In this document: positions 1-55,795 of the stretch, one piece after another | How the letters are laid out: each line of letters begins with the position of its first letter | Numbering within the stretch: the first letter of the stretch is position 1 | Assembly: GCA_029884335.1 (NCBI GenBank) | Contig: JAOUIA010000021.1 | Span: 1 to 55,795, forward strand | Direction of reading: 5' to 3' | From: Betaproteobacteria bacterium | Lineage (GTDB): Bacteria; Pseudomonadota; Gammaproteobacteria; Burkholderiales; Casimicrobiaceae | DNA: 55,795 nucleotides | Program-made: the position numbers and the translations under genes | The notes under the pieces: generated by a model | Databases searched by the model: none | The model's input: the letters and a program-made list of their open reading frames with translations, nothing else | Told to the model about the DNA's origin: nothing

Positions 1-470
1 TCATCACGCCGCACCAGAAGTGGGGCATCCACTCCACGTACACCGACAACCTGATGATGCTGACGCTCTCCCGCGGCGGGCCGATCGTCTGGCTCTCCGA
101 GGACGACGCGCGGAAGATCGGCGTCGAGGACAACGACTGGATCGAGCTCTACAACGTCAACGGCGCGATCGCGGCGCGGGCGGTCGTCTCGCAGCGGGTG
201 AACAACGGCATGTGCCTCATGTACCACGCGCAGGAGAAGATCGTGAACGTGCCCGGGTCGGAGGTGACCGGCACGCGCGGCGGCATCCACAACTCGGTGA
301 CGCGCTGCACGGTCAAGCCCACGCACATGATCGGCGGCTACGCGCAGCAGGCCTACGGCTTCAACTACTACGGGACGATCGGCACGAACCGCGACGAGTT
401 CGTGATCGTGCGCAAGATGAAGAACGTGGACTGGATGGACCAGCCGGCGGCCGCGGGCTCCGAGGCATGA
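1..470 (+). CDS. narG: Respiratory nitrate reductase alpha subunit, C-terminal fragment
   Basis: C-terminal part of the catalytic molybdenum subunit of membrane-bound nitrate reductase, which reduces nitrate to nitrite on the cytoplasmic face. The gene enters from the left edge, so it is partial; the first whole codon is at position 3. About 155 residues are visible. They carry conserved C-terminal NarG segments such as TPHQKWGIHSTYTDN, LSRGGPIVWLSEDDA and GGYAQQAYGFNYYG, which belong to the molybdopterin dinucleotide-binding fold. It is followed by narH, narJ and narI in the standard order. The 148-nt gap to narH is much longer than the few bases usual in nar operons and holds a double-hairpin repeat. 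Confidence 0.95.
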   Translation, partial: ITPHQKWGIHSTYTDNLMMLTLSRGGPIVWLSEDDARKIGVEDNDWIELYNVNGAIAARAVVSQRVNNGMCLMYHAQEKIVNVPGSEVTGTRGGIHNSVTRCTVKPTHMIGGYAQQAYGFNYYGTIGTNRDEFVIVRKMKNVDWMDQPAAAGSEA

Positions 471-492
471 CCGCGCTCGCCACCCTGCGTTT

Positions 493-569
493 CGTCATCC
501 CCGCGAAAGCGGGGATCCAGCGACTTTCCGTCGCAAGACACTGGGTTCCCGCCTGCGCGGGAACGACGA
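493..569. repeat. REP-like double-hairpin palindromic unit between narG and narH
   Basis: Two adjacent hairpins with related sequences in opposite orientation. Stem 1 is CCCCGC/GCGGGG with a GAAA loop (499-514). Stem 2 is GTTCCCGC/GCGGGAAC with a CTGC loop (545-564). The outer ends TCGTCATCCCCGC and GCGGGAACGACGA are near-complementary, so the whole unit can also fold as one long stem. This layout matches the dispersed 'GTCATTCCCGCGAAAGCGGG' type of repeat common in proteobacterial genomes. Only one copy occurs in this window. It lies inside an operon, between the narG stop and the narH ribosome-binding site. Confidence 0.8.
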
Positions 570-618
570 CGAGGATTAACACACAGCGTGTCCGTACACG
601 TATCGCTGGAGAAACGAA

Positions 619-2139
619 ATGAAGATCCGCGCGCAGATCGGCATGGTCCTCAACCTCGACAAGTGCATCGGCTGCCACACCTGCTCGGTCACCTGCAAGA
701 ACGTCTGGACGAACCGCGAGGGCATGGAGTACGCCTGGTTCAACAACGTCGAGACGAAGCCGGGCATCGGCTACCCGAAGGACTGGGAGAACCAGGGCCG
801 CTGGAAGGGCGGCTGGGTGAAGCGCAACGGCGGCATCGAGCCGCGCCAGGGCGGCAAGTGGTCGATCCTGATGAAGCTCTTCGCCAATCCCAACCTGCCG
901 GAGATCGACGACTACTACGAGCCGTTCACGTTCGACTACGAGCACCTGCACACGGCCCCCGTGATGAAGGCGTCGCCGGTGGCCCGCCCCCGTTCGCTGA
1001 TCACCGGGCAGCGGATGGAGAAGATCGAGTGGGGCCCGAACTGGGAGGAGATCCTCGGCGGCGAGTTCGCCAAGCGGAGCAAGGACGCGAACTTCGAGGG
1101 CGTGCAGAAGGAGATCTACGGGCAGTTCGAGCACACCTTCATGATGTACCTGCCGCGGCTGTGCGAGCACTGCCTCAACCCGGCGTGCGTGGCCTCGTGC
1201 CCGTCGGGCTCGATCTACAAGCGCGAGGAGGACGGCATCGTCCTCATCGACCAGGACAAGTGCCGCGGCTGGCGCATGTGCGTCTCCGGCTGCCCGTACA
1301 AGAAGATCTACTACAACTGGTCGTCGGGCAAGGCGGAGAAGTGCATCTTCTGCTACCCGCGCATCGAGGCGGGGCAGCCGACGGTGTGCTCGGAGACCTG
1401 TGTGGGCCGCATCCGCTACCTCGGCGTGCTGCTCTACGACGCCGACCGCATCGGCGAGGCGGCCGCGGCGGACGACAAGGACCTCTACGCCGCGCAGCTT
1501 GGCCTGTTCCTCGACCCGAACGACCCGCGGGTGATCGAGCAGGCGCGCGCCGACGGCGTGCCGCAGGCGTGGCTGGACGCCGCCCGCGCCTCGCCCGTCT
1601 ACAAGATGGCCGTCGACTGGCGCGTCGCGCTGCCGCTGCACCCCGAGTACCGCACGCTGCCGATGGTCTGGTACGTGCCGCCGCTGTCGCCGATCCAGTC
1701 CGCCGCGAACTCGGGCGCCATCGGCGCGTTCGGCTCGCTGCCCGACGTGCGCAGCCTGCGCATCCCGCTGCGCTATCTCGCCAACCTGCTGACCGCGGGC
1801 GACGAGCAGCCGGTGGCGCAGGCGCTGGAGCGCATGCTGGCGATGCGCGCCTACATGCGCGACCGCCACGTCGAGAAGCGCGAGAACGCCGCGGTGCTGA
1901 AGCAGGCGGGGCTCACGGTCCGGCAGGTCGAGGACATGTACCAGATCATGGCCATCGCCAACTACGAGGACCGCTTCGTCATCCCGACGACGCACCGCGA
2001 GCACGCCGAGAATGCGTACGACCTGCGCGGCGAGTGCGGCTTCTCGTTTGGCAACGGCTGCTCGGACGGCGCGACGCCGGCCACGGGGCTGTTCGGCGGC
2101 AAGAAGCGCCGCACGATACCGATCAGGGAAGTGGTCTAG
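619..2139 (+). CDS. narH: Respiratory nitrate reductase beta subunit (iron-sulfur)
   Basis: Electron-transfer subunit of nitrate reductase, 506 aa, the usual length for NarH. It passes electrons from the haem subunit NarI to the molybdenum site in NarG through four iron-sulfur clusters. The first ferredoxin-type motif is at C16, C19, C22 and C26. Further Cys groups include CEHCLNPACVASCP. The motif C215-R-G-W218-R-M-C221 has the Trp in place of a fourth Cys that marks the [3Fe-4S] cluster of this family. The ATG follows GGAGA at 608-612. The narJ Shine-Dalgarno overlaps the stop codon, so translational coupling is likely. Confidence 0.97.
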   Translation: MKIRAQIGMVLNLDKCIGCHTCSVTCKNVWTNREGMEYAWFNNVETKPGIGYPKDWENQGRWKGGWVKRNGGIEPRQGGKWSILMKLFANPNLPEIDDYYEPFTFDYEHLHTAPVMKASPVARPRSLITGQRMEKIEWGPNWEEILGGEFAKRSKDANFEGVQKEIYGQFEHTFMMYLPRLCEHCLNPACVASCPSGSIYKREEDGIVLIDQDKCRGWRMCVSGCPYKKIYYNWSSGKAEKCIFCYPRIEAGQPTVCSETCVGRIRYLGVLLYDADRIGEAAAADDKDLYAAQLGLFLDPNDPRVIEQARADGVPQAWLDAARASPVYKMAVDWRVALPLHPEYRTLPMVWYVPPLSPIQSAANSGAIGAFGSLPDVRSLRIPLRYLANLLTAGDEQPVAQALERMLAMRAYMRDRHVEKRENAAVLKQAGLTVRQVEDMYQIMAIANYEDRFVIPTTHREHAENAYDLRGECGFSFGNGCSDGATPATGLFGGKKRRTIPIREVV

Positions 2140-2148
2140 GAGAGCGTG

Positions 2149-2814
2149 ATGTCGATCACCTACAAGGCGCTCGCGGCGCTGCTCGCCTACCCCGACGCGG
2201 AGCTGGTCGCCGCGCTGCCCGAGATCCGCGCGGTCGTCGAGGCCGATCGCTCGCTGCCCCGCGCGGAGCGCGCCGCGCTCGCGGCGCTGGTCGAGGAGCT
2301 CGGCCGCATCGACCTCATCGATGCACAGGAGCGCTACGTCGCGCTGTTCGACCGCGGGCGCGCCACCAGCCTGCACCTCTTCGAGCACGTCCACGGCGAG
2401 TCGCGCGACCGCGGCCAGGCGATGGTGGACCTCAAGTCCGAGTACGAGCGCGCGGGACTGCGGTTGCGCGAAGGCGAGCTGCCCGACTACCTGCCGGCGC
2501 TGCTCGAGTTCCTGAGCCTGCAGCCGCACGACGTGGCCGAGGTGATGCTCGCCGAGAGCGCGCACCTGCTGCGCAAGGTCGGCAACGCGCTCGCCGCCCG
2601 CGGCTCCTCCTACGCGGCGGTGCTCGCCGCCGCGCTGGCCTCGGTGAGCGAGCGCGGCCTCGACGAGAAGCCGGCCGTCGAGCCCGACAAGCCGATCGAC
2701 GAGGAGTGGGCGGAGGCACCGGTCGTGTTCGGCCCGGGCGCCGCGCCCTCCTGCGGCGCCGGCGCGAGCGCCGCGTCCGTCGTCAAGTTCATGCCCCGCC
2801 CCGCCGCACGCTGA
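2149..2814 (+). CDS. narJ: Nitrate reductase assembly chaperone (delta subunit)
   Basis: System-specific chaperone of about 221 aa that binds apo-NarG and helps molybdenum cofactor insertion; it is not part of the final enzyme. The start ATG at 2149 is chosen because AGGAGA (2138-2143) lies five bases upstream; an in-frame GTG at 2146 is too close to it. The N-terminal MSITYKALAALLAYPD segment and the central DYLPALLEFLSL segment are typical of the NarJ/TorD helical fold. The C-terminus is Ala/Gly-rich and probably flexible. It lies between narH and narI with short gaps. Confidence 0.95.
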   Translation: MSITYKALAALLAYPDAELVAALPEIRAVVEADRSLPRAERAALAALVEELGRIDLIDAQERYVALFDRGRATSLHLFEHVHGESRDRGQAMVDLKSEYERAGLRLREGELPDYLPALLEFLSLQPHDVAEVMLAESAHLLRKVGNALAARGSSYAAVLAAALASVSERGLDEKPAVEPDKPIDEEWAEAPVVFGPGAAPSCGAGASAASVVKFMPRPAAR

Positions 2815-2829
2815 TTCGAAGGACCCACC

Positions 2830-3516
2830 ATGGCCGCGAACCTCAACACGTTCCTCTTCGGCATCTATCCCTACATCGCGCTCGCCGTCTTCCTCGTGGG
2901 GAGCCTCATCCGCTTCGACCGCGAGCAGTACACGTGGAAGAGCGACAGCTCGCAGCTGCTGCGCGCGGGCCAGCTCCGGCTGGGCTCGAACCTGTTCCAC
3001 ATCGGCATCCTCGGCATCTTCTTCGGCCACTTCTTCGGCATGCTGACGCCGATCGCGCTGTTCCACGCGCTGGGCGTCGAGCCGCCGGCGAAGCAGCTGC
3101 TGGCGATCGTGGCCGGCGGCATCTTCGGCGCGATCATGCTGGTGGGCCTGGTCATCCTGATGCACCGCCGCTTCGCCGAGCCGCGCATCCGGGCGACCAC
3201 GCGCGCGACGGACTGGCTGGTGCTGTGGATGCTCCTCATCCAGCTTCTGCTCGGGCTCGTCTCGCTGCCGGTGTCGGCCGGCCACATGGACGGCGGCGAG
3301 ATGATCAAGCTGATGACCTGGGCGCAGCACATCGTCACGTTCCAGGGCGACGCCGCGAACTACGTGGCGGGCGTCGCGCCGGTGTTCAAGCTGCACCTGC
3401 TGCTCGGCATGACGATCTTCCTCGTGTTCCCGTTCACGCGGCTGGTGCACGTGTGGAGCGGCTTCGCGGCGGTCGGCTACGTGACGCGCGCCTACCAGGT
3501 CGTGCGCGGGCGATGA
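2830..3516 (+). CDS. narI: Respiratory nitrate reductase gamma subunit (cytochrome b)
   Basis: Membrane subunit of 228 aa that oxidises quinol at the periplasmic side and passes electrons through two b haems to NarH. About five hydrophobic helices are visible. His residues in FHIGILGIFFGHFFG and in the later WAQHIVTF and TRLVHVWSG segments sit where NarI haem ligands are expected. The length matches the family. The stop codon overlaps the ATG of the next gene (ATGA), so the PPIase gene belongs to the same transcript. Confidence 0.96.
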   Translation: MAANLNTFLFGIYPYIALAVFLVGSLIRFDREQYTWKSDSSQLLRAGQLRLGSNLFHIGILGIFFGHFFGMLTPIALFHALGVEPPAKQLLAIVAGGIFGAIMLVGLVILMHRRFAEPRIRATTRATDWLVLWMLLIQLLLGLVSLPVSAGHMDGGEMIKLMTWAQHIVTFQGDAANYVAGVAPVFKLHLLLGMTIFLVFPFTRLVHVWSGFAAVGYVTRAYQVVRGR

Positions 3517-4298
3517 GCATCCGCGTCAACGGCACGGTCCTCGACGACGACGCGATCCGCGCCGAGGCGGAGCTTCACGCCGGCGCGCCGGACCCCGAGG
3601 CCGCAGCCCGCCGCTCGCTCGCGGTGCGCGAGCTGCTGCTGCAGCGCGCGGGCGCGCTGGGGCTCCTCGAGGGCGGCGCGGCGCGCGAGACTGTCGCCTT
3701 CGCGAGCCGGGAGGCCGAGGACGAGGTGATCGCGCGGCTGCTTGACGCCGACGTGCCCACACCGAAGGCCACGCCCGAGGAGTGCCGGCGGCAGTTCGAT
3801 GCGCATCCGGAGCGCTACCACTCAGGCGAGCTCGTCGAAGCGCGCCACGTCCTGTTCGCGGTGACGCCGGGCACGCCTGTGAGCCTGCTCCGCGCGAAGG
3901 CGGAGGAGACGCTCGCCGAGCTCGCCGCGCACCCCGAGCGCTTCGCGCAGCGCGCGGCGGAGCTGTCGAACTGCCCGTCGGGCGCGCAGGGCGGCAACCT
4001 CGGCCAGTTCGGCCGCGACCAGATGGTGCCCGAGTTCGACGCGGCGGTGTTCGGCACGCGGGCCACCGGCGTGCTGCCGCAGCTCGCGACGACGCGCTAC
4101 GGCTTTCACGTGATCGCGGTCGACCACCGCATCGCGGGGCGCACGCTGCCGTTCGAGCAGGTCGAAGGCGCGATCGCCGCGTCCCTCGAGGCGCAGGTCG
4201 CGGCGCGCGCGTTGCGCCAGTACGTCGAGGTGCTCGCGGGGCAGGCCCGGCTCGAGGGCGTGGTCCTGGCGGCCGCCGCGTCGCCGCTCGTCCAGTAG
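3513..4298 (+). CDS. Parvulin-type peptidyl-prolyl cis-trans isomerase (NifM-like)
   Basis: 261-aa protein with an N-terminal helical region and a C-terminal rotamase domain (roughly residues 105-220). The rotamase core is recognised from EARHVLFAV, LSNCPSGAQGGNLGQFGRDQMVPEF and TRYGFHVIAV. Parvulins isomerise X-Pro bonds and assist folding. No signal peptide is visible, so a cytoplasmic role is likely. The ATGA overlap with narI suggests a function in nitrate reductase maturation, as proposed for similar genes at the end of nar operons. That role is inferred from position, not from the sequence. Confidence 0.9.
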   Translation: MSIRVNGTVLDDDAIRAEAELHAGAPDPEAAARRSLAVRELLLQRAGALGLLEGGAARETVAFASREAEDEVIARLLDADVPTPKATPEECRRQFDAHPERYHSGELVEARHVLFAVTPGTPVSLLRAKAEETLAELAAHPERFAQRAAELSNCPSGAQGGNLGQFGRDQMVPEFDAAVFGTRATGVLPQLATTRYGFHVIAVDHRIAGRTLPFEQVEGAIAASLEAQVAARALRQYVEVLAGQARLEGVVLAAAASPLVQ

Positions 4299-4328
4299 AA
4301 TCTCCGCTCCGCCCGGTACGGAGCCGAC

Positions 4329-5810
4329 ATGAACGCTGTGACCCTCGGCCGCGTCGTCGCGGCCGTGCTTTTGGCGTGCGCCGCCGCCGCGTCCGCCCAG
4401 CCGGCGCCGGCGCCCGACCCCGCCGCCACGCCCCGCCGCCTGCAGGTCGCGAACAAGCCCTGGAAGGGCGACTTCGACCAGATGCTCGAGCGGCGCATGA
4501 TCCGCATCTACGCGCCGTTCTCGCGCTCGCTCTACTTCAGCGACAAGGGCCGCGAGCGCGGCATCGCCGTCGAACTCGCGCGCGACTGGGAGCGCTATCT
4601 CAACGTCAAGTACTCGAAGCAGCTCGGCAAGCGGCCGCTCACCGTGTACGTCGCGCCGGCCACGCGCGAGAAGCTGCTGCCGCATCTCGACGAGGGCCTC
4701 GCAGACGTCTCGATCGGCAACCTGACGGTCACCGAGGAGCGGCTCAAGCTGGTCGACTTCGTGCCGGGCGACGAGGGCCGGCGCACGATCGACGAGGTCG
4801 TGGTCACGGGACCGGCGAGCCCCGAGATCAAGACGCTGGACGACCTCTCCGGCAAGACCGTGCACGTGCGCAAGGCGTCCTCGTACCACGAGAGCCTCGT
4901 CGCGCTGAACGAGCGGCTCGCGCGCGAGGGCAAGGCGCCGGCGAAGCTCGAGCTCGTGCCGGAGTCGCTCGAGGACGAGGACATGATGGACATGCTGAAC
5001 GCGGGCCTGCTCCAGGTCGTCGTCGTCGACGACTGGAAGGCGCGCATGTGGGCGCAGGTGCTGCCGAAGGTCAAGCCGCGCAACGACCTCGTGCTGCGTT
5101 CCGGCGGGAAGACCGGCTGGGCGATCCGCAAGAACAGCCCGAAGCTCCAGGCGGAGATCGCCGACTTCTTCCAGAACTGGGCGATGAAGAACGGCGTCGC
5201 GGACTACCGCATGAACAGCTACATGAAGCGCGTCAAGGAGCTCAAGGACCCGACCGGGACCGCCGAGTGGAAGCGCTTCCAGGAGACGCTGGCGCTGTTC
5301 GACAAGTACGGCAAGCGCTACGGATTCGACCCGCTGATGCTGGCCGCGCAGGGCTACCAGGAGTCGCAGCTCAACCAGGGCGCGCGCAGCCACGTGGGCG
5401 CGATCGGCGTGATGCAAATCATGCCGGCGACCGGCGCCGAGCTCAAGGTCGGCGACATCCGCGTCACCGAGCCCAACATCCACGCCGGCGCGAAGTACAT
5501 GGACCAGCTGATGACGAAGTACTTCCCCGACGCGAAGTTCAGCGAGGGCAACCGGCCGCTGTTCGCCTTCGCCAGCTACAACTGCGGCCCCGGCAACGTG
5601 TCGAAGGCGCGCAAGGAGGCCGCGAACCGCGGGCTCGACCCCGACCGCTGGTTCAACAACGTCGAGCTGGTCGTCGCCGAGAAGATCGGCACCGAGACGA
5701 CGACCTACGTGCGCAACATCTACAAGTACTACGTCGCGTACACGCTGACGCTGCAGGCGCGCGAGCAGGCCGAAGCGGCGCGACGCCAGGTGGCGCCGGC
5801 GGCGAAGTAG
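4329..5810 (+). CDS. MltF-like membrane-bound lytic transglycosylase
   Basis: 493-aa periplasmic murein lytic transglycosylase. It starts with a signal peptide (MNAVTLGRVVAAVLLACAAAASA). An extracellular solute-binding-like domain follows (about residues 45-290), then a C-terminal SLT domain. The SLT domain shows GYQESQL with predicted catalytic E345, GAIGVMQIMPATG, NIHAGAKYM and FASYNCGPGNV. This two-domain plan is that of MltF, which cleaves the MurNAc-GlcNAc bond to give anhydro ends. No lipobox Cys is visible, so it may be soluble or held by an uncleaved signal, unlike lipoprotein transglycosylases. It is 30 nt after the PPIase gene, but a shared function is not evident. Confidence 0.92.
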   Translation: MNAVTLGRVVAAVLLACAAAASAQPAPAPDPAATPRRLQVANKPWKGDFDQMLERRMIRIYAPFSRSLYFSDKGRERGIAVELARDWERYLNVKYSKQLGKRPLTVYVAPATREKLLPHLDEGLADVSIGNLTVTEERLKLVDFVPGDEGRRTIDEVVVTGPASPEIKTLDDLSGKTVHVRKASSYHESLVALNERLAREGKAPAKLELVPESLEDEDMMDMLNAGLLQVVVVDDWKARMWAQVLPKVKPRNDLVLRSGGKTGWAIRKNSPKLQAEIADFFQNWAMKNGVADYRMNSYMKRVKELKDPTGTAEWKRFQETLALFDKYGKRYGFDPLMLAAQGYQESQLNQGARSHVGAIGVMQIMPATGAELKVGDIRVTEPNIHAGAKYMDQLMTKYFPDAKFSEGNRPLFAFASYNCGPGNVSKARKEAANRGLDPDRWFNNVELVVAEKIGTETTTYVRNIYKYYVAYTLTLQAREQAEAARRQVAPAAK

Positions 5811-5835
5811 GGCGCGGGCAGCCGGAGGACGCGTC

Positions 5836-6504
5836 GTGGACGACGAACTCGTCAAGCGCCTCGCCCGCTTCGAGCGGAGCTTCTTCCCCAAGTACCGGGA
5901 GGCGTACCGCCGGCTGGTGAAGGAAGGCCAGCACCCGCGCACGCTGTTCATCGGCTGCTCGGACTCGCGCATCGTTCCCTACGTCCTCACGGGGACGGGG
6001 CCCGGCGACCTGTTCGTCGTGCGCAACGTGGGCAATCTCGTGCCGCCCTACGATCCGTCGGGCAGCGACCCCGCCCTCGGCGCGGCCGTCGAGTTCGCCG
6101 TGCAGAGCCTGCGCGTGCGCGACATCGTGATCTGCGGGCACAGCCACTGCGGCGCGATCCGCGCGCTGTACGAGGAGCCGCAGGCGCTGCGCGACATGCC
6201 GCAGCTCGCGCGGTGGCTCGACCACGCGCGCGACGCGGTCCTTCCGGTCACGGTCTCCGAAGAGGCGCTGCGCCGCACCGAGCAGCGCTCGATCGTGCTG
6301 CAGCTCGAGCGCCTGATGGGCTACCCGGCCGTCGCCGCCGGCGTGGCGAAGGGCGCGGTCTTCCTGCACGGCTGGCACTACATCATCGAGGAGGGCCGCA
6401 TCCTCGTGCTCGACGTCGAGACCGGCCGGTTCGTCGCGACCGACGTCGCGATGGGCGAGCCGGCAGCGGGCGCGGCCGACGCGGCGTCGTATCAGCTGCA
6501 GTAG
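5836..6504 (+). CDS. Beta-class carbonic anhydrase
   Basis: 222-aa zinc enzyme that interconverts CO2 and bicarbonate in the cytoplasm. Zinc and active-site residues are visible: C41-S-D43-S-R45 and the CGHSHCGA motif, with H102 and C105 as further zinc ligands. The start is a GTG at 5836, supported by GGAGG at 5824-5828 with a 7-nt spacer. The length is normal for bacterial beta enzymes. The gene is 25 nt downstream of the transglycosylase gene and ends before a short gap to rppH. Confidence 0.95.
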
Positions 6505-6592
6505 GCGGACCCGGCCCCGGCGTGGCCGGGGTTGGCCGCGACGCGCGTTCCGTGCAACAATCGCGCCAACGAATTCGATGCAGGGGCAAGCG

Positions 6593-7159
6593 ATGCTGGA
6601 TCGCGACGGGTATCGCCCGAACGTCGCCATCGTCATCGTCAACCAGAGGAACCAGGTTTTCTGGGGCAAGCGGATCCGCGAGCACTCCTGGCAGTTTCCG
6701 CAAGGCGGGATCAATCCCGGCGAGACGCCCGAGAAGGCGATGTACCGCGAGCTCCGCGAGGAGGTGGGGCTCGCCGCCGAGCACGTGCGCATCCTGGGGC
6801 GCACGCGCGACTGGTTGCGATACGAGGTGCCGCAGCACTGGATCAAGCGCGAGTGGCGCGGCAGCTACCGCGGGCAGAAGCAGATCTGGTACCTGCTGCG
6901 GCTCACCGGCCGCGACACGGACATGAACCTGCGCGCGAGCGAGAAGCCCGAGTTCGACGCGTGGCGCTGGAACGACTACTGGGTGCCGCTCGACGCGGTG
7001 ATCGAGTTCAAGCGCGAGGTCTACCGGCAGGCGCTGCTCGAGCTCGAGCGATTCCTGCACGCGCACTCGCGCGCGCGCCGCGCGCGCCAGTACGGCGGCC
7101 TCTCGCTGCCGGCGATGCCCGACTCCTACGCCGAGCCCGGCGTCCGCCCGGCCGAGTGA
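6593..7159 (+). CDS. rppH: RNA pyrophosphohydrolase (Nudix)
   Basis: 188-aa Nudix hydrolase that removes pyrophosphate from 5'-triphosphorylated mRNA and so starts RNA decay. The Nudix box [23 protein letters not shown] is intact, with the metal-binding REXXEE glutamates. [15 protein letters not shown] at the N-terminus and WQFPQGGI are typical of RppH. ATG 6593 is chosen over an in-frame ATG at 6578 because AGGGG (6582-6586) is correctly spaced from it. In many betaproteobacteria rppH lies near proB-obgE; here proB and obgE are about 8 kb away on the other strand. Confidence 0.96.
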
Positions 7160-7163
7160 GGCG

Positions 7164-7706
7164 TCAGGCCGGCAGCGCGGGCTTCGGGGCGAGCCCCATC
7201 CCGGCCATTCCCAGGCCGAACACGATGCCGATGACGAGCCCCGCGACCACGACGACGATCGTGTAGACCAGCGCCTTCTCCTGCGCGCACTTGCCCAGCA
7301 CCGGCGCGCCGAGGAAGAACGTGTACCACGCGTACACGCCCGCCGCGATGCTGAGGATGGTGCCGACGGCGCCGAGCAGGCCGAAGATCGCGCCGACGAA
7401 CGCCGCCGTGTAGCTGAACGCGGAGAGCTTGAGCGCGGCGACGAAGTCCTTGCTGCCTCCGAACGAAGGCGCCAGCGCGTCGATGACGAAGGCCATGATC
7501 GCGGTGACGGCGAGCACCATCACGTATTGCGCGATCGCGAACGCGAGGCCCTGGGTCGTGGCCAGCAGGACCAGCGGCCCGATCGCCGCGAGGATCATCA
7601 CCCAGTTCGTGTAGATGCCCTGCGCGGTCATCGGCTCGGCGGCGATCTTCGGCCACTCCGTCTTCGGCGACAGCAGGATGCCCTTCAGGCGTTCGACGAG
7701 GTTCAC
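7164..7706 (-). CDS. Yip1-family multispanning membrane protein
   Basis: 180-aa integral membrane protein with about five hydrophobic segments. The N-terminus NLVERLKGILLSPKTEWPKIAAEP is the conserved cytoplasmic opening of bacterial Yip1-domain proteins. The biochemical role of these bacterial proteins is not established. The GTG at 7706 is preferred because a strong GGAGGGG site lies just upstream on the minus strand. A longer reading frame adds a low-complexity leader without a ribosome-binding site. The gene converges on rppH with only a few bases between the two stop codons and no visible terminator. Confidence 0.87.
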   Translation of the reverse strand: MNLVERLKGILLSPKTEWPKIAAEPMTAQGIYTNWVMILAAIGPLVLLATTQGLAFAIAQYVMVLAVTAIMAFVIDALAPSFGGSKDFVAALKLSAFSYTAAFVGAIFGLLGAVGTILSIAAGVYAWYTFFLGAPVLGKCAQEKALVYTIVVVVAGLVIGIVFGLGMAGMGLAPKPALPA

Positions 7707-7907
7707 GGCTCCCCTCCCATGGCTGCGCGGTGAGGAAGTGTATGCGCCCGCGCGGGGGCTGTCGAACCGCACCCAGGCGGGATCGGACGATTGCGGATCC
7801 GGCGGCGCGGTTGGACAAGTCCGTCCGCGTTCGCTTCCCGGATAGCCCGGCGCGCCGGGAGGACCTAGACTAGATGCCTCTGAGCGGACTCATCGCTGTC
7901 GAGGTCC

Positions 7908-8957
7908 ATGCAGTCATCCGTCCACACGATTCGTATCCGGACCGACGACGCCGACGAAGCGTCGGAGCGCCTCGCGCACGCGTTCGGCAGGCACGACCGG
8001 GTTCCGGAGCGCTCCGGGCCGCTGGGATACGAGTTCTTCGCGGTGGGTACGCGCCGTGTCACCGCGGGGACCACTGCGGTCCGTATGGGCAGCACAGTGC
8101 GGGCCGCGACCACCGGTCCCACGCTGCACCTGCCGCTGGACGCTTCGGCGGTCTATCGGCTGGGACGGCGCGAGCTGCGGGCGCAGGCGGGGTCCGCGGT
8201 GCTCCTCGCGCCCGGGCACGAGTACTCGGTGCGCCTGACGGCGGGGTCGTGGCTGGCCCTGCGCGTCGACTCCGCGCTGCTCTCGGAGGCGCTCGCGGCG
8301 CGCGGCCGCACCTGCGCACACGGGTGGACGGTGGACTCGCTCGCGTTTCCCCTGCCGGCGACGGCGGCTTCCTCCATTCGCGAGGCGATCGCCGCGCTGC
8401 GCGCGCTCGGGAAGAGCGGTGCCGGCGCCCGGTCGCCAGCCGTCGCGGCGGCGGAGCTGCACGTCGCGGGATGGTTCGCGGACCTGCTGCCCGATGCCCG
8501 GGCGCTGCGGCCCGCGACGGCCGCCGGGGCGAGGGTCGCCCTGTCCGTCGATCGGTGGATGCGCCACCGCATCGCCGCGCCGATCGCGCTCGGCCAGCTG
8601 GCTGACGTCGCCGGCGTGGGTGAGCGCTGCCTGCAGAAGGCCTGCCTGGCGCATTGGGGGTGCTCGCCGCTCGAGCGGGTGGCGTCGCACCGGCTTGCCG
8701 CGGCGCGACGGCTACTGCTCCAGGCGGCGCCAGGCGCGTCCGTCACCCGCATCGCGACGGAGTGCGGCATCGCCCACCTCGGCCGCTTCGCCGTGGCGTA
8801 CCGGCGGACGTATGGCGAGTCGCCCTCCGAAACCCTCGCACGCGGGCACGAGGGGGCACGGCGCCTCCGCGGCGCACGGCGCGCGCAACGGCCGGCTGCC
8901 GTGTTGCCGCAGCGGCCGGGGGACACCCGCAGCCCCGCGCGGCTCCTCGCCGGCTGA
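7908..8957 (+). CDS. AraC-family transcriptional regulator
   Basis: 349-aa regulator. The C-terminal AraC/XylS DNA-binding domain occupies about residues 215-315, with two helix-turn-helix motifs: LGQLADVAGVGERCLQKAC and VTRIATECGIAHLGRFAVAYRRTYGESPSETL. The N-terminal ~180 residues resemble the AraC-binding-like sensor domain, including the PLDASAVYRLGRRELRAQAG region. A basic low-complexity tail of ~35 residues follows the HTH domain. It is the only regulator next to the DUF3011 and PliG-like genes, which it may control. The effector is unknown. Confidence 0.92.
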   Translation: MQSSVHTIRIRTDDADEASERLAHAFGRHDRVPERSGPLGYEFFAVGTRRVTAGTTAVRMGSTVRAATTGPTLHLPLDASAVYRLGRRELRAQAGSAVLLAPGHEYSVRLTAGSWLALRVDSALLSEALAARGRTCAHGWTVDSLAFPLPATAASSIREAIAALRALGKSGAGARSPAVAAAELHVAGWFADLLPDARALRPATAAGARVALSVDRWMRHRIAAPIALGQLADVAGVGERCLQKACLAHWGCSPLERVASHRLAAARRLLLQAAPGASVTRIATECGIAHLGRFAVAYRRTYGESPSETLARGHEGARRLRGARRAQRPAAVLPQRPGDTRSPARLLAG

Positions 8958-9018
8958 CGCCGGCACGCCCAACGATCACCCGTCCGCAGCACCTCCGATC
9001 CACTCCACGCACTCCATC

Positions 9019-9726
9019 ATGCCGACTACCCTCTCTCGCTTTTCCCGCGCGGCCATCCTCGCGCTCTCCTTCGTCGCGGCGCCGGCGGCGCAGGCCGACT
9101 ACAACGTCACCTGCGGCAGCGTCGGGGGCCGTCACAACACGTGCCGCCTCAGCGAGCCCGGTTACGTGACGCTGACCAAGCAGATCTCCGGCGCGCGCTG
9201 CGAGCAGGGACGCAGCTGGGACTACGACCGGCGCGAGATCTGGGTCGACAACGGCTGCGAAGCCGAGTTTCGCGTCGAGCGGTGGGGCTACCGGCGCGAC
9301 GGGCAGCCGTCCACCGGCGGGCCGACCGCGAGCAGCAGCAGCAGCAGGGATGCGGCGACGGCGGCTGCGGTGATCGCCGGAGCGGCGATCCTCGGCGCGC
9401 TCGCGAACAACAAGGACCACCAGGACGACTACAAGTACCGCGACCAGAACTACTACGGCCCGCGCCACACGTCCTACGTGCCCGGGTGGATGGTCGGCAC
9501 GTTCCGCGGCTACAACCCGCTGTACGGGGCCGAGGTGACCATGACCATCCGCCCGGACGGGCGCATGGCCGCCATGGCCAACAACCAGCCGATCGACGGC
9601 TACGTCAACGACGAGCAGTTGCACGTCGGGCCGGTGATCTTCGACATCGACCAGACGCGCGACGGCTTCGTCACGTCGCAGAAGGGGGATCGCCACAACG
9701 AGGTCCGCTACCGGCGGATCAACTGA
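9019..9726 (+). CDS. Secreted DUF3011-domain protein
   Basis: 235-aa predicted exported protein with a cleavable signal (MPTTLSRFSRAAILALSFVAAPAAQA). Residues ~28-92 form a DUF3011 repeat-like domain, with Cys pairs in YNVTCGSVGGRHNTCRL and the conserved WDYDRREIWVDNGCEAEFRV. A Ser-rich linker follows, then a hydrophobic AAAVIAGAAILGALA segment that may span or associate with the membrane, then a C-terminal beta-rich domain (about 155-235). The function of DUF3011 is not established; a lectin-like fold has been suggested for related sequences. Its stop codon overlaps an upstream in-frame ATG of the next gene. Confidence 0.82.
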   Translation: MPTTLSRFSRAAILALSFVAAPAAQADYNVTCGSVGGRHNTCRLSEPGYVTLTKQISGARCEQGRSWDYDRREIWVDNGCEAEFRVERWGYRRDGQPSTGGPTASSSSSRDAATAAAVIAGAAILGALANNKDHQDDYKYRDQNYYGPRHTSYVPGWMVGTFRGYNPLYGAEVTMTIRPDGRMAAMANNQPIDGYVNDEQLHVGPVIFDIDQTRDGFVTSQKGDRHNEVRYRRIN

Positions 9727-9758
9727 TGCCGGCCGCGCGAACGCTGCAGAGGTCCCCG

Positions 9759-10520
9759 ATGAGGGTCCGTTCGACGTTGTTCATGGGCATGCTGGCGATC
9801 GGCTGCGCCGCCGCCCTGCCGGTCGTCCACGCCGCCGCGCCGATCGAGACTCGCCCGGTCAGGTTCGCGAAGGGCGCGTCGTCGGCCACGATCAAGGGCT
9901 CGATCAAGGGCGACAAGACCATCGACTACAAGCTCGGCGCGCGCGCCGGGCAGACGATGAGCGTGACCCTGAAGGCGAGCAACGCGTCGACGTACTTCAA
10001 CGTGCTGCCGCCGGGCTCGAACGACGTCGCCGTGTACAACAGCTCGAGCGCCAGCAACGAGTGGACGGGCAGGCTCGAGGCCGACGGCGAGTACAAGGTG
10101 CGCGTCTATCTGATGCGCAGCGCGGCGCGGCGCAACGAGGCGTCGAACTACACGCTCAGCGTCGCCATCACGGGGGACGCCGCAGCGAAGGCGCAGCTCG
10201 GGACGGCGCCGGCGAGCGACGCCAAGGTCAAGGGCACGCCCTACCACGCGACGGGCCAGGTGCCGTGCTCGATGGGAAGCGCCGCGCCGGGCTCGGCGCA
10301 GTGCGACTTCGGCGTGATTCGCGGCAAGCCGGGCAACGCGGAGGTTCACGTGACGCTGCCGGGGGGGTCGAAGCGCGTGCTGACCTTCCTCGGGGACAAG
10401 GTCAGCGCGGACGGCGGCGCCGCCGCGAAGGCCGTGAAGAGCGGTGACGGCATGTGGTCGGTGGACGTCGGCGGCAAGGAGCAATACCGCATCCCGGACG
10501 CGGTGATCTCCGGCGGCTGA
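9759..10520 (+). CDS. Secreted PliG-like (g-type lysozyme inhibitor-like) protein
   Basis: 253-aa predicted periplasmic protein. The start ATG 9759 has AGAGG at 9748-9752 and gives a clean signal peptide (MRVRSTLFMGMLAIGCAAALPVVHA); an in-frame ATG at 9726 gives a poorer N-terminus. The first domain (~30-140) contains GARAGQTMSVTLKASNASTY, NVLPPGSNDVAVYNSS and YKVRVYLMRSAARRNEASNY, which resemble the inhibitor of g-type lysozyme family. A second ~90-residue domain has two Cys (in VPCSMGS and AQCDFGV) that could form a disulfide. The inhibitor role is inferred from recalled motif similarity only. It follows the DUF3011 gene directly. Confidence 0.75.
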   Translation: MRVRSTLFMGMLAIGCAAALPVVHAAAPIETRPVRFAKGASSATIKGSIKGDKTIDYKLGARAGQTMSVTLKASNASTYFNVLPPGSNDVAVYNSSSASNEWTGRLEADGEYKVRVYLMRSAARRNEASNYTLSVAITGDAAAKAQLGTAPASDAKVKGTPYHATGQVPCSMGSAAPGSAQCDFGVIRGKPGNAEVHVTLPGGSKRVLTFLGDKVSADGGAAAKAVKSGDGMWSVDVGGKEQYRIPDAVISGG

Positions 10521-10556
10521 CGGGCGCGTGCGAGCGTTTGCCGGGGAGGTCTCGTG

Positions 10557-10853
10557 ATGGACATGCTCGCCCGGTGGCTGGTGCAGCAGCCGCTGCACAT
10601 CCTGCTGGTCGCGGCGGCCTTCTTCGCGGCGTGGGGGCTGGTCCGGGCGACGCCGCTCGGCAAGGTTCCGCGCGCCAACGCCCTCCGGGTCCCGGCGTTC
10701 GCCTGGCTCGCGTACGCGGGGTGGGAGTGGCTGGTGCACGTCTTCTCCCCCGGGGCCGACATCCGCGTCGACCTGCTGTTGATCTGGCCCGTCGTGGGCC
10801 TTGCGACACTTTGGGGTCTGGTGCGGCTGCTGGCCGCCGCCGTCTCCCGCTGA
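10557..10853 (+). CDS. Small membrane protein of unknown function
   Basis: 98-aa protein with about three hydrophobic segments (PLHILLVAAAFFAAWGLV, VPAFAWLAYAGWEWLVHVF and LLLIWPVVGLATLWGLVRLL). ATG 10557 is chosen because GGGGAGGT (10543-10550) lies six bases upstream; the GTG at 10554 is too close to it. I do not recognise a family. The strong ribosome-binding site and the clean membrane topology argue for a real gene. It sits between the PliG-like gene and the molybdenum hydroxylase genes. Confidence 0.72.
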   Translation: MDMLARWLVQQPLHILLVAAAFFAAWGLVRATPLGKVPRANALRVPAFAWLAYAGWEWLVHVFSPGADIRVDLLLIWPVVGLATLWGLVRLLAAAVSR

Positions 10854-10915
10854 CGCTTGCCCCCCGGGCGCGCTTGCGCGCACCATGCGCCGGTTGAACG
10901 ATGCGGGGGGGCGCC

Positions 10916-11380
10916 ATGGCAAGGATAACGCTGACCGTCAACGATCGGGAGCGCGCGCTCGACGTGCGCGACCCCGGCGAGCCGTTGCTGTTCGTGTTGC
11001 GCAACCAGCTCGGGCTGACCGGCGCCAAGTACGGCTGCGGCGTCGGGCAGTGCGGCGCGTGCACGGTACTCGTGGACGGCGAGGCGGTGCGGTCTTGCCT
11101 GGTTCCCGCCGGCAGCGCGGCCGGCCGCGCGGTCACGACCGTCGAGCACCTCGGCACGGCCGAGCGCCCCGGCCCGCTTCAACGCGCGTTCATCGAGCAG
11201 CAGGCGGCGCAGTGCGGCTACTGCGTCCCGGGGATGGTGATGAGCGCGGCGGCGCTGCTGCGCCGCAACCCGCGGCCGACCGGCGACGAGGTCAAGCGGG
11301 CGCTCGACGGCAACCTGTGCCGCTGCGGCACGCACCAGCGCATCATCGACGCGGTGTTGCTCGCGGCGGGGACGCGATGA
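10916..11380 (+). CDS. Molybdenum hydroxylase small subunit, [2Fe-2S] (IorA-like)
   Basis: 154-aa protein that carries two [2Fe-2S] clusters and passes electrons from the molybdenum subunit to an external acceptor. Plant-type cluster ligands are C41, C46, C49 and C61. The C-terminal helical cluster uses C100, C103, C135 and C137 (QCGYC and LCRCG). The length fits the small subunit of the two-subunit, FAD-free branch that includes isoquinoline 1-oxidoreductase. The ATGA overlap with the next gene gives coupled synthesis. The real substrate cannot be deduced. Confidence 0.92.
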   Translation: MARITLTVNDRERALDVRDPGEPLLFVLRNQLGLTGAKYGCGVGQCGACTVLVDGEAVRSCLVPAGSAAGRAVTTVEHLGTAERPGPLQRAFIEQQAAQCGYCVPGMVMSAAALLRRNPRPTGDEVKRALDGNLCRCGTHQRIIDAVLLAAGTR

Positions 11381-13551
11381 ACCGGCGCGAGTTCGTGTTC
11401 TCGGGCGGCGCCCTCGTCGTGGCGTTCACGTGGAGGCGGCCGGCTGCGGCGCAGGCGCCCACCGAGGCGGCGCCTGCCGGCCGCACGTTGGCGACCGACG
11501 AGGTGGACGCGTTCCTCGCGATCGGCGCCGACGGCCGGGTGACGATCTACTCGGGCAAGGTCGACCTCGGCCAGGGCTTGCGCGTCGCGATCCCGCAGAT
11601 GGCGGCGGAGGAACTGGGCTGCGGCGTGGAGCGCATCGCGTTCGTCGAGGGCGACACCGCGCTCACGCCGGACCAGGGGCCGACGGCGGGCAGCACCGGG
11701 ATCATGCGCGGCGGCGTGCAGATCCGCCAGGCCGCGGCGACGGCGCGCGAGGCGCTGCTCGACCTCGCCGCCGCGCGTCTCGCGCGACCGCGCGCCGAGC
11801 TCGCGCTGGTGGACGGCGAAGTGCGCGCTACCGGCGGCGCATCGTTGGGCATCGGCGAGCTCGTGGGCGGCCGCCGCCTCGGCGTGAAGCTCGACCCGAA
11901 GGCCCCGCTGACGAACCCGGCGCGATTCCGCGTGATCGGCAAGCCGCTGCCGCGGCCCGACGTCGCGGCAAAGGTCGCGGGCACGCACCGCTTCGTCCAC
12001 GACGTCGTCGTCGCAGGCATGCTGCACGGCGCCGTCGTCCGCCCGCCCGCGGTCGGCGCGAAGCTCGTCGAGGTCGACGAGGCGTCGGTCGCCGCGATCG
12101 GCGGCGTCCGGGTCGTCCGCATCCGTGACTTCCTGGGCGTGGTGGCCGCCGCCGAGTGGGACGCGATGCGGGCCGCGCGCGCGCTGAAAGCGCGCTGGTC
12201 CGACGGCACGGGGCTGGTCGGCGACGCAGGCGTGCGCGCGTGGATGAAGAAGGGGCCGCCGGTCGACGAGACGCTGGTGAAGCGCGGCGACGCCGCGGCG
12301 GCGCTCGCCGGGGCGGCGAAGCGCATCGCGGCCGAGTACTACTGGCCGATGCACTCGCACGCCTCGCTGGGGCCGTCGTGCGCGATCGCCGACATTCGCG
12401 AAGGCGAGGCGACGATCTGGAGCGCGTCGCAGGCCACGCACCGGTTCCGCGGCACGATCGCCCGCCTGCTCGGGCTCGCGCGCGAGAACGTGCGCGTGAT
12501 CTACGTCGACGGCGCGGGCTGCTACGGCATGAACGGCCACGACGACGCAGCCGCCGACGCGGCGCTGCTGTCGCGCGCGGTCGGCAAGCCGGTGCGGGTG
12601 CAGTGGACGCGCGAGGACGAACTCGGCTGGGATCCGAAGGGGCCGCCGCAGCTCCTCGCGCTGGAAGGCGCGGTCGACGACGACGGGCGCATCGCGGCGT
12701 GGCGCACGCGGATGTGGATCCCGCGCGCCACGGCCAACCTGCCGAGCATGCCGCTGCTGGGGCCCCAGGCCGCGGGGATCGAGCAGGTGCCGGGGCTGTC
12801 GACCGGGCTCATCAGCCAGAACGGCAACCCGCCCTACGCAGTGGCGAACCAGGAGGTCGTGGTGCACTGGCTCGCCGACGCGCCGCTGCGGCCGTCGAAC
12901 CTGCGCGCGCCCGGCAAGATCGCCAACGGCTTCGCGGTGGAGAGCTTCACCGACGAGCTCGCCGCGGTCGCGCGCCAGGACGCGCTCGCATTCCGCCTCG
13001 CGGGCCTCGGCGACCCGCGCGGCATCGAGGTGGTGAAGCGCGCCGCGGCGCTGATCGACTGGCAGGCGCGTCCGTCGCCGGGGCCCGGCGGCGTCGGCCG
13101 CGGCATCGCCTACCTGCACTACAAGAACAACGAGACCTACGTCGCGATCGCGATGGAGGCCGAGGTCGACCGCCGCAGCGGGGCGATCCGCGTGCGCCGC
13201 GTCGGCTGCGCCCACGACTGCGGCCTGGTGATCAACCCCGACGGCGTGCGCGCGCAGATCGAGGGCTCGATCCTGCAGACGCTGTCGCGCGCGCTGTTCG
13301 AGGAAGTGAAGTTCGACCGTGCGCGCGTGACGAGCGTCGACTTCGCGTCGTACCCGCTGCTGCGCTTTCCGGACGTGCCGCGCATCGCGATCGACCTCGT
13401 CTTGCGCCAGCACGCGCCGCCGCTCGGCGCCGGGGAGGCCGCGGCGACGCCGGTCGCCGCGGCGCTGGCCAACGCGGTGTACGACGCGGCCGGCATCCGC
13501 CTGCGCGACGTGCCGTTCACGCGGGAGCGCGTGCGGGCCGCGTTCGGCTAG
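11377..13551 (+). CDS. Molybdopterin-binding hydroxylase large subunit (IorB-like)
   Basis: 724-aa catalytic subunit of the xanthine dehydrogenase superfamily. It has an Arg-Arg N-terminus (MNRREFVFSGGALVVAF) followed by AAAQA, which suggests Tat export of the folded heterodimer. Family motifs include SGKVDLGQG, GPTAGSTGIMRGG, RAPGKIANGFAVES, and LGAGEAAATP with predicted catalytic E687. No FAD subunit is adjacent, so electrons probably go from the [2Fe-2S] subunit to a cytochrome; that is inference. The TAG stop codon lies inside the terminal repeat of the 273-bp element that follows, so the insertion may define the end of the gene. Confidence 0.9.
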   Translation: MNRREFVFSGGALVVAFTWRRPAAAQAPTEAAPAGRTLATDEVDAFLAIGADGRVTIYSGKVDLGQGLRVAIPQMAAEELGCGVERIAFVEGDTALTPDQGPTAGSTGIMRGGVQIRQAAATAREALLDLAAARLARPRAELALVDGEVRATGGASLGIGELVGGRRLGVKLDPKAPLTNPARFRVIGKPLPRPDVAAKVAGTHRFVHDVVVAGMLHGAVVRPPAVGAKLVEVDEASVAAIGGVRVVRIRDFLGVVAAAEWDAMRAARALKARWSDGTGLVGDAGVRAWMKKGPPVDETLVKRGDAAAALAGAAKRIAAEYYWPMHSHASLGPSCAIADIREGEATIWSASQATHRFRGTIARLLGLARENVRVIYVDGAGCYGMNGHDDAAADAALLSRAVGKPVRVQWTREDELGWDPKGPPQLLALEGAVDDDGRIAAWRTRMWIPRATANLPSMPLLGPQAAGIEQVPGLSTGLISQNGNPPYAVANQEVVVHWLADAPLRPSNLRAPGKIANGFAVESFTDELAAVARQDALAFRLAGLGDPRGIEVVKRAAALIDWQARPSPGPGGVGRGIAYLHYKNNETYVAIAMEAEVDRRSGAIRVRRVGCAHDCGLVINPDGVRAQIEGSILQTLSRALFEEVKFDRARVTSVDFASYPLLRFPDVPRIAIDLVLRQHAPPLGAGEAAATPVAAALANAVYDAAGIRLRDVPFTRERVRAAFG

Positions 13552-13820
13552 GGCCTGTTCACGCTATGGACGCATGCGCGAAGGGGTGTCCTCGCGTGGC
13601 CATCGCGGCGCTCGCCGCAGCGAATACCGGGAGTATTCGCAAGGCGAGCAACAATGAGGGGCGCGCGAGGACGCCCCTTCCCTTCGGGCTGCGGCGAAAA
13701 AGACCGTGGGCGGTGTTGCAAGCCCTTGCCGGGTTCCCGACCCGGCTGCGGCCTTGCGCCTACCCCACGGCCTTTTTCGCTGCGCAGCGCGCTTGTGTCC
13801 ATAGCGTGAACAGGCCCTAG
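13548..13820. mobile_element. 273-bp MITE-like element with perfect 24-bp terminal inverted repeats
   Basis: The ends CTAGGGCCTGTTCACGCTAT+GGAC (13548-13571) and their exact reverse complement (13797-13820) are perfect over 24 bp; the outermost CTAG is itself a palindrome and could be the target. Inside are two folded arms. Arm 1 pairs 13580-13596 with 13664-13680 (one mismatch), then 13610-13616 with 13643-13649, then GCGAATAC/GTATTCGC (13620-13640). Arm 2 pairs 13694-13710 with 13764-13780 and encloses GCCGGGT/ACCCGGC (13728-13746). There is no transposase, so it is non-autonomous if mobile. It fills most of the gap between two convergent genes. Confidence 0.82.
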
Positions 13821-13863
13821 CACCCTCGCCGACGGGAGCCCGCGCTGCGCGGGCCGTGCCGGC

Positions 13864-14871
13864 CTACGCCGCGCCCGCGCCGTCGAGGATGGCGCGGATC
13901 TGCCGGGCGTAGTCGGTGCTCGCGGCGTCCCCGGTCACGAGCTCTATGCGGTCCGGGCCGTCCACGCCGACGCCGAGCTCGACGGCCCTCGCGATCTGCT
14001 CCTGCGCGAAGATCGCGCCGCGGGCGACTTCCGGCGTCGTGCCGAAGTGGCGCAGCAGGGCGACCCCCACCGCGTCGACGGCGACGCGGTCGGTCCCGGC
14101 CAGCACGACCTCCGCCGGCACGCGCTTGCCCGTGTCGGGCCCGCCGGTGACGAAGGCCTCGACACCGTCGAGCACCACGAGGTCGCCGCGGCAGCCGGCG
14201 TTGATCTCCGCGATCATCCGCCGCTGGTGCGGCGAGGTGTGCAGCTCGCGCATGTAGTCGTGCGCTTCGCCGGGGACGCGCTTGGCCGCGAGGCCGACCG
14301 CGTTCTTGAGCGACAGCGTGAAGTGGCCGCCGAAGCGGTGCGTCTTGAGGCAGCACGCCTGCGCGACGGCGCCGGCGCTGCGCACGATGCGCGGCAGCGC
14401 GAAGCCCTGCTGCCAGTGGCTGCCCGGCACGCGGACCGTCTCCCAGTCCCCGGCGCCCAGTTCGTCGAGCACGACGGCCTTCGCGCGGTGCGCCTGCGCG
14501 ACCCGGAAGACCTGCGTGCGCTCCATCACGCTGCGCGTGTCGCCCATGCCGCTGCGGTCGCCGACGGTCAGCGGGCCGGCGCCCAGCGCCGCGAGGCCCG
14601 CGAGCAGCGCGGCCAGCGTGTCGGGGTGCGTCGAGCCCGGCGCCGGGTCGGCGCTGTTGCAGTTCGGCTTGACGAAGACGTCGCGCCCGCCGAGAGCCTC
14701 GAGGCCGAGCAGCGCGATCGCGCGCCGGGTGCCCGCGGCGCGGTCGCGCGTCCTGACGAATGCGACGCGGGCGACGGGGGCGGCTGCGGCTCGCGCCGCC
14801 TCGGGGAAGCCGCCGGCAAGCGCTGCGCCCGACAGCCCCGTCGCGTTGCGGATGAAGTCCCTGCGGTTCAT
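13864..14871 (-). CDS. Tat-exported DUF362-domain protein
   Basis: 335-aa protein with a twin-arginine signal (MNRRDFIRNATGLSGAALAGG). DUF362 features include VFVKPNCNSADPAPGSTHPDTLAAL near the N-terminus, LKTHRFGGHFTLSLKNAVGLAAKRVPG in the centre, and DRVAVDAVGVALLRHFG. DUF362 proteins are usually linked to iron-sulfur or redox proteins, but their activity is not defined. No ferredoxin-type Cys cluster is visible here. The start ATG 14871 begins directly with the Tat motif. The gene converges on the molybdenum hydroxylase operon across the 273-bp element. Confidence 0.9.
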   Translation of the reverse strand: MNRRDFIRNATGLSGAALAGGFPEAARAAAAPVARVAFVRTRDRAAGTRRAIALLGLEALGGRDVFVKPNCNSADPAPGSTHPDTLAALLAGLAALGAGPLTVGDRSGMGDTRSVMERTQVFRVAQAHRAKAVVLDELGAGDWETVRVPGSHWQQGFALPRIVRSAGAVAQACCLKTHRFGGHFTLSLKNAVGLAAKRVPGEAHDYMRELHTSPHQRRMIAEINAGCRGDLVVLDGVEAFVTGGPDTGKRVPAEVVLAGTDRVAVDAVGVALLRHFGTTPEVARGAIFAQEQIARAVELGVGVDGPDRIELVTGDAASTDYARQIRAILDGAGAA

Positions 14872-14946
14872 GCGCCGCCTCCGGCCCGCGCCCGATCGCG
14901 CGGCAACGCGACCATCATACGCCCGCGAAGCGCGCGCGCCGGTGTC

Positions 14947-14987
14947 ACAACCTGGTGTTGCCCGCTACGCGAGCAACACCAGGTTGT
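14947..14987 (-). terminator. 15-bp perfect stem enclosing the proB stop codon
   Basis: ACAACCTGGTGTTGC (14947-14961) and GCAACACCAGGTTGT (14973-14987) are perfect reverse complements with an 11-nt loop. The proB TAG (14965-14967) lies in the loop and the upstream arm encodes the last residues. On the minus strand no T-run follows the stem, so it is not a classical intrinsic terminator. It could stabilise the 3' end of the message or act with Rho. It is the only termination-like structure seen after obgE-proB. Confidence 0.55.
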
Positions 14988-16083
14988 CCCTGTGGATGAG
15001 CTCCGGCTCGTCGACGTAGCCCAGCACCGCCTCGATCTCGGCGGAGGGCCGGCGCATGATCTTCGCCGCCTCGGCCGCGTCGTAGTTGACGAGCCCCCGC
15101 GCGACCTCCGCGCCCTCGGGCGAGAAGCAGCCGACGACCTCGCCGCGCTGGAACGCGCCGTCGACGGCGACCACGCCGATCGGCAGCAGGCTCTTGCCTT
15201 CCTTCGTCAGCGCGCGCACGGCGCCGGCATCGAGCGTCAGCCGGCCGGCGAGCTGCACGTGGTCGGCGAGCCACTGCTTGCGCGCGGCGAGCGTCTGCCG
15301 CTCGGCGACGAGCTCGGTGCCGATCGCCTCGCCGGCGGCGAGCCGCGTGAGCACGTCGCTCTCGCGGCCGCTGGCGATCACCGTGCCCGCTCCGCTGCGC
15401 GCCGCGCGCTTCGCCGCGAGGATCTTGGTGAGCATGCCGCCGCGCCCGAGCGCGCTGCCCGCGCCTCCGGCCATGCGCTCGAGCGCGGGGTCGCCGGCGC
15501 GCGCGCTGCGCACCAGCGTGGCCTCGGGGTCGCGGCGGGGATCGGCGGTGTACAGGCCGACCTGGTCGGTCAGCAGCACCAGCGCGTCCGCCTCGATCAG
15601 GTTGGTCACCAGCGCGCCCAGCGTGTCGTTGTCGCCGACGCGGATCTCGTCGGTGGTGACCGTGTCGTTCTCGTTGATGACCGGGATCACGCCGAGCCCG
15701 ATCAGCGTGAGCAGCGTGCTGCGCGCATTGAGGTAGCGGCGGCGGTCGGCGAGGTCGTCGTGCGTGAGCAGCACCTGCGCCGTGCGCAGTCCGTGCTGCG
15801 CGAACGCCTGCTCGTAGGCCTGCACGAGCCCCATCTGGCCCACCGCCGCGGCGGCCTGCAGCTCGTGGATCGCCTTCGGCCGCGTCGACCAGCCGAGGCG
15901 CTTGACGCCCTCGGCGATCGCGCCGGACGACACCAGCACCACGGACTTGCCCTCGCGCACGAGCGCGGCGATCTCGGCCGCCCAGCGGGCGACGGCCTCG
16001 TGGTCGAGCCCGCGACCCTCGTCGGTGACGAGGCTCGAGCCGACCTTGACGACGATGCGCGACGCGCCGGCGACCAGTCCCAC
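14965..16083 (-). CDS. proB: Glutamate 5-kinase with PUA domain
   Basis: 372-aa enzyme for the first step of proline synthesis, phosphorylation of glutamate at the gamma carboxyl. The amino acid kinase domain covers about residues 1-260 with [31 protein letters not shown] and [17 protein letters not shown]-terminal PUA domain follows (about 275-365), as in the long form of ProB. The start is a GTG one base after the obgE stop, so the two genes are translationally coupled. The family is normally feedback-inhibited by proline. Confidence 0.96.
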
Positions 16084-16084
16084 G

Positions 16085-17504
<1,420 letters not shown>

Positions 17505-17505
17505 C

Positions 17506-19197
17506 TCAGGGGGCCTTCCGGTAGAGCACGTGGCGCTCGCTGCGGTCGCCGCGGCGGCTGCCCTCCCACGCGATCGCGTAGCCAGGCAGCGCCGGCGTGC
17601 CGTCGGGCAGGCGCCCGTACTGCACGAGCAGCAGCGGGCAGCGCGCCGCGTCGGGCGCCGGCTCGGGCACGGTGACGACGCCGGCGAAATGATAGAACAG
17701 CGCGCGCTGCGCCAGCCCGACGTCGCGGCGCGCGATGCACTCCGTCGCCTGGCGCTGGTGGCCGATCGACCGGCCGATCGCCTGGTAGGTGCGCCGCGCG
17801 TCGACGTAGGGCAGCCAGATCGTCGACGACAGACCCCAGATCAGCGTCATCCCCGCCGCCCAGTTGAGCACGGCGCGGCGGTTGCTGCGCCGCGCCGGGC
17901 GCACGACGACGACCCACAGCACGGTGAGAAGCAGCGCGGGGACGATCGCGCGCAGGCGGAACGACGTCCCGTAGCCGGTCTCGCTGTCGCGCAGCAGGAT
18001 CGCCACGCGCGCCGACATGCCGTTGAAGTAGGCGTCGATCCAGAACGCCCACAGCGCGATGGCGACGATGCCGAACGTGAGGATGCCGAACCAGTCGAGC
18101 GCCGCGGAGGGGCCGCGCTTGAGCGTGTCGACCTCCAGCGCGGCGAGGAGCGCCAGCGGCGCGACCAGCGGCAGCAGCTGCATCAGGTGCGGCTCCGGCA
18201 TCGCGGCGAGCACGAGCAGGATCCACGCCGACCACGCCGCCGGCGCGATCACGCCGGGCTCGCGGAAGCCGCCGTTGAAGCCCCGCGCGCGGATCCACGC
18301 CGTCCACGCGATCAGCGGCACGGCCGGCCACGCGAACCACACGACGTTCTTCGCGAGCCACAGCGGATCGGGCGCGCCGCTGCCCGCGGCGAACGGCAAT
18401 AGCGCGCCGGCCGGCTCGGCGGCGAGCCACGCCTCGTAGAGCCCCGCGGAGCGCGCGTGCAGCGCGAACGGCCACGCGGCGGCGAGCGGCGCCGCGATGG
18501 CAATGGCGATCGCGATGGTGGCGGCGAACGAGCGCGAGCGCCACTGCGCGTGGAGGAGCGGAAGCGCGAACGCCGGCGGCAGCGTCCACAGGAGGCCGAG
18601 CCAGCCGCCGGAGAGGAAGCCCGCCGCGACCGCGACGCCCAGCGCGACGCCTGCCGCGAGCGGACGGCGCAGCGCGAGCGCCGCAGCGTAGACCGCGGCG
18701 ATCACCGCGACGGCGAGCCCGAGTTCGCCGGAGAGGTGGTGCGCGCGGTCGAACAGGCCGACCGAGCCGATCACGACCAGCACGGGCAGCCAGCGCAACG
18801 CGCGGCCGTTGAGTTCGCGGCTCGCGAATGCGGTGAACGCGAGCAGCAGCGCGAGCAACGCGCCGACCGCAAGTCGACCGGCGTCGGCAGCGTTGAGCGG
18901 CGGAGAGAACAGCGCGAGCGAGGAAGCCGCGAGCCACGGCACCAGCGGCGGCTCGCTGAGCGCGGTTTCCTGCGCCACGTGGGGGACGAGCCAGTCGCCC
19001 CTCTGCACCATCTCCCAGGCGACCGCGAAAGTGATCGCGTCCTCGGTCTTCCAGGGGTCGCGGCCGACGAGGCCGAGCACGACCCATGCGGTGCAGAGGA
19101 GCACGAGCCCGAGCTGTTTCGCCGCCCGCCGCGGCGCCGAAGGCGACACGGTGGCCGGGTCCACGGGCTCGGGGACGGCGGTTCGGGCGGGGCGCAT
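17506..19197 (-). CDS. ArnT/PMT-like membrane glycosyltransferase
   Basis: 563-aa polytopic membrane protein with about a dozen hydrophobic helices. The first periplasmic loop, DPWKTEDAITFAVAWEMVQRG then DWLVPHVAQETALSEPPLVPWL, matches the lipid-linked sugar-transferase pattern of the ArnT / dolichol-phosphomannose mannosyltransferase superfamily, with acidic catalytic candidates in KTED. A C-terminal soluble domain of ~100 residues follows the last helix. The donor is probably a polyprenyl-phosphate sugar; the acceptor is unknown. ATG 19197 is chosen over a TTG at 19218. The rpmE terminator lies just upstream. Confidence 0.87.
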   Translation of the reverse strand: MRPARTAVPEPVDPATVSPSAPRRAAKQLGLVLLCTAWVVLGLVGRDPWKTEDAITFAVAWEMVQRGDWLVPHVAQETALSEPPLVPWLAASSLALFSPPLNAADAGRLAVGALLALLLAFTAFASRELNGRALRWLPVLVVIGSVGLFDRAHHLSGELGLAVAVIAAVYAAALALRRPLAAGVALGVAVAAGFLSGGWLGLLWTLPPAFALPLLHAQWRSRSFAATIAIAIAIAAPLAAAWPFALHARSAGLYEAWLAAEPAGALLPFAAGSGAPDPLWLAKNVVWFAWPAVPLIAWTAWIRARGFNGGFREPGVIAPAAWSAWILLVLAAMPEPHLMQLLPLVAPLALLAALEVDTLKRGPSAALDWFGILTFGIVAIALWAFWIDAYFNGMSARVAILLRDSETGYGTSFRLRAIVPALLLTVLWVVVVRPARRSNRRAVLNWAAGMTLIWGLSSTIWLPYVDARRTYQAIGRSIGHQRQATECIARRDVGLAQRALFYHFAGVVTVPEPAPDAARCPLLLVQYGRLPDGTPALPGYAIAWEGSRRGDRSERHVLYRKAP

Positions 19198-19221
19198 GGT
19201 GGGCGACTCTACCCGCAAACG

Positions 19222-19246
19222 AAAAAGGCAGCCGAAGCTGCCTTTT
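19222..19246 (-). terminator. Intrinsic terminator of rpmE
   Basis: AAAAGGCAGC and GCTGCCTTTT form a perfect 10-bp stem around a CGAA (TTCG on the minus strand) loop. A run of T follows on the minus strand. It lies 24 nt after the rpmE stop and just upstream of the glycosyltransferase start, so it separates the two transcripts. Confidence 0.88.
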
Positions 19247-19269
19247 CTCGCGGCGGGCCAGGCGCGTCG

Positions 19270-19491
19270 TCAGGCGGACGCGCGCGCGCCCTTCGTGCCG
19301 TAGCGCTGGCGGAACTTGTCGATCCGGCCGGCGGTGTCCATGACCTTCTGCTTGCCCGTGTAGAACGGGTGGCAGCTCGAGCAGACTTCGACGTGCAGCG
19401 CCTTGCCGACCGTCGAGCGCGTCTTGAACGTGTTGCCGCAGCTGCACGTCACGTCGATCTCGGAGTACTTGGGGTGGATGGCTTCTTTCAT
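19270..19491 (-). CDS. rpmE: 50S ribosomal protein L31, zinc-binding type
   Basis: 73-aa ribosomal protein L31. The sequence [20 protein letters not shown], a [20 protein letters not shown] segment and the basic C-terminus are diagnostic. The Cys residues of CSCG and CSSC mark the zinc-containing form rather than the zinc-free paralogue. A GAGGA site precedes the ATG on the minus strand. An intrinsic terminator lies directly downstream. In many betaproteobacteria rpmE follows rho; here two unrelated genes separate them. Confidence 0.97.
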
Positions 19492-19680
19492 GGCGGTCCT
19501 CGCGGGGGGCGCTTCTCGACAGGGGGAGGCTAGCGCTCCCGGGTGCTCGCCCGCACTCGGCCTGATGGCCAGGGGCCGCACTTGCGCGGCGCCGGCAGGC
19601 GGCGGGAACCGCATATTATGGGGTCTCGGGGTCTTCGGGGCAAGGGCGCGCCGGCGTCCCGCCCGCTTTGCCCTCTCCAA

Positions 19681-20598
19681 TCAGCGACTTGCGTCTTGCT
19701 GCGGCACAGCGGAGGGGGCGCGCCGGCCGGCCGGGAGGACCAGCCCGGCGGCAGCCAGCATCATCGCCCCGCCGGCCGCCTCCATCGCGCCCAGCCGCTC
19801 GCCCAGCACGAACGCCCCGAGCGCTGTCGCCACCAGGGGCGCGACGAAGGCGTACATCCCGGACCGGGTGGGACCCCAGTCGCGCAACAGGCGCAGGTAG
19901 ATCGTCGCCCCCACGACGCCGCCGGCGACGGCCATCCAGAGGAGCCCGGCAAACGCCACGGGCGCGGCGAGGCTGGCCAGCGCGCCGGACGGGTCGCCTT
20001 CCAGCGCCGCGAGCGGCGCAAGCGCGATCCCGCCCACGAGCATCTGCGCGCCGCCGGCGGTCATCGGCGCCGCCTGCCTGAGCAGCGGCCGGCTGCCCAC
20101 GGACCCGAGGCAGTAGGCCAGCGTACCGGCGGCCACCGCGGCGATCCCGGCGGCATCCACGCTCGCGCCGCTGCGCCGGGCGAACAGCAGCGCGAGCCCG
20201 AGCGCCCCCAGCACGATGCCCGCGACCCGGCGGCGCGAGAACGTCTCCTCGCCCAGCGCAAGGCCGAACGCGAACAGCCCGAGCGGCATCAGCGCGTTGT
20301 TGACGATCGCCGCGAGCCCGGTGGAGATGTGCGCCGTGCCCCAGTAGAGCCCGGCGTAGGTGAGGGTGTTGGTGAGCAGGGCGGTGGCGACGACGCGGCC
20401 CGGCGCGGCCCGCAGCAGGGCGACCACCTCGCGGGGCCCGGCGATCGCCGCCATGATCGCGCCGGCGACGATCGACCGCGCGGCGGCGAACGCGAAGGGC
20501 GGGGCGCTCGCCAGCGCCAGCTTGAGCACGAGCCAGTTCGAGCCCCACAGCAGGCAGAGCAGCGCGAACAGCCACAGCGGGGCGGTGGCGTGGCGCAT
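19681..20598 (-). CDS. DMT-superfamily (EamA) transporter
   Basis: 305-aa membrane protein with ten predicted helices and two EamA repeats (about residues 5-135 and 145-285). Typical segments are LLCLLWGSNWLVLKLAL and the second-repeat region ending LVATALGAFVLGERLGAMEAAGGAMMLAAAGLVL. EamA proteins export or import metabolites; the substrate cannot be told from sequence. ATG 20598 (MRHATAPLW) is preferred over an upstream start that adds 14 hydrophilic residues. It starts back-to-back with the plus-strand secreted-protein gene. Confidence 0.92.
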   Translation of the reverse strand: MRHATAPLWLFALLCLLWGSNWLVLKLALASAPPFAFAAARSIVAGAIMAAIAGPREVVALLRAAPGRVVATALLTNTLTYAGLYWGTAHISTGLAAIVNNALMPLGLFAFGLALGEETFSRRRVAGIVLGALGLALLFARRSGASVDAAGIAAVAAGTLAYCLGSVGSRPLLRQAAPMTAGGAQMLVGGIALAPLAALEGDPSGALASLAAPVAFAGLLWMAVAGGVVGATIYLRLLRDWGPTRSGMYAFVAPLVATALGAFVLGERLGAMEAAGGAMMLAAAGLVLPAGRRAPSAVPQQDASR

Positions 20599-20684
20599 CA
20601 GGACCGCGTCACATTGACATGCGCCCGGCCCCGGCAGCAAGCTTCGCAGCGGTGTCGCGCCGCCACTTTTTGGGAGGGATGTCG

Positions 20685-21209
20685 ATGCATCTGCGCTGCG
20701 CGCTTGCGCTTGCCGCGCTGGCCACGGTCCTCTCCGCGCCGCTCGGGGCGCAGGGGCTCGTCACGACCACCTACGGGCCGTTCTCCATCACGACGGCCAC
20801 GGGCACGCAACTCTCCGGCCCGCTGTACACCGTGAACGTCACCACGACGGGCACGCTGCGGGTGCAGTACAACGCCTCGGCCGGCCATTGCTCGGACGTC
20901 CGGGCACGCATCCAGGTGGACGGCGTCGAGCGCGGCGTCACGGCGTTCCTCTCCCCCGGCCAGTCGAGCGGGTTCGTCGACGTCGGGCCGGTGCCCTCCG
21001 GCGCGCACACGGTCGCGCTGCAGGGCGAGGGCCGCGTCAGCGGGTGCAACACGGGAACGCTCGTCGGATGGGGCGGGACGATGGACGTGACCACGTCGGC
21101 CGCGGCCGCTGCCGCCAGCGAGCCGATCCCCGGGCCCGGGCTGCTCGCGACCTTCCTGGCCTTCGCGCTGGGCGCATACGCCTTCGGGCCCTGGCGTCGC
21201 CGGCGCTAG
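20685..21209 (+). CDS. Secreted protein with a C-terminal sorting-type tail
   Basis: 174-aa exported protein. The signal peptide is MHLRCALALAALATVLSAPLGAQG. ATG 20685 has GGGAGGG (20672-20678) six bases upstream; ATG 20679 touches that site. The middle is beta-rich, with two Cys that may pair (AGHCSDV and SGCNTG). The end, EPIPGPGLLATFLAFALG then AYAFGPWRRRR, has the three-part form of exosortase-type sorting signals: a Pro-containing motif, a hydrophobic stretch and an Arg cluster. I do not recognise the family. It converges on rho. Confidence 0.75.
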   Translation: MHLRCALALAALATVLSAPLGAQGLVTTTYGPFSITTATGTQLSGPLYTVNVTTTGTLRVQYNASAGHCSDVRARIQVDGVERGVTAFLSPGQSSGFVDVGPVPSGAHTVALQGEGRVSGCNTGTLVGWGGTMDVTTSAAAAAASEPIPGPGLLATFLAFALGAYAFGPWRRRR

Positions 21210-21247
21210 CCGGCAAGGGCGCGCGGACGGCGCGGGCGCGGCGGCCC

Positions 21248-22507
<1,260 letters not shown>

Positions 22508-22715
22508 AAGCTCGGGAAAAGGCAAGGGCGAAAGCCGGCGCAGGCGTCTTGCCCGCGGCGGGCGGCGACCGCCGACGCACGAAGCGAAGCGGCCGCAGGG
22601 AAACGAAACCGGGGTTTCGGGGCGCCGGAAGGACGAGGCGTCGGCGCCGCGCTGCTCTTCGAAGCGCGGCGCGGCCCCGTGGCGGGGCGCGCGGCGCGCC
22701 TACAGGCGGGGGACG

Positions 22716-23054
22716 TTAGCCGTGTTGGAGGTTGCTGTCAAGGAACTGCGCCAGCTGGGTCCGCGACAGCATCCCGATCTTCTGGGCCAGCGGCTTGCCG
22801 TCCTTGTAGAGGATCAGGGTCGGGATGCTGCGCACCCCATAGCGCCCCGCGGTCTCCGGGCTCGAGTCGACGTCGACCTTGGCCATGGTGACTCGGCCCT
22901 CGTAGGCCTTCGCCGCGTCGTCGAGGACCGGGGCGAACGCCTTGCACGGCCCGCACCACTCGGCCCAGAAGTCGACCAGCACCGGCTGCGACGACTTGAG
23001 GACGTCCTGCTCGAACGACGCTTCGGAGACGTGCTTGACCAGATCGCTGCTCAT
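22716..23054 (-). CDS. trxA: Thioredoxin
   Basis: 112-aa cytoplasmic thiol-disulfide reductase. The active site W33-C34-G-P-C37 and the cis-Pro segment VRSIPTLILYKDG are intact. The length is that of thioredoxin 1. It lies upstream of rho in the same direction, and the two may be partly co-transcribed. An ATCATA at 23190-23195 (TATGAT on the minus strand) could be a -10 element, but no good -35 accompanies it. Confidence 0.97.
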   Translation of the reverse strand: MSSDLVKHVSEASFEQDVLKSSQPVLVDFWAEWCGPCKAFAPVLDDAAKAYEGRVTMAKVDVDSSPETAGRYGVRSIPTLILYKDGKPLAQKIGMLSRTQLAQFLDSNLQHG

Positions 23055-23260
23055 CGTGTCCTGTCCTAGGTTGGGGGAGGGGCGACGCGGACGCCGCAGG
23101 GACGGTGCCCTGGTCGCTGCCGCGCCCCTGCCCGGGAGGGGCGGCGCCGTTGCCCCCGCTGGGGGCACGACCTGCTCGGGCGGCCTCAAATCATAACCTA
23201 GCCCAACCCCCGGGGGCACCGCAAGCGTCCGGCGCGCTGCGGCAAAAGCTGGGGGCACTC

Positions 23261-23269
23261 TGGTAAAAT
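23261..23269 (+). promoter_or_regulatory. Extended -10 promoter element of the ferredoxin gene
   Basis: TGGTAAAAT is a close match to an extended -10 (TGnTATAAT) in otherwise very GC-rich DNA, 55 nt before the fdxA ATG. No convincing -35 hexamer is seen at the usual distance, as expected for an extended -10 promoter. This is a sequence-based prediction only. Confidence 0.5.
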
Positions 23270-23323
23270 TCAATGCTTTGCCGCAGCGCGGAGGCCGCGC
23301 CGCAGCCCGCGACGAGCGACCCC

Positions 23324-23647
23324 ATGACCTACGTCGTCACCGAGTCCTGCATCCGCTGCAAGTACACCGACTGCGTGGACGTCTGCCCGGTCGACTGCTT
23401 CCGCGAAGGGCCGAATTTCCTGGTCATCGACCCCGACGAGTGCATCGACTGCACGCTGTGCGTCGCCGAGTGCCCGGTCGAGGCGATCTACGCCGAAGAC
23501 GACGTTCCCGAGGACCAGAAGCAGTTCACGCAGCTCAACGCCGAGCTCGCCAAGCTGTGGAAGCCGATCATCGAGCGCAAGCCGGCGCCCCCGGACGCCG
23601 ACCAGTGGCGCGGCGTGCCCGGCAAGCTCAAGTACCTGCAGAAGTAG
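23324..23647 (+). CDS. fdxA: Seven-iron ferredoxin
   Basis: 107-aa soluble ferredoxin with one [3Fe-4S] and one [4Fe-4S] cluster. Cluster cysteines are C9, C12, C17, C21 ([14 protein letters not shown]) and C40, C43, C46, C50 ([12 protein letters not shown]). The C-terminal ~45-residue extension ending [10 protein letters not shown] is typical of the FdxA family. It acts as an electron carrier; its partner is not evident here. The start ATG 23324 gives the canonical [10 protein letters not shown] opening. It is divergent from trxA. Confidence 0.96.
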
Positions 23648-23766
23648 CGCCCGTTTGACCGGCGTCGATCGAGCCTTCTAGAATCGCGGGATTTCTCGCT
23701 GCGGAAGCGTTTTTCGGCTGCCGCGACGGCGGCCCGGCCGCGACACCCACCAATGCCTCCCACTCC

Positions 23767-24117
23767 ATGACGAAGACGACGATCGCAGTACTCGCCGCCG
23801 CAGCGCTCGCCGCGGGCAGCGCGCTCGCGCAGGCTCCGGCCGGCGACGCGGGCCGCGGCGCGCAGAAGGTGCAGATGTGCCAGGGCTGCCACGGCATCGA
23901 GGGATGGCGCACCGCGTTCCCCGAGGTCTACAAGGTGCCCCGCATCGCCGGCCAGCACCCGCAGTACTTCGTGAGCGCGCTCAAGGCCTACCGCAGCGGC
24001 GATCGCGCGCACCCGTCGATGAAAGGCATCGCCGCCACGCTTTCCGACCAGGACATGGCGGATCTCGCCGCCTACTACGCGCAACCGGGCGAGACGACGC
24101 GAAAGGCCTCCAAGTGA
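23767..24117 (+). CDS. Periplasmic c-type cytochrome (class I, c553-like)
   Basis: 116-aa monohaem cytochrome. A signal peptide ([23 protein letters not shown]) directs it to the periplasm. The haem-binding CXXCH is C38-Q-G-C41-H42, and a downstream Met in [14 protein letters not shown] is the likely sixth ligand. The final GTGA overlaps the start of a second cytochrome gene. Such paired small cytochromes carry electrons to terminal oxidases or reductases; the partner here is unknown. Confidence 0.93.
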
Positions 24118-24443
24118 CGAAGACGACGATCGCCGCCGCCGCGCTCTCCCTCGCGTTCGCCACGCTGCCCGCCGCCGCGGCGGACCTCGCCGCCGGCGCT
24201 GCCAAGGCCAAGGAAGTCTGCGCCGCCTGCCACGGCATGGACGGCAACGCGTCGCAGCCCGAGTACCCCAGGCTCGGCGGACAGCACGAGGACTACCTCG
24301 CCAAGGCGCTGCGCGACTACAAGTCAGGCGCGCGGAAGAACCCCGTCATGGCGGCATTCGCCAAGCCGCTCTCGAAGCAGGACATCGAGAACCTCGCCGC
24401 GCACTACGCGCGGCAGGCGCGGGTGGTGACGGCGAAGTACTGA
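24114..24443 (+). CDS. Periplasmic c-type cytochrome (class I), second of a pair
   Basis: 109-aa monohaem cytochrome with signal peptide ([23 protein letters not shown]). The CXXCH motif is C36-A-A-C39-H40. The segment [21 protein letters not shown] and the Met of [12 protein letters not shown] are typical of the c553/c4 half-domain. It starts at a GTG that overlaps the stop codon of the first cytochrome. The shared TKTTIA opening of both signal peptides suggests tandem duplication. Confidence 0.93.
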
Positions 24444-24517
24444 CGAAAGGCGGGGTGAGGGGCGACGGCTGCCGGAGCCCTCGCCTTCGTCCTGCACGGT
24501 CCGCCGCCAGGGCAGTC

Positions 24518-24985
24518 TCACCCCTCACCGCGCGGCTTTCCGCCCCCCGCGAAGCCGCCCTCCGGCATCGAGCGCAGCAGCGCGAGATAGAGCGCGGCGT
24601 CCGGCCCGCTGCCCGCGCGCTGCGCCTGCCACAGGACCTCCCCGAGGCACTCCAGAACGTCGTGGAGCGCGTCGTGCGCGTCGCCGCGCGCGGCGCACAG
24701 CCGCTCGTACTCGGCGCGGATGCCGGGCGGCTGGTCGATCGCGAGCTGCTCCGCGATCGCGAGGTGCAGCGACAGGTGCAGGAACGGGTTCGTCGCGCCG
24801 GCTTCGGGCGCGTAGTCGCGGTCGAGGTGACGCGCCGCGTCCTCGAGCAGCGCGTGGTACTCGGGATGCAGCGCGACGATCTCGACGACCTTGCGCTCCA
24901 GCGCGGTGAGCGGCTCGCCGGCGCGGCCCCTGGCCCACGCGTGCGCGAGGAAGCGGCGCGCCTCGTCGCGCGTCGGAGAGAACAT
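24518..24985 (-). CDS. DUF1841 family protein
   Basis: 155-aa soluble protein, mostly helical. It opens MFSPTRDEARRFLAHAWARG and contains HPEYHALLEDAARHLDRDYAPEAG, NPFLHLSLHLAIAEQLAIDQPPGI and HDALHDVLECLGEVLWQAQR, the conserved regions of DUF1841. His/Glu patterns suggest metal binding, but no activity is known. The ATGA overlap with nth fits the usual nth-DUF1841 pairing in betaproteobacteria. Confidence 0.9.
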   Translation of the reverse strand: MFSPTRDEARRFLAHAWARGRAGEPLTALERKVVEIVALHPEYHALLEDAARHLDRDYAPEAGATNPFLHLSLHLAIAEQLAIDQPPGIRAEYERLCAARGDAHDALHDVLECLGEVLWQAQRAGSGPDAALYLALLRSMPEGGFAGGGKPRGEG

Positions 24986-25764
24986 CAGCGGCCGCGCTTC
25001 GTCCCGGCGCGCGAGGTCTTCGCGAACGGCTGCGCGCCGCGCGGCGGCGCGGCGGAGCGCGGCTTGGCGCGCGCGGGCGGCGCGGCCTTGCGCGGCGCGG
25101 GTGCGCGCGGGCGGGGCGGGGCCTCGTCCGCGGCGGGCGTCTTGTCGGCGAATTCGCAGAGGTCGCGGATCGCGCACTCGGCGCACCTCGGCTTGCGCGC
25201 CACGCAAACGTACCGGCCGTGCAGGATCAGCCAGTGATGCGCGTCCTTCGCGTACTCGGGCGGCGTGGTCGCCACCAGGCCGCGCTCGACGTCGGCCACG
25301 TTCTTCCCCGGCGCGAGCCCGGTGCGGTTGGCCACGCGGAAGATGTGCGTGTCGACGGCGATCGTCGGCTCGCCGAATGCGGTGTTGAGGACCACGTTCG
25401 CGGTCTTGCGCCCGACGCCGGGCAGGCGCTCGAGCGCCTCGCGCGCGCGCGGGACCTCGCCGCCGTGCTCGCGCACGATCGCCTCGGCGAGCGCGGCGAC
25501 GTTCTTCGCCTTCGTGCGGAAGAGCCCGAGCGAAGCGAGATAGGGCTGCAGCCGCCCGGCGCCGAGCGCCGCGACGGCCTGTGGTGTCGGCGCGTCGCGG
25601 AACAGCACCGGCGTGACCTTGTTCACGCCCTTGTCGGTCGACTGCGCGGAGAGCACGACCGCGACCAGCAGCTGGAACGGCGTCGCGTACTCGAGCTCGG
25701 TCGCGGGGTGCGGCGTGCGCTCCGCCAGTCGCGCGAAGATCGCGCGGCGTGTGGCCGGCTTCAC
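24985..25764 (-). CDS. nth: Endonuclease III
   Basis: 259-aa DNA glycosylase/AP lyase that removes oxidised pyrimidines. The HhH-GPD fold shows LVAVVLSAQSTDKGVNKVTP, LPGVGRKTANVVLNTAFG with the catalytic Lys, and VDTHIFRVANR with the catalytic Asp. The [4Fe-4S] ligands follow C-x6-C-x2-C-x5-C in CVARKPRCAECAIRDLC. The protein is ~45 residues longer than usual because of a basic Pro/Ala/Lys-rich tail after the cluster. It starts at a GTG overlapping the TPR gene stop codon. Confidence 0.96.
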   Translation of the reverse strand: MKPATRRAIFARLAERTPHPATELEYATPFQLLVAVVLSAQSTDKGVNKVTPVLFRDAPTPQAVAALGAGRLQPYLASLGLFRTKAKNVAALAEAIVREHGGEVPRAREALERLPGVGRKTANVVLNTAFGEPTIAVDTHIFRVANRTGLAPGKNVADVERGLVATTPPEYAKDAHHWLILHGRYVCVARKPRCAECAIRDLCEFADKTPAADEAPPRPRAPAPRKAAPPARAKPRSAAPPRGAQPFAKTSRAGTKRGR

Positions 25765-26759
25765 TTCGCCTTCGCCGGCGGCTTGCCGGAGCCCAGCTCG
25801 GCGAGGCGCTTCAGCCGCGCGGGCTCGGTGGCCGCGAGCCAGGCGTCCTCGCGCAGCAGCGCGTACGCCTTCGCCGCCCAGGGCGCTGCCGCAGCGCGCT
25901 CGCCGCGCGCCACGGCGATCTCGGCCAGCTCCTCGTACACGTAGCCGTCCTCCTCGCCGCTCTTGCGACCCTCCTCGGCGAGACGGAGCTGCAGCCGCTC
26001 GGCGTCGTCGAGGCGGCGCAGCGCGCGATAGCCGCGCGCGACCGTCCAGCGCGCGACGTGCAGTCGCGACGTGTCGCCGGCAGCCTCCCGCGCGTGCAGC
26101 GCCTTCTCCCAGTACTCGAGCGCCTTGCCCTGCTCGCCGCGCTCGAACAGCGTCCAGCCGACGTTGTGGTACAGCGAGGCGAGCCAGCCGCGCGCGCGCG
26201 GATCGGCGGCGCCTTCGGCGACCTCCAGCGCGCGTTCGTTCCACACGAGGCGCTCCGCGGGAGGAGCGGCGATGCCCAGCATGTGCAGCGCGTCGATCTC
26301 GTAGAACGCGTCGCCGTCGCGCCCGGCGCGCTTCGCGACTTCGGCGGCCTGGCGGAACAGGGGCACCGCGCGAGCCGGCGTGCCGGACGAGTTGAACACG
26401 CGTCCCCGCTCGAGCAGGAAGCGGATGCGCACGCGCACGTCGACGCGCTCGAGCCCGGGCTCGACACGATCGAGCGTGGCGTGGGCGGCGTCGAAGCGCC
26501 GCTGCAGGCCCTGGGCGCGGGCGACCTGTGTCGCGATCTCCAGCGCCTCGCGCGAGTTCGCGGCGTACTGCCGCAGCGCGTCCTGGAAGCGCGCCTCGGA
26601 GACCTCGGGCTTGGCGAAGTCCCAGCGGCTGTCGAGCTTCGCCGAGAAGTCGGAGCTGCGTGCCACGGCGGCGGCGCCCATCAGCAGCGCTCCCGGCGCG
26701 AACGCTTGCGCGAAGCGACCGGCCACGGTCCGCTCATCGCGCGCCCGGGCGCGGCGCAT
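25761..26759 (-). CDS. Tetratricopeptide-repeat protein
   Basis: Up to 332 aa, largely alpha-helical. TPR-like pairs are visible in the middle ([60 protein letters not shown] and [29 protein letters not shown]). TPR proteins act as protein-binding scaffolds; no catalytic motif is seen. The start is uncertain: the most upstream ATG overlaps rsxB by 26 nt, and a later ATG at about 26681 is possible. It lies between rsxB and nth in one minus-strand operon. Confidence 0.8.
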
Positions 26760-27345
26760 CGCCGCGGCGCTGCCGCGCGCGCTCGACCGCCGCGGCCACC
26801 CGCGCCGAACGTGCCGCGGCAGCGTCGTGCGCGGCGGGGACCGCGCGTTCGTCGAGGCGCTCGCCGCGCGCGAGGCGCACCGCCCTCGCGTCGTGGCGGC
26901 GGCGCGCGCCTAGGGCGTCCGCGCGCGTCCACGGCCGGGCGGAGGGCACCATCTCGATGCAGTCGACCGGGCATGGCGCCACGCACAGTTCGCAGCCCGA
27001 GCACAGCGCCGCCACGACGACGTGCATGCGCAGGCGCGCGCCGATGATGGCGTCGACGGGGCACGCGTCGATGCACAGCGTGCAGCCGATGCAGCGCGCC
27101 TCGTCGATGCGCGCGAGCGCCAGCGGGGCGTGAGCGCCGCACGCGGGATCGAGCGCGCGCGCCTCGCGTCCCGTCGCCCGGGCAAGCACGGCGATCGTCT
27201 CCGGGCCGCCCGGCGGGCAGCGGTTCACGTCCGCCGCGCCGGCGGCCATCGCCTCGGCGTACGGCCGGCAGCCGTCGTGGCCGCAGCGCGTGCACTGCGT
27301 CTGCGGCAACGCGGCGTCGAGGCGGTCGGCCAGGGTGGCTTCCAT
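26734..27345 (-). CDS. rsxB: RnfB/RsxB-type electron-transport ferredoxin
   Basis: 203-aa iron-sulfur protein. The N-terminal RnfB-type motif [16 protein letters not shown] with a later NRCPPGG binds one [4Fe-4S] cluster. Two ferredoxin motifs follow, [16 protein letters not shown] and [16 protein letters not shown]. The hydrophobic N-terminal helix of RnfB from complete Rnf complexes is absent, and no other rnf genes are present. This fits the stand-alone betaproteobacterial form found near nth. A role in supplying electrons to iron-sulfur or redox-sensing proteins is likely but not shown. Confidence 0.9.
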
Positions 27346-27390
27346 CGCCCGGATTGTAGCGCCGCGAGTCAGCGTGCCGCTGCCAGCAGG

Positions 27391-27667
27391 TCGATGCAAG
27401 AGGCGTTCGCGAGCGCGGCGGATGCCGCGACGCCGATGCTGCGCCTCTCGCATCGAGTCGGGGATCGCGCGAGCGCCCTCGGGGCGGCCCGTCGGGCGTT
27501 CGCCGCCAACGGCACGAACCAACGCACGCCGCGCGCCCGTTTTCACTCCAAGTGCCGTTTTGCATCATGCCGCCGGCGCAGCGAGCCGCTCGTTCGTTGA
27601 AGCATTTCCCCGGGTCGCGGCTGGAAGCGAACTGGCCGGATTGGTCAACGAACGACCGACTCACTAC
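27391..27667 (-). repeat. Interspersed repeat, copy C (full length)
   Basis: Minus-strand copy of a repeat family shared with 31651-31826, 36697-36933 and 49448-49505. It keeps hairpin A (27469-27478 with 27494-27503, one G-T pair) and hairpin B (27391-27405 with 27442-27456, one mismatch). Like the copy at 36697 it also has a 5' segment beginning GTAGTGAGT and containing CAATCCGGCCAGTTCGC. It occupies most of the 438-nt gap between the divergent rsxB and acyltransferase genes. The other 116 nt (27668-27783) have no clear promoter; a frame open upstream of the acyltransferase start lacks a good start codon. Confidence 0.85.
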
Positions 27668-27783
27668 GCTAGACTGCCGGCAGCCGCGGCCTCGCCCGCG
27701 GCACCCGCGGCCGCCACCTGTCCCCGTCCCTGCCCCCGCTCGCGGACCTCGAAGCCCACGTCCTCGAGCGTGGCGAGGGGGGC

Positions 27784-28350
27784 GTGCTGTCGCGCCTGGC
27801 CATCCGCCTGCTGCGGCTGTTCGGCTGGCGCGTCGTGCTCTGGCGGCCGATGCCTGCCAAGAGCGTCGTGGTGTTCTACCCGCACACGTCGAACTGGGAC
27901 TTCGCGATCGGGCTGCTGGCGAAGTGGGGCACGGGCATCTTCTTCCGCTTCGTGGGCAAGCACACGCTGTTCGAGACGCCGTTCGGGCCGCTGTTCCGGC
28001 GCTGGGGCGGCATCCCGGTGAACCGCCGCGATCCCGCCGACTTCGTCGCGACGATGCGCCGCGAGTTCGACGCGCACGCCAGCTTCCACCTGGCCATCGC
28101 GCCGGAGGGCACGCGCAGCCGCACCGAGCACTGGAAGAGCGGCTTCTACCGCCTGGCGGTCGGCGAGGGCGTTCCCGTCGGCCTGGCGTTCATCGATCGC
28201 CCGCGCAGGCTTATCGGCGTCGGCGCGTGGATCGACCTCGAGGGCGACCCCGGCGTCGACCTCGAGCGGATCCGCGCGTTCTACGCCGACAAGGTCGGCT
28301 GGCGTCCCGAGCGCGCGGGCCCGATCCGCTTCCGCGATCAGCGCGGCTAG
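27784..28350 (+). CDS. 1-acylglycerol-3-phosphate acyltransferase-like protein
   Basis: 188-aa member of the PlsC-type acyltransferase family, which transfers acyl chains to lysophospholipids or other acceptors at the membrane. The catalytic block HTSNWDF fits the HX4D motif. The phosphate-binding motif is EGTRSRTEHWKSGFYRLA, and GLAFID follows near the C-terminal third. The start GTG 27784 follows a GAGGGGGG run at short spacing. The frame stays open for ~38 codons upstream with plausible residues, so the true start could be earlier at a rarer codon. Confidence 0.87.
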   Translation: MLSRLAIRLLRLFGWRVVLWRPMPAKSVVVFYPHTSNWDFAIGLLAKWGTGIFFRFVGKHTLFETPFGPLFRRWGGIPVNRRDPADFVATMRREFDAHASFHLAIAPEGTRSRTEHWKSGFYRLAVGEGVPVGLAFIDRPRRLIGVGAWIDLEGDPGVDLERIRAFYADKVGWRPERAGPIRFRDQRG

Positions 28351-28427
28351 CGCAGTAGGTCGGCGATTCGTCGCAGCTGGTCGGCGGCGTCCGTGCGGCG
28401 TGTCCGACAGCGTGCCGACGCGCTGAG

Positions 28428-29444
28428 CTATCGTCCCTTGTAGTCGGCGGGGACGCGGAACAGGTCGGCGGGCGGCTCCTCGCGCTTGACGTTGACCAGC
28501 CGGTAGATCGTCTCGCCCGATCGCGGGTCGACGGACTTCAAGTACACGACGACGTGGAGGTCGGGCGAGAACCAGCGCTCGGAGGTCACGACGATCGGCT
28601 TCTCGTTGCCGATCTGGCCGGCGGGAATAGTGTGCGTGGTCAGCGTGCCGTCGGCGGAGACGCCGCCGAAGTCGCGCTTGCCGAGTTCCTTCGTCTCGCC
28701 CTTGCCGCGCGGCATCGGCGGCACCGCGAGCATGGGCGGCGGCGCGAGCGGCGCGCCGTCGCCGCGCGCGATGCGCACGACCTCGACGCGAACCTCCTTG
28801 TCGTTGTCGCCGCCGCGGCGGACGATCACGTGCCCGGGGCCCACCTCGACGTGCGCGCCGGAGCCGTGCGCCGCCGGCGGCGCGGGCGGCGCGGGCGGCG
28901 CGGCGGCGCCCGGTGGAACGGGCGGGACCGGAGGCACGGGCACGCGCGGCAGTCGCAGCGATGTCTTGCGCTCGGTGTCGAGGACGAAGCTGCGGTCGGC
29001 GACGGGATCGAACACGTACACCTTCGTGCCGCCCGGCCCCTTCTTCTCCTGGCGCGTGCGACCCTGCGTGTCGCGCGCGAGCAGCGTGCGTGTCTCGCGC
29101 ACGATGCGGTTGCCGTCGGCGAGGACCTGCACGCTCTCGGTGACCGCCTCGGCCGTGTACGGCGCGTTCTTGACGATCTCCCGCGAGCTGCCCATCTCCC
29201 CGGCGACGAACGCGAGCGCGGCTGCGTCGCCCTCGATGCGCAGGTCGTGCGAGAGCTGCGCGACGAACTCGTGCGCGCGCTCCCGCATCTCGCGGGCGAG
29301 TTCCCGCGCGTCGGACGGGAGGTCCTTCGCTTCCCAGCGGAACTCGTGGCGCTGTGCGCGCTGCGCGGTGTCGGACACCGGGGTGGCGGCGTGGGCGCCC
29401 GCGACGGCGAGGGCGGCGGCGAGGGGCAGCAGGCGGATGCGCAT
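28428..29444 (-). CDS. Secreted protein of an ECF sigma operon, unknown function
   Basis: 338-aa exported protein with signal MRIRLLPLAAALAVAGAHA. Two conserved-looking regions flank a linker. The first has YTAEAVTESVQVLADGNRI and VYVFDPVADRSFVLDTERKT. The second has GTLTTHTIPAGQIGNEKPI, VTSERWFSPDL, DPRSGETIYRLVNV and PADLFRVPADY. The linker is Pro/Val/Ala-rich (VPVPPVPPVPPG). I recall similar proteins beside ECF sigma genes, but no activity is known. It is the third gene of the operon, so it may be the sensed or regulated envelope component. Confidence 0.82.
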   Translation of the reverse strand: MRIRLLPLAAALAVAGAHAATPVSDTAQRAQRHEFRWEAKDLPSDARELAREMRERAHEFVAQLSHDLRIEGDAAALAFVAGEMGSSREIVKNAPYTAEAVTESVQVLADGNRIVRETRTLLARDTQGRTRQEKKGPGGTKVYVFDPVADRSFVLDTERKTSLRLPRVPVPPVPPVPPGAAAPPAPPAPPAAHGSGAHVEVGPGHVIVRRGGDNDKEVRVEVVRIARGDGAPLAPPPMLAVPPMPRGKGETKELGKRDFGGVSADGTLTTHTIPAGQIGNEKPIVVTSERWFSPDLHVVVYLKSVDPRSGETIYRLVNVKREEPPADLFRVPADYKGR

Positions 29445-29463
29445 GGCGGGCTCCGAAGGCGGT

Positions 29464-29925
29464 TCAGTTGACGAAACGGAAGGCGAGCACGGCGCCGTCG
29501 GGACGCACGAGCAGCTCGGCTTCGACGCTCTGGTCGGCGCGGGCCGGGTCCACGGGCAGGCCCATCTGCGCGAGCGCGACGCGTGGCAGGCGCGTGGCCA
29601 CGACGACGGCGTCCGCCGAGCGCCCGATCTCCTCGTCCGAGGCGAGCGGCAGGAAGGCGCGCGACTGCGCGGCATCGGGATCCGGCGTCGGCGCGAGCGC
29701 GGACGGCGGGACCTGGCGCACGATCGCGGAGATCGCGAGGATGGAGGCGGCGAGCGCCACCGGCCACAGGAGCCAGCGGTCGAACATCCTGCCGCCGTCC
29801 GCAGGGGCGCGGCGTCGCGCGGCGCGCCCGATGGCCTGCGCGACGCCGCGATCGACGCGATCGGGCGGCGCGGCGGAGGCGAGCGCGTGCGACAGTTCGC
29901 GCAGCGAGTCGTCGAGGGACTTCAT
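29464..29925 (-). CDS. Putative single-span membrane anti-sigma factor
   Basis: 153-aa protein with a cytoplasmic N-terminus (MKSLDDSLRELSHALASAAP) of ~48 residues, one membrane helix (WLLWPVALAASILAISAIV) and a ~80-residue periplasmic part. This layout and the ATGA overlap with the ECF sigma gene suggest an anti-sigma factor that holds the sigma protein at the membrane. The zinc motif HXXXCXXC of classical anti-sigma domains is absent. The assignment rests on position and topology. Confidence 0.72.
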   Translation of the reverse strand: MKSLDDSLRELSHALASAAPPDRVDRGVAQAIGRAARRRAPADGGRMFDRWLLWPVALAASILAISAIVRQVPPSALAPTPDPDAAQSRAFLPLASDEEIGRSADAVVVATRLPRVALAQMGLPVDPARADQSVEAELLVRPDGAVLAFRFVN

Positions 29926-30548
29926 GGCTTTCTCCCGGACCCGGCGGCGATCGCCGACGGCTTGCCGTCGTCGAGTGCGAGCCATCGGGCGAGCAGCGCG
30001 CGCGCGCGGCTCAGGCGCGAGCGCACGGTGTTGAGTTCGCAGCCGCAGATCGCGGCGGCCTCGGCGTACGAGCGCTCGGCGAGCTCGACGAGCACCAGCA
30101 CGTCGCGGTAGTGCGGCGGCAGCGCGGCTATCGCCCGCCGCAGGCTGGCGAGGTCCTGCCGCTCGCCGACGAGCACGTCGGGCGTGGTCTCGACGACGTG
30201 CTCCGGGACCGACGGCATGCCGTCGTCGCCTTCGTCGAACGCCACCTCGCGCACGCCGGAGCGGCGGCGGACGAAGTTGCGCGCGATGCCGAGAAGCCAG
30301 GGGCGCAGCGCCCCGGCCGCCGGGTCGAAGTCGCCGGAGCGCGTCAGCAGGTGCACGAACACGTCCTGCGTGACGTCGGCCGCCGTGGCCGGCGAGCCGG
30401 ACCAGAGCAGCGCGAAGCGGTAGACGCCGCCCCGGTGGCGCCGGTAGAGCGGCTCGAGCGCGCGCGCCTCGCCGCACGCGAGGCGCGCCATCAGCGCGGC
30501 GTCCGCGGCCGCGGAACCGTCGGCGAGTTCGGAGGGATGCGCGGGCAT
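29922..30548 (-). CDS. ECF-type RNA polymerase sigma factor
   Basis: 208-aa alternative sigma factor. Region 2 (about residues 22-90) includes EPLYRRHRGGVYRFALLW and ADVTQDVFVHLL. Region 4 (about 130-185) includes LPPHYRDVLVLVELAERSYA and ELNTVRSRLSRARALL, a recognisable helix-turn-helix. Regions 1 and 3 are missing, as in the ECF group. It heads an operon with a membrane anti-sigma-like gene and a secreted protein, so it probably answers an envelope signal. ATG 30548 is used; a GTG lies two codons upstream. Confidence 0.92.
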   Translation of the reverse strand: MPAHPSELADGSAAADAALMARLACGEARALEPLYRRHRGGVYRFALLWSGSPATAADVTQDVFVHLLTRSGDFDPAAGALRPWLLGIARNFVRRRSGVREVAFDEGDDGMPSVPEHVVETTPDVLVGERQDLASLRRAIAALPPHYRDVLVLVELAERSYAEAAAICGCELNTVRSRLSRARALLARWLALDDGKPSAIAAGSGRKP

Positions 30549-30680
30549 GTTCACGGGTGGAATGGCGCCGGGCGGCGAACGCGGCGACCCCTGGCTGCCG
30601 TATATTCAGCGAAGCGGCACGAAAAGTTCCAGCCGGGCTGCGACGCCGGCGATTGCGGCCCGGCGGCGGGCGAGAGGACA

Positions 30681-31652
30681 ATGGCGGCAATGCCGCACGC
30701 GGACCACTTCCACGCGCACGACGACGGCCACGAGCAGCCGCACCCGAAGCCGCCGGCAAGCACGACGCTCGCTGCGCTGAAGGCCGGGCTGGCGCTGACC
30801 GCCGGCTTCGCGGTCGTCGAGGCGGTCGGCGGCTGGTGGGCAGGATCGCTCGCGCTGATCTCGGACGCCGGCCACATGGCCACGGACGCCGCGTCGTTCG
30901 TGGTCGCGCTGATCGCGCAGTTCGTGGCGCGCCGGCCGCCGTCGGCGCAGGCGAGCTTCGGCTACGCGCGCGCCGAGGTGCTGGCGGCGTTCGTCAACGC
31001 GCTGGTCATGCTCGCGCTGGTCGTGTGGATCACCGTCGAGGCGGTGTCGCGGCTGCTGCAGCCGATTCCCGTGCAGGGGCCGGTGGTGATGGCGGTGGCG
31101 ATCATCGGCCTCGGCATCAACCTGTTCGTCGCGTGGATGCTCTCCCGCGCGCGCGGCAGCCTCAACGCGCGCGGCGCGCTGCTGCACGTGTTCGGCGACA
31201 TCCTGGGTTCGGTCGCGGCGATCGCGGCGGGCGCGGTGATCGCGTTCACCGGCTGGACGCCGATCGACCCGATCCTCTCCGTCTTCGTCGCGCTGCTGAT
31301 CCTGCGCTCGACGATCGCGCTGCTGCGCGAGTCGGCCGGCGTGCTGCTCGAGCGCGTGCCCGATCACCTCTCCTACGAGAAGGTCGGCCGCGCGCTCGCC
31401 GCGCTTCCCGGCGTGACCGGCGTGCACGACCTGCACATCTGGACGATGTCGGCCGACCGCCCCGCGCTCTCCGCGCACGTGACGCTCGCCGACGGCGCGC
31501 AGTGGCCCGCCGTGCTGGCCGCTGCGCAGCGCATGCTCGCCAGCGAGTTCGGCATCGACCACGTCACGCTGCAGCCCACGTGGGCCACGGCGGGTGGCAA
31601 CGGGAGGGTGGTGCCGATAGTCGAGAAGCGGGGCCAGGGACCAGCAGCGTGA
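30681..31652 (+). CDS. Cation diffusion facilitator (CDF) metal transporter
   Basis: 323-aa CzcD/ZitB-like exporter of Zn2+ or similar ions in exchange for protons. The N-terminus is His-rich (MPHADHFHAHDDGHEQPHP). Six membrane helices follow, with paired metal-site motifs SDAGHMATDAASF in helix 2 and HVFGDILGSVAAI in helix 5. A cytoplasmic C-terminal domain (LPGVTGVHDLHIWTMSADRPALSAHV) completes the fold. ATG 30681 follows AGAGGA at short spacing; ATG 30690 is an alternative. The TGA stop overlaps the first bases of an interspersed repeat. Confidence 0.93.
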   Translation: MAAMPHADHFHAHDDGHEQPHPKPPASTTLAALKAGLALTAGFAVVEAVGGWWAGSLALISDAGHMATDAASFVVALIAQFVARRPPSAQASFGYARAEVLAAFVNALVMLALVVWITVEAVSRLLQPIPVQGPVVMAVAIIGLGINLFVAWMLSRARGSLNARGALLHVFGDILGSVAAIAAGAVIAFTGWTPIDPILSVFVALLILRSTIALLRESAGVLLERVPDHLSYEKVGRALAALPGVTGVHDLHIWTMSADRPALSAHVTLADGAQWPAVLAAAQRMLASEFGIDHVTLQPTWATAGGNGRVVPIVEKRGQGPAA

Positions 31653-31826
31653 TGCAAGACGACAACTGGGACACCAACGGATGCACGGCGCGCGTTGCTT
31701 CGTGCCGTTGCCGGCGAGCGCCCGACGGGCCGCCCCTAGGGCGCTCGCGTGATCCCCGGCTCGATGCAAAAGGCGCTACGTCGACCTCACGGCATCCACC
31801 GCGCTCCCGAACGCCTTTTGCATCGA
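31651..31826 (+). repeat. Interspersed repeat, copy A
   Basis: 176-bp plus-strand copy. Hairpin A is GCGAGCGCCC (31714-31723) with GGGCGCTCGC (31739-31748). Hairpin B is TCGATGCAAAAGGCG (31761-31775) with CGCCTTTTGCATCGA (31812-31826), perfect over 15 bp. It lacks the 5' segment of copies B and C. It fills the whole gap between the convergent CDF transporter and corA genes: its first bases overlap the transporter stop and its last base is two nt from the corA stop. Confidence 0.88.
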
Positions 31827-31827
31827 T

Positions 31828-32802
31828 CTAGATCCACCCCGCCTTGCGGAACCGGAAGTACAAGTAGGCGTCCACGCCCACCATCAGCGCCATCGCCCAG
31901 GGGTAGCCGAAGCGCCAGGCGAGCTCGGGCATGTGCGCGAAGTTCATGCCGTAGATGCCCGCGATCAGCGTCGGCACGGTGATCAGCGCGCCCCAGGCCG
32001 CCAGCTGCTTGGTCACCTCGCCCTCGGAGAGGCTGATCAGCGTCAGGCTCACCTGGATGCCGGTCTGCAGCATCTCGCGCAGCGCGTTGATGCCGGCGGT
32101 CAGCCGGGCGAGGTGGTCGTAGACGTCGCGGAAGTAGTCCTGCGCGCCCGCGGCGATCGCCGGCACGCGGCCGCCGAACAGGCGCGTCACGGCATCCATC
32201 AGCGGCCCGACGGCGTGGGAAAGCACGGTGAGCCGGTACTTGAGGTCGTAGAAGCTCTCGATGTCGGCGCGCGTCGGCGTGGCGCGGAAAATGCGCTCCT
32301 CGAGCTTCTCGAGCTCCTCCTCGAGGTCGTCGAGCAGCGGGAAGTAGCGGTCGACCACCGCGTCCATCAGCGCGTAGAGCACGAAGCCCGCGCCGAGCGC
32401 CAGGTGCTCGGGCTCGCGCTCGGCGCGCGCGCGGACGGCCGCCAGGCCCACGTCCGAGCCGCGGCGCACCGAGAGCACGAAGTTGCGGCCGGCGAACAGC
32501 GCGACCTCGCCGGTCGCGAAGTCGGCGGGGTTCTCCGGGTGCCTGGCCAGCGTGTGCACGACGACGAAGAGCGTGTCGCCGTATTCCTCGAGCTTCGGCC
32601 GCTGGTGGCCCTTCTGCGCGTCCTCGACGGCGAGCTCGTGCAGGCCGAACTCCTCGGCCATCAGCTGCATCTCGTCGTGCGTCGGCTCGAAAAGCGCGAC
32701 CCAGACGAAGCAGTCCGGCCGGCTCACGTACTCGGAGATGTCCTCGACGGGGATGTCGCCGAGCTTGCGGCCGTCCTGGTAGGCGGCACAGTTGATCAGC
32801 AT
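31828..32802 (-). CDS. corA: Magnesium/cobalt transport protein CorA
   Basis: 324-aa pentameric divalent-cation channel. A large cytoplasmic domain (about 1-260) is followed by two C-terminal membrane helices. The signature GMN is in AGIYGMNFAHMPEL between the helices, and the C-terminus is basic (FRKAGWI). The LTAGINALREMLQTGIQ and SLSEGEVTKQLAAW helices form the stalk. The start MLINCAAYQDG gives the usual length. It is divergent from htpG with a 123-nt gap that holds the htpG heat-shock promoter. Confidence 0.95.
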   Translation of the reverse strand: MLINCAAYQDGRKLGDIPVEDISEYVSRPDCFVWVALFEPTHDEMQLMAEEFGLHELAVEDAQKGHQRPKLEEYGDTLFVVVHTLARHPENPADFATGEVALFAGRNFVLSVRRGSDVGLAAVRARAEREPEHLALGAGFVLYALMDAVVDRYFPLLDDLEEELEKLEERIFRATPTRADIESFYDLKYRLTVLSHAVGPLMDAVTRLFGGRVPAIAAGAQDYFRDVYDHLARLTAGINALREMLQTGIQVSLTLISLSEGEVTKQLAAWGALITVPTLIAGIYGMNFAHMPELAWRFGYPWAMALMVGVDAYLYFRFRKAGWI

Positions 32803-32857
32803 GGGGGCGGGCCGGAGGCGTGCTGGTGCGATCATATCGCCCGCGGCCGCGGCGGGG

Positions 32858-32886
32858 CTTGAAAGGCGCCCCGCCCGCCCCCATCG
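32858..32886 (+). promoter_or_regulatory. Sigma-32 (heat-shock) promoter of htpG
   Basis: CTTGAAA at 32858-32864, a 14-nt spacer, and CCCCATCG at 32879-32886. The -35 is an exact match to the sigma-32 consensus and the -10 matches CCCCAT. It lies 40 nt before the htpG ATG, and HtpG is a known heat-shock chaperone. The prediction is from sequence alone. Confidence 0.85.
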
Positions 32887-32925
32887 AAGGACGGTTTTGC
32901 AACACCTCACCCCCCGAAACGAGCG

Positions 32926-34844
<1,919 letters not shown>

Positions 34845-34848
<4 letters not shown>

Positions 34849-35423
34849 GGCCGTGGCGCCCCCGCCATGCCGCGGCCGCGCTGCTGGCTGTCGCGGCCAC
34901 AGCCCTCGGCGTGCCGGCCCATGCGAGCGCCGATGCCGCGTGGGCTGCGCTGAAGGCCGGCGGACACGTGCTGATCGTGCGGCACGCGCAGACCGTGCCC
35001 GGGGTGGGCGACCCGCCGCAGTTCCGCCGCGACGACTGCGCGACGCAACGCAACCTTTCGGAGGCCGGGCGCGAGCAGTCGCGGTCGATGGGACGGCGAT
35101 TGCGCGAAGCGGGGGTCGCGATCGGTCCCGTGCTGTCGTCGGCGTGGTGCCGCTGCGTGGATACGGCGGAGCTCGCATTCGGCCGCGTCGAGCGCTACGC
35201 GCCGCTCGACTCGTTCTTCGGCGACCGCAGCCGCGAGGCGGCGCAGACCGCCGCGCTGCGCGAGCGCATTCGCTCGCATCGCGGTCCCGGGACGCTGGTG
35301 CTCGTCACGCACCAGGTCAACATCACCGCGCTGACCGGCGAGGGCCCGGCGATGGGCGAAGCGCTGGTGCTCGCCCCCGCCGGTCCGGCCGGCTTCGTGC
35401 CTGTCGGACGCATCCCGTTCTAG
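34845..35423 (+). CDS. Exported histidine phosphatase family protein
   Basis: 192-aa protein of the phosphoglycerate mutase-like superfamily. A signal-like N-terminus ([22 protein letters not shown]) then [10 protein letters not shown] precedes the catalytic [11 protein letters not shown] motif, where RHA replaces the more usual RHG. Later conserved parts are [36 protein letters not shown] and [15 protein letters not shown] with the second His. The substrate is unknown. It starts at a GTG within GTGA at the htpG stop, so it is probably co-expressed with htpG. Confidence 0.87.
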
Positions 35424-35498
35424 GAAGCGCCGCGCAACCCGCGGATGCGCGTAACATCCGCGTCACCGGCTGCCCGGGCCGCGCCATCGTTCGCGACA

Positions 35499-36695
35499 AT
35501 GATCCGCTCGCTGCTCGACACCGACCTGTACAAGTTCACGATGATGCAGGTCGTGCTGCACCACTTCCCGGGCGCGCAGGTCGAGTACCGCTTCAAGTGC
35601 CGCAATGCGGGCATCGACCTGACGCCCTGCATCGGCGCGATCCGCGAGGGCATCCGCGGCCTGTGCTCGCTGCGCTTCACGGACGAGGAGCTCGATTACC
35701 TGCGCAGCCTGCGGTTCATGAAGAGCGACTTCGTCGACCTGCTCGGCCTGTTCCAGCTCGACGAGCGCTTCATCCACGTCGCGCCGCGCGCTGACGCCCC
35801 GGGCGAGATCGACATCGCGATCAAGGGGCCGTGGCTGCACACGATCCTCTTCGAGGTGCCGGTGCTGGCGATCGTCTCGGAGGTCTACTACCGCGCCAAC
35901 GTGCCGCGGCCCGACTTCGCCGAAGGGCGCCGGCGGCTCGCCGCGAAGATCGCGCTGGCCAACGAGGTCGGCGACCCGGACTTCCACATCGCCGACTACG
36001 GCACGCGGCGCCGCTTCTCGCGCGAGTGGCACGCCGAGGTCGCAAGGACGCTCAAGCGCGACATGCCGGTGCACTTCGTCGGCACCAGCAACGTGATGCT
36101 GGCGCGGGACGAGGGGCTGACGCCGCTCGGCACGATGGCGCACGAGTACCTGCAGGCTTGCCAGGCGGTGGGGCCGCGGCTGGTCGACTCGCAGCGGTTC
36201 GCTTTCGACAAGTGGGCCGCCGAGTACCGCGGCGACCTCGGCATCGCGCTCTCCGACGTCTGCGGCATGGACGCGTTCCTGCGCGACTTCGACATGTTCT
36301 TCTGCAAGCTGTTCGACGGCGTCCGCCACGACTCGGGCGAGCCGTTCGACTGGGGCGAGAAGCTGATCGCGCACTACCAGCGCATGCGCATCGACCCGCG
36401 GACCAAGACGTTCGTGTTCTCCGACCAGCTCAACGTGCCGCTGGCGATCCGGCTGTTCAACCACTTCCGGGGCCGTGCGCGCACCGCGTTCGGCATCGGC
36501 ACCAACCTGACCAACGACCTCGGCTACGAGGCGCTGCAGATCGTGATCAAGATGACGCGCTGCAACGGCCAGCCGGTGGCGAAGATCAGCGACGCGCCGA
36601 GCAAGATGATGGACTACGACCCCTCGTACGTCGCCTACCTGCGGCAGGTCTTCCAGGTGCCCGAGCCGGCCGAGGCGGCGAAGCCGACGGGCTAG
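35499..36695 (+). CDS. pncB: Nicotinate phosphoribosyltransferase
   Basis: 398-aa enzyme of NAD salvage that joins nicotinate with PRPP to give nicotinate mononucleotide. Typical segments are [20 protein letters not shown] at the N-terminus, [29 protein letters not shown] in the middle, [15 protein letters not shown] with the phosphorylatable His, and [12 protein letters not shown] near the C-terminus. ATG 35499 gives the usual short N-terminus. The stop codon is followed two bases later by repeat copy B. Confidence 0.97.
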
Positions 36696-36696
36696 G

Positions 36697-36933
36697 GTAG
36701 TGAGTGGTCAGCTCGTCGAGCAATCCGGCCAGTTCGCAGCCGGGTATTGTCGCAGCACGATGAGAAGCAGCATTTTGAACACGACGCAGGCACGGCGCGC
36801 GTTGCTGCGTGCCGTTGCCGGCGAGCGCCCGATGGGCCGCCCCAAGGGCGCTCGCGTGATCCATGGCTCGATGCAAAAGGCGCAACAACGACGTCTCGGC
36901 ATCCACAGAGCGCCCGAACGCCTTTTGCATCGA
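36697..36933 (+). repeat. Interspersed repeat, copy B (full length)
   Basis: 237-bp plus-strand copy. The 5' segment starts GTAGTGAGTGGTC and contains CAATCCGGCCAGTTCGC, shared with copy C. Hairpin A is 36831-36840 with 36846-36855 (GCGAGCGCCC/GGGCGCTCGC, five-base loop by exact pairing). Hairpin B is 36868-36882 with 36919-36933, perfect and identical to copy A. It fills the 242-nt gap between the convergent pncB and M48-like genes almost completely, leaving one base on the left and four on the right. Confidence 0.88.
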
Positions 36934-36937
36934 TCCG

Positions 36938-37717
36938 CTAGCGAATCGACCTCCCGCCTCCCGGCGCGGCCGGCCTGGGTGGCCGCGGCATCGCCTCCGC
37001 GTTCGCGCGGGTCTCCTCGTACAACGGCATCGCGCCGTCGGCGGCGGAGTCGAGCGCAGCAAGGCGAGCGTCCGTGACGGGGAAGCGCCGCGCGAGCGGC
37101 GCGTCGGCGGGGAGCCGGCGCCACGCGCCCGCGGCCGACTTCGGCGAGTAGACCCCGCGGGCGAGCAGCTCCACCGACGCGCGATCCGCGGCGGCGATTT
37201 CCGCTTCCGCGTAGCGGCGCTTCAGCGCCTCGCCGGTCGCGTTGGCGACGGCGAGCGCGCGGCGGTTGGGATCGGCGGCGAGCGCATCCCCGGGCGCCAC
37301 GATGGCCTCCAGCCGCGCGCGGTCGTGGCCGAGCAGCGCGTGAGCGAGCACGTGGGCGAGCAGCGCGCCCACTTCCTCGTCGGACAGCCCCGCGGCCAGG
37401 AGGCCGGTGTTCACGAGCACGCGCCCGCCCGGATAGACGACGGCGTCGGCGACGGCATCCGTGGCGACGTTGACGGTCCAGGAGTGCGCGCGCGCAGCCG
37501 GTTCGAGCGCCGCGGCCCCCGCGATGATCCGGTTGGCGATGCCGCGTGCCCGGGCCGTGACTCCGGACTCCGCGTTCAGGCGCCGTTCGGCGGCGACGGG
37601 CTGGAGCACGCGTCGGTAGGCGATCTCGCTGCCCTGGTCGATCGCGGCAGGGTCGAGCGCAGCGGCGGCGGCAAGCGACGCGGCGGCAAGGGCAAGGGCT
37701 GTGGAGAGGGCGCGCAC
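36938..37717 (-). CDS. M48-like exported metallopeptidase homologue with an altered active site
   Basis: 259-aa exported protein (signal VRALSTALALAAASLAAAAA). The M48-type core includes VYPGGRVLVNTGLLAAGLSDEEVGALLAHV. The zinc motif HEXXH reads H-V-L-A-H here, followed by ALLGHDRARLEAIV. The catalytic Glu is therefore Val (GTG codon, one base from GAG). The third-ligand region AEIAAADRASVELLARGVYSP is preserved. The two His may still bind metal, but ordinary peptidase activity should be lost. The start is a GTG at 37717. Confidence 0.85.
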   Translation of the reverse strand: MRALSTALALAAASLAAAAALDPAAIDQGSEIAYRRVLQPVAAERRLNAESGVTARARGIANRIIAGAAALEPAARAHSWTVNVATDAVADAVVYPGGRVLVNTGLLAAGLSDEEVGALLAHVLAHALLGHDRARLEAIVAPGDALAADPNRRALAVANATGEALKRRYAEAEIAAADRASVELLARGVYSPKSAAGAWRRLPADAPLARRFPVTDARLAALDSAADGAMPLYEETRANAEAMPRPPRPAAPGGGRSIR

Positions 37718-37807
37718 GGGGTCGGGGGGCTGGTCTGGCGGACGAGTATAGCCATGCGGCCGACGAGGGGTCGGCGCCGGCCGCCGCGATTGTGTAAAGT
37801 CCCCCGG

Positions 37808-39625
37808 ATGAGCACGGTTCCCGCCCAGGCCGGCCGAGCGCCGTCCGGCGCGGGGCGCGACGCCCCCCAGGGCGACCGGCGCCTGCGCCTCGACGACATC
37901 CTCAAGCTGATGGTCGCCGACGGGCTCGTCGCCTCCGCCGACGCCGAGCCGATCGCCCGCGCTCGCACGCAGCGCTTCGAGCACCCGCTCGAGCTGATCG
38001 CCGACCACCAGCTGCGCGGCGCGAAGCCGCCCCACGCGACGCTCACGCTCGAGACGCTGGTCGAGTGGCTCGCCGGCAAGCTCGGCGTGCCTTACAAGCA
38101 CATCGACCCGCTGCGCATCGACGTCGCCGCCGTCACGCAGACGATGTCGATCGCCTACGCCGAGCGCTACCGCATCCTGCCGGTCGCGGTCACGCGCGAC
38201 ACGCTGACGGTCGCCACCGGCCAGCCGTTCGTGCGCTCGTGGGCCGACGAGCTCGAGAAGATCCTCAAGCTGCGCATCGAGCTCGTGTTCGCCAACCCGG
38301 CCGACGTGCGCCGCTACCTGGGCGAGTTCTTCAACCTCGCCCGCTCGATGAAGAAGGCGCAGGAGTCGAGCAAGGGCGAGCTGTCGCTGGCGCGCAACTT
38401 CGAGCAGCTGGTGGAGCTCGGCGCGCGCGGCAACCTCGATGCCAACGACCAGCACGTCGTCCACATCGTCGACTGGCTGTGGCAGTACGCGTTCGACCAG
38501 CGCGCCTCGGACATCCACCTCGAGCCGCGCCGCGACATCGGGCAGGTGCGCTTCCGCATCGACGGCGTGCTGCACCAGGTCTACACGATCCCGATCCCCG
38601 TGCTGAACGCGATGGCCTCGCGCATCAAGCTGCTCGCGCGCATGGAGATCGTCGAGAAGCGGCGGCCGCAGGACGGGCGCATCAAGACGGTGGCCCCCGG
38701 CGGCAAGGAGATCGAGCTGCGCATCTCGACGATGCCCACGGCGTTCGGCGAGAAGCTCGTCATGCGCATCTTCGCGCCCGAGGTGCTGGTGCGCGACTTC
38801 GCCGAGCTGGGCTTCTCGCCCGACGACCGCGAGCGCTGGGACAAGCTGATTCGCGAGCCGCACGGCATCATCCTCGTCACCGGACCCACGGGCTCGGGCA
38901 AGACGACCACGCTCTACTCGTCGCTCAAGCGGATCGCCACGCCCGAGGTCAACGTCTGCACGGTCGAGGACCCGATCGAGATGATCGAGCCCTCGTTCAA
39001 CCAGATGCAGGTCGAGAACAAGATCGGCGTCGACTTCGCGCACGGGGTACGCACGCTGCTGCGGCAGGACCCGGACATCATCATGGTGGGCGAGATCCGC
39101 GACCGCGACACCGCCGACATGGCGGTGCAGGCGGCGCTGACCGGCCACCTGGTGCTCTCGACGCTGCACACCAACGACGCGCCGACCGCGGTGACCCGGC
39201 TGGTCGACCTGGGCGTGCCCGGCTACCTCATCAACTCGACGCTGCTCGGCGTGATGGCGCAGCGCCTCGTCCGCACGCTGTGCCCGCACTGCCGCAAGCC
39301 GGGCGAGCCGCCGGACGACGCGGCGTGGCGCGCGCTCACCGCGCCGTACCGCGCCGACCGGCCGACCGAGGCGATGCAGGCGGTCGGCTGCCTCGAGTGC
39401 CGCATGACCGGCTATCTCGGCCGCATGGGGCTCTACGAGATCATGACGCTCTCCCCCGGCGTGCGCCGCCTGATCCACGACGAAGCCGACGAGGCGGCGA
39501 TCCGCGAGCAGGCCTACCGCGACGGCATGAAGCCGCTGCGCGTCTCCGGCGCGCTCAAGGTCGCGCAAGGCGTGACCACCACCGAGGAAGTCCTCAAGGT
39601 CGTTCCGCTGCTCTACGAGTCCTGA
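37808..39625 (+). CDS. GspE/PilB-family secretion or pilus ATPase
   Basis: 605-aa cytoplasmic hexameric ATPase that powers type II secretion or type IV pilus assembly. A MshEN-like N-terminal domain (about 60-200) precedes the ATPase core. The core shows GPTGSGKTTTLYSSL (Walker A), VEDPIEMIEP, RQDPDIIMVGEIRDRDTA (Walker B) and GHLVLSTLHTNDA. The tetracysteine zinc motif is CPHC and CLEC. No other secretion or pilus genes are in the window, so the system cannot be assigned. The gene is divergent from the M48-like gene. Confidence 0.93.
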   Translation: MSTVPAQAGRAPSGAGRDAPQGDRRLRLDDILKLMVADGLVASADAEPIARARTQRFEHPLELIADHQLRGAKPPHATLTLETLVEWLAGKLGVPYKHIDPLRIDVAAVTQTMSIAYAERYRILPVAVTRDTLTVATGQPFVRSWADELEKILKLRIELVFANPADVRRYLGEFFNLARSMKKAQESSKGELSLARNFEQLVELGARGNLDANDQHVVHIVDWLWQYAFDQRASDIHLEPRRDIGQVRFRIDGVLHQVYTIPIPVLNAMASRIKLLARMEIVEKRRPQDGRIKTVAPGGKEIELRISTMPTAFGEKLVMRIFAPEVLVRDFAELGFSPDDRERWDKLIREPHGIILVTGPTGSGKTTTLYSSLKRIATPEVNVCTVEDPIEMIEPSFNQMQVENKIGVDFAHGVRTLLRQDPDIIMVGEIRDRDTADMAVQAALTGHLVLSTLHTNDAPTAVTRLVDLGVPGYLINSTLLGVMAQRLVRTLCPHCRKPGEPPDDAAWRALTAPYRADRPTEAMQAVGCLECRMTGYLGRMGLYEIMTLSPGVRRLIHDEADEAAIREQAYRDGMKPLRVSGALKVAQGVTTTEEVLKVVPLLYES

Positions 39626-39718
39626 GCGCTTCCTCCGGGGTAGGCCCCGGCGGTCGGCTATGATTCGCCGCAGCGAAGCCGGCGCAGGGGAAGCGCCGGC
39701 GCAGGGGGAGACGCCGCG

Positions 39719-40471
39719 GTGGATCTCAAGCTCTCGGGGCGCGCGGCGCTGGTGACCGGCGCGAGCGCCGGCATCGGGCGCGCGATCGCGCTCGAACTCG
39801 CGCGCGAAGGCGCGCGGCTGGCGATCACGGGCCGGCGTCGCGACGCGCTCGCGGAGGTCTCGGCCGAGATCGCCGCGGCCAGCGGCGCCGCGCCGGCCGT
39901 GGTGGCGCACGACGCTATGGACGAGGGCTACGTCGAGGCGGTGGCGGGCGCGGCGCTCGCCGCGCTCGGCACCGTCGAGATCCTCGTCAACAACGCCGGC
40001 GGCAGCCGGCCGTTCGGCAAGGACGCGACCGAGGCGCAGTGGCAGGAGGCGCTCACGCTCAACTTCACGCGCCACCGCCAGCTCACGCACCGCCTGCTGC
40101 CGGCGATGATCGCGAACGGCTGGGGGCGCATCGTCAACATCACCGGCAAGTCCGAGCCCGAGGGCATCAACGGCGCGTTCTGCGCGAAGGCGGCGATGCA
40201 CTCGTGGGCGAAGGGGCTGTCGCGCGAGGTGGGCGGGCACGGCATCACCGTCAATTGCGTGCCGCCCGGGCGCATCATGAGCGACCAGATCCGCCGCAAC
40301 TACGCGCCGGAGTACCGCGCGTGGCAGTCCGAGCACGAGATTCCCGTGGGCCGCTACGGCGAGCCCGAGGAACTCGCGGACCTCGTCGTGTTTCTCGCCT
40401 CGCCGCGCGCGAGCTACATCACCGGCGCCGTGATCCCCGTCGACGGGGGCTTGCGCCGCTACCAGTTCTGA
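39719..40471 (+). CDS. SDR-family oxidoreductase with an altered catalytic Tyr
   Basis: 250-aa short-chain dehydrogenase/reductase. The Rossmann nucleotide motif TGASAGIGRA and the NNAGG motif are intact. In the catalytic region, NITGKSEPEGINGAFCAKAAMHSWAKGL, the YXXXK motif reads AFCAK, with Ala where Tyr is expected and Lys retained. The C-terminal VNCVPPGRIMSDQI and SYITGAVIPVDGGL segments are normal. The GTG start follows GGGGGAG. It is 13 nt from the Bug-receptor gene, which suggests a catabolic pair for an organic acid; the substrate is unknown. Confidence 0.9.
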   Translation: MDLKLSGRAALVTGASAGIGRAIALELAREGARLAITGRRRDALAEVSAEIAAASGAAPAVVAHDAMDEGYVEAVAGAALAALGTVEILVNNAGGSRPFGKDATEAQWQEALTLNFTRHRQLTHRLLPAMIANGWGRIVNITGKSEPEGINGAFCAKAAMHSWAKGLSREVGGHGITVNCVPPGRIMSDQIRRNYAPEYRAWQSEHEIPVGRYGEPEELADLVVFLASPRASYITGAVIPVDGGLRRYQF

Positions 40472-40484
40472 GGAAAACATCCGC

Positions 40485-41453
40485 ATGAACCGCAGACAAC
40501 TCCTGGCCGCCGCCGCGCTCGCCGCCCTCGCGCCGCTCGCTCACGCGCAAGGCGCGTACCCGACGAAGCCGATCCGCCTCGTCGTGCCCTTCGCGCCCGG
40601 CGGCACCTCCGAGATCGTGTCGCGCGCCGTGGCGCAGCAGCTCTCGACGCAACTCGGCGTGTCGGTCGTCGTCGAGAACAAGGCCGGCGGCGCGGGCACG
40701 ATCGCGATGAACGAGGTCGCGCAGGCGGCGCCGGACGGCTACACGCTGATCCTCGGCCACGTCGGCACGCTGGCGGTGAATCCCTACGCGATGGCGAAGC
40801 AGCCCTACGACGTCGACCGCGACTTCCTCCCGGTGGCGCTGCTCGCGCGCGTGCCGAACGTGTTCGTGGTGCGCGCCGAGGTGCCGGCGAAGAACCTGAA
40901 GGAGTTCGTCGCGCTGGCGAAGAAGGATCCGGGCAAGCTCAACTACGGCTCGGCGGGCAACGGCAGCGCGGGCCACCTCGCGTTCGAGTACCTCAAGCTC
41001 GTGACCGGCATCGACGTCGTCCACGTGCCCTACCGCGGCACCGGGCCGCAGCTGCAGGACCTGCTCGGCGGCCGGCTCGACGCCTCGTCGGCGGGGCTGC
41101 CCGCGCTCATGCAGCACATCAAGAGCGGCAAGCTGCGCACCATCGCGGTGGGCACGCCGCAGCGCGTGGCCGCGCTGCCCGACGTGGCCACGGTCGCCGA
41201 GGACGGCTACAAGGACTTCGAGACGTCGCAGTGGTACGGGATCATCGTGCCGAAGGGCACGCCGCGCGAGATCGTCGTCAAGCTCAACGCCGAGATCAAC
41301 AAGGCGCTGGCGTCCAGCACGGTCACGCAGCGTTTTGCCGATGACAACGCCGCCGCGGGCGTGGGCTCGCCCGAGGACTTCGCGGCGTTCATCGCGAAGG
41401 AGCAGGCGCGCTGGAAGGAAGTCGTCGAGCGCGGGAAGATCCGGATCGAGTAG
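40485..41453 (+). CDS. Bug/TctC-family periplasmic solute receptor
   Basis: 322-aa tripartite tricarboxylate transporter receptor. A signal peptide ([22 protein letters not shown]) precedes the two-lobed binding fold. Family signatures are YPTKPIRLVVPFAPGGTSEIVSR at the mature N-terminus, VVVENKAGGAGTIA, and YRGTGPQLQDLLGGRLDASSAGLPA. These receptors bind carboxylates or related small molecules. No TctA/TctB membrane subunits are adjacent, as is typical for orphan Bug receptors in Burkholderiales. The ATG follows AGGAAAA. Confidence 0.95.
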   Translation: MNRRQLLAAAALAALAPLAHAQGAYPTKPIRLVVPFAPGGTSEIVSRAVAQQLSTQLGVSVVVENKAGGAGTIAMNEVAQAAPDGYTLILGHVGTLAVNPYAMAKQPYDVDRDFLPVALLARVPNVFVVRAEVPAKNLKEFVALAKKDPGKLNYGSAGNGSAGHLAFEYLKLVTGIDVVHVPYRGTGPQLQDLLGGRLDASSAGLPALMQHIKSGKLRTIAVGTPQRVAALPDVATVAEDGYKDFETSQWYGIIVPKGTPREIVVKLNAEINKALASSTVTQRFADDNAAAGVGSPEDFAAFIAKEQARWKEVVERGKIRIE

Positions 41454-41471
41454 GCTCCCGGGTCCCCCGCG

Positions 41472-42635
41472 TCAGTCGGCCGCGGCGGCTCGCGGCTGGG
41501 CGCGCGCCTTCGCGATCGCGTGCAACGCCGCTTCGAGGTGGCCGACCGAGCGGTCGACGTCGCCCAGCTTCTCGAGGCCGAAGAGCCCGATGCGGAACGT
41601 GCGGAAGTCCGCGCCCTCGTCGCACTGCAGCGGCACGCCCGCGGCGCTCTGCAGGCCGAGCGCCGCGAACGCCTTGCCGTTCTGCATCTCGGGGTCGTCG
41701 GTGTAGCTCACCACCACGCCAGGCGCCTGGAAGCCGGCCGCGGCGACGCTCGGGTAGCCGTGCCGCTCCATCAGCGCGCGCACCTTCGCCCCGATCTCCT
41801 CCTGCTTCGCGCGCAGCGCCGCGAAGCCGCGCGAGCGCGTCTCCAGCATCGCATCGCGCGTGCGCACGAGCGCGTCGGTGGGCAGCGTCGTGTGGTAGAG
41901 GTGCGCGCCGCCCTCGTAGGTCTCCATCACCTGCAGCCACTTCTTCAGGTCCGCCGCGTAGCTGGTGCTGGTGGTCGCGTCGATGCGCTGGCGCGCGGCC
42001 GCGGAGAGCATCACGAACGCGCAGCACGGCGAGCCGCTCCAGCCCTTCTGCGGCGCGCTCACCAGCACGTCGACGCCGAGCGCGCGCATGTCGACCCACA
42101 TCGCGCCCGACGCGATGCAGTCGAGCACGAACAGGCCGCCGGCCTCGTGCGTCGCCGCGGCGACCCCGCGCAGGTAGTCGTCCGGCAGGATCATGCCGCT
42201 GGCGGTCTCCACGTGCGGCGCGAAGACGACCGCCGGCTTCTCGGCGCGAATGGTCGCCACCACCTCGGCGAGCGGCGCCGGCGCGAACGGCTCCTTCGCG
42301 CCGGCGCGCGCGCGGCGCGCCTTCAGCACGGTGCACGACTTCGCGATGCGCCCCATCTCGAGGATCTGCGTCCAGCGGAAGCTGAACCAGCCGTTGCGCA
42401 GGACGAGGCAGTGCGCGTCGGTGGCGAATTGCCGCACGACGGCTTCCATGCCGAACGTGCCGCTGCCGGGGACCACCACGGCGGCTTGCGCGCCGTAGGC
42501 CTCCTTGAGCACGGCGGAGATGTCGCGCATCGCGCCCTGGAAGCGGCGCGACATGTGGTTGAGCGCGCGGTCGGTGTAGACGACCGAGAATTCGAGCAGG
42601 CCGTCGGGATCGACGTCGGGGAGCAGGCCGGGCAT
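41472..42635 (-). CDS. Class V aminotransferase (alanine/serine-glyoxylate type)
   Basis: 387-aa PLP-dependent aminotransferase. Features are VVVPGSGTFGMEAVVRQFA near the N-terminus, HVETASGMILPDDYLRG, the FVLDCIASGAMWVDM region that contacts PLP, and SAPQKGWSGSPCCAFV with the PLP-binding Lys. The C-terminal GADFRTFRIGLFGLEKLGDV is typical of the alanine-glyoxylate / serine-glyoxylate branch. The exact amino donor cannot be fixed. ATG 42635 begins MPGLLPDVDP. A tRNA-Ser gene lies 63 nt upstream on the same strand. Confidence 0.92.
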   Translation of the reverse strand: MPGLLPDVDPDGLLEFSVVYTDRALNHMSRRFQGAMRDISAVLKEAYGAQAAVVVPGSGTFGMEAVVRQFATDAHCLVLRNGWFSFRWTQILEMGRIAKSCTVLKARRARAGAKEPFAPAPLAEVVATIRAEKPAVVFAPHVETASGMILPDDYLRGVAAATHEAGGLFVLDCIASGAMWVDMRALGVDVLVSAPQKGWSGSPCCAFVMLSAAARQRIDATTSTSYAADLKKWLQVMETYEGGAHLYHTTLPTDALVRTRDAMLETRSRGFAALRAKQEEIGAKVRALMERHGYPSVAAAGFQAPGVVVSYTDDPEMQNGKAFAALGLQSAAGVPLQCDEGADFRTFRIGLFGLEKLGDVDRSVGHLEAALHAIAKARAQPRAAAAD

Positions 42636-42698
42636 GTTGGACTCCGGTCGGGGCTGGTCTTGGGTGGCGTGGTTGCGGCGGGTGGGCCGTGGGCGCAT

Positions 42699-42790
42699 TG
42701 GCGGATGGGGTGGGATTCGAACCCACGGGCCACGTTGCCGCGGCCGCCGGATTTCAAGTCCGGTGCATTCAACCGCTCTGCCACCCATCC
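42699..42790 (-). tRNA. tRNA-Ser (anticodon UGA)
   Basis: Minus-strand 92-nt tRNA including an encoded CCA. The acceptor stem GGATGGG (5') pairs with CCCATCC (3'), discriminator G. The anticodon stem CCGGA/TCCGG encloses CTTGAAA, giving anticodon TGA. A long variable arm (class II) and the T-loop GGTTCGAATCC are present. The type and long extra arm fit serine. Confidence 0.95.
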
Positions 42791-42897
42791 GGTGCGCGTG
42801 GCCGCTTGAAAGCGCGCGGACCGGCCGCATTTGGCAGGGCTGCGCGGCGGGATGTTAGCACCCGTTGTCCCGGGCGCCGGTGGGGTCTTCCGTCGAA

Positions 42898-42925
42898 TTG
42901 AAACCCCCGCGGGTTCTGCTAGTCT
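42898..42925 (+). promoter_or_regulatory. Predicted sigma-70 promoter of the Bax inhibitor-1 family gene
   Basis: TTGAAA (42898-42903), a 16-nt spacer, and TAGTCT (42920-42925). It is followed at 42937-42953 by a strong hairpin (CGGCCCC/GGGGCCG) that ends just before the GGAGG ribosome-binding site at 42960-42964. The hairpin could affect translation or mRNA stability. Confidence 0.5.
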
Positions 42926-42968
42926 AACGGTCGCTTCGGCCCCGTCGGGGCCGTTCTACGGAGGATAG

Positions 42969-43691
42969 ATGGATCCCAAGCTCCAGCCTGTGTCGGTTTC
43001 GGGTGAGCGCCTGCCGCTGCCCCAGGCGGGCGGTACGCTGGCCCCGGAAAGCAGCCGCGTCCTGCGCAACACCTACTGGCTGCTCGCCCTGACGATGCTG
43101 CCGACCATCGGCGGCGCGCTGCTCGGCACCCAGCTCAACCTCGCACGCGTGTTCGTGGCCTATCCGATCATCGCCCCGCTGGCGCTGTTCGGCCTGATGA
43201 TCGGCTCGCTGTTCGTCGTGACCGCGCTGCGCAACAGCGCGTGGGGCGTGGCGGCGCTGTTCGGCTTCACGTTCATCGCCGGGGTCGCGCTGACGCCGAT
43301 CCTCACCTACGCGGCGGGGATGCGCAACGGCGGCCAGCTGGTCGCGCTCGCGGGCGGCATGACGGCGGTGATCTTCTTCGCGCTCGCCGGCATCGCCACG
43401 GTGACGAAGAAGGACTTCTCGTTCATGGGCAAGTTCCTCTTCGTCGGGCTGATCCTGCTCGTCGTCGCGTCGCTGGCCAACCTGTTCTTCCAGGTGCCGG
43501 CGGTGTCGCTGACGATCTCGGCGATCGCGGTGCTGCTGTTCTCGGCGTACATCCTGTTCGACGTGTCGCGCATCGTGAACGGCGGTGAGACGAACTACGT
43601 GATGGCGACGATGGGGCTGTACCTCAGCATCTACAACCTCTTCAGCAGCCTGCTGCACCTGCTGCTCGCGTTCACGGGCGAGCGAGACTGA
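42969..43691 (+). CDS. Bax inhibitor-1/YccA family membrane protein
   Basis: 240-aa inner-membrane protein with seven hydrophobic helices. The N-terminus is cytoplasmic (~30 residues), followed by VLRNTYWLLALTMLPTIGGALL. The C-terminal FSAYILFDVSRIVNGGETNYVMATMGLYLSIYNLFSSLL carries the family signature with the Asp residues of the putative pH-sensing site. YccA-type members interact with the FtsH protease; whether this one does is not known. A GGAGG site precedes the ATG and a strong terminator follows. Confidence 0.94.
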   Translation: MDPKLQPVSVSGERLPLPQAGGTLAPESSRVLRNTYWLLALTMLPTIGGALLGTQLNLARVFVAYPIIAPLALFGLMIGSLFVVTALRNSAWGVAALFGFTFIAGVALTPILTYAAGMRNGGQLVALAGGMTAVIFFALAGIATVTKKDFSFMGKFLFVGLILLVVASLANLFFQVPAVSLTISAIAVLLFSAYILFDVSRIVNGGETNYVMATMGLYLSIYNLFSSLLHLLLAFTGERD

Positions 43692-43712
43692 CGGCGCGCT
43701 TCGCCGGACGAG

Positions 43713-43740
43713 AAGGCGGCCCCGCGGGGCCGCCTTTTTT
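43713..43740. terminator. Bidirectional intrinsic terminator
   Basis: AAGGCGGCCCC (43713-43723) pairs with GGGGCCGCCTT (43726-43736) across a minimal GC loop, followed by six T on the plus strand. It sits between the convergent yccA-like and rlmD genes. The plus-strand T-run makes it strongest for the yccA-like gene; the last T is also part of the rlmD stop codon. Confidence 0.88.
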
Positions 43741-45083
43741 CACGCCTGCGCGAACAGCGCGATCGACTCGACGTGCGCCGTATGCGGGAACATGTTGACC
43801 ACGCCCACGGCCTCGAGCGTGTAGCCGCGCTCGTGCACCAGCACGGCGGCGTCGCGCGCCAGCGTGGCCGGGTTGCACGAGACGTAGACGATGCGCGACA
43901 GCGCCTGCTCGTCGTCGCGCTGCGGCAGGGCCTTGACCAGTTCCACCGCGCCCTCGCGTGGCGGGTCGATCAGCGCGGCGTGCAGCGGGAGGAGAGGCGC
44001 GAGCGAATCGTGCGTGACGGCGAAGAGATCGGCCACCGCAAAGGTGGTTCGTTCGGTCAGGCCATTCGCCGCCGCGTTCTCGCGCGCCCGGCGCACCAGC
44101 GCCTCGGAGCCTTCCACGCCGGTCACCGCCGCGCCGCGCCGGGCGATCGGCAGCGTGAAGTTGCCCAGGCCGCAGAAGAAGTCGCCGATCCGCTCGCCGG
44201 GCCCGGGAGCCAGCAGCGCGAGCGCGCGCCGCACGAGCACGCGATTGACTTCGTGGTTGACCTGCGTGAACTCGGTCGGCCCGAACGGCACGACGACGCC
44301 GGACTCGGGCAGCGCGTAGGCGAGACGCGACTGCGGCGGATGGAACGGCGCTGCGGTCGCCGGCCCGGCGGTCTGCAGCCACACGTCCACGCCGTGCCGG
44401 TCGGCGAACGCGCGCAGATGCTCGCCGTCGGCGGCCGACAGCGGCTCGAGGATGCGGAACACCAGCGCGTGGACCGGCTCGCCGGGGCTGCCGCCGTCGA
44501 TCGCCCGCTCGCCGACGGCCAACTCGATCTGCGGCACGCGGTCGCGGATCGACAGCGCACCGACGAGCTCGCGCAGCTGCGGCAGCAGGTCCGAAATCTT
44601 GCGCGGCAGGACGCGGCACTCGCGCATGTCGGCGACGAAGCTGGAGCGGCGCTCGTGGAAGCCGACGAGCACGCCGCCCTTCTTCGGCACGTGGCGCACG
44701 GACAGCCGCGCACGGTAGCGGTAGCCCCACGCGGGGCCGTGCACCGGCGGCAGCAGCCGGCCCGGCTTCAGGCGTCCGATGCGCGCGAGCGCATCCTCCA
44801 GCACGCGCTGCTTCGCAGCGACCTGCAGGGCGGGCTCGGCGTGCTGCAGCGAGCAGCCTCCGCAGACGCCGAAGTGCGGGCAGGCCGGCTCGGCGCGCGA
44901 CGGGCTCGCGCGCAGCACCTGCCGCGTGCGCGCGATCTCGTAGCTCGGCTTGCGCTTCAGCGTCTCGATCGCGACGGTTTCGCCGGGGAGCGCGCCCTCG
45001 ACGAACACGGCCTTGCCTTCGACGCGGGCAACGCCGCGGCCCTCGTTGTCGAGCGATTCGATGGTGACGAGGGGTTCCGCCAT
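43740..45083 (-). CDS. rlmD: 23S rRNA (uracil-1939-C5)-methyltransferase
   Basis: 447-aa SAM-dependent RNA methyltransferase of the RumA/TrmA family. An N-terminal TRAM domain ([21 protein letters not shown]) is followed by iron-sulfur cysteines in [15 protein letters not shown]. The SAM-binding motif is [16 protein letters not shown], and the catalytic Cys is in [14 protein letters not shown]. The length and cluster favour RlmD over TrmA. A related RlmC assignment is less likely. Confidence 0.93.
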
Positions 45084-45188
45084 GGCCGCGCAGCCGCCTT
45101 CCGCGTGGCAGAGGGCGGTTCATTGTAACGCCGCCGGCGCATCGGACCACGAGGGTAGAATCGCCGCTCCTTCCTGCCCGCCGCCGCG

Positions 45189-45872
45189 ATGCGCGTCCTC
45201 GCGATCGAATCGTCCACCGACATGCTCTCGGTCGCCGCCGGCGACGCGACGGGCGTCGCCGAGCGCGCCGAGCGCGCCGGTCAGGCGCACGCCGAGCGCG
45301 TGCTGCCGCTGGTCGACGAGGCGCTCGCCGCGCGCGGCTGGGAACTCGCGGACGTCGACGGCATCGCGTTCGGCGCCGGTCCCGGCGCGTTCACCGGCGT
45401 GCGCATCGCCTGCGGGATCGCGCAGGGGCTGGCGCTGGGCGCCGGCAAGCCAGTCGTTCCCGTCGGCACGCTCGCGGCACTCGCCGAGGACGCGCGCCGC
45501 GCGCACGGCGCCACGCGCGTCGTCGCCTGCCTCGACGCGCGCATGCACGAGGTCTACGTCGCGGCCTACGAGCGTCACGGCGACGATTGGCGCGAAGCTG
45601 CCTCGCCGGCCGTGCTCGAGCCCGCGGCGATCGCGCTGCCTGCCGGCCCGTGGTTCGGCGCCGGCAACGGCCTCGCCGTCGCACCGTCGCTGGCGGCGGT
45701 GCTCGAAGCGGCCGACGCCGCGCTCGTCCCGACCGCGCGCTCCGTGCTCGATCTGGCGCGGCGCGCGCTGGCGCGCGGGCAGGGCGTGGCGCCGGAGCAC
45801 GCGCTGCCGCTGTACGTGCGCCACCGCGTGGCGCTGACCGCCGCCGAGCGCGCGGCCGGAGCGAGGCTGTGA
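45189..45872 (+). CDS. tsaB: tRNA threonylcarbamoyladenosine biosynthesis protein TsaB
   Basis: 227-aa ASKHA-fold protein that partners TsaD and TsaE in making t6A37 of tRNAs. It begins MRVLAIESSTDMLSVAAGD and contains FGAGPGAFTGVRIACGIAQGLALG, both typical of TsaB. The start gives the canonical N-terminus. The TGA overlaps the rimI ATG by one base (TGATG). tsaB, rimI and the uracil-DNA glycosylase gene form one plus-strand operon with overlapping ends. Confidence 0.95.
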   Translation: MRVLAIESSTDMLSVAAGDATGVAERAERAGQAHAERVLPLVDEALAARGWELADVDGIAFGAGPGAFTGVRIACGIAQGLALGAGKPVVPVGTLAALAEDARRAHGATRVVACLDARMHEVYVAAYERHGDDWREAASPAVLEPAAIALPAGPWFGAGNGLAVAPSLAAVLEAADAALVPTARSVLDLARRALARGQGVAPEHALPLYVRHRVALTAAERAAGARL

Positions 45873-46378
45873 TGGCGAGCCTGCCGGACCTCGCAGCGCC
45901 GCGGCCGCGCGTCACCTGGCGGCCGATGGAGGCCGCGGACCTCGCCTACGTCGCCGCGCTCGAGGCGCAGATCCACGCGGCCCCGTGGACGCTCGGCAAC
46001 TTCCGCGACGCGCTCAACGCGGGCTACAGCGCGCAGGTGGGCGAGCGCGAAGGGCGCATCGTCGCGTTCGGCGTGCTGATGCTCGGCCCCGGCGAGGCGC
46101 AGCTCCTCAACCTGTCGGTGGTTCCCGACGCGCGCCGGCAGTCGCTGGGCGCGGCACTGCTCGCGCGCTTCGTCGAAGACGCGCGGCGCTGCGGCGCCGA
46201 GCAGATGTTCCTCGAGGTGCGCGCCGGCAACGCGGCGGCGATCGCGCTCTACGAGGCCGCGGGCTTCGCGCGCATCGCGCGTCGCGACGCGTACTACCCG
46301 GCCACCGCCACGCTGCCGGCCGAGGACGCGCTGGTGATGCGCCTCGCCCTGCGGCCGGCTGCGGCCACGCCCCCCTGA
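45872..46378 (+). CDS. rimI: Ribosomal-protein-alanine N-acetyltransferase
   Basis: 168-aa GNAT acetyltransferase that modifies the N-terminus of ribosomal protein S18 and possibly other proteins. The acetyl-CoA motif is [19 protein letters not shown], and [25 protein letters not shown] is the typical C-terminal block. The ~20-residue N-terminal extension before [11 protein letters not shown] is unremarkable. Its stop codon overlaps the next ATG (TGATG), continuing the coupled tsaB-rimI arrangement. Confidence 0.93.
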
Positions 46379-47139
46379 TGGCGACGCGCGACGAGATACT
46401 GCGCGAGCTGGGCCTCGCCCCGACGTGGCGGCTGCGTTCGCGTGCGCATGCGGGGGAGGCGCTGCCTGCCGAGGTGCCGGAAGCGGACGTCGTGGTGCCT
46501 GCGGGGCGCGTCCAGCCGCTGCGTCCGGCCGGTGAGGCCGGCGAGCGCCTCGCGCGCATCGCCGCGCTGGAATGGTCCGCGCTCGCCGCGGACATCGACG
46601 CTTGCAACGCCTGCGGGCTGTGCCGCACGCGCAATCGCTCGGTGCCCGGGGTGGGCGATCCGCGCGCGCGCTGGCTGCTCGTGGGCGAGGCTCCCGGCGC
46701 CGAGGAGGACGCGCGCGGCGAGCCGTTCGTGGGGCAGGCCGGCAAGCTGCTCGACAACATGCTCGCGGCGCTGGGCGCAAGCCGGCGCGAGGGCGTGTAC
46801 ATCGCCAACGTCCTCAAGTGCCGGCCGCCGGGCAACCGCACGCCGGAACCCGCGGAAGCCGAGGCGTGCCGGCCCTATCTCGAGCGCCAGATCGCGCTGA
46901 TCGGCCCGCAGCTGATCGTCGCGCTCGGCAGGAGCGCGGCCAGCCTGCTGCTCGGCACCGACGCCACCATCGCGAGCCTGCGCGGGCGCGTGCACCGCTG
47001 GCGGTCGACGCCGCTCGTGGTCACGTATCATCCGGCCTATCTGTTGCGCAATCTGCCCGACAAGGCAAAGGCCTGGGAGGATCTGCTGCTCGCGCGCCAG
47101 GTGGCGGCGCCGGATACCCGCACTTCGTCGGCGCCTTGA
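46378..47139 (+). CDS. Uracil-DNA glycosylase, iron-sulfur (family 4-like)
   Basis: 253-aa DNA repair enzyme that removes uracil from DNA. The fold shows [23 protein letters not shown] and KLLDNML in motif 1, and [11 protein letters not shown] in motif 2. Iron-sulfur ligands are in [12 protein letters not shown] and a later KCRPPGNR. An N-terminal ~75-residue extension precedes the domain, as often in betaproteobacterial members fused or coupled to rimI. It is the last gene of the tsaB operon. Confidence 0.93.
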
Positions 47140-47182
47140 GGTCGATTTCGGCAACGATTGCGCGGTTCGTCGCAGAGCCCGC

Positions 47183-47211
47183 TTGAAACCGCGGGGGCCG
47201 GCCGTCATAGT
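47183..47211 (+). promoter_or_regulatory. Predicted promoter of the lemA-TPM operon
   Basis: TTGAAA (47183-47188), a 17-nt spacer, and CATAGT (47206-47211), about 50 nt before the lemA ATG. The preceding C makes CTTGAAA, but no CCCCAT-type -10 follows at sigma-32 distance, so a sigma-70 promoter is more likely. Confidence 0.5.
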
Positions 47212-47262
47212 GCAGGCCGCGGGCCGCCGCATGGCAGTCCACTTTCCACCCGGAGGGGTCCA

Positions 47263-47874
47263 ATGTTCCGCAAGCTCGCCGCCGTCTTCCTCGCCGCCGC
47301 CACGCTCCTGCTGGGCGGCTGCGGCTACAACACGCTGCAGTCGCAGGACGAAGGCATCAAGGCCTCCTGGTCGGAGGTGCTGAACCAGTACCAGCGCCGC
47401 GCCGACCTCGTGCCCAACCTCGTCAACACGGTGAAGGGCTACGCGGCGCAGGAGGAGAAGGTGCTGACCGAGGTGACGCGTGCCCGCGCGAGCGTGGCAG
47501 GCATCAAGGCCACGCCGGAGCTCATCAACGATCCCGCGGCGTTCCAGAAGTTCCAGGCGGCGCAGTCCGAGCTGTCCGGCGCGCTGTCGCGGCTGATGCT
47601 CGTCGTCGAGAACTACCCGAACCTCAAGTCGGATGCGCTGTTCCGCGACCTGCAGTCGCAGCTCGAGGGCACGGAGAACCGCATCACGGTCGCGCGCAAC
47701 CGCTACATCAAGACCGTGCAGGAGTACAACACGACGGTGCGCCAGTTCCCGACCAACCTGACGGCGATGATCTTCGGCCACAACGTGAAGCCGAACTTCG
47801 CGGTGGCCGACGAGGCGACGGTCTCGAAGCCGCCCACGGTCGACTTCGCCAAGCCGGCGCCGGCGCAGAAGTAA
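47263..47874 (+). CDS. LemA family lipoprotein
   Basis: 203-aa exported lipoprotein. The lipobox LLLGGC at the end of the signal peptide predicts lipid attachment at that Cys. The LemA domain follows: IKASWSEVLNQYQRRADLVPNLVNTVKGYA, and the helical ENRITVARNRYIKTVQEYNTTVRQFP. LemA proteins form long helical bundles; their role is not settled. A strong CGGAGGGG site precedes the ATG. It is followed by two TPM-domain genes, a common trio. Confidence 0.94.
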   Translation: MFRKLAAVFLAAATLLLGGCGYNTLQSQDEGIKASWSEVLNQYQRRADLVPNLVNTVKGYAAQEEKVLTEVTRARASVAGIKATPELINDPAAFQKFQAAQSELSGALSRLMLVVENYPNLKSDALFRDLQSQLEGTENRITVARNRYIKTVQEYNTTVRQFPTNLTAMIFGHNVKPNFAVADEATVSKPPTVDFAKPAPAQK

Positions 47875-47965
47875 TCCCCGCCGCCCGCCGGTCCGACGCC
47901 CGGGGCGCGCCACAGCGCCCGGGCGGCCGGCCCGCGCGCGCCGGACGGAGCGCTCCCACACCGCC

Positions 47966-48907
47966 ATGACGCTTGCCGGGGCTTCGACGTTGGCGTGGCT
48001 GCAGCGCGCGATCCTCGCGTTCGCGCTGTGGCCGCTCGTCGCGCTCGCCCAGTCGCCGGGCTGGGAAGCCGGCACGAACGGCCTCGCACCGATCCCGCAG
48101 CTTTCCGCCCGCGTCACCGACGTCACCGGCACGCTGAACCCGGCCGAGCGCGCGGCACTCGAGGCGAAGCTCGCGGGATTCGAACAGCGCACCGGCGGGC
48201 AGTTCGCGGTGCTGCTGGTGCCTTCAACGCAGCCCGAGCCGATCGAGGCGTACTCGATCCGCGTCGCGGACGCGTGGAAGATCGGCCGCAAGGGCCGCGA
48301 CAACGGCGTGCTGCTGGTCGTCGCGAAGGGCGACCGCAAGCTGCGGCTCGAGGTCGGCTACGGCTACGAGGGCGTGCTCACCGACGCGATGAGCAAGCGG
48401 ATCATCGCCGAGACGATCACGCCGTTCTTCCGGCAGGGCCAGTTCGCGGCGGGCATCAACGCCGGCGTGGACCGGGCGATCGGGGTCATCGGCCAGGATC
48501 CGGCGGCGGTGGCGCCACCCGCGCGCGGCCCGGAGCAACGCTCGGCACCCGGCGTCGACATGGGCACGCTGCTCGTCATGCTGCTGGTCGTGCTGCCGAT
48601 CCTCGGGGGCGTGTTGCGCCGCATCTTCGGCAAGGTCGGCGGCGCGACCGTGGGCGCGGGCCTGGTCGGCACGGGGGTTGCGGTCATTGCCGGTTCGATC
48701 CTGCTCGGCGTTCTCGGCGCCGGCGTCGCATGGGTGGTGCTCTTGTTCATGGGCGCGGGCAACGGCATCGTCGCCAACGGCCGCCGCGGCGGCTTGCCCG
48801 GCCCGTGGATCGGTGGCGGCGGCTGGGGCGGCGGTGGAGGAAGCGGCGGCGGCTGGAGCGGCGGCGGCGGCGGCTTCGGCGGCGGCGGCGCCTCGGGCGA
48901 CTGGTGA
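47966..48907 (+). CDS. TPM-domain (YgcG-like) membrane protein
   Basis: 313-aa protein with a signal sequence (to ALAQS), a periplasmic TPM domain (about 40-175) with LSARVTDVTGTLNPAERAALEAKL and DNGVLLVVAKGDRKLRLEVGYG, then membrane helices (LLVMLLVVLPILGGVL and GTGVAVIAGSILLGVLGAGVAWVVLLFM). It ends in a long Gly-rich tail finishing GGGGASGDW, as is usual for the YgcG family. TPM domains were first seen in photosystem-repair and phosphatase proteins; the bacterial role is unknown. Its stop overlaps a GTG of the next frame. Confidence 0.92.
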   Translation: MTLAGASTLAWLQRAILAFALWPLVALAQSPGWEAGTNGLAPIPQLSARVTDVTGTLNPAERAALEAKLAGFEQRTGGQFAVLLVPSTQPEPIEAYSIRVADAWKIGRKGRDNGVLLVVAKGDRKLRLEVGYGYEGVLTDAMSKRIIAETITPFFRQGQFAAGINAGVDRAIGVIGQDPAAVAPPARGPEQRSAPGVDMGTLLVMLLVVLPILGGVLRRIFGKVGGATVGAGLVGTGVAVIAGSILLGVLGAGVAWVVLLFMGAGNGIVANGRRGGLPGPWIGGGGWGGGGGSGGGWSGGGGGFGGGGASGDW

Positions 48908-48930
48908 CACTCCACGGACGAGCGACGGCG

Positions 48931-49443
48931 ATGCCCTGGCGAGCCCCCTACCGATTCTGGCGTCACGCGTTCTGCGACGAGGCGGACGTCCGCCGCGCGT
49001 TCCCGCCCGAGGGCATGGCGCGCATCGAGGCCGCGATCCGCGGCGGCGAGGCGACCCACAGCGGGCAGGTGTGCGTGGCGGTCGAGCACTCGCTGCCGCT
49101 GCACCGCGTCGTCCGTCGCCCCGCCGTGGCGCCGCGCACGCGCGCCCTCGAGGTGTTCGGCCAGCTGCACGTCTGGGACACCGAGCACAACAACGGCGTG
49201 CTGATCTACGTGCTGCTCGCGGACCGCGACGTGGAGATCGTGGCCGACCGCGGCATCGATCGCCGCGTGGGGCACGACGCGTGGGAGGCGATCTGCCGGC
49301 GCATGGAGGCGCACTTCCGCGAGGGCCGGCACGTCGCTGCGGTCGAGGCGGGCGTGCGCGAGGTCTCCGAGCTGCTGGCCCAGCACTTCCCCGGGGACGG
49401 GGCGGACCGCAACGAGCTCCCCGATCGACCGGTCGTCCTGTAG
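48931..49443 (+). CDS. Second TPM-domain protein (soluble)
   Basis: 170-aa protein with a TPM domain and no signal peptide or membrane helix. Characteristic segments are RIEAAIRGGEATHSGQVCVAVEHSL, VWDTEHNNGVLIYVLLADRDVEIVADRGIDRRV, and WEAICRRMEAHFREGRHVAAVEAGV. The start is uncertain: GTG 48904 overlaps the previous stop and would add nine residues. It completes the lemA-TPM-TPM operon and converges on lplT across two repeat elements. Confidence 0.87.
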   Translation: MPWRAPYRFWRHAFCDEADVRRAFPPEGMARIEAAIRGGEATHSGQVCVAVEHSLPLHRVVRRPAVAPRTRALEVFGQLHVWDTEHNNGVLIYVLLADRDVEIVADRGIDRRVGHDAWEAICRRMEAHFREGRHVAAVEAGVREVSELLAQHFPGDGADRNELPDRPVVL

Positions 49444-49447
49444 TCAT

Positions 49448-49505
49448 TCGATGCAAGAGGCGTTCGGGCGCGCAGTGGATGCCGCGACGTCGACGTTGCG
49501 CCTTT
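49448..49505 (-). repeat. Interspersed repeat, copy D (truncated)
   Basis: About 58 nt matching the 3' end of copies A-C in minus orientation. The arm TCGATGCAAGAGGCG (49448-49462) is intact and identical to that of copy C. The opposite arm stops after CGCCTTT (49499-49505), where a long palindrome begins. Hairpin A and the 5' part are missing. It starts five bases after the stop codon of the second TPM gene. Confidence 0.78.
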
Positions 49506-49593
49506 GAAAAGTAGGGTCAGACTCGACTTTCCTGGCACAACCGCTCGCTTGCCTTTGGCGCTGGCGGAAAGTCGAGTCTGACCCTACTTTTCA
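49505..49593. repeat. Palindrome with 28-nt perfect arms ending on the lplT stop codon
   Basis: The left arm (49505-49532, TGAAAAGTAGGGTCAG then ACTCGACTTTCC) and the right arm (49566-49593) are exact reverse complements around a 33-nt loop. The GGGTCAGACTCGAC-type core resembles palindromes found near REP-associated (Y1) transposases, but no such transposase is in the window. The last three bases are the lplT TGA on the minus strand. It also cuts off repeat copy D. Confidence 0.85.
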
Positions 49594-50943
49594 GTGCGGC
49601 TTCTCCATCCCGATGAGGTGTAGCGAGTCGCCCTGCGCCTGGTTGTGGCGGTGGCGCAGCAGCACGAGCAGCATCGTCGAACTGACGAACAGGCCGAAGA
49701 TCAGGATGACGATCTTGATCGAGAGGTCGGCGCGGATCATCAGCGCGTAGCCGGCGAGCATCGCCAGGATCGAGATGTTCTCGTTGAAGTTCTGCACCGC
49801 GATCGAGTGGCCCGCGCCCATCAGCACGTGGCCGCGGTGCTGCAGCAGCGCGTTCATCGGCACGATGAAGAACCCGGCCAGCGCGCCGACGATCGTCAGG
49901 ATCGCGCAGGCGATCAGCACGTAGTAGGGCACGTGGATGCTGCCGAGCGCAAAGCCCCCCTGCGGGCCGATGCTGCGGTCGTACATCGCCAGCACCATCA
50001 CGATGAGGCCCATCGCGATTCCCACCGGGAGGATGCCGGGGCTCTGGCGCAGCGTGACCTTCGTCGCCGCGACGACCGCGCCCACCGCGATGCCGAGCGC
50101 GACGACCGCCTGCAGGATCGCCGCCTGCGACAGGTTCATGCCCAGCGAGACCTCGGCCCACTTCAGCACGATGAACTGCAGCGTCGCGCCCGCGCCCCAG
50201 AACAGCGTCGTCGTCGCGAGCGAGATCTGGCCGAGCTTGTCGCGCCACAGGAGGCTGAAGCAGTGCGAGAACTCCTGGACCAGGAACAGCGGGTTGCGGC
50301 TCGGGATGCGGTGGTCGACGCCGGTGTCGGGGATGTAGAGGTTGAAGATCGCGGCGACGCCGTAGAAGAACGCGATGACGATGATCGCCGCCTCGGACGG
50401 TGAGTCGACCCACGTGTCGAGGCCGGGCAGGTCGAGGCCGAGCAGCTGCGTGGACACGGTCTTCGACACCAGCGCGCCGCCCAGCACGGTGCCGAGGATG
50501 ATCGAGCCGACCGTCGTGCCCTCGATCCAGCCGTTCGCCGCGACGAGCTGCCGCGGCGGCAGCAGCTCGGTGAGGATGCCGTACTTGGCCGGCGAGTACG
50601 CGGCGGCGCCGAAGCCGACCACCGCGTAGGCGGCCAGCACGACGAGGTACTCGGGCGCGCCCGGCGGCGACAGGAACTGGTGCATGAGCATCAGCAGGCA
50701 GCCGCCGACCTTGATCGTGTTCGTGATGAACATCACCTGGCCCTTCGGCCGGCTGTCGGCGAACGCGCCCACCCACGCGGCGAGCACCACGTAGGAGACG
50801 ACGAAGAAGAACTTGAGCATCGGCACCATCCACGCCGGGCCGGCGAGTTCCGCGAGCAGCGCGATCGCGGCGACCAGCAGCGCGTTGTCGGCGAGCGAGC
50901 TGAAGAACTGCGCCGCCATGATGGTGTAGAAGCCGCGTTTCAT
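49591..50943 (-). CDS. lplT: Lysophospholipid transporter LplT-like MFS protein
   Basis: 450-aa major facilitator with about 11-12 helices. It begins MKRGFYTIMAAQFFSSLADNALLVAAIALL and continues with LKFFFVVSYVVLAAWVGAFADSRPKGQVMF, both typical of LplT, which flips lysophospholipids into the cytoplasm for re-acylation. FGAAAYSPAKYGILTELLP is a further signature. No acyltransferase domain is fused. It is divergent from alr. Its stop codon lies at the edge of the palindrome. Confidence 0.93.
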   Translation of the reverse strand: MKRGFYTIMAAQFFSSLADNALLVAAIALLAELAGPAWMVPMLKFFFVVSYVVLAAWVGAFADSRPKGQVMFITNTIKVGGCLLMLMHQFLSPPGAPEYLVVLAAYAVVGFGAAAYSPAKYGILTELLPPRQLVAANGWIEGTTVGSIILGTVLGGALVSKTVSTQLLGLDLPGLDTWVDSPSEAAIIVIAFFYGVAAIFNLYIPDTGVDHRIPSRNPLFLVQEFSHCFSLLWRDKLGQISLATTTLFWGAGATLQFIVLKWAEVSLGMNLSQAAILQAVVALGIAVGAVVAATKVTLRQSPGILPVGIAMGLIVMVLAMYDRSIGPQGGFALGSIHVPYYVLIACAILTIVGALAGFFIVPMNALLQHRGHVLMGAGHSIAVQNFNENISILAMLAGYALMIRADLSIKIVILIFGLFVSSTMLLVLLRHRHNQAQGDSLHLIGMEKPH

Positions 50944-51115
50944 TCGGTTCCGGGTCGGAGGTGCTCGCGCAGTTCGTCCGGCGCGCCATTTGATATCATG
51001 GACCGGCGCGAAAGGCCGGCGCTTTATACCACGAACGCGCCGTCCCGCCCCGCCCGCCCGGGACTCCGGGCGACGCCGGGCCGGCACCGCCGGAACCGAT
51101 TGCCCGCACTGCCCC

Positions 51116-52210
51116 ATGGCCCGCCCGATCGTCGCGCAGATCAACCTCGCCGCCCTCGCCGCCAACCTCGAGCGGGCGCGCGAGAAGGCGCCGCGCGCGC
51201 AGGTGCTGGCCGTCGTGAAGGCGAACGCCTACGGCCACGGCCTGATGCGCGTGCTGCCGGCGCTGCAGGCTGCCGACGGGCTCGCGCTGATCGAGCTCGA
51301 CGCCGCGCTGGCGCTGCGCGACGCGCACTACTCGCGCCGCATCCTGCTGCTCGAGGGCTTCTTCGAGCCGCGCGAGCTGCCCGAGATCGCGCGCGCGCGG
51401 CTTGCGATCGTCGTGCACCACGAGGCGCAGGTGGCGATGCTCGAGCGGGCCGCGCTCCCGCGGCCGCTGGAGGTCTTCGTCAAGGTCGACACCGGCATGC
51501 GACGGCTCGGGCTCGCGCCCGGCGAGGTCGCGCGCGCCTGCGAGCGGCTCTCCCGCGCGCCCGCGGTGGCCGCGCTGCGGCTGATGACGCACTTCGCGCG
51601 CGCCGACGAGGACGACGGCGTGGCGGGGCAGCTCGCGGTGTTCGAGGCCGCGTGCCGGAGCCTGCCGTACCCGCGCTCGCTCGCCAACTCCGCCGGCGTG
51701 TTCCGCTACGGCGAGGTCGGCGGCGACTACGTCCGGCCCGGGATCATGCTCTACGGCTCGACGCCGTTCGCCTACGATTCCGCGGCGATGCTCGGCCTCG
51801 CGCCGGTGATGACGCTGAGAAGCGAGATCATGGCGGTGCGCGACATCGCCGCCGGCGACGCCGTCGGCTACGGCGGCGCGTTCACCGCCGCGAAGCCCAT
51901 GCGCATCGGCGTGGTCGCCTGCGGCTACGCCGACGGCTACCCGCGGCACGCGCCCAACGGCACGCCGATCCTCGTCTGCGGGCGCAAGGCGCGGCTGGCC
52001 GGCCGCGTGTCGATGGACATGGTGACCTGCGACCTGACCGACGTCCCCGAGGCGCGCGTGGGGAGCCCCGTCGTGCTATGGGGCGAGGGCCTGCCGGTGG
52101 ACGACGTCGCCGCGGCGGCCGCCACGGTCGGCTACGAGCTCCTGTGCGCGCTCGCGCCGCGCGTGCGCGTGGTCGCCACGCGCGTGGGGCGCATCGATCT
52201 TCTCCTCTGA
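51116..52210 (+). CDS. alr: Alanine racemase
   Basis: 364-aa PLP enzyme that makes D-alanine for peptidoglycan. The PLP-binding Lys is K35 in AVVKANAYGHG. Other features are VKVDTGMRRLGL, LANSAGVFRYGEVGGDYVRPGIMLYG, the catalytic Tyr in DAVGYGGAF, and ACGYADGYPRHAP with RVSMDMVTCDLT. The length is normal. The 172-nt gap to lplT contains an AT-richer TTTGATATCATGG / CTTTATACC region that could carry divergent promoters, though no clear -35/-10 pair stands out. Confidence 0.97.
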   Translation: MARPIVAQINLAALAANLERAREKAPRAQVLAVVKANAYGHGLMRVLPALQAADGLALIELDAALALRDAHYSRRILLLEGFFEPRELPEIARARLAIVVHHEAQVAMLERAALPRPLEVFVKVDTGMRRLGLAPGEVARACERLSRAPAVAALRLMTHFARADEDDGVAGQLAVFEAACRSLPYPRSLANSAGVFRYGEVGGDYVRPGIMLYGSTPFAYDSAAMLGLAPVMTLRSEIMAVRDIAAGDAVGYGGAFTAAKPMRIGVVACGYADGYPRHAPNGTPILVCGRKARLAGRVSMDMVTCDLTDVPEARVGSPVVLWGEGLPVDDVAAAAATVGYELLCALAPRVRVVATRVGRIDLLL

Positions 52211-52245
52211 CCGACACCACTCCCGGACCCGCGATGCTCGAAGGC

Positions 52246-53241
52246 ATGCTGATCGTCGTCACCGGCGCCGCCGGCTTCGTCGGTGCGAACCTCGTGCGCG
52301 CGCTCAACGAGCGCGGGCAGCGCCGCATCCTCGCCGTCGACAACCTCGCGCGCGCGGAGAAGGTGGCCAACCTCGTCGACCTCGAGATCGAGGAGTTCGT
52401 CGACAAGGACGACTTCCTCCACCGCCTCGCCGACGGCGAGTACGAGGACGAGATCGGCGCCGTGCTGCACCAGGGCGCGTGCTCCGACACGATGGAGGCC
52501 GACGGCCGCTACATGATGCGGAACAACTACCGCTTCTCGCTGGCGCTGCTCGGCTACTGCCAGGACAACGACGTCCCGCTGGTGTACGCGTCGTCGGCGT
52601 CGGTGTACGGCGCCGGCAGCGACTTCCGCGAGCGGCGCGGCTGCGAGGCGCCGCTCAACGTGTACGGCTACTCGAAGTTCCTGTTCGACCAGGCGGTGCG
52701 CCGCGCGATCCCCGAGCGGACGGCGCCGATCGTGGGGCTGCGCTACTTCAACGTCTACGGTCCGCGCGAGGCGCACAAGGGGCGCATGGCCTCGGTGGCG
52801 TTCCACTTCCTGCGCCAGTACCGCGAGACCGGCCGCGTGAGGCTGTTCGAGGGCTCGGGCGGCTACGCCGCGGGCGAGCAGCGGCGCGACTTCGTGCACG
52901 TCGACGACGTCGTCGCGGTGAACCTGTGGGCGCTCGACCGCCCCGAGGTGTCCGGCGTGTTCAACGTCGGCACCGGCGAGGCGGCGACGTACAACGCGAT
53001 GGCCGCGGCGGTGGTCAACGCGGCGGAGGCGCGCCGCGGCGGGCCGCGGCGCACGGTGCGCGAACTGGTCGACGCCGGCGTGATCGAATACGTGGCGTTT
53101 CCGCCGGCGCTGGTCGGCCGCTACCAGAGCTACACGCAGGCCGACGTCTCGGCGCTGCGCGCGGCGGGCTACGCGGCGCCGTTCCTCGGGGTGGACGAGG
53201 GTGTCGCGCGCTATGTCGAACGGATGATGGCAGACGACTGA
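52246..53241 (+). CDS. hldD: ADP-L-glycero-D-manno-heptose 6-epimerase
   Basis: 331-aa NAD(P)-dependent epimerase of the extended SDR family, last step of ADP-heptose synthesis for the lipopolysaccharide core. The start MLIVVTGAAGFVGANLVRAL matches known HldD N-termini, so ATG 52246 is preferred over 52234. The family-specific LVDLEIEEFVDKDDFL, GACSDTMEADGRYMM and the catalytic YGYSKF (YXXXK) are present, as are LRYFNVYGPRE and RDFVHVDDVV. It lies in the frequent hldD-comEA-cysM order. Confidence 0.96.
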   Translation: MLIVVTGAAGFVGANLVRALNERGQRRILAVDNLARAEKVANLVDLEIEEFVDKDDFLHRLADGEYEDEIGAVLHQGACSDTMEADGRYMMRNNYRFSLALLGYCQDNDVPLVYASSASVYGAGSDFRERRGCEAPLNVYGYSKFLFDQAVRRAIPERTAPIVGLRYFNVYGPREAHKGRMASVAFHFLRQYRETGRVRLFEGSGGYAAGEQRRDFVHVDDVVAVNLWALDRPEVSGVFNVGTGEAATYNAMAAAVVNAAEARRGGPRRTVRELVDAGVIEYVAFPPALVGRYQSYTQADVSALRAAGYAAPFLGVDEGVARYVERMMADD

Positions 53242-53304
53242 CGCTGCGCCGTATCGTCCTTCGTGCCGGCGCGCCATCCCTGCGCCGGGACCACGGAGGA
53301 CACC

Positions 53305-53688
53305 ATGAAGCAGCTGTTCCACGCACTCGCCGCGCTGCTGTTCGCGCTCGCGATCGCCGCGCCGGCCGCGGCCGCCGTCAACCTCAACACTGCGACGAAG
53401 GACGAGCTGGTGGCGTTGCCGGGCATCGGCCCGGCCAAGGCGCAGGCCATCGTCGACTACCGCAACCAGCACGGCCCGTTCCGCTCGGTGGACGACGTGC
53501 GCAAGGTCAAGGGCATCGGCGAGAAGCTGTTCCTGCAGATCCGCCCCGAGCTGACGCTCACGGGCGGGCCGCGCGCTGCCGCGTCGCCGGCGAAGCCGGA
53601 GGCGAAGTCCGAGGCGAAGGCGGACGCCAAAGCCGCGCCGCGGGTGGCCGCGGGCCCAGTCGCGCGCGACGACAAGGCGAAGAAGTGA
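53305..53688 (+). CDS. ComEA-type helix-hairpin-helix DNA-binding protein
   Basis: 127-aa exported protein. The signal peptide is MKQLFHALAALLFALAIAAPAAA. A HhH domain follows (about 24-85): VNLNTATKDELVALPGIGPAKAQAIVDYR and VDDVRKVKGIGEKLFLQIRPEL. The tail is Lys/Ala-rich and probably disordered. ComEA proteins bind double-stranded DNA in the periplasm during natural transformation; many short versions also occur in non-competent bacteria. A GGAGGA site precedes the ATG. Confidence 0.92.
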   Translation: MKQLFHALAALLFALAIAAPAAAAVNLNTATKDELVALPGIGPAKAQAIVDYRNQHGPFRSVDDVRKVKGIGEKLFLQIRPELTLTGGPRAAASPAKPEAKSEAKADAKAAPRVAAGPVARDDKAKK

Positions 53689-53759
53689 TCGCGGCCGGCG
53701 GCGGCGGCCGGCGGGGGCGGGCGCTACAATGAGCGCCGGCCTCCACCGCGGTCCACGTC

Positions 53760-54644
53760 ATGCTCCCGACGCTCGCCGACACCGTCGGCAACACGCCGCT
53801 CGTCCGACTGCAGCGCCTGCCGGGAGCGACGAGCAACGCCGTCCTCGGCAAGATGGAGGGCAACAACCCGGCGGGCTCGGTCAAGGACCGCCCGGCGCTG
53901 TGGATGATCGTCGAGGCCGAGAAGCGCGGCGAGATCAGGCCGGGCGACACGCTGGTCGAGCCCACGTCGGGCAACACCGGCATCGCGCTCGCGATGGTCG
54001 CCGCGATGCGCGGCTACCGGATGGTCCTCGTCATGCCCGAGAACCTCTCGGTGGAGCGGCGCCAGGCGATGACGGCCTACGGCGCCGAGCTGATCCTGAC
54101 GCCGAAGGCCGGCGGCATGGAGGGCGCCCGCGACCTCGCGCAGAGCATGGTGCGCGAGGGCAAGGGCCGCATGCTCGACCAGTTCGCCAACCCCGACAAC
54201 CCGCTCGCGCACTATCGCGGCACCGGTCCCGAACTGTGGCGGCAGACCGAGGGGCGCATCACGCACTTCGTGTCGGCGATGGGGACCACGGGCACGATCA
54301 TGGGCGTGTCGAAGTACCTCAAGGAGCGCAATCCGTCGGTGGTGGTCGTGGGCGCGCAGCCCGCCGAGGGCGCGTCGATCCCCGGCATCCGCAAGTGGCC
54401 CGAGGCCTACCTGCCGCGCATCTACGAGGCGGCGCGCGTCGACCGCATCGAGCCGGTCACGCAGGGCGAGGCGGAGGCGATGACGCGCCGGCTCGCGGCC
54501 GAGGAGGGCATCTTCTGCGGCATCTCCGCCGGCGGCGCGTGCGCGGTGGCGCTGCGCGTCTCGCGCGAAGTCGAGAACGCGACGATCGTGTTCGTGGTCT
54601 GCGACCGCGGCGACCGCTACCTGTCGCTGGGCGTGTTCCCGTGA
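53760..54644 (+). CDS. cysM: Cysteine synthase B
   Basis: 294-aa PLP enzyme that makes cysteine from O-acetylserine and sulfide or thiosulfate. The PLP-binding K42 is in GNNPAGSVKDRP. The substrate loop EPTSGNTGIALAM, the phosphate-binding MGTTGTIMGVS, and GIFCGISAGGA are intact. The ~294-residue length and the KMEGNNP motif favour CysM over CysK. It is followed after 25 nt by the exonuclease gene. Confidence 0.96.
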   Translation: MLPTLADTVGNTPLVRLQRLPGATSNAVLGKMEGNNPAGSVKDRPALWMIVEAEKRGEIRPGDTLVEPTSGNTGIALAMVAAMRGYRMVLVMPENLSVERRQAMTAYGAELILTPKAGGMEGARDLAQSMVREGKGRMLDQFANPDNPLAHYRGTGPELWRQTEGRITHFVSAMGTTGTIMGVSKYLKERNPSVVVVGAQPAEGASIPGIRKWPEAYLPRIYEAARVDRIEPVTQGEAEAMTRRLAAEEGIFCGISAGGACAVALRVSREVENATIVFVVCDRGDRYLSLGVFP

Positions 54645-54669
54645 CGGCCCCCGCAACGAGGGTGCGCTG

Positions 54670-55473
54670 ATGGCCGCGCTGCTCGTCTTCGACATCGAGA
54701 CCGTGCCCGACGTCGCGGCGATCCGCCGCACGAACGACGTCCCCGCGGACATGCCCGACGCCGACGTCGCCGCGTGGTACGCGCAGGCGCGCCGCGCGGC
54801 CACCGGGAGCGACTTCGCGCCGCTGTACCTGCAGAAGGTCGTGGCGATCGGCTGCGCGGTGCGCGACGGCGCGCGCTTCAAGATCGCCTGCCTCGGCGAG
54901 CCCGGCGACGACGAGGCCGAGCTGATCCGCCGCTTCCACGAGCTGATCGACCGCTTCACGCCGCAGCTCGTGTCGTGGAACGGCAGCGGCTTCGACCTGC
55001 CCGTGCTGCACCACCGCGCGCTGATCCACGGCGTGACCGCCGCGCGCTACTGGGAGTGGGGCGACGACGACCGCGACTTCCGCTACAACAACTACCTGTC
55101 GCGCTACCACACGCGCCACATCGACCTCATGGACGTGCTCGCCGCCTACCAGCCGCGCGCCAACGCGCCGCTGGACGCGATGGCGCGACTGTGCGGCTTC
55201 CCGGGCAAGCTCGGCATGGAGGGCAGCGAGGTCGCGGCGGCGGTGGCCGCCGGCCGGCTGGCCGAGGTGCGCGACTACTGCGAGACCGACGTCCTCAACA
55301 CCTACCTGCTCTACCAGCGCTTCCGGCTCATGCGCGGCGAGTCGACGGCTGCCGAGTACTCGGCGGAGCTGTCGTTCATCCGCGAGCGCATCGCCGCCCT
55401 CGACGCGCCGCACTGGAAGGCCTACCTGGCGGCGTGGGACGGTGGCGGGAGCGAGGCGGAGCGCGGAGCGTAG
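54670..55473 (+). CDS. PolB-like 3'-5' exonuclease
   Basis: 267-aa DnaQ/PolB-type exonuclease without a polymerase domain. Exo I is VFDIETVPD, Exo II is SWNGSGFDLPVLHHRAL, and Exo III is YCETDVLNTYLLYQRF, giving the conserved acidic residues of the DEDDy-like active site. The central YHTRHIDLMDVLAAYQPR region is typical of this small family of predicted exonucleases. It probably processes single-stranded 3' ends; its physiological role is not defined. It is the last gene of the hldD-cysM run. Confidence 0.9.
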   Translation: MAALLVFDIETVPDVAAIRRTNDVPADMPDADVAAWYAQARRAATGSDFAPLYLQKVVAIGCAVRDGARFKIACLGEPGDDEAELIRRFHELIDRFTPQLVSWNGSGFDLPVLHHRALIHGVTAARYWEWGDDDRDFRYNNYLSRYHTRHIDLMDVLAAYQPRANAPLDAMARLCGFPGKLGMEGSEVAAAVAAGRLAEVRDYCETDVLNTYLLYQRFRLMRGESTAAEYSAELSFIRERIAALDAPHWKAYLAAWDGGGSEAERGA

Positions 55474-55507
55474 GACGCGCCGCACCGGAGACTGCGGGCC
55501 CCGGCGG

Positions 55508-55795
55508 TCACGCCAAGAAGTCCACCCCTTCAAAGCGCCCACCGAGAACCTCGCTCGCGCCGATGCTCCACCAGCGCTGCAGGACGGTCGCGTAGACGCT
55601 GCGGAAGTCCAGCGTGTGCGCGACGTTGCCCTCGCCGTCGAGGCGTGCGAGGTCCGGCATCGCGCCGTACAGGCCGCCGCGCACGCGGCCGCCGAGCGCG
55701 AAGTGCACGCCTGCGGTGCCGTGGTCGGTGCCGCCGTTCAGGTTCTCCTTCGGGCGGCGGCCGAACTCGGCGTAGGTGAGCACGAGCGCCTCGTC
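55508..55795 (-). CDS. DUF1501-domain protein, C-terminal fragment
   Basis: Minus-strand gene cut by the right edge of the window; only the last ~95 residues are seen. DEALVLTYAEFGRRPKEN, GGTDHGTAGVHFALGGRVRGGLYG, and LDFRSVYATVLQRWW are signature segments of DUF1501 (sulfatase-like Tat-exported) proteins. The family is often paired with a DUF1800 protein, which would lie outside this window. The function is not established. Confidence 0.9.
   Translation of the reverse strand, partial: DEALVLTYAEFGRRPKENLNGGTDHGTAGVHFALGGRVRGGLYGAMPDLARLDGEGNVAHTLDFRSVYATVLQRWWSIGASEVLGGRFEGVDFLA

What the first reader, a model, noticed from the sequence alone, without database searches (positions are those of the whole stretch)
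27391..49505. Interspersed repeat family with two conserved hairpins (four copies in 22 kb)
Copies at 27391-27667 (minus), 31651-31826 (plus), 36697-36933 (plus) and 49448-49505 (minus, truncated) share one sequence of ~180 bp. Two copies also share a further 5' segment starting GTAGTGAGT. All long copies keep hairpin A (GCGAGCGCCC/GGGCGCTCGC) and hairpin B (TCGATGCAAAAGGCG/CGCCTTTTGCATCGA). No open frame in the repeat is conserved as protein across copies. The density suggests a genome-wide, possibly unnamed, non-autonomous element or structured RNA.
Basis: seen in the sequence. Interest (0 to 1): 0.72.

Follow-up and report, generated by a model that had tools for sequence, protein, structure and literature searches.

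The report
CTAG-targeting mini-transposon carrying a conserved hairpin
The repeat is most likely a tiny, gene-less jumping DNA element that lands on the letters CTAG, often exactly at the ends of genes where it leaves the stop signal working, and it carries a hairpin whose loop recurs many times in some other Burkholderiales bacteria.

Summary
The repeat is real: three complete copies and one fragment in the window, 59 model matches in the genome (about 55 distinct places). The unit is ~194 bp; the "GTAGTGAGT" segment belongs to a second, neighbouring CTAG element. Both ends are imperfect inverted repeats starting at CTAG. One clean empty site in a related species holds CTAG once, so a 4-bp CTAG duplication is likely. 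An IS5-family insertion sequence in another species of the genus has matching ends (left end identical at 18-22 of 23 bases to element left ends). Best reading: a MITE moved in trans by an IS5-type transposase, although none was found in the own genome. CTAG is 7-fold rare in the window and enriched at stop codons; in 17 of 30 copies examined a neighbour's stop codon is the end CTAG. Presence is patchy (6 of 22 genomes of the genus). Hairpins A and B covary. The hairpin-A loop GMCGGGCCGCCCCNAG has 851 matches in 399 genomes of the order against 38 for the reversed control; 26 genomes in seven families exceed every control value, with changing but complementary stems. No Rfam family matches. 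The mobile part is a new member of a known kind; the wider hairpin is the novel part, function untested.

The parts
27383..27576 (-). Copy 1, complete ~194-bp element; end sites decayed from CTAG (CCGG left, CTGG right)
27469..27503 (-). Copy 1 hairpin A (loop GAC-GGGCCGCCC-CGA)
27391..27456 (-). Copy 1 hairpin B; outer arm is the right terminal inverted repeat
31641..31831 (+). Copy 2, complete element; right end CTAG 31828-31831 is the stop codon of the corA gene on the minus strand
31714..31748 (+). Copy 2 hairpin A
31761..31826 (+). Copy 2 hairpin B (arms 31761-31775 and 31812-31826)
36748..36941 (+). Copy 3, complete element; right end CTAG 36938-36941 is the stop codon of an M48-peptidase gene on the minus strand; left end diverged
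36821..36855 (+). Copy 3 hairpin A
36868..36933 (+). Copy 3 hairpin B (arms 36868-36882 and 36919-36933)
49440..49505 (-). Copy 4, right-end fragment only, cut off at a foreign palindrome (49505-49593)
27573..27672 (-). Separate CTAG element of family 2 (GTAGTGAGT...), abutting copy 1 at a shared, decayed CTAG; not part of the repeat
36692..36747 (+). Left part of a family-2 element abutting copy 3; its CTAG (36692-36695) is the stop codon of a nicotinate phosphoribosyltransferase gene

Best explanation
The repeat is a ~194-bp MITE. Seen in the sequence: both ends are imperfect ~23-bp inverted repeats starting at CTAG; an orthologous empty site in a related species has CTAG once where the filled site has CTAG-type sites at both ends; copies are scattered, patchy among related species, and often sit so that the end CTAG is a neighbour's TAG stop codon; an IS5-family IS in the same genus has matching ends. 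Inferred: an IS5-type DDE transposase recognises the ends in trans and inserts the element at CTAG, duplicating 4 bp. Because CTAG is rare in this genome and frequent at gene ends, and because the duplication keeps the TAG in frame, many insertions are silent; this would explain the accumulation at gene 3' ends. Inside, the element carries two hairpins whose arms change together. Hairpin A has a nearly fixed loop (G[A/C]C-GGGCCGCCC-C[N]A) shared with a dispersed hairpin family in several families of the order Burkholderiales. My inference for its work is that it acts like a REP stem-loop in the 3' untranslated or intra-operon part of messages (blocking 3'-5' decay or binding a protein through the loop); this step has no direct evidence.
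For: Copies. Ends and unit. Empty site: the copy at G000:C16 (L006; TTAG on the left, CTAG on the right) versus G015:C1:657703-657900, one CTAG in GCTACTAGCGAGG. petC-sspA gap: element with CTAG at both ends in G000, one in opposite orientation in G001, none in the other 18 of 20 genomes seen, nine of which keep CACTAG without the element. Nesting at CTAG: elements abut at one shared CTAG-type site (copy 1, L029), and another CTAG-flanked element sits in the CTAG of a hairpin-A loop (L173). Partner: L214 802-2118 in G015, IS5 family by NF033581 (235.4 bits, cut-off 140); its left end is identical at 18, 22, 20 and 21 of 23 positions to the left ends of single intact copies picked from G000 (two types), G008 and G001 (chance of >=22 of 23 at one place ~4e-13, of >=18 ~1e-7). 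Target: 19 CTAG in the window against 140 expected, 8 of 19 at stop codons of coding-like frames; 17 of 30 copies examined give a neighbour its stop codon (13 right end, 4 left end). Covariation: 95.9% of 2259 cells paired, 13 of 28 pairs with double change, 118 double-change cells versus 42.4 shuffled (0 of 500 reach it), slid controls 36-47% paired; 40 compensatory branch changes; 51 both-sided branch changes versus null mean 19.2, max 31 of 200. Hairpin A beyond the genus.
Against: No DDE_Tnp_1 transposase in the own genome or G001; no close relative of the IS5 partner in the own genome or in G008, which holds the most copies (G008 has one weak 31% match); MAG assemblies often miss IS copies (recalled), but the partner is only seen in another species. 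The IS right end matches element ends less well (14-18 of 23), and patterns for hairpins A and B find neither in it. Only one of the 12 joined flanks tested (of 19 made) gave a clean single-CTAG empty site; L010 in G009, G010, G017, G018 and L003 in G019 gave spanning matches without CTAG at the joint, and the rest gave no clean spanning match. Copies are old (nearest-neighbour identity median 87.5% in 33 G000 copies, 91.0% in 38 G008 copies), so no recent transposition is seen. Three copies (L001, L006, L021) end at ATCTAG instead of TGCTAG, 3 bp short; many left CTAGs are decayed. Stop-codon calls rest on a codon-position heuristic. The rows of the covariation alignment were found with a structure-bearing model and picked by hand, which leans towards paired copies. 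The G.U versus A.C test is 51 to 33 (p=0.063), so selection on an RNA of the + strand is not shown.
Confidence: 0.77

Rival explanations
1. The repeat is primarily a structured RNA family (regulatory or 3'-end RNA) that happens to be repeated, and the ends are not transposon ends.
For: Strong covariation; the hairpin-A loop recurs in other families of the order on different complementary stems; position at gene 3' ends.
Against: Precise CTAG-bounded unit, empty site, opposite-orientation insertion at one locus, patchy presence and the matching IS5 ends. Strand test inconclusive.
Confidence: 0.1
2. It is a REP/BIME-type repeat mobilised by a RAYT (Y1, IS200-like) transposase.
For: Hairpins, high copy number, intergenic location; one Y1 transposase match in each of G000, G008 and G001 and two in G015.
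Against: No copy lies in the five Y1 loci (best 15.5 bits); the Y1 gene of G008 is flanked by its own GGGGTCAGAGTCGA repeats and that of G000 has CGAGTCTGACCCTACTTT beside it, the kind that truncates copy 4. The unit has inverted terminal repeats with CTAG at both ends.
Confidence: 0.06
3. The hairpin covariation is not selection but mutation: intrastrand template switching (quasi-palindrome correction, recalled) keeps the arms alike.
For: Double changes are common and G.U intermediates are not clearly in excess over A.C (51 versus 33); hairpin B arms are long near-perfect palindromes.
Against: It does not explain why the loop and internal loop of hairpin A stay nearly fixed while stems turn over among genomes of seven families.
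Confidence: 0.3
4. It is a bridge-RNA or other IS110-type element.
For: Two-hairpin structure beside insertion ends.
Against: No IS110 transposase domain (PF02371) in G000, G008 or G015; one in G001.
Confidence: 0.01

Closest known systems
MITEPsy1 of Pseudomonas syringae (PMC3189936; passages read)
   Same: Short non-coding element with inverted repeats, 4-bp duplication of CTAG or YTAA, ends nearly those of an IS5-family IS (ISPsy2), several copies.
   Different: 100 bp, different ends, no covarying internal hairpins mentioned in the passages read; transposition was observed there, not here.
IS5-family insertion sequences (L214 element; ISAzs10-like relatives at ~50% by tblastn)
   Same: Matching terminal inverted repeat and CTAG flanks (L214).
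   Different: 1.3 kb, codes for a transposase, lacks hairpins A and B.
REP/BIME elements with RAYT transposases (recalled)
   Same: Dispersed intergenic hairpins, also between genes of one operon.
   Different: RAYT REPs keep a GTAG-type tetranucleotide (recalled); here the loop is conserved and the stem is free, and no RAYT is linked.
Dispersed Burkholderiales hairpin with loop GMCGGGCCGCCCCNAG (no name found; described here)
   Same: Hairpin A of the element is one of these hairpins.
   Different: Elsewhere it is mostly followed by a CCCCCT.GGGGGG hairpin, not by hairpin B and CTAG ends; three G179 places match the whole model and two of them have a long hairpin B of other sequence.

Membership tests
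MITE | Terminal inverted repeats | tested here: met
   (imperfect, ~23 bp)
MITE | Target-site duplication | tested here: met
   CTAG-type sites at both ends; one clean single-CTAG empty site among 12 joined flanks tested; many left CTAGs decayed
MITE | Short, multicopy, scattered, polymorphic between relatives | tested here: met
MITE | No own transposase gene | tested here: inconclusive
   at ~194 bp too short for a transposase; reading frames of copies were not compared formally
MITE | Ends shared with an autonomous IS | tested here: met
   L214 in G015, left end 18-22 of 23, right end 14-18; not found in the own genome
MITE | Transposition observed | not testable with these tools
   needs an assay
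IS5 family (partner) | Transposase matches the IS5 model above cut-off | tested here: met
   NF033581 235.4 bits, cut-off 140
REP/RAYT | Linked RAYT gene flanked by the repeat | tested here: not met
IS110 bridge-RNA element | IS110 transposase in the genome | tested here: not met
   absent in G000, G008, G015
Known RNA family (Rfam 15) | Match at gathering score | tested here: not met
   only a tRNA in the window; 0 matches in 17 loci

The most novel reading that the evidence does not exclude
Hairpin A is a structured element of several Burkholderiales families that Rfam 15 does not hold: a nearly fixed loop and internal loop (G[A/C]C-GGG-CCG-CCC-C[N]A) on a stem of any sequence, in up to 142 copies per genome, recognised as RNA or as extruded DNA by a specific factor; mobile elements such as this MITE have picked it up because it makes insertion at gene ends harmless or useful.
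Probability: 0.4. Interest if true: 0.75.

Novelty: new variant of a known kind. Interest (0 to 1): 0.55.

Why it matters
It gives a clear case of a mini-transposon whose target (CTAG) is rare in the genome and enriched at stop codons, with a duplication that keeps the stop codon, so copies can pile up at gene ends at little cost. More important, it leads to a loop-conserved hairpin on free stems that is abundant in some Burkholderiales (exact loop read in Paraburkholderia and Acidovorax plasmids), was not in Rfam 15 or in the paper searches I made, and sits between genes, where REP elements are known (recalled) to affect mRNA stability; that is directly testable in culturable strains.

Tried and rejected
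RAYT/REP origin: the five Y1 transposase loci carry no copy. IS110/bridge RNA: domain absent in three of four genomes. Phage, plasmid or viral origin: the hairpin-B pattern found nothing in viral contigs, blastn of copy 2 found nothing in plasmids or phages. Larger autonomous version among left ends without a full copy: the left-end pattern matched in three genomes; I read ten loci and five more; those without a full copy were internally deleted (L139, L145, L147, L152, L163), contig ends or end fragments (L141, L150, L157, L168, L169, L171), or looked like chance (L167, L170); none was a longer element. Hairpin A as a universal Burkholderiales motif: samples of 400 kb from G022 and 200 kb from G031 hold none, and 337 of 399 genomes have no match. 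Strand of action by G.U/A.C asymmetry: inconclusive. Coding-like stop codons within 40 nt 5' of the wider hairpin: 8 of 47 sites, no rule. Literature: ten searches ran; no title or abstract start listed dealt with this repeat or loop, and GGGCCGCCCCAAG occurs in no paper of that library, which lacks most subscription journals; only PMC3189936 was opened, and only passages of it were seen.
Full report
What is in the window. Aligned with other copies of the genome, the complete unit runs about 194 bp from CTAG to CTAG: left end CTAGCAGCATGATGCAAGACGAC, right end ..CGCCTTTTGCATCGATCTGCTAG. Copies 1-3 are complete (27383-27576 minus, 31641-31831 plus, 36748-36941 plus); copy 4 (49440-49505 minus) is a fragment. 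The 'further 5' segment' GTAGTGAGT... of copies 1 and 3 is a second CTAG-ended element (nine matches in the genome; L033 about 188 bp) lying next to them.

Number and spread. Blastn gave 41 matches (40 of 174 candidates scored); covariance model R1 gave 59 at E<=1e-3 (150 of 12659 candidates scored), about 55 distinct places. Of 41 genomes (own included) 6 have matches, all in the same genus: G000 59, G008 68, G001 6, G015 6, G003 1, G009 1; the other 16 genomes of the genus and the 19 outside have none under the stricter filters of that call. Model R2 over 300 genomes of the order found only the own genome and one place in another family (G179), with only 10 candidates per genome scored.

It moves, and it uses CTAG. 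Twelve joined flanks (of 19 made) were searched in 22 genomes of the genus. The clearest case is the copy at G000:C16: G015 has GCTACTAGCGAGG, one CTAG, where G000 has TTAG-element-CTAG. Between petC-like and sspA-like genes (names recalled from the sequence, not from a database call), G000 has a copy with CTAG at both ends, G001 has one in the opposite orientation, and the other 18 of 20 genomes seen have none; nine of these keep CACTAG uninterrupted. For L010 four genomes, and for L003 one genome, show spanning matches with no CTAG at the joint; the remaining flanks gave no clean spanning match. Elements also nest at CTAG: copy 1 and L029 share one CTAG-type site with the family-2 element, and in L173 another CTAG-flanked element sits in the CTAG of the hairpin-A loop.

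The likely mover. Of 12 transposase loci looked at, one IS in G015 (L214 802-2118, about 1.3 kb) has the element's ends on both sides of a 364-aa transposase. Its left end is identical at 18-22 of 23 positions to left ends of four intact copies picked from G000, G008 and G001, 22 of 23 to L068. The transposase is IS5 family (NF033581, 235.4 bits; DUF772 and DDE_Tnp_1). The 50%-identical paralogue in G015 has other ends (CAGGCTGTTGAAA). Against: the own genome has no DDE_Tnp_1 match and no relative of it, G008 only a weak 31% match, and the IS right end matches less well (14-18 of 23).

Why gene ends. CTAG occurs 19 times in the window against 140 expected from base composition, while CATG and GTAC, of the same letters, occur 161 and 125 times; 8 of the 19 are stop codons of coding-like frames. 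In 30 copies of G000 examined, a neighbouring coding-like frame stops at the end CTAG in 17 (13 at the right end, one of them 3 bp inward, and 4 at the left end). In the window, corA (copy 2) and an M48 peptidase gene (copy 3) end this way. That is what insertion into CTAG with duplication predicts: the stop codon survives. It follows from where CTAG is and needs no preference for genes.

The hairpins. On 82 copies from six genomes, 95.9% of cells pair, 13 of 28 pairs show changes on both sides, with 118 such cells against 42.4 in shuffles (0 of 500 reach it) and 36-47% pairing in slid controls. On a tree from the unpaired columns there are 40 compensatory branch changes over 13 pairs, beside 83 that break a pair; both-sided changes number 51 against a mean of 19.2 and a maximum of 31 in 200 permutations. 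The rows were found with the structure-bearing model R1 and picked by hand, which favours paired copies. G.U against A.C on the + strand is 51 to 33 branch events, p=0.063: no clear RNA strand.

A wider hairpin. The match in G179 (L229) has other stems but the same loop, and no CTAG in its 3096 bases. The loop pattern GMCGGGCCGCCCCNAG has 851 matches in 62 of 399 genomes of the order; the reversed pattern has 38, by my addition of the table, in 31 genomes and at most 3 in any one. So the 36 genomes with one to three matches are within the control's range; 26 genomes, in seven families, exceed it (among them G179 142, G363 118, G344 83, G140 60, G316 50). Of 30 sites read in loci that the tool returned for 28 of the genomes, 16 have a stem of at least 4 bp and five have none. 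Of 49 sites from seven genomes, 32 have an unbroken stem (G.U allowed) of at least 5 bp against a mean of 3.9 and a maximum of 12 in 1000 shuffles; some are near-identical tandem copies. Of 89 evaluated sites, 62 have at least 6 of 8 Watson-Crick pairs against a mean of 5.5 and a maximum of 14 in 500 shuffles, with 41 different 6-base arms. In most sites read it is followed by a CCCCCT.GGGGGG hairpin, often in tandem. A BLAST of one such unit hits nine plasmid records (Burkholderia 3, Variovorax 2, Paraburkholderia, Acidovorax, Rhodoferax, Azoarcus). Of the four I read, the exact loop is in two (Paraburkholderia caribensis, Acidovorax temperans); Variovorax and Azoarcus have changed loops. In the three with a gene table the unit lies in a gap of 82-136 bp between co-directional genes; that table is incomplete by its description. 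Sampling 400 kb of G179 gave 18 sites with stems of at least 3 bp (a slightly looser pattern); three places match R2 over its whole length, two of them (L229/L360 and L369) with a long hairpin B of other sequence. G022 and G031 samples had none. No Rfam family matches at gathering score.

Reading. The mobile part is a new member of a known kind, close to MITEPsy1, which has the same 4-bp CTAG or YTAA duplication and IS5 link (PMC3189936, passages read). The hairpin cargo is what lifts it: a loop-conserved hairpin on free stems in several families of an order. My working mechanism for it is REP-like action in messages; template-switch mutation is the main rival for the covariation of stems, but does not explain the conserved loop. 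On checking, the spread of the loop was cut from 62 genomes to 26 above control and the named carriers were narrowed; I lowered the main confidence by 0.01 for the fuller account of empty sites and left the other odds.

Noticed in passing
window 27573-27672 and 36692-36747; L033, L034, L036, L038: Second CTAG-ended palindromic element (CTAGTGYAGTGAGTCGG..., about 188 bp in L033); a second MITE-like family at CTAG, in the window at the stop codon of a nicotinate phosphoribosyltransferase gene.
   Followed up: partly
L173 (G000:C107:1-1500): A third short element with inverted ends (GGAACCTCTGCGTAACC / GGTTACGCAGAGCTTCC) inserted with CTAG on both sides into the hairpin-A loop of a copy.
   Followed up: no
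window 49505-49593; L132, L133: Palindrome AAAGTAGGGTCAGACTCGACTTTCC that truncates copy 4; similar repeats lie beside the single Y1 transposase genes of G008 and G000.
   Followed up: partly
L005, L008 left flanks; G000 C45, C54, C68, C93, C117: A further repeat (TGTCCCGTACCGGAAGTTCCTTG...) next to the left end of two copies, with inverted pairs at several places.
   Followed up: no
L139, L145, L147, L152, L163 (G008): Internally deleted copies that keep both ends, the shortest about 50 bp (L152).
   Followed up: no
L360, L364, L374 (G179); G259, G408, G226 places: Tandem arrays of the wider hairpin with periods of about 60 to 90 bp.
   Followed up: no
window, all CTAG sites: CTAG is about 7-fold under-represented in this 72% GC stretch (19 against 140 expected).
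   Followed up: partly
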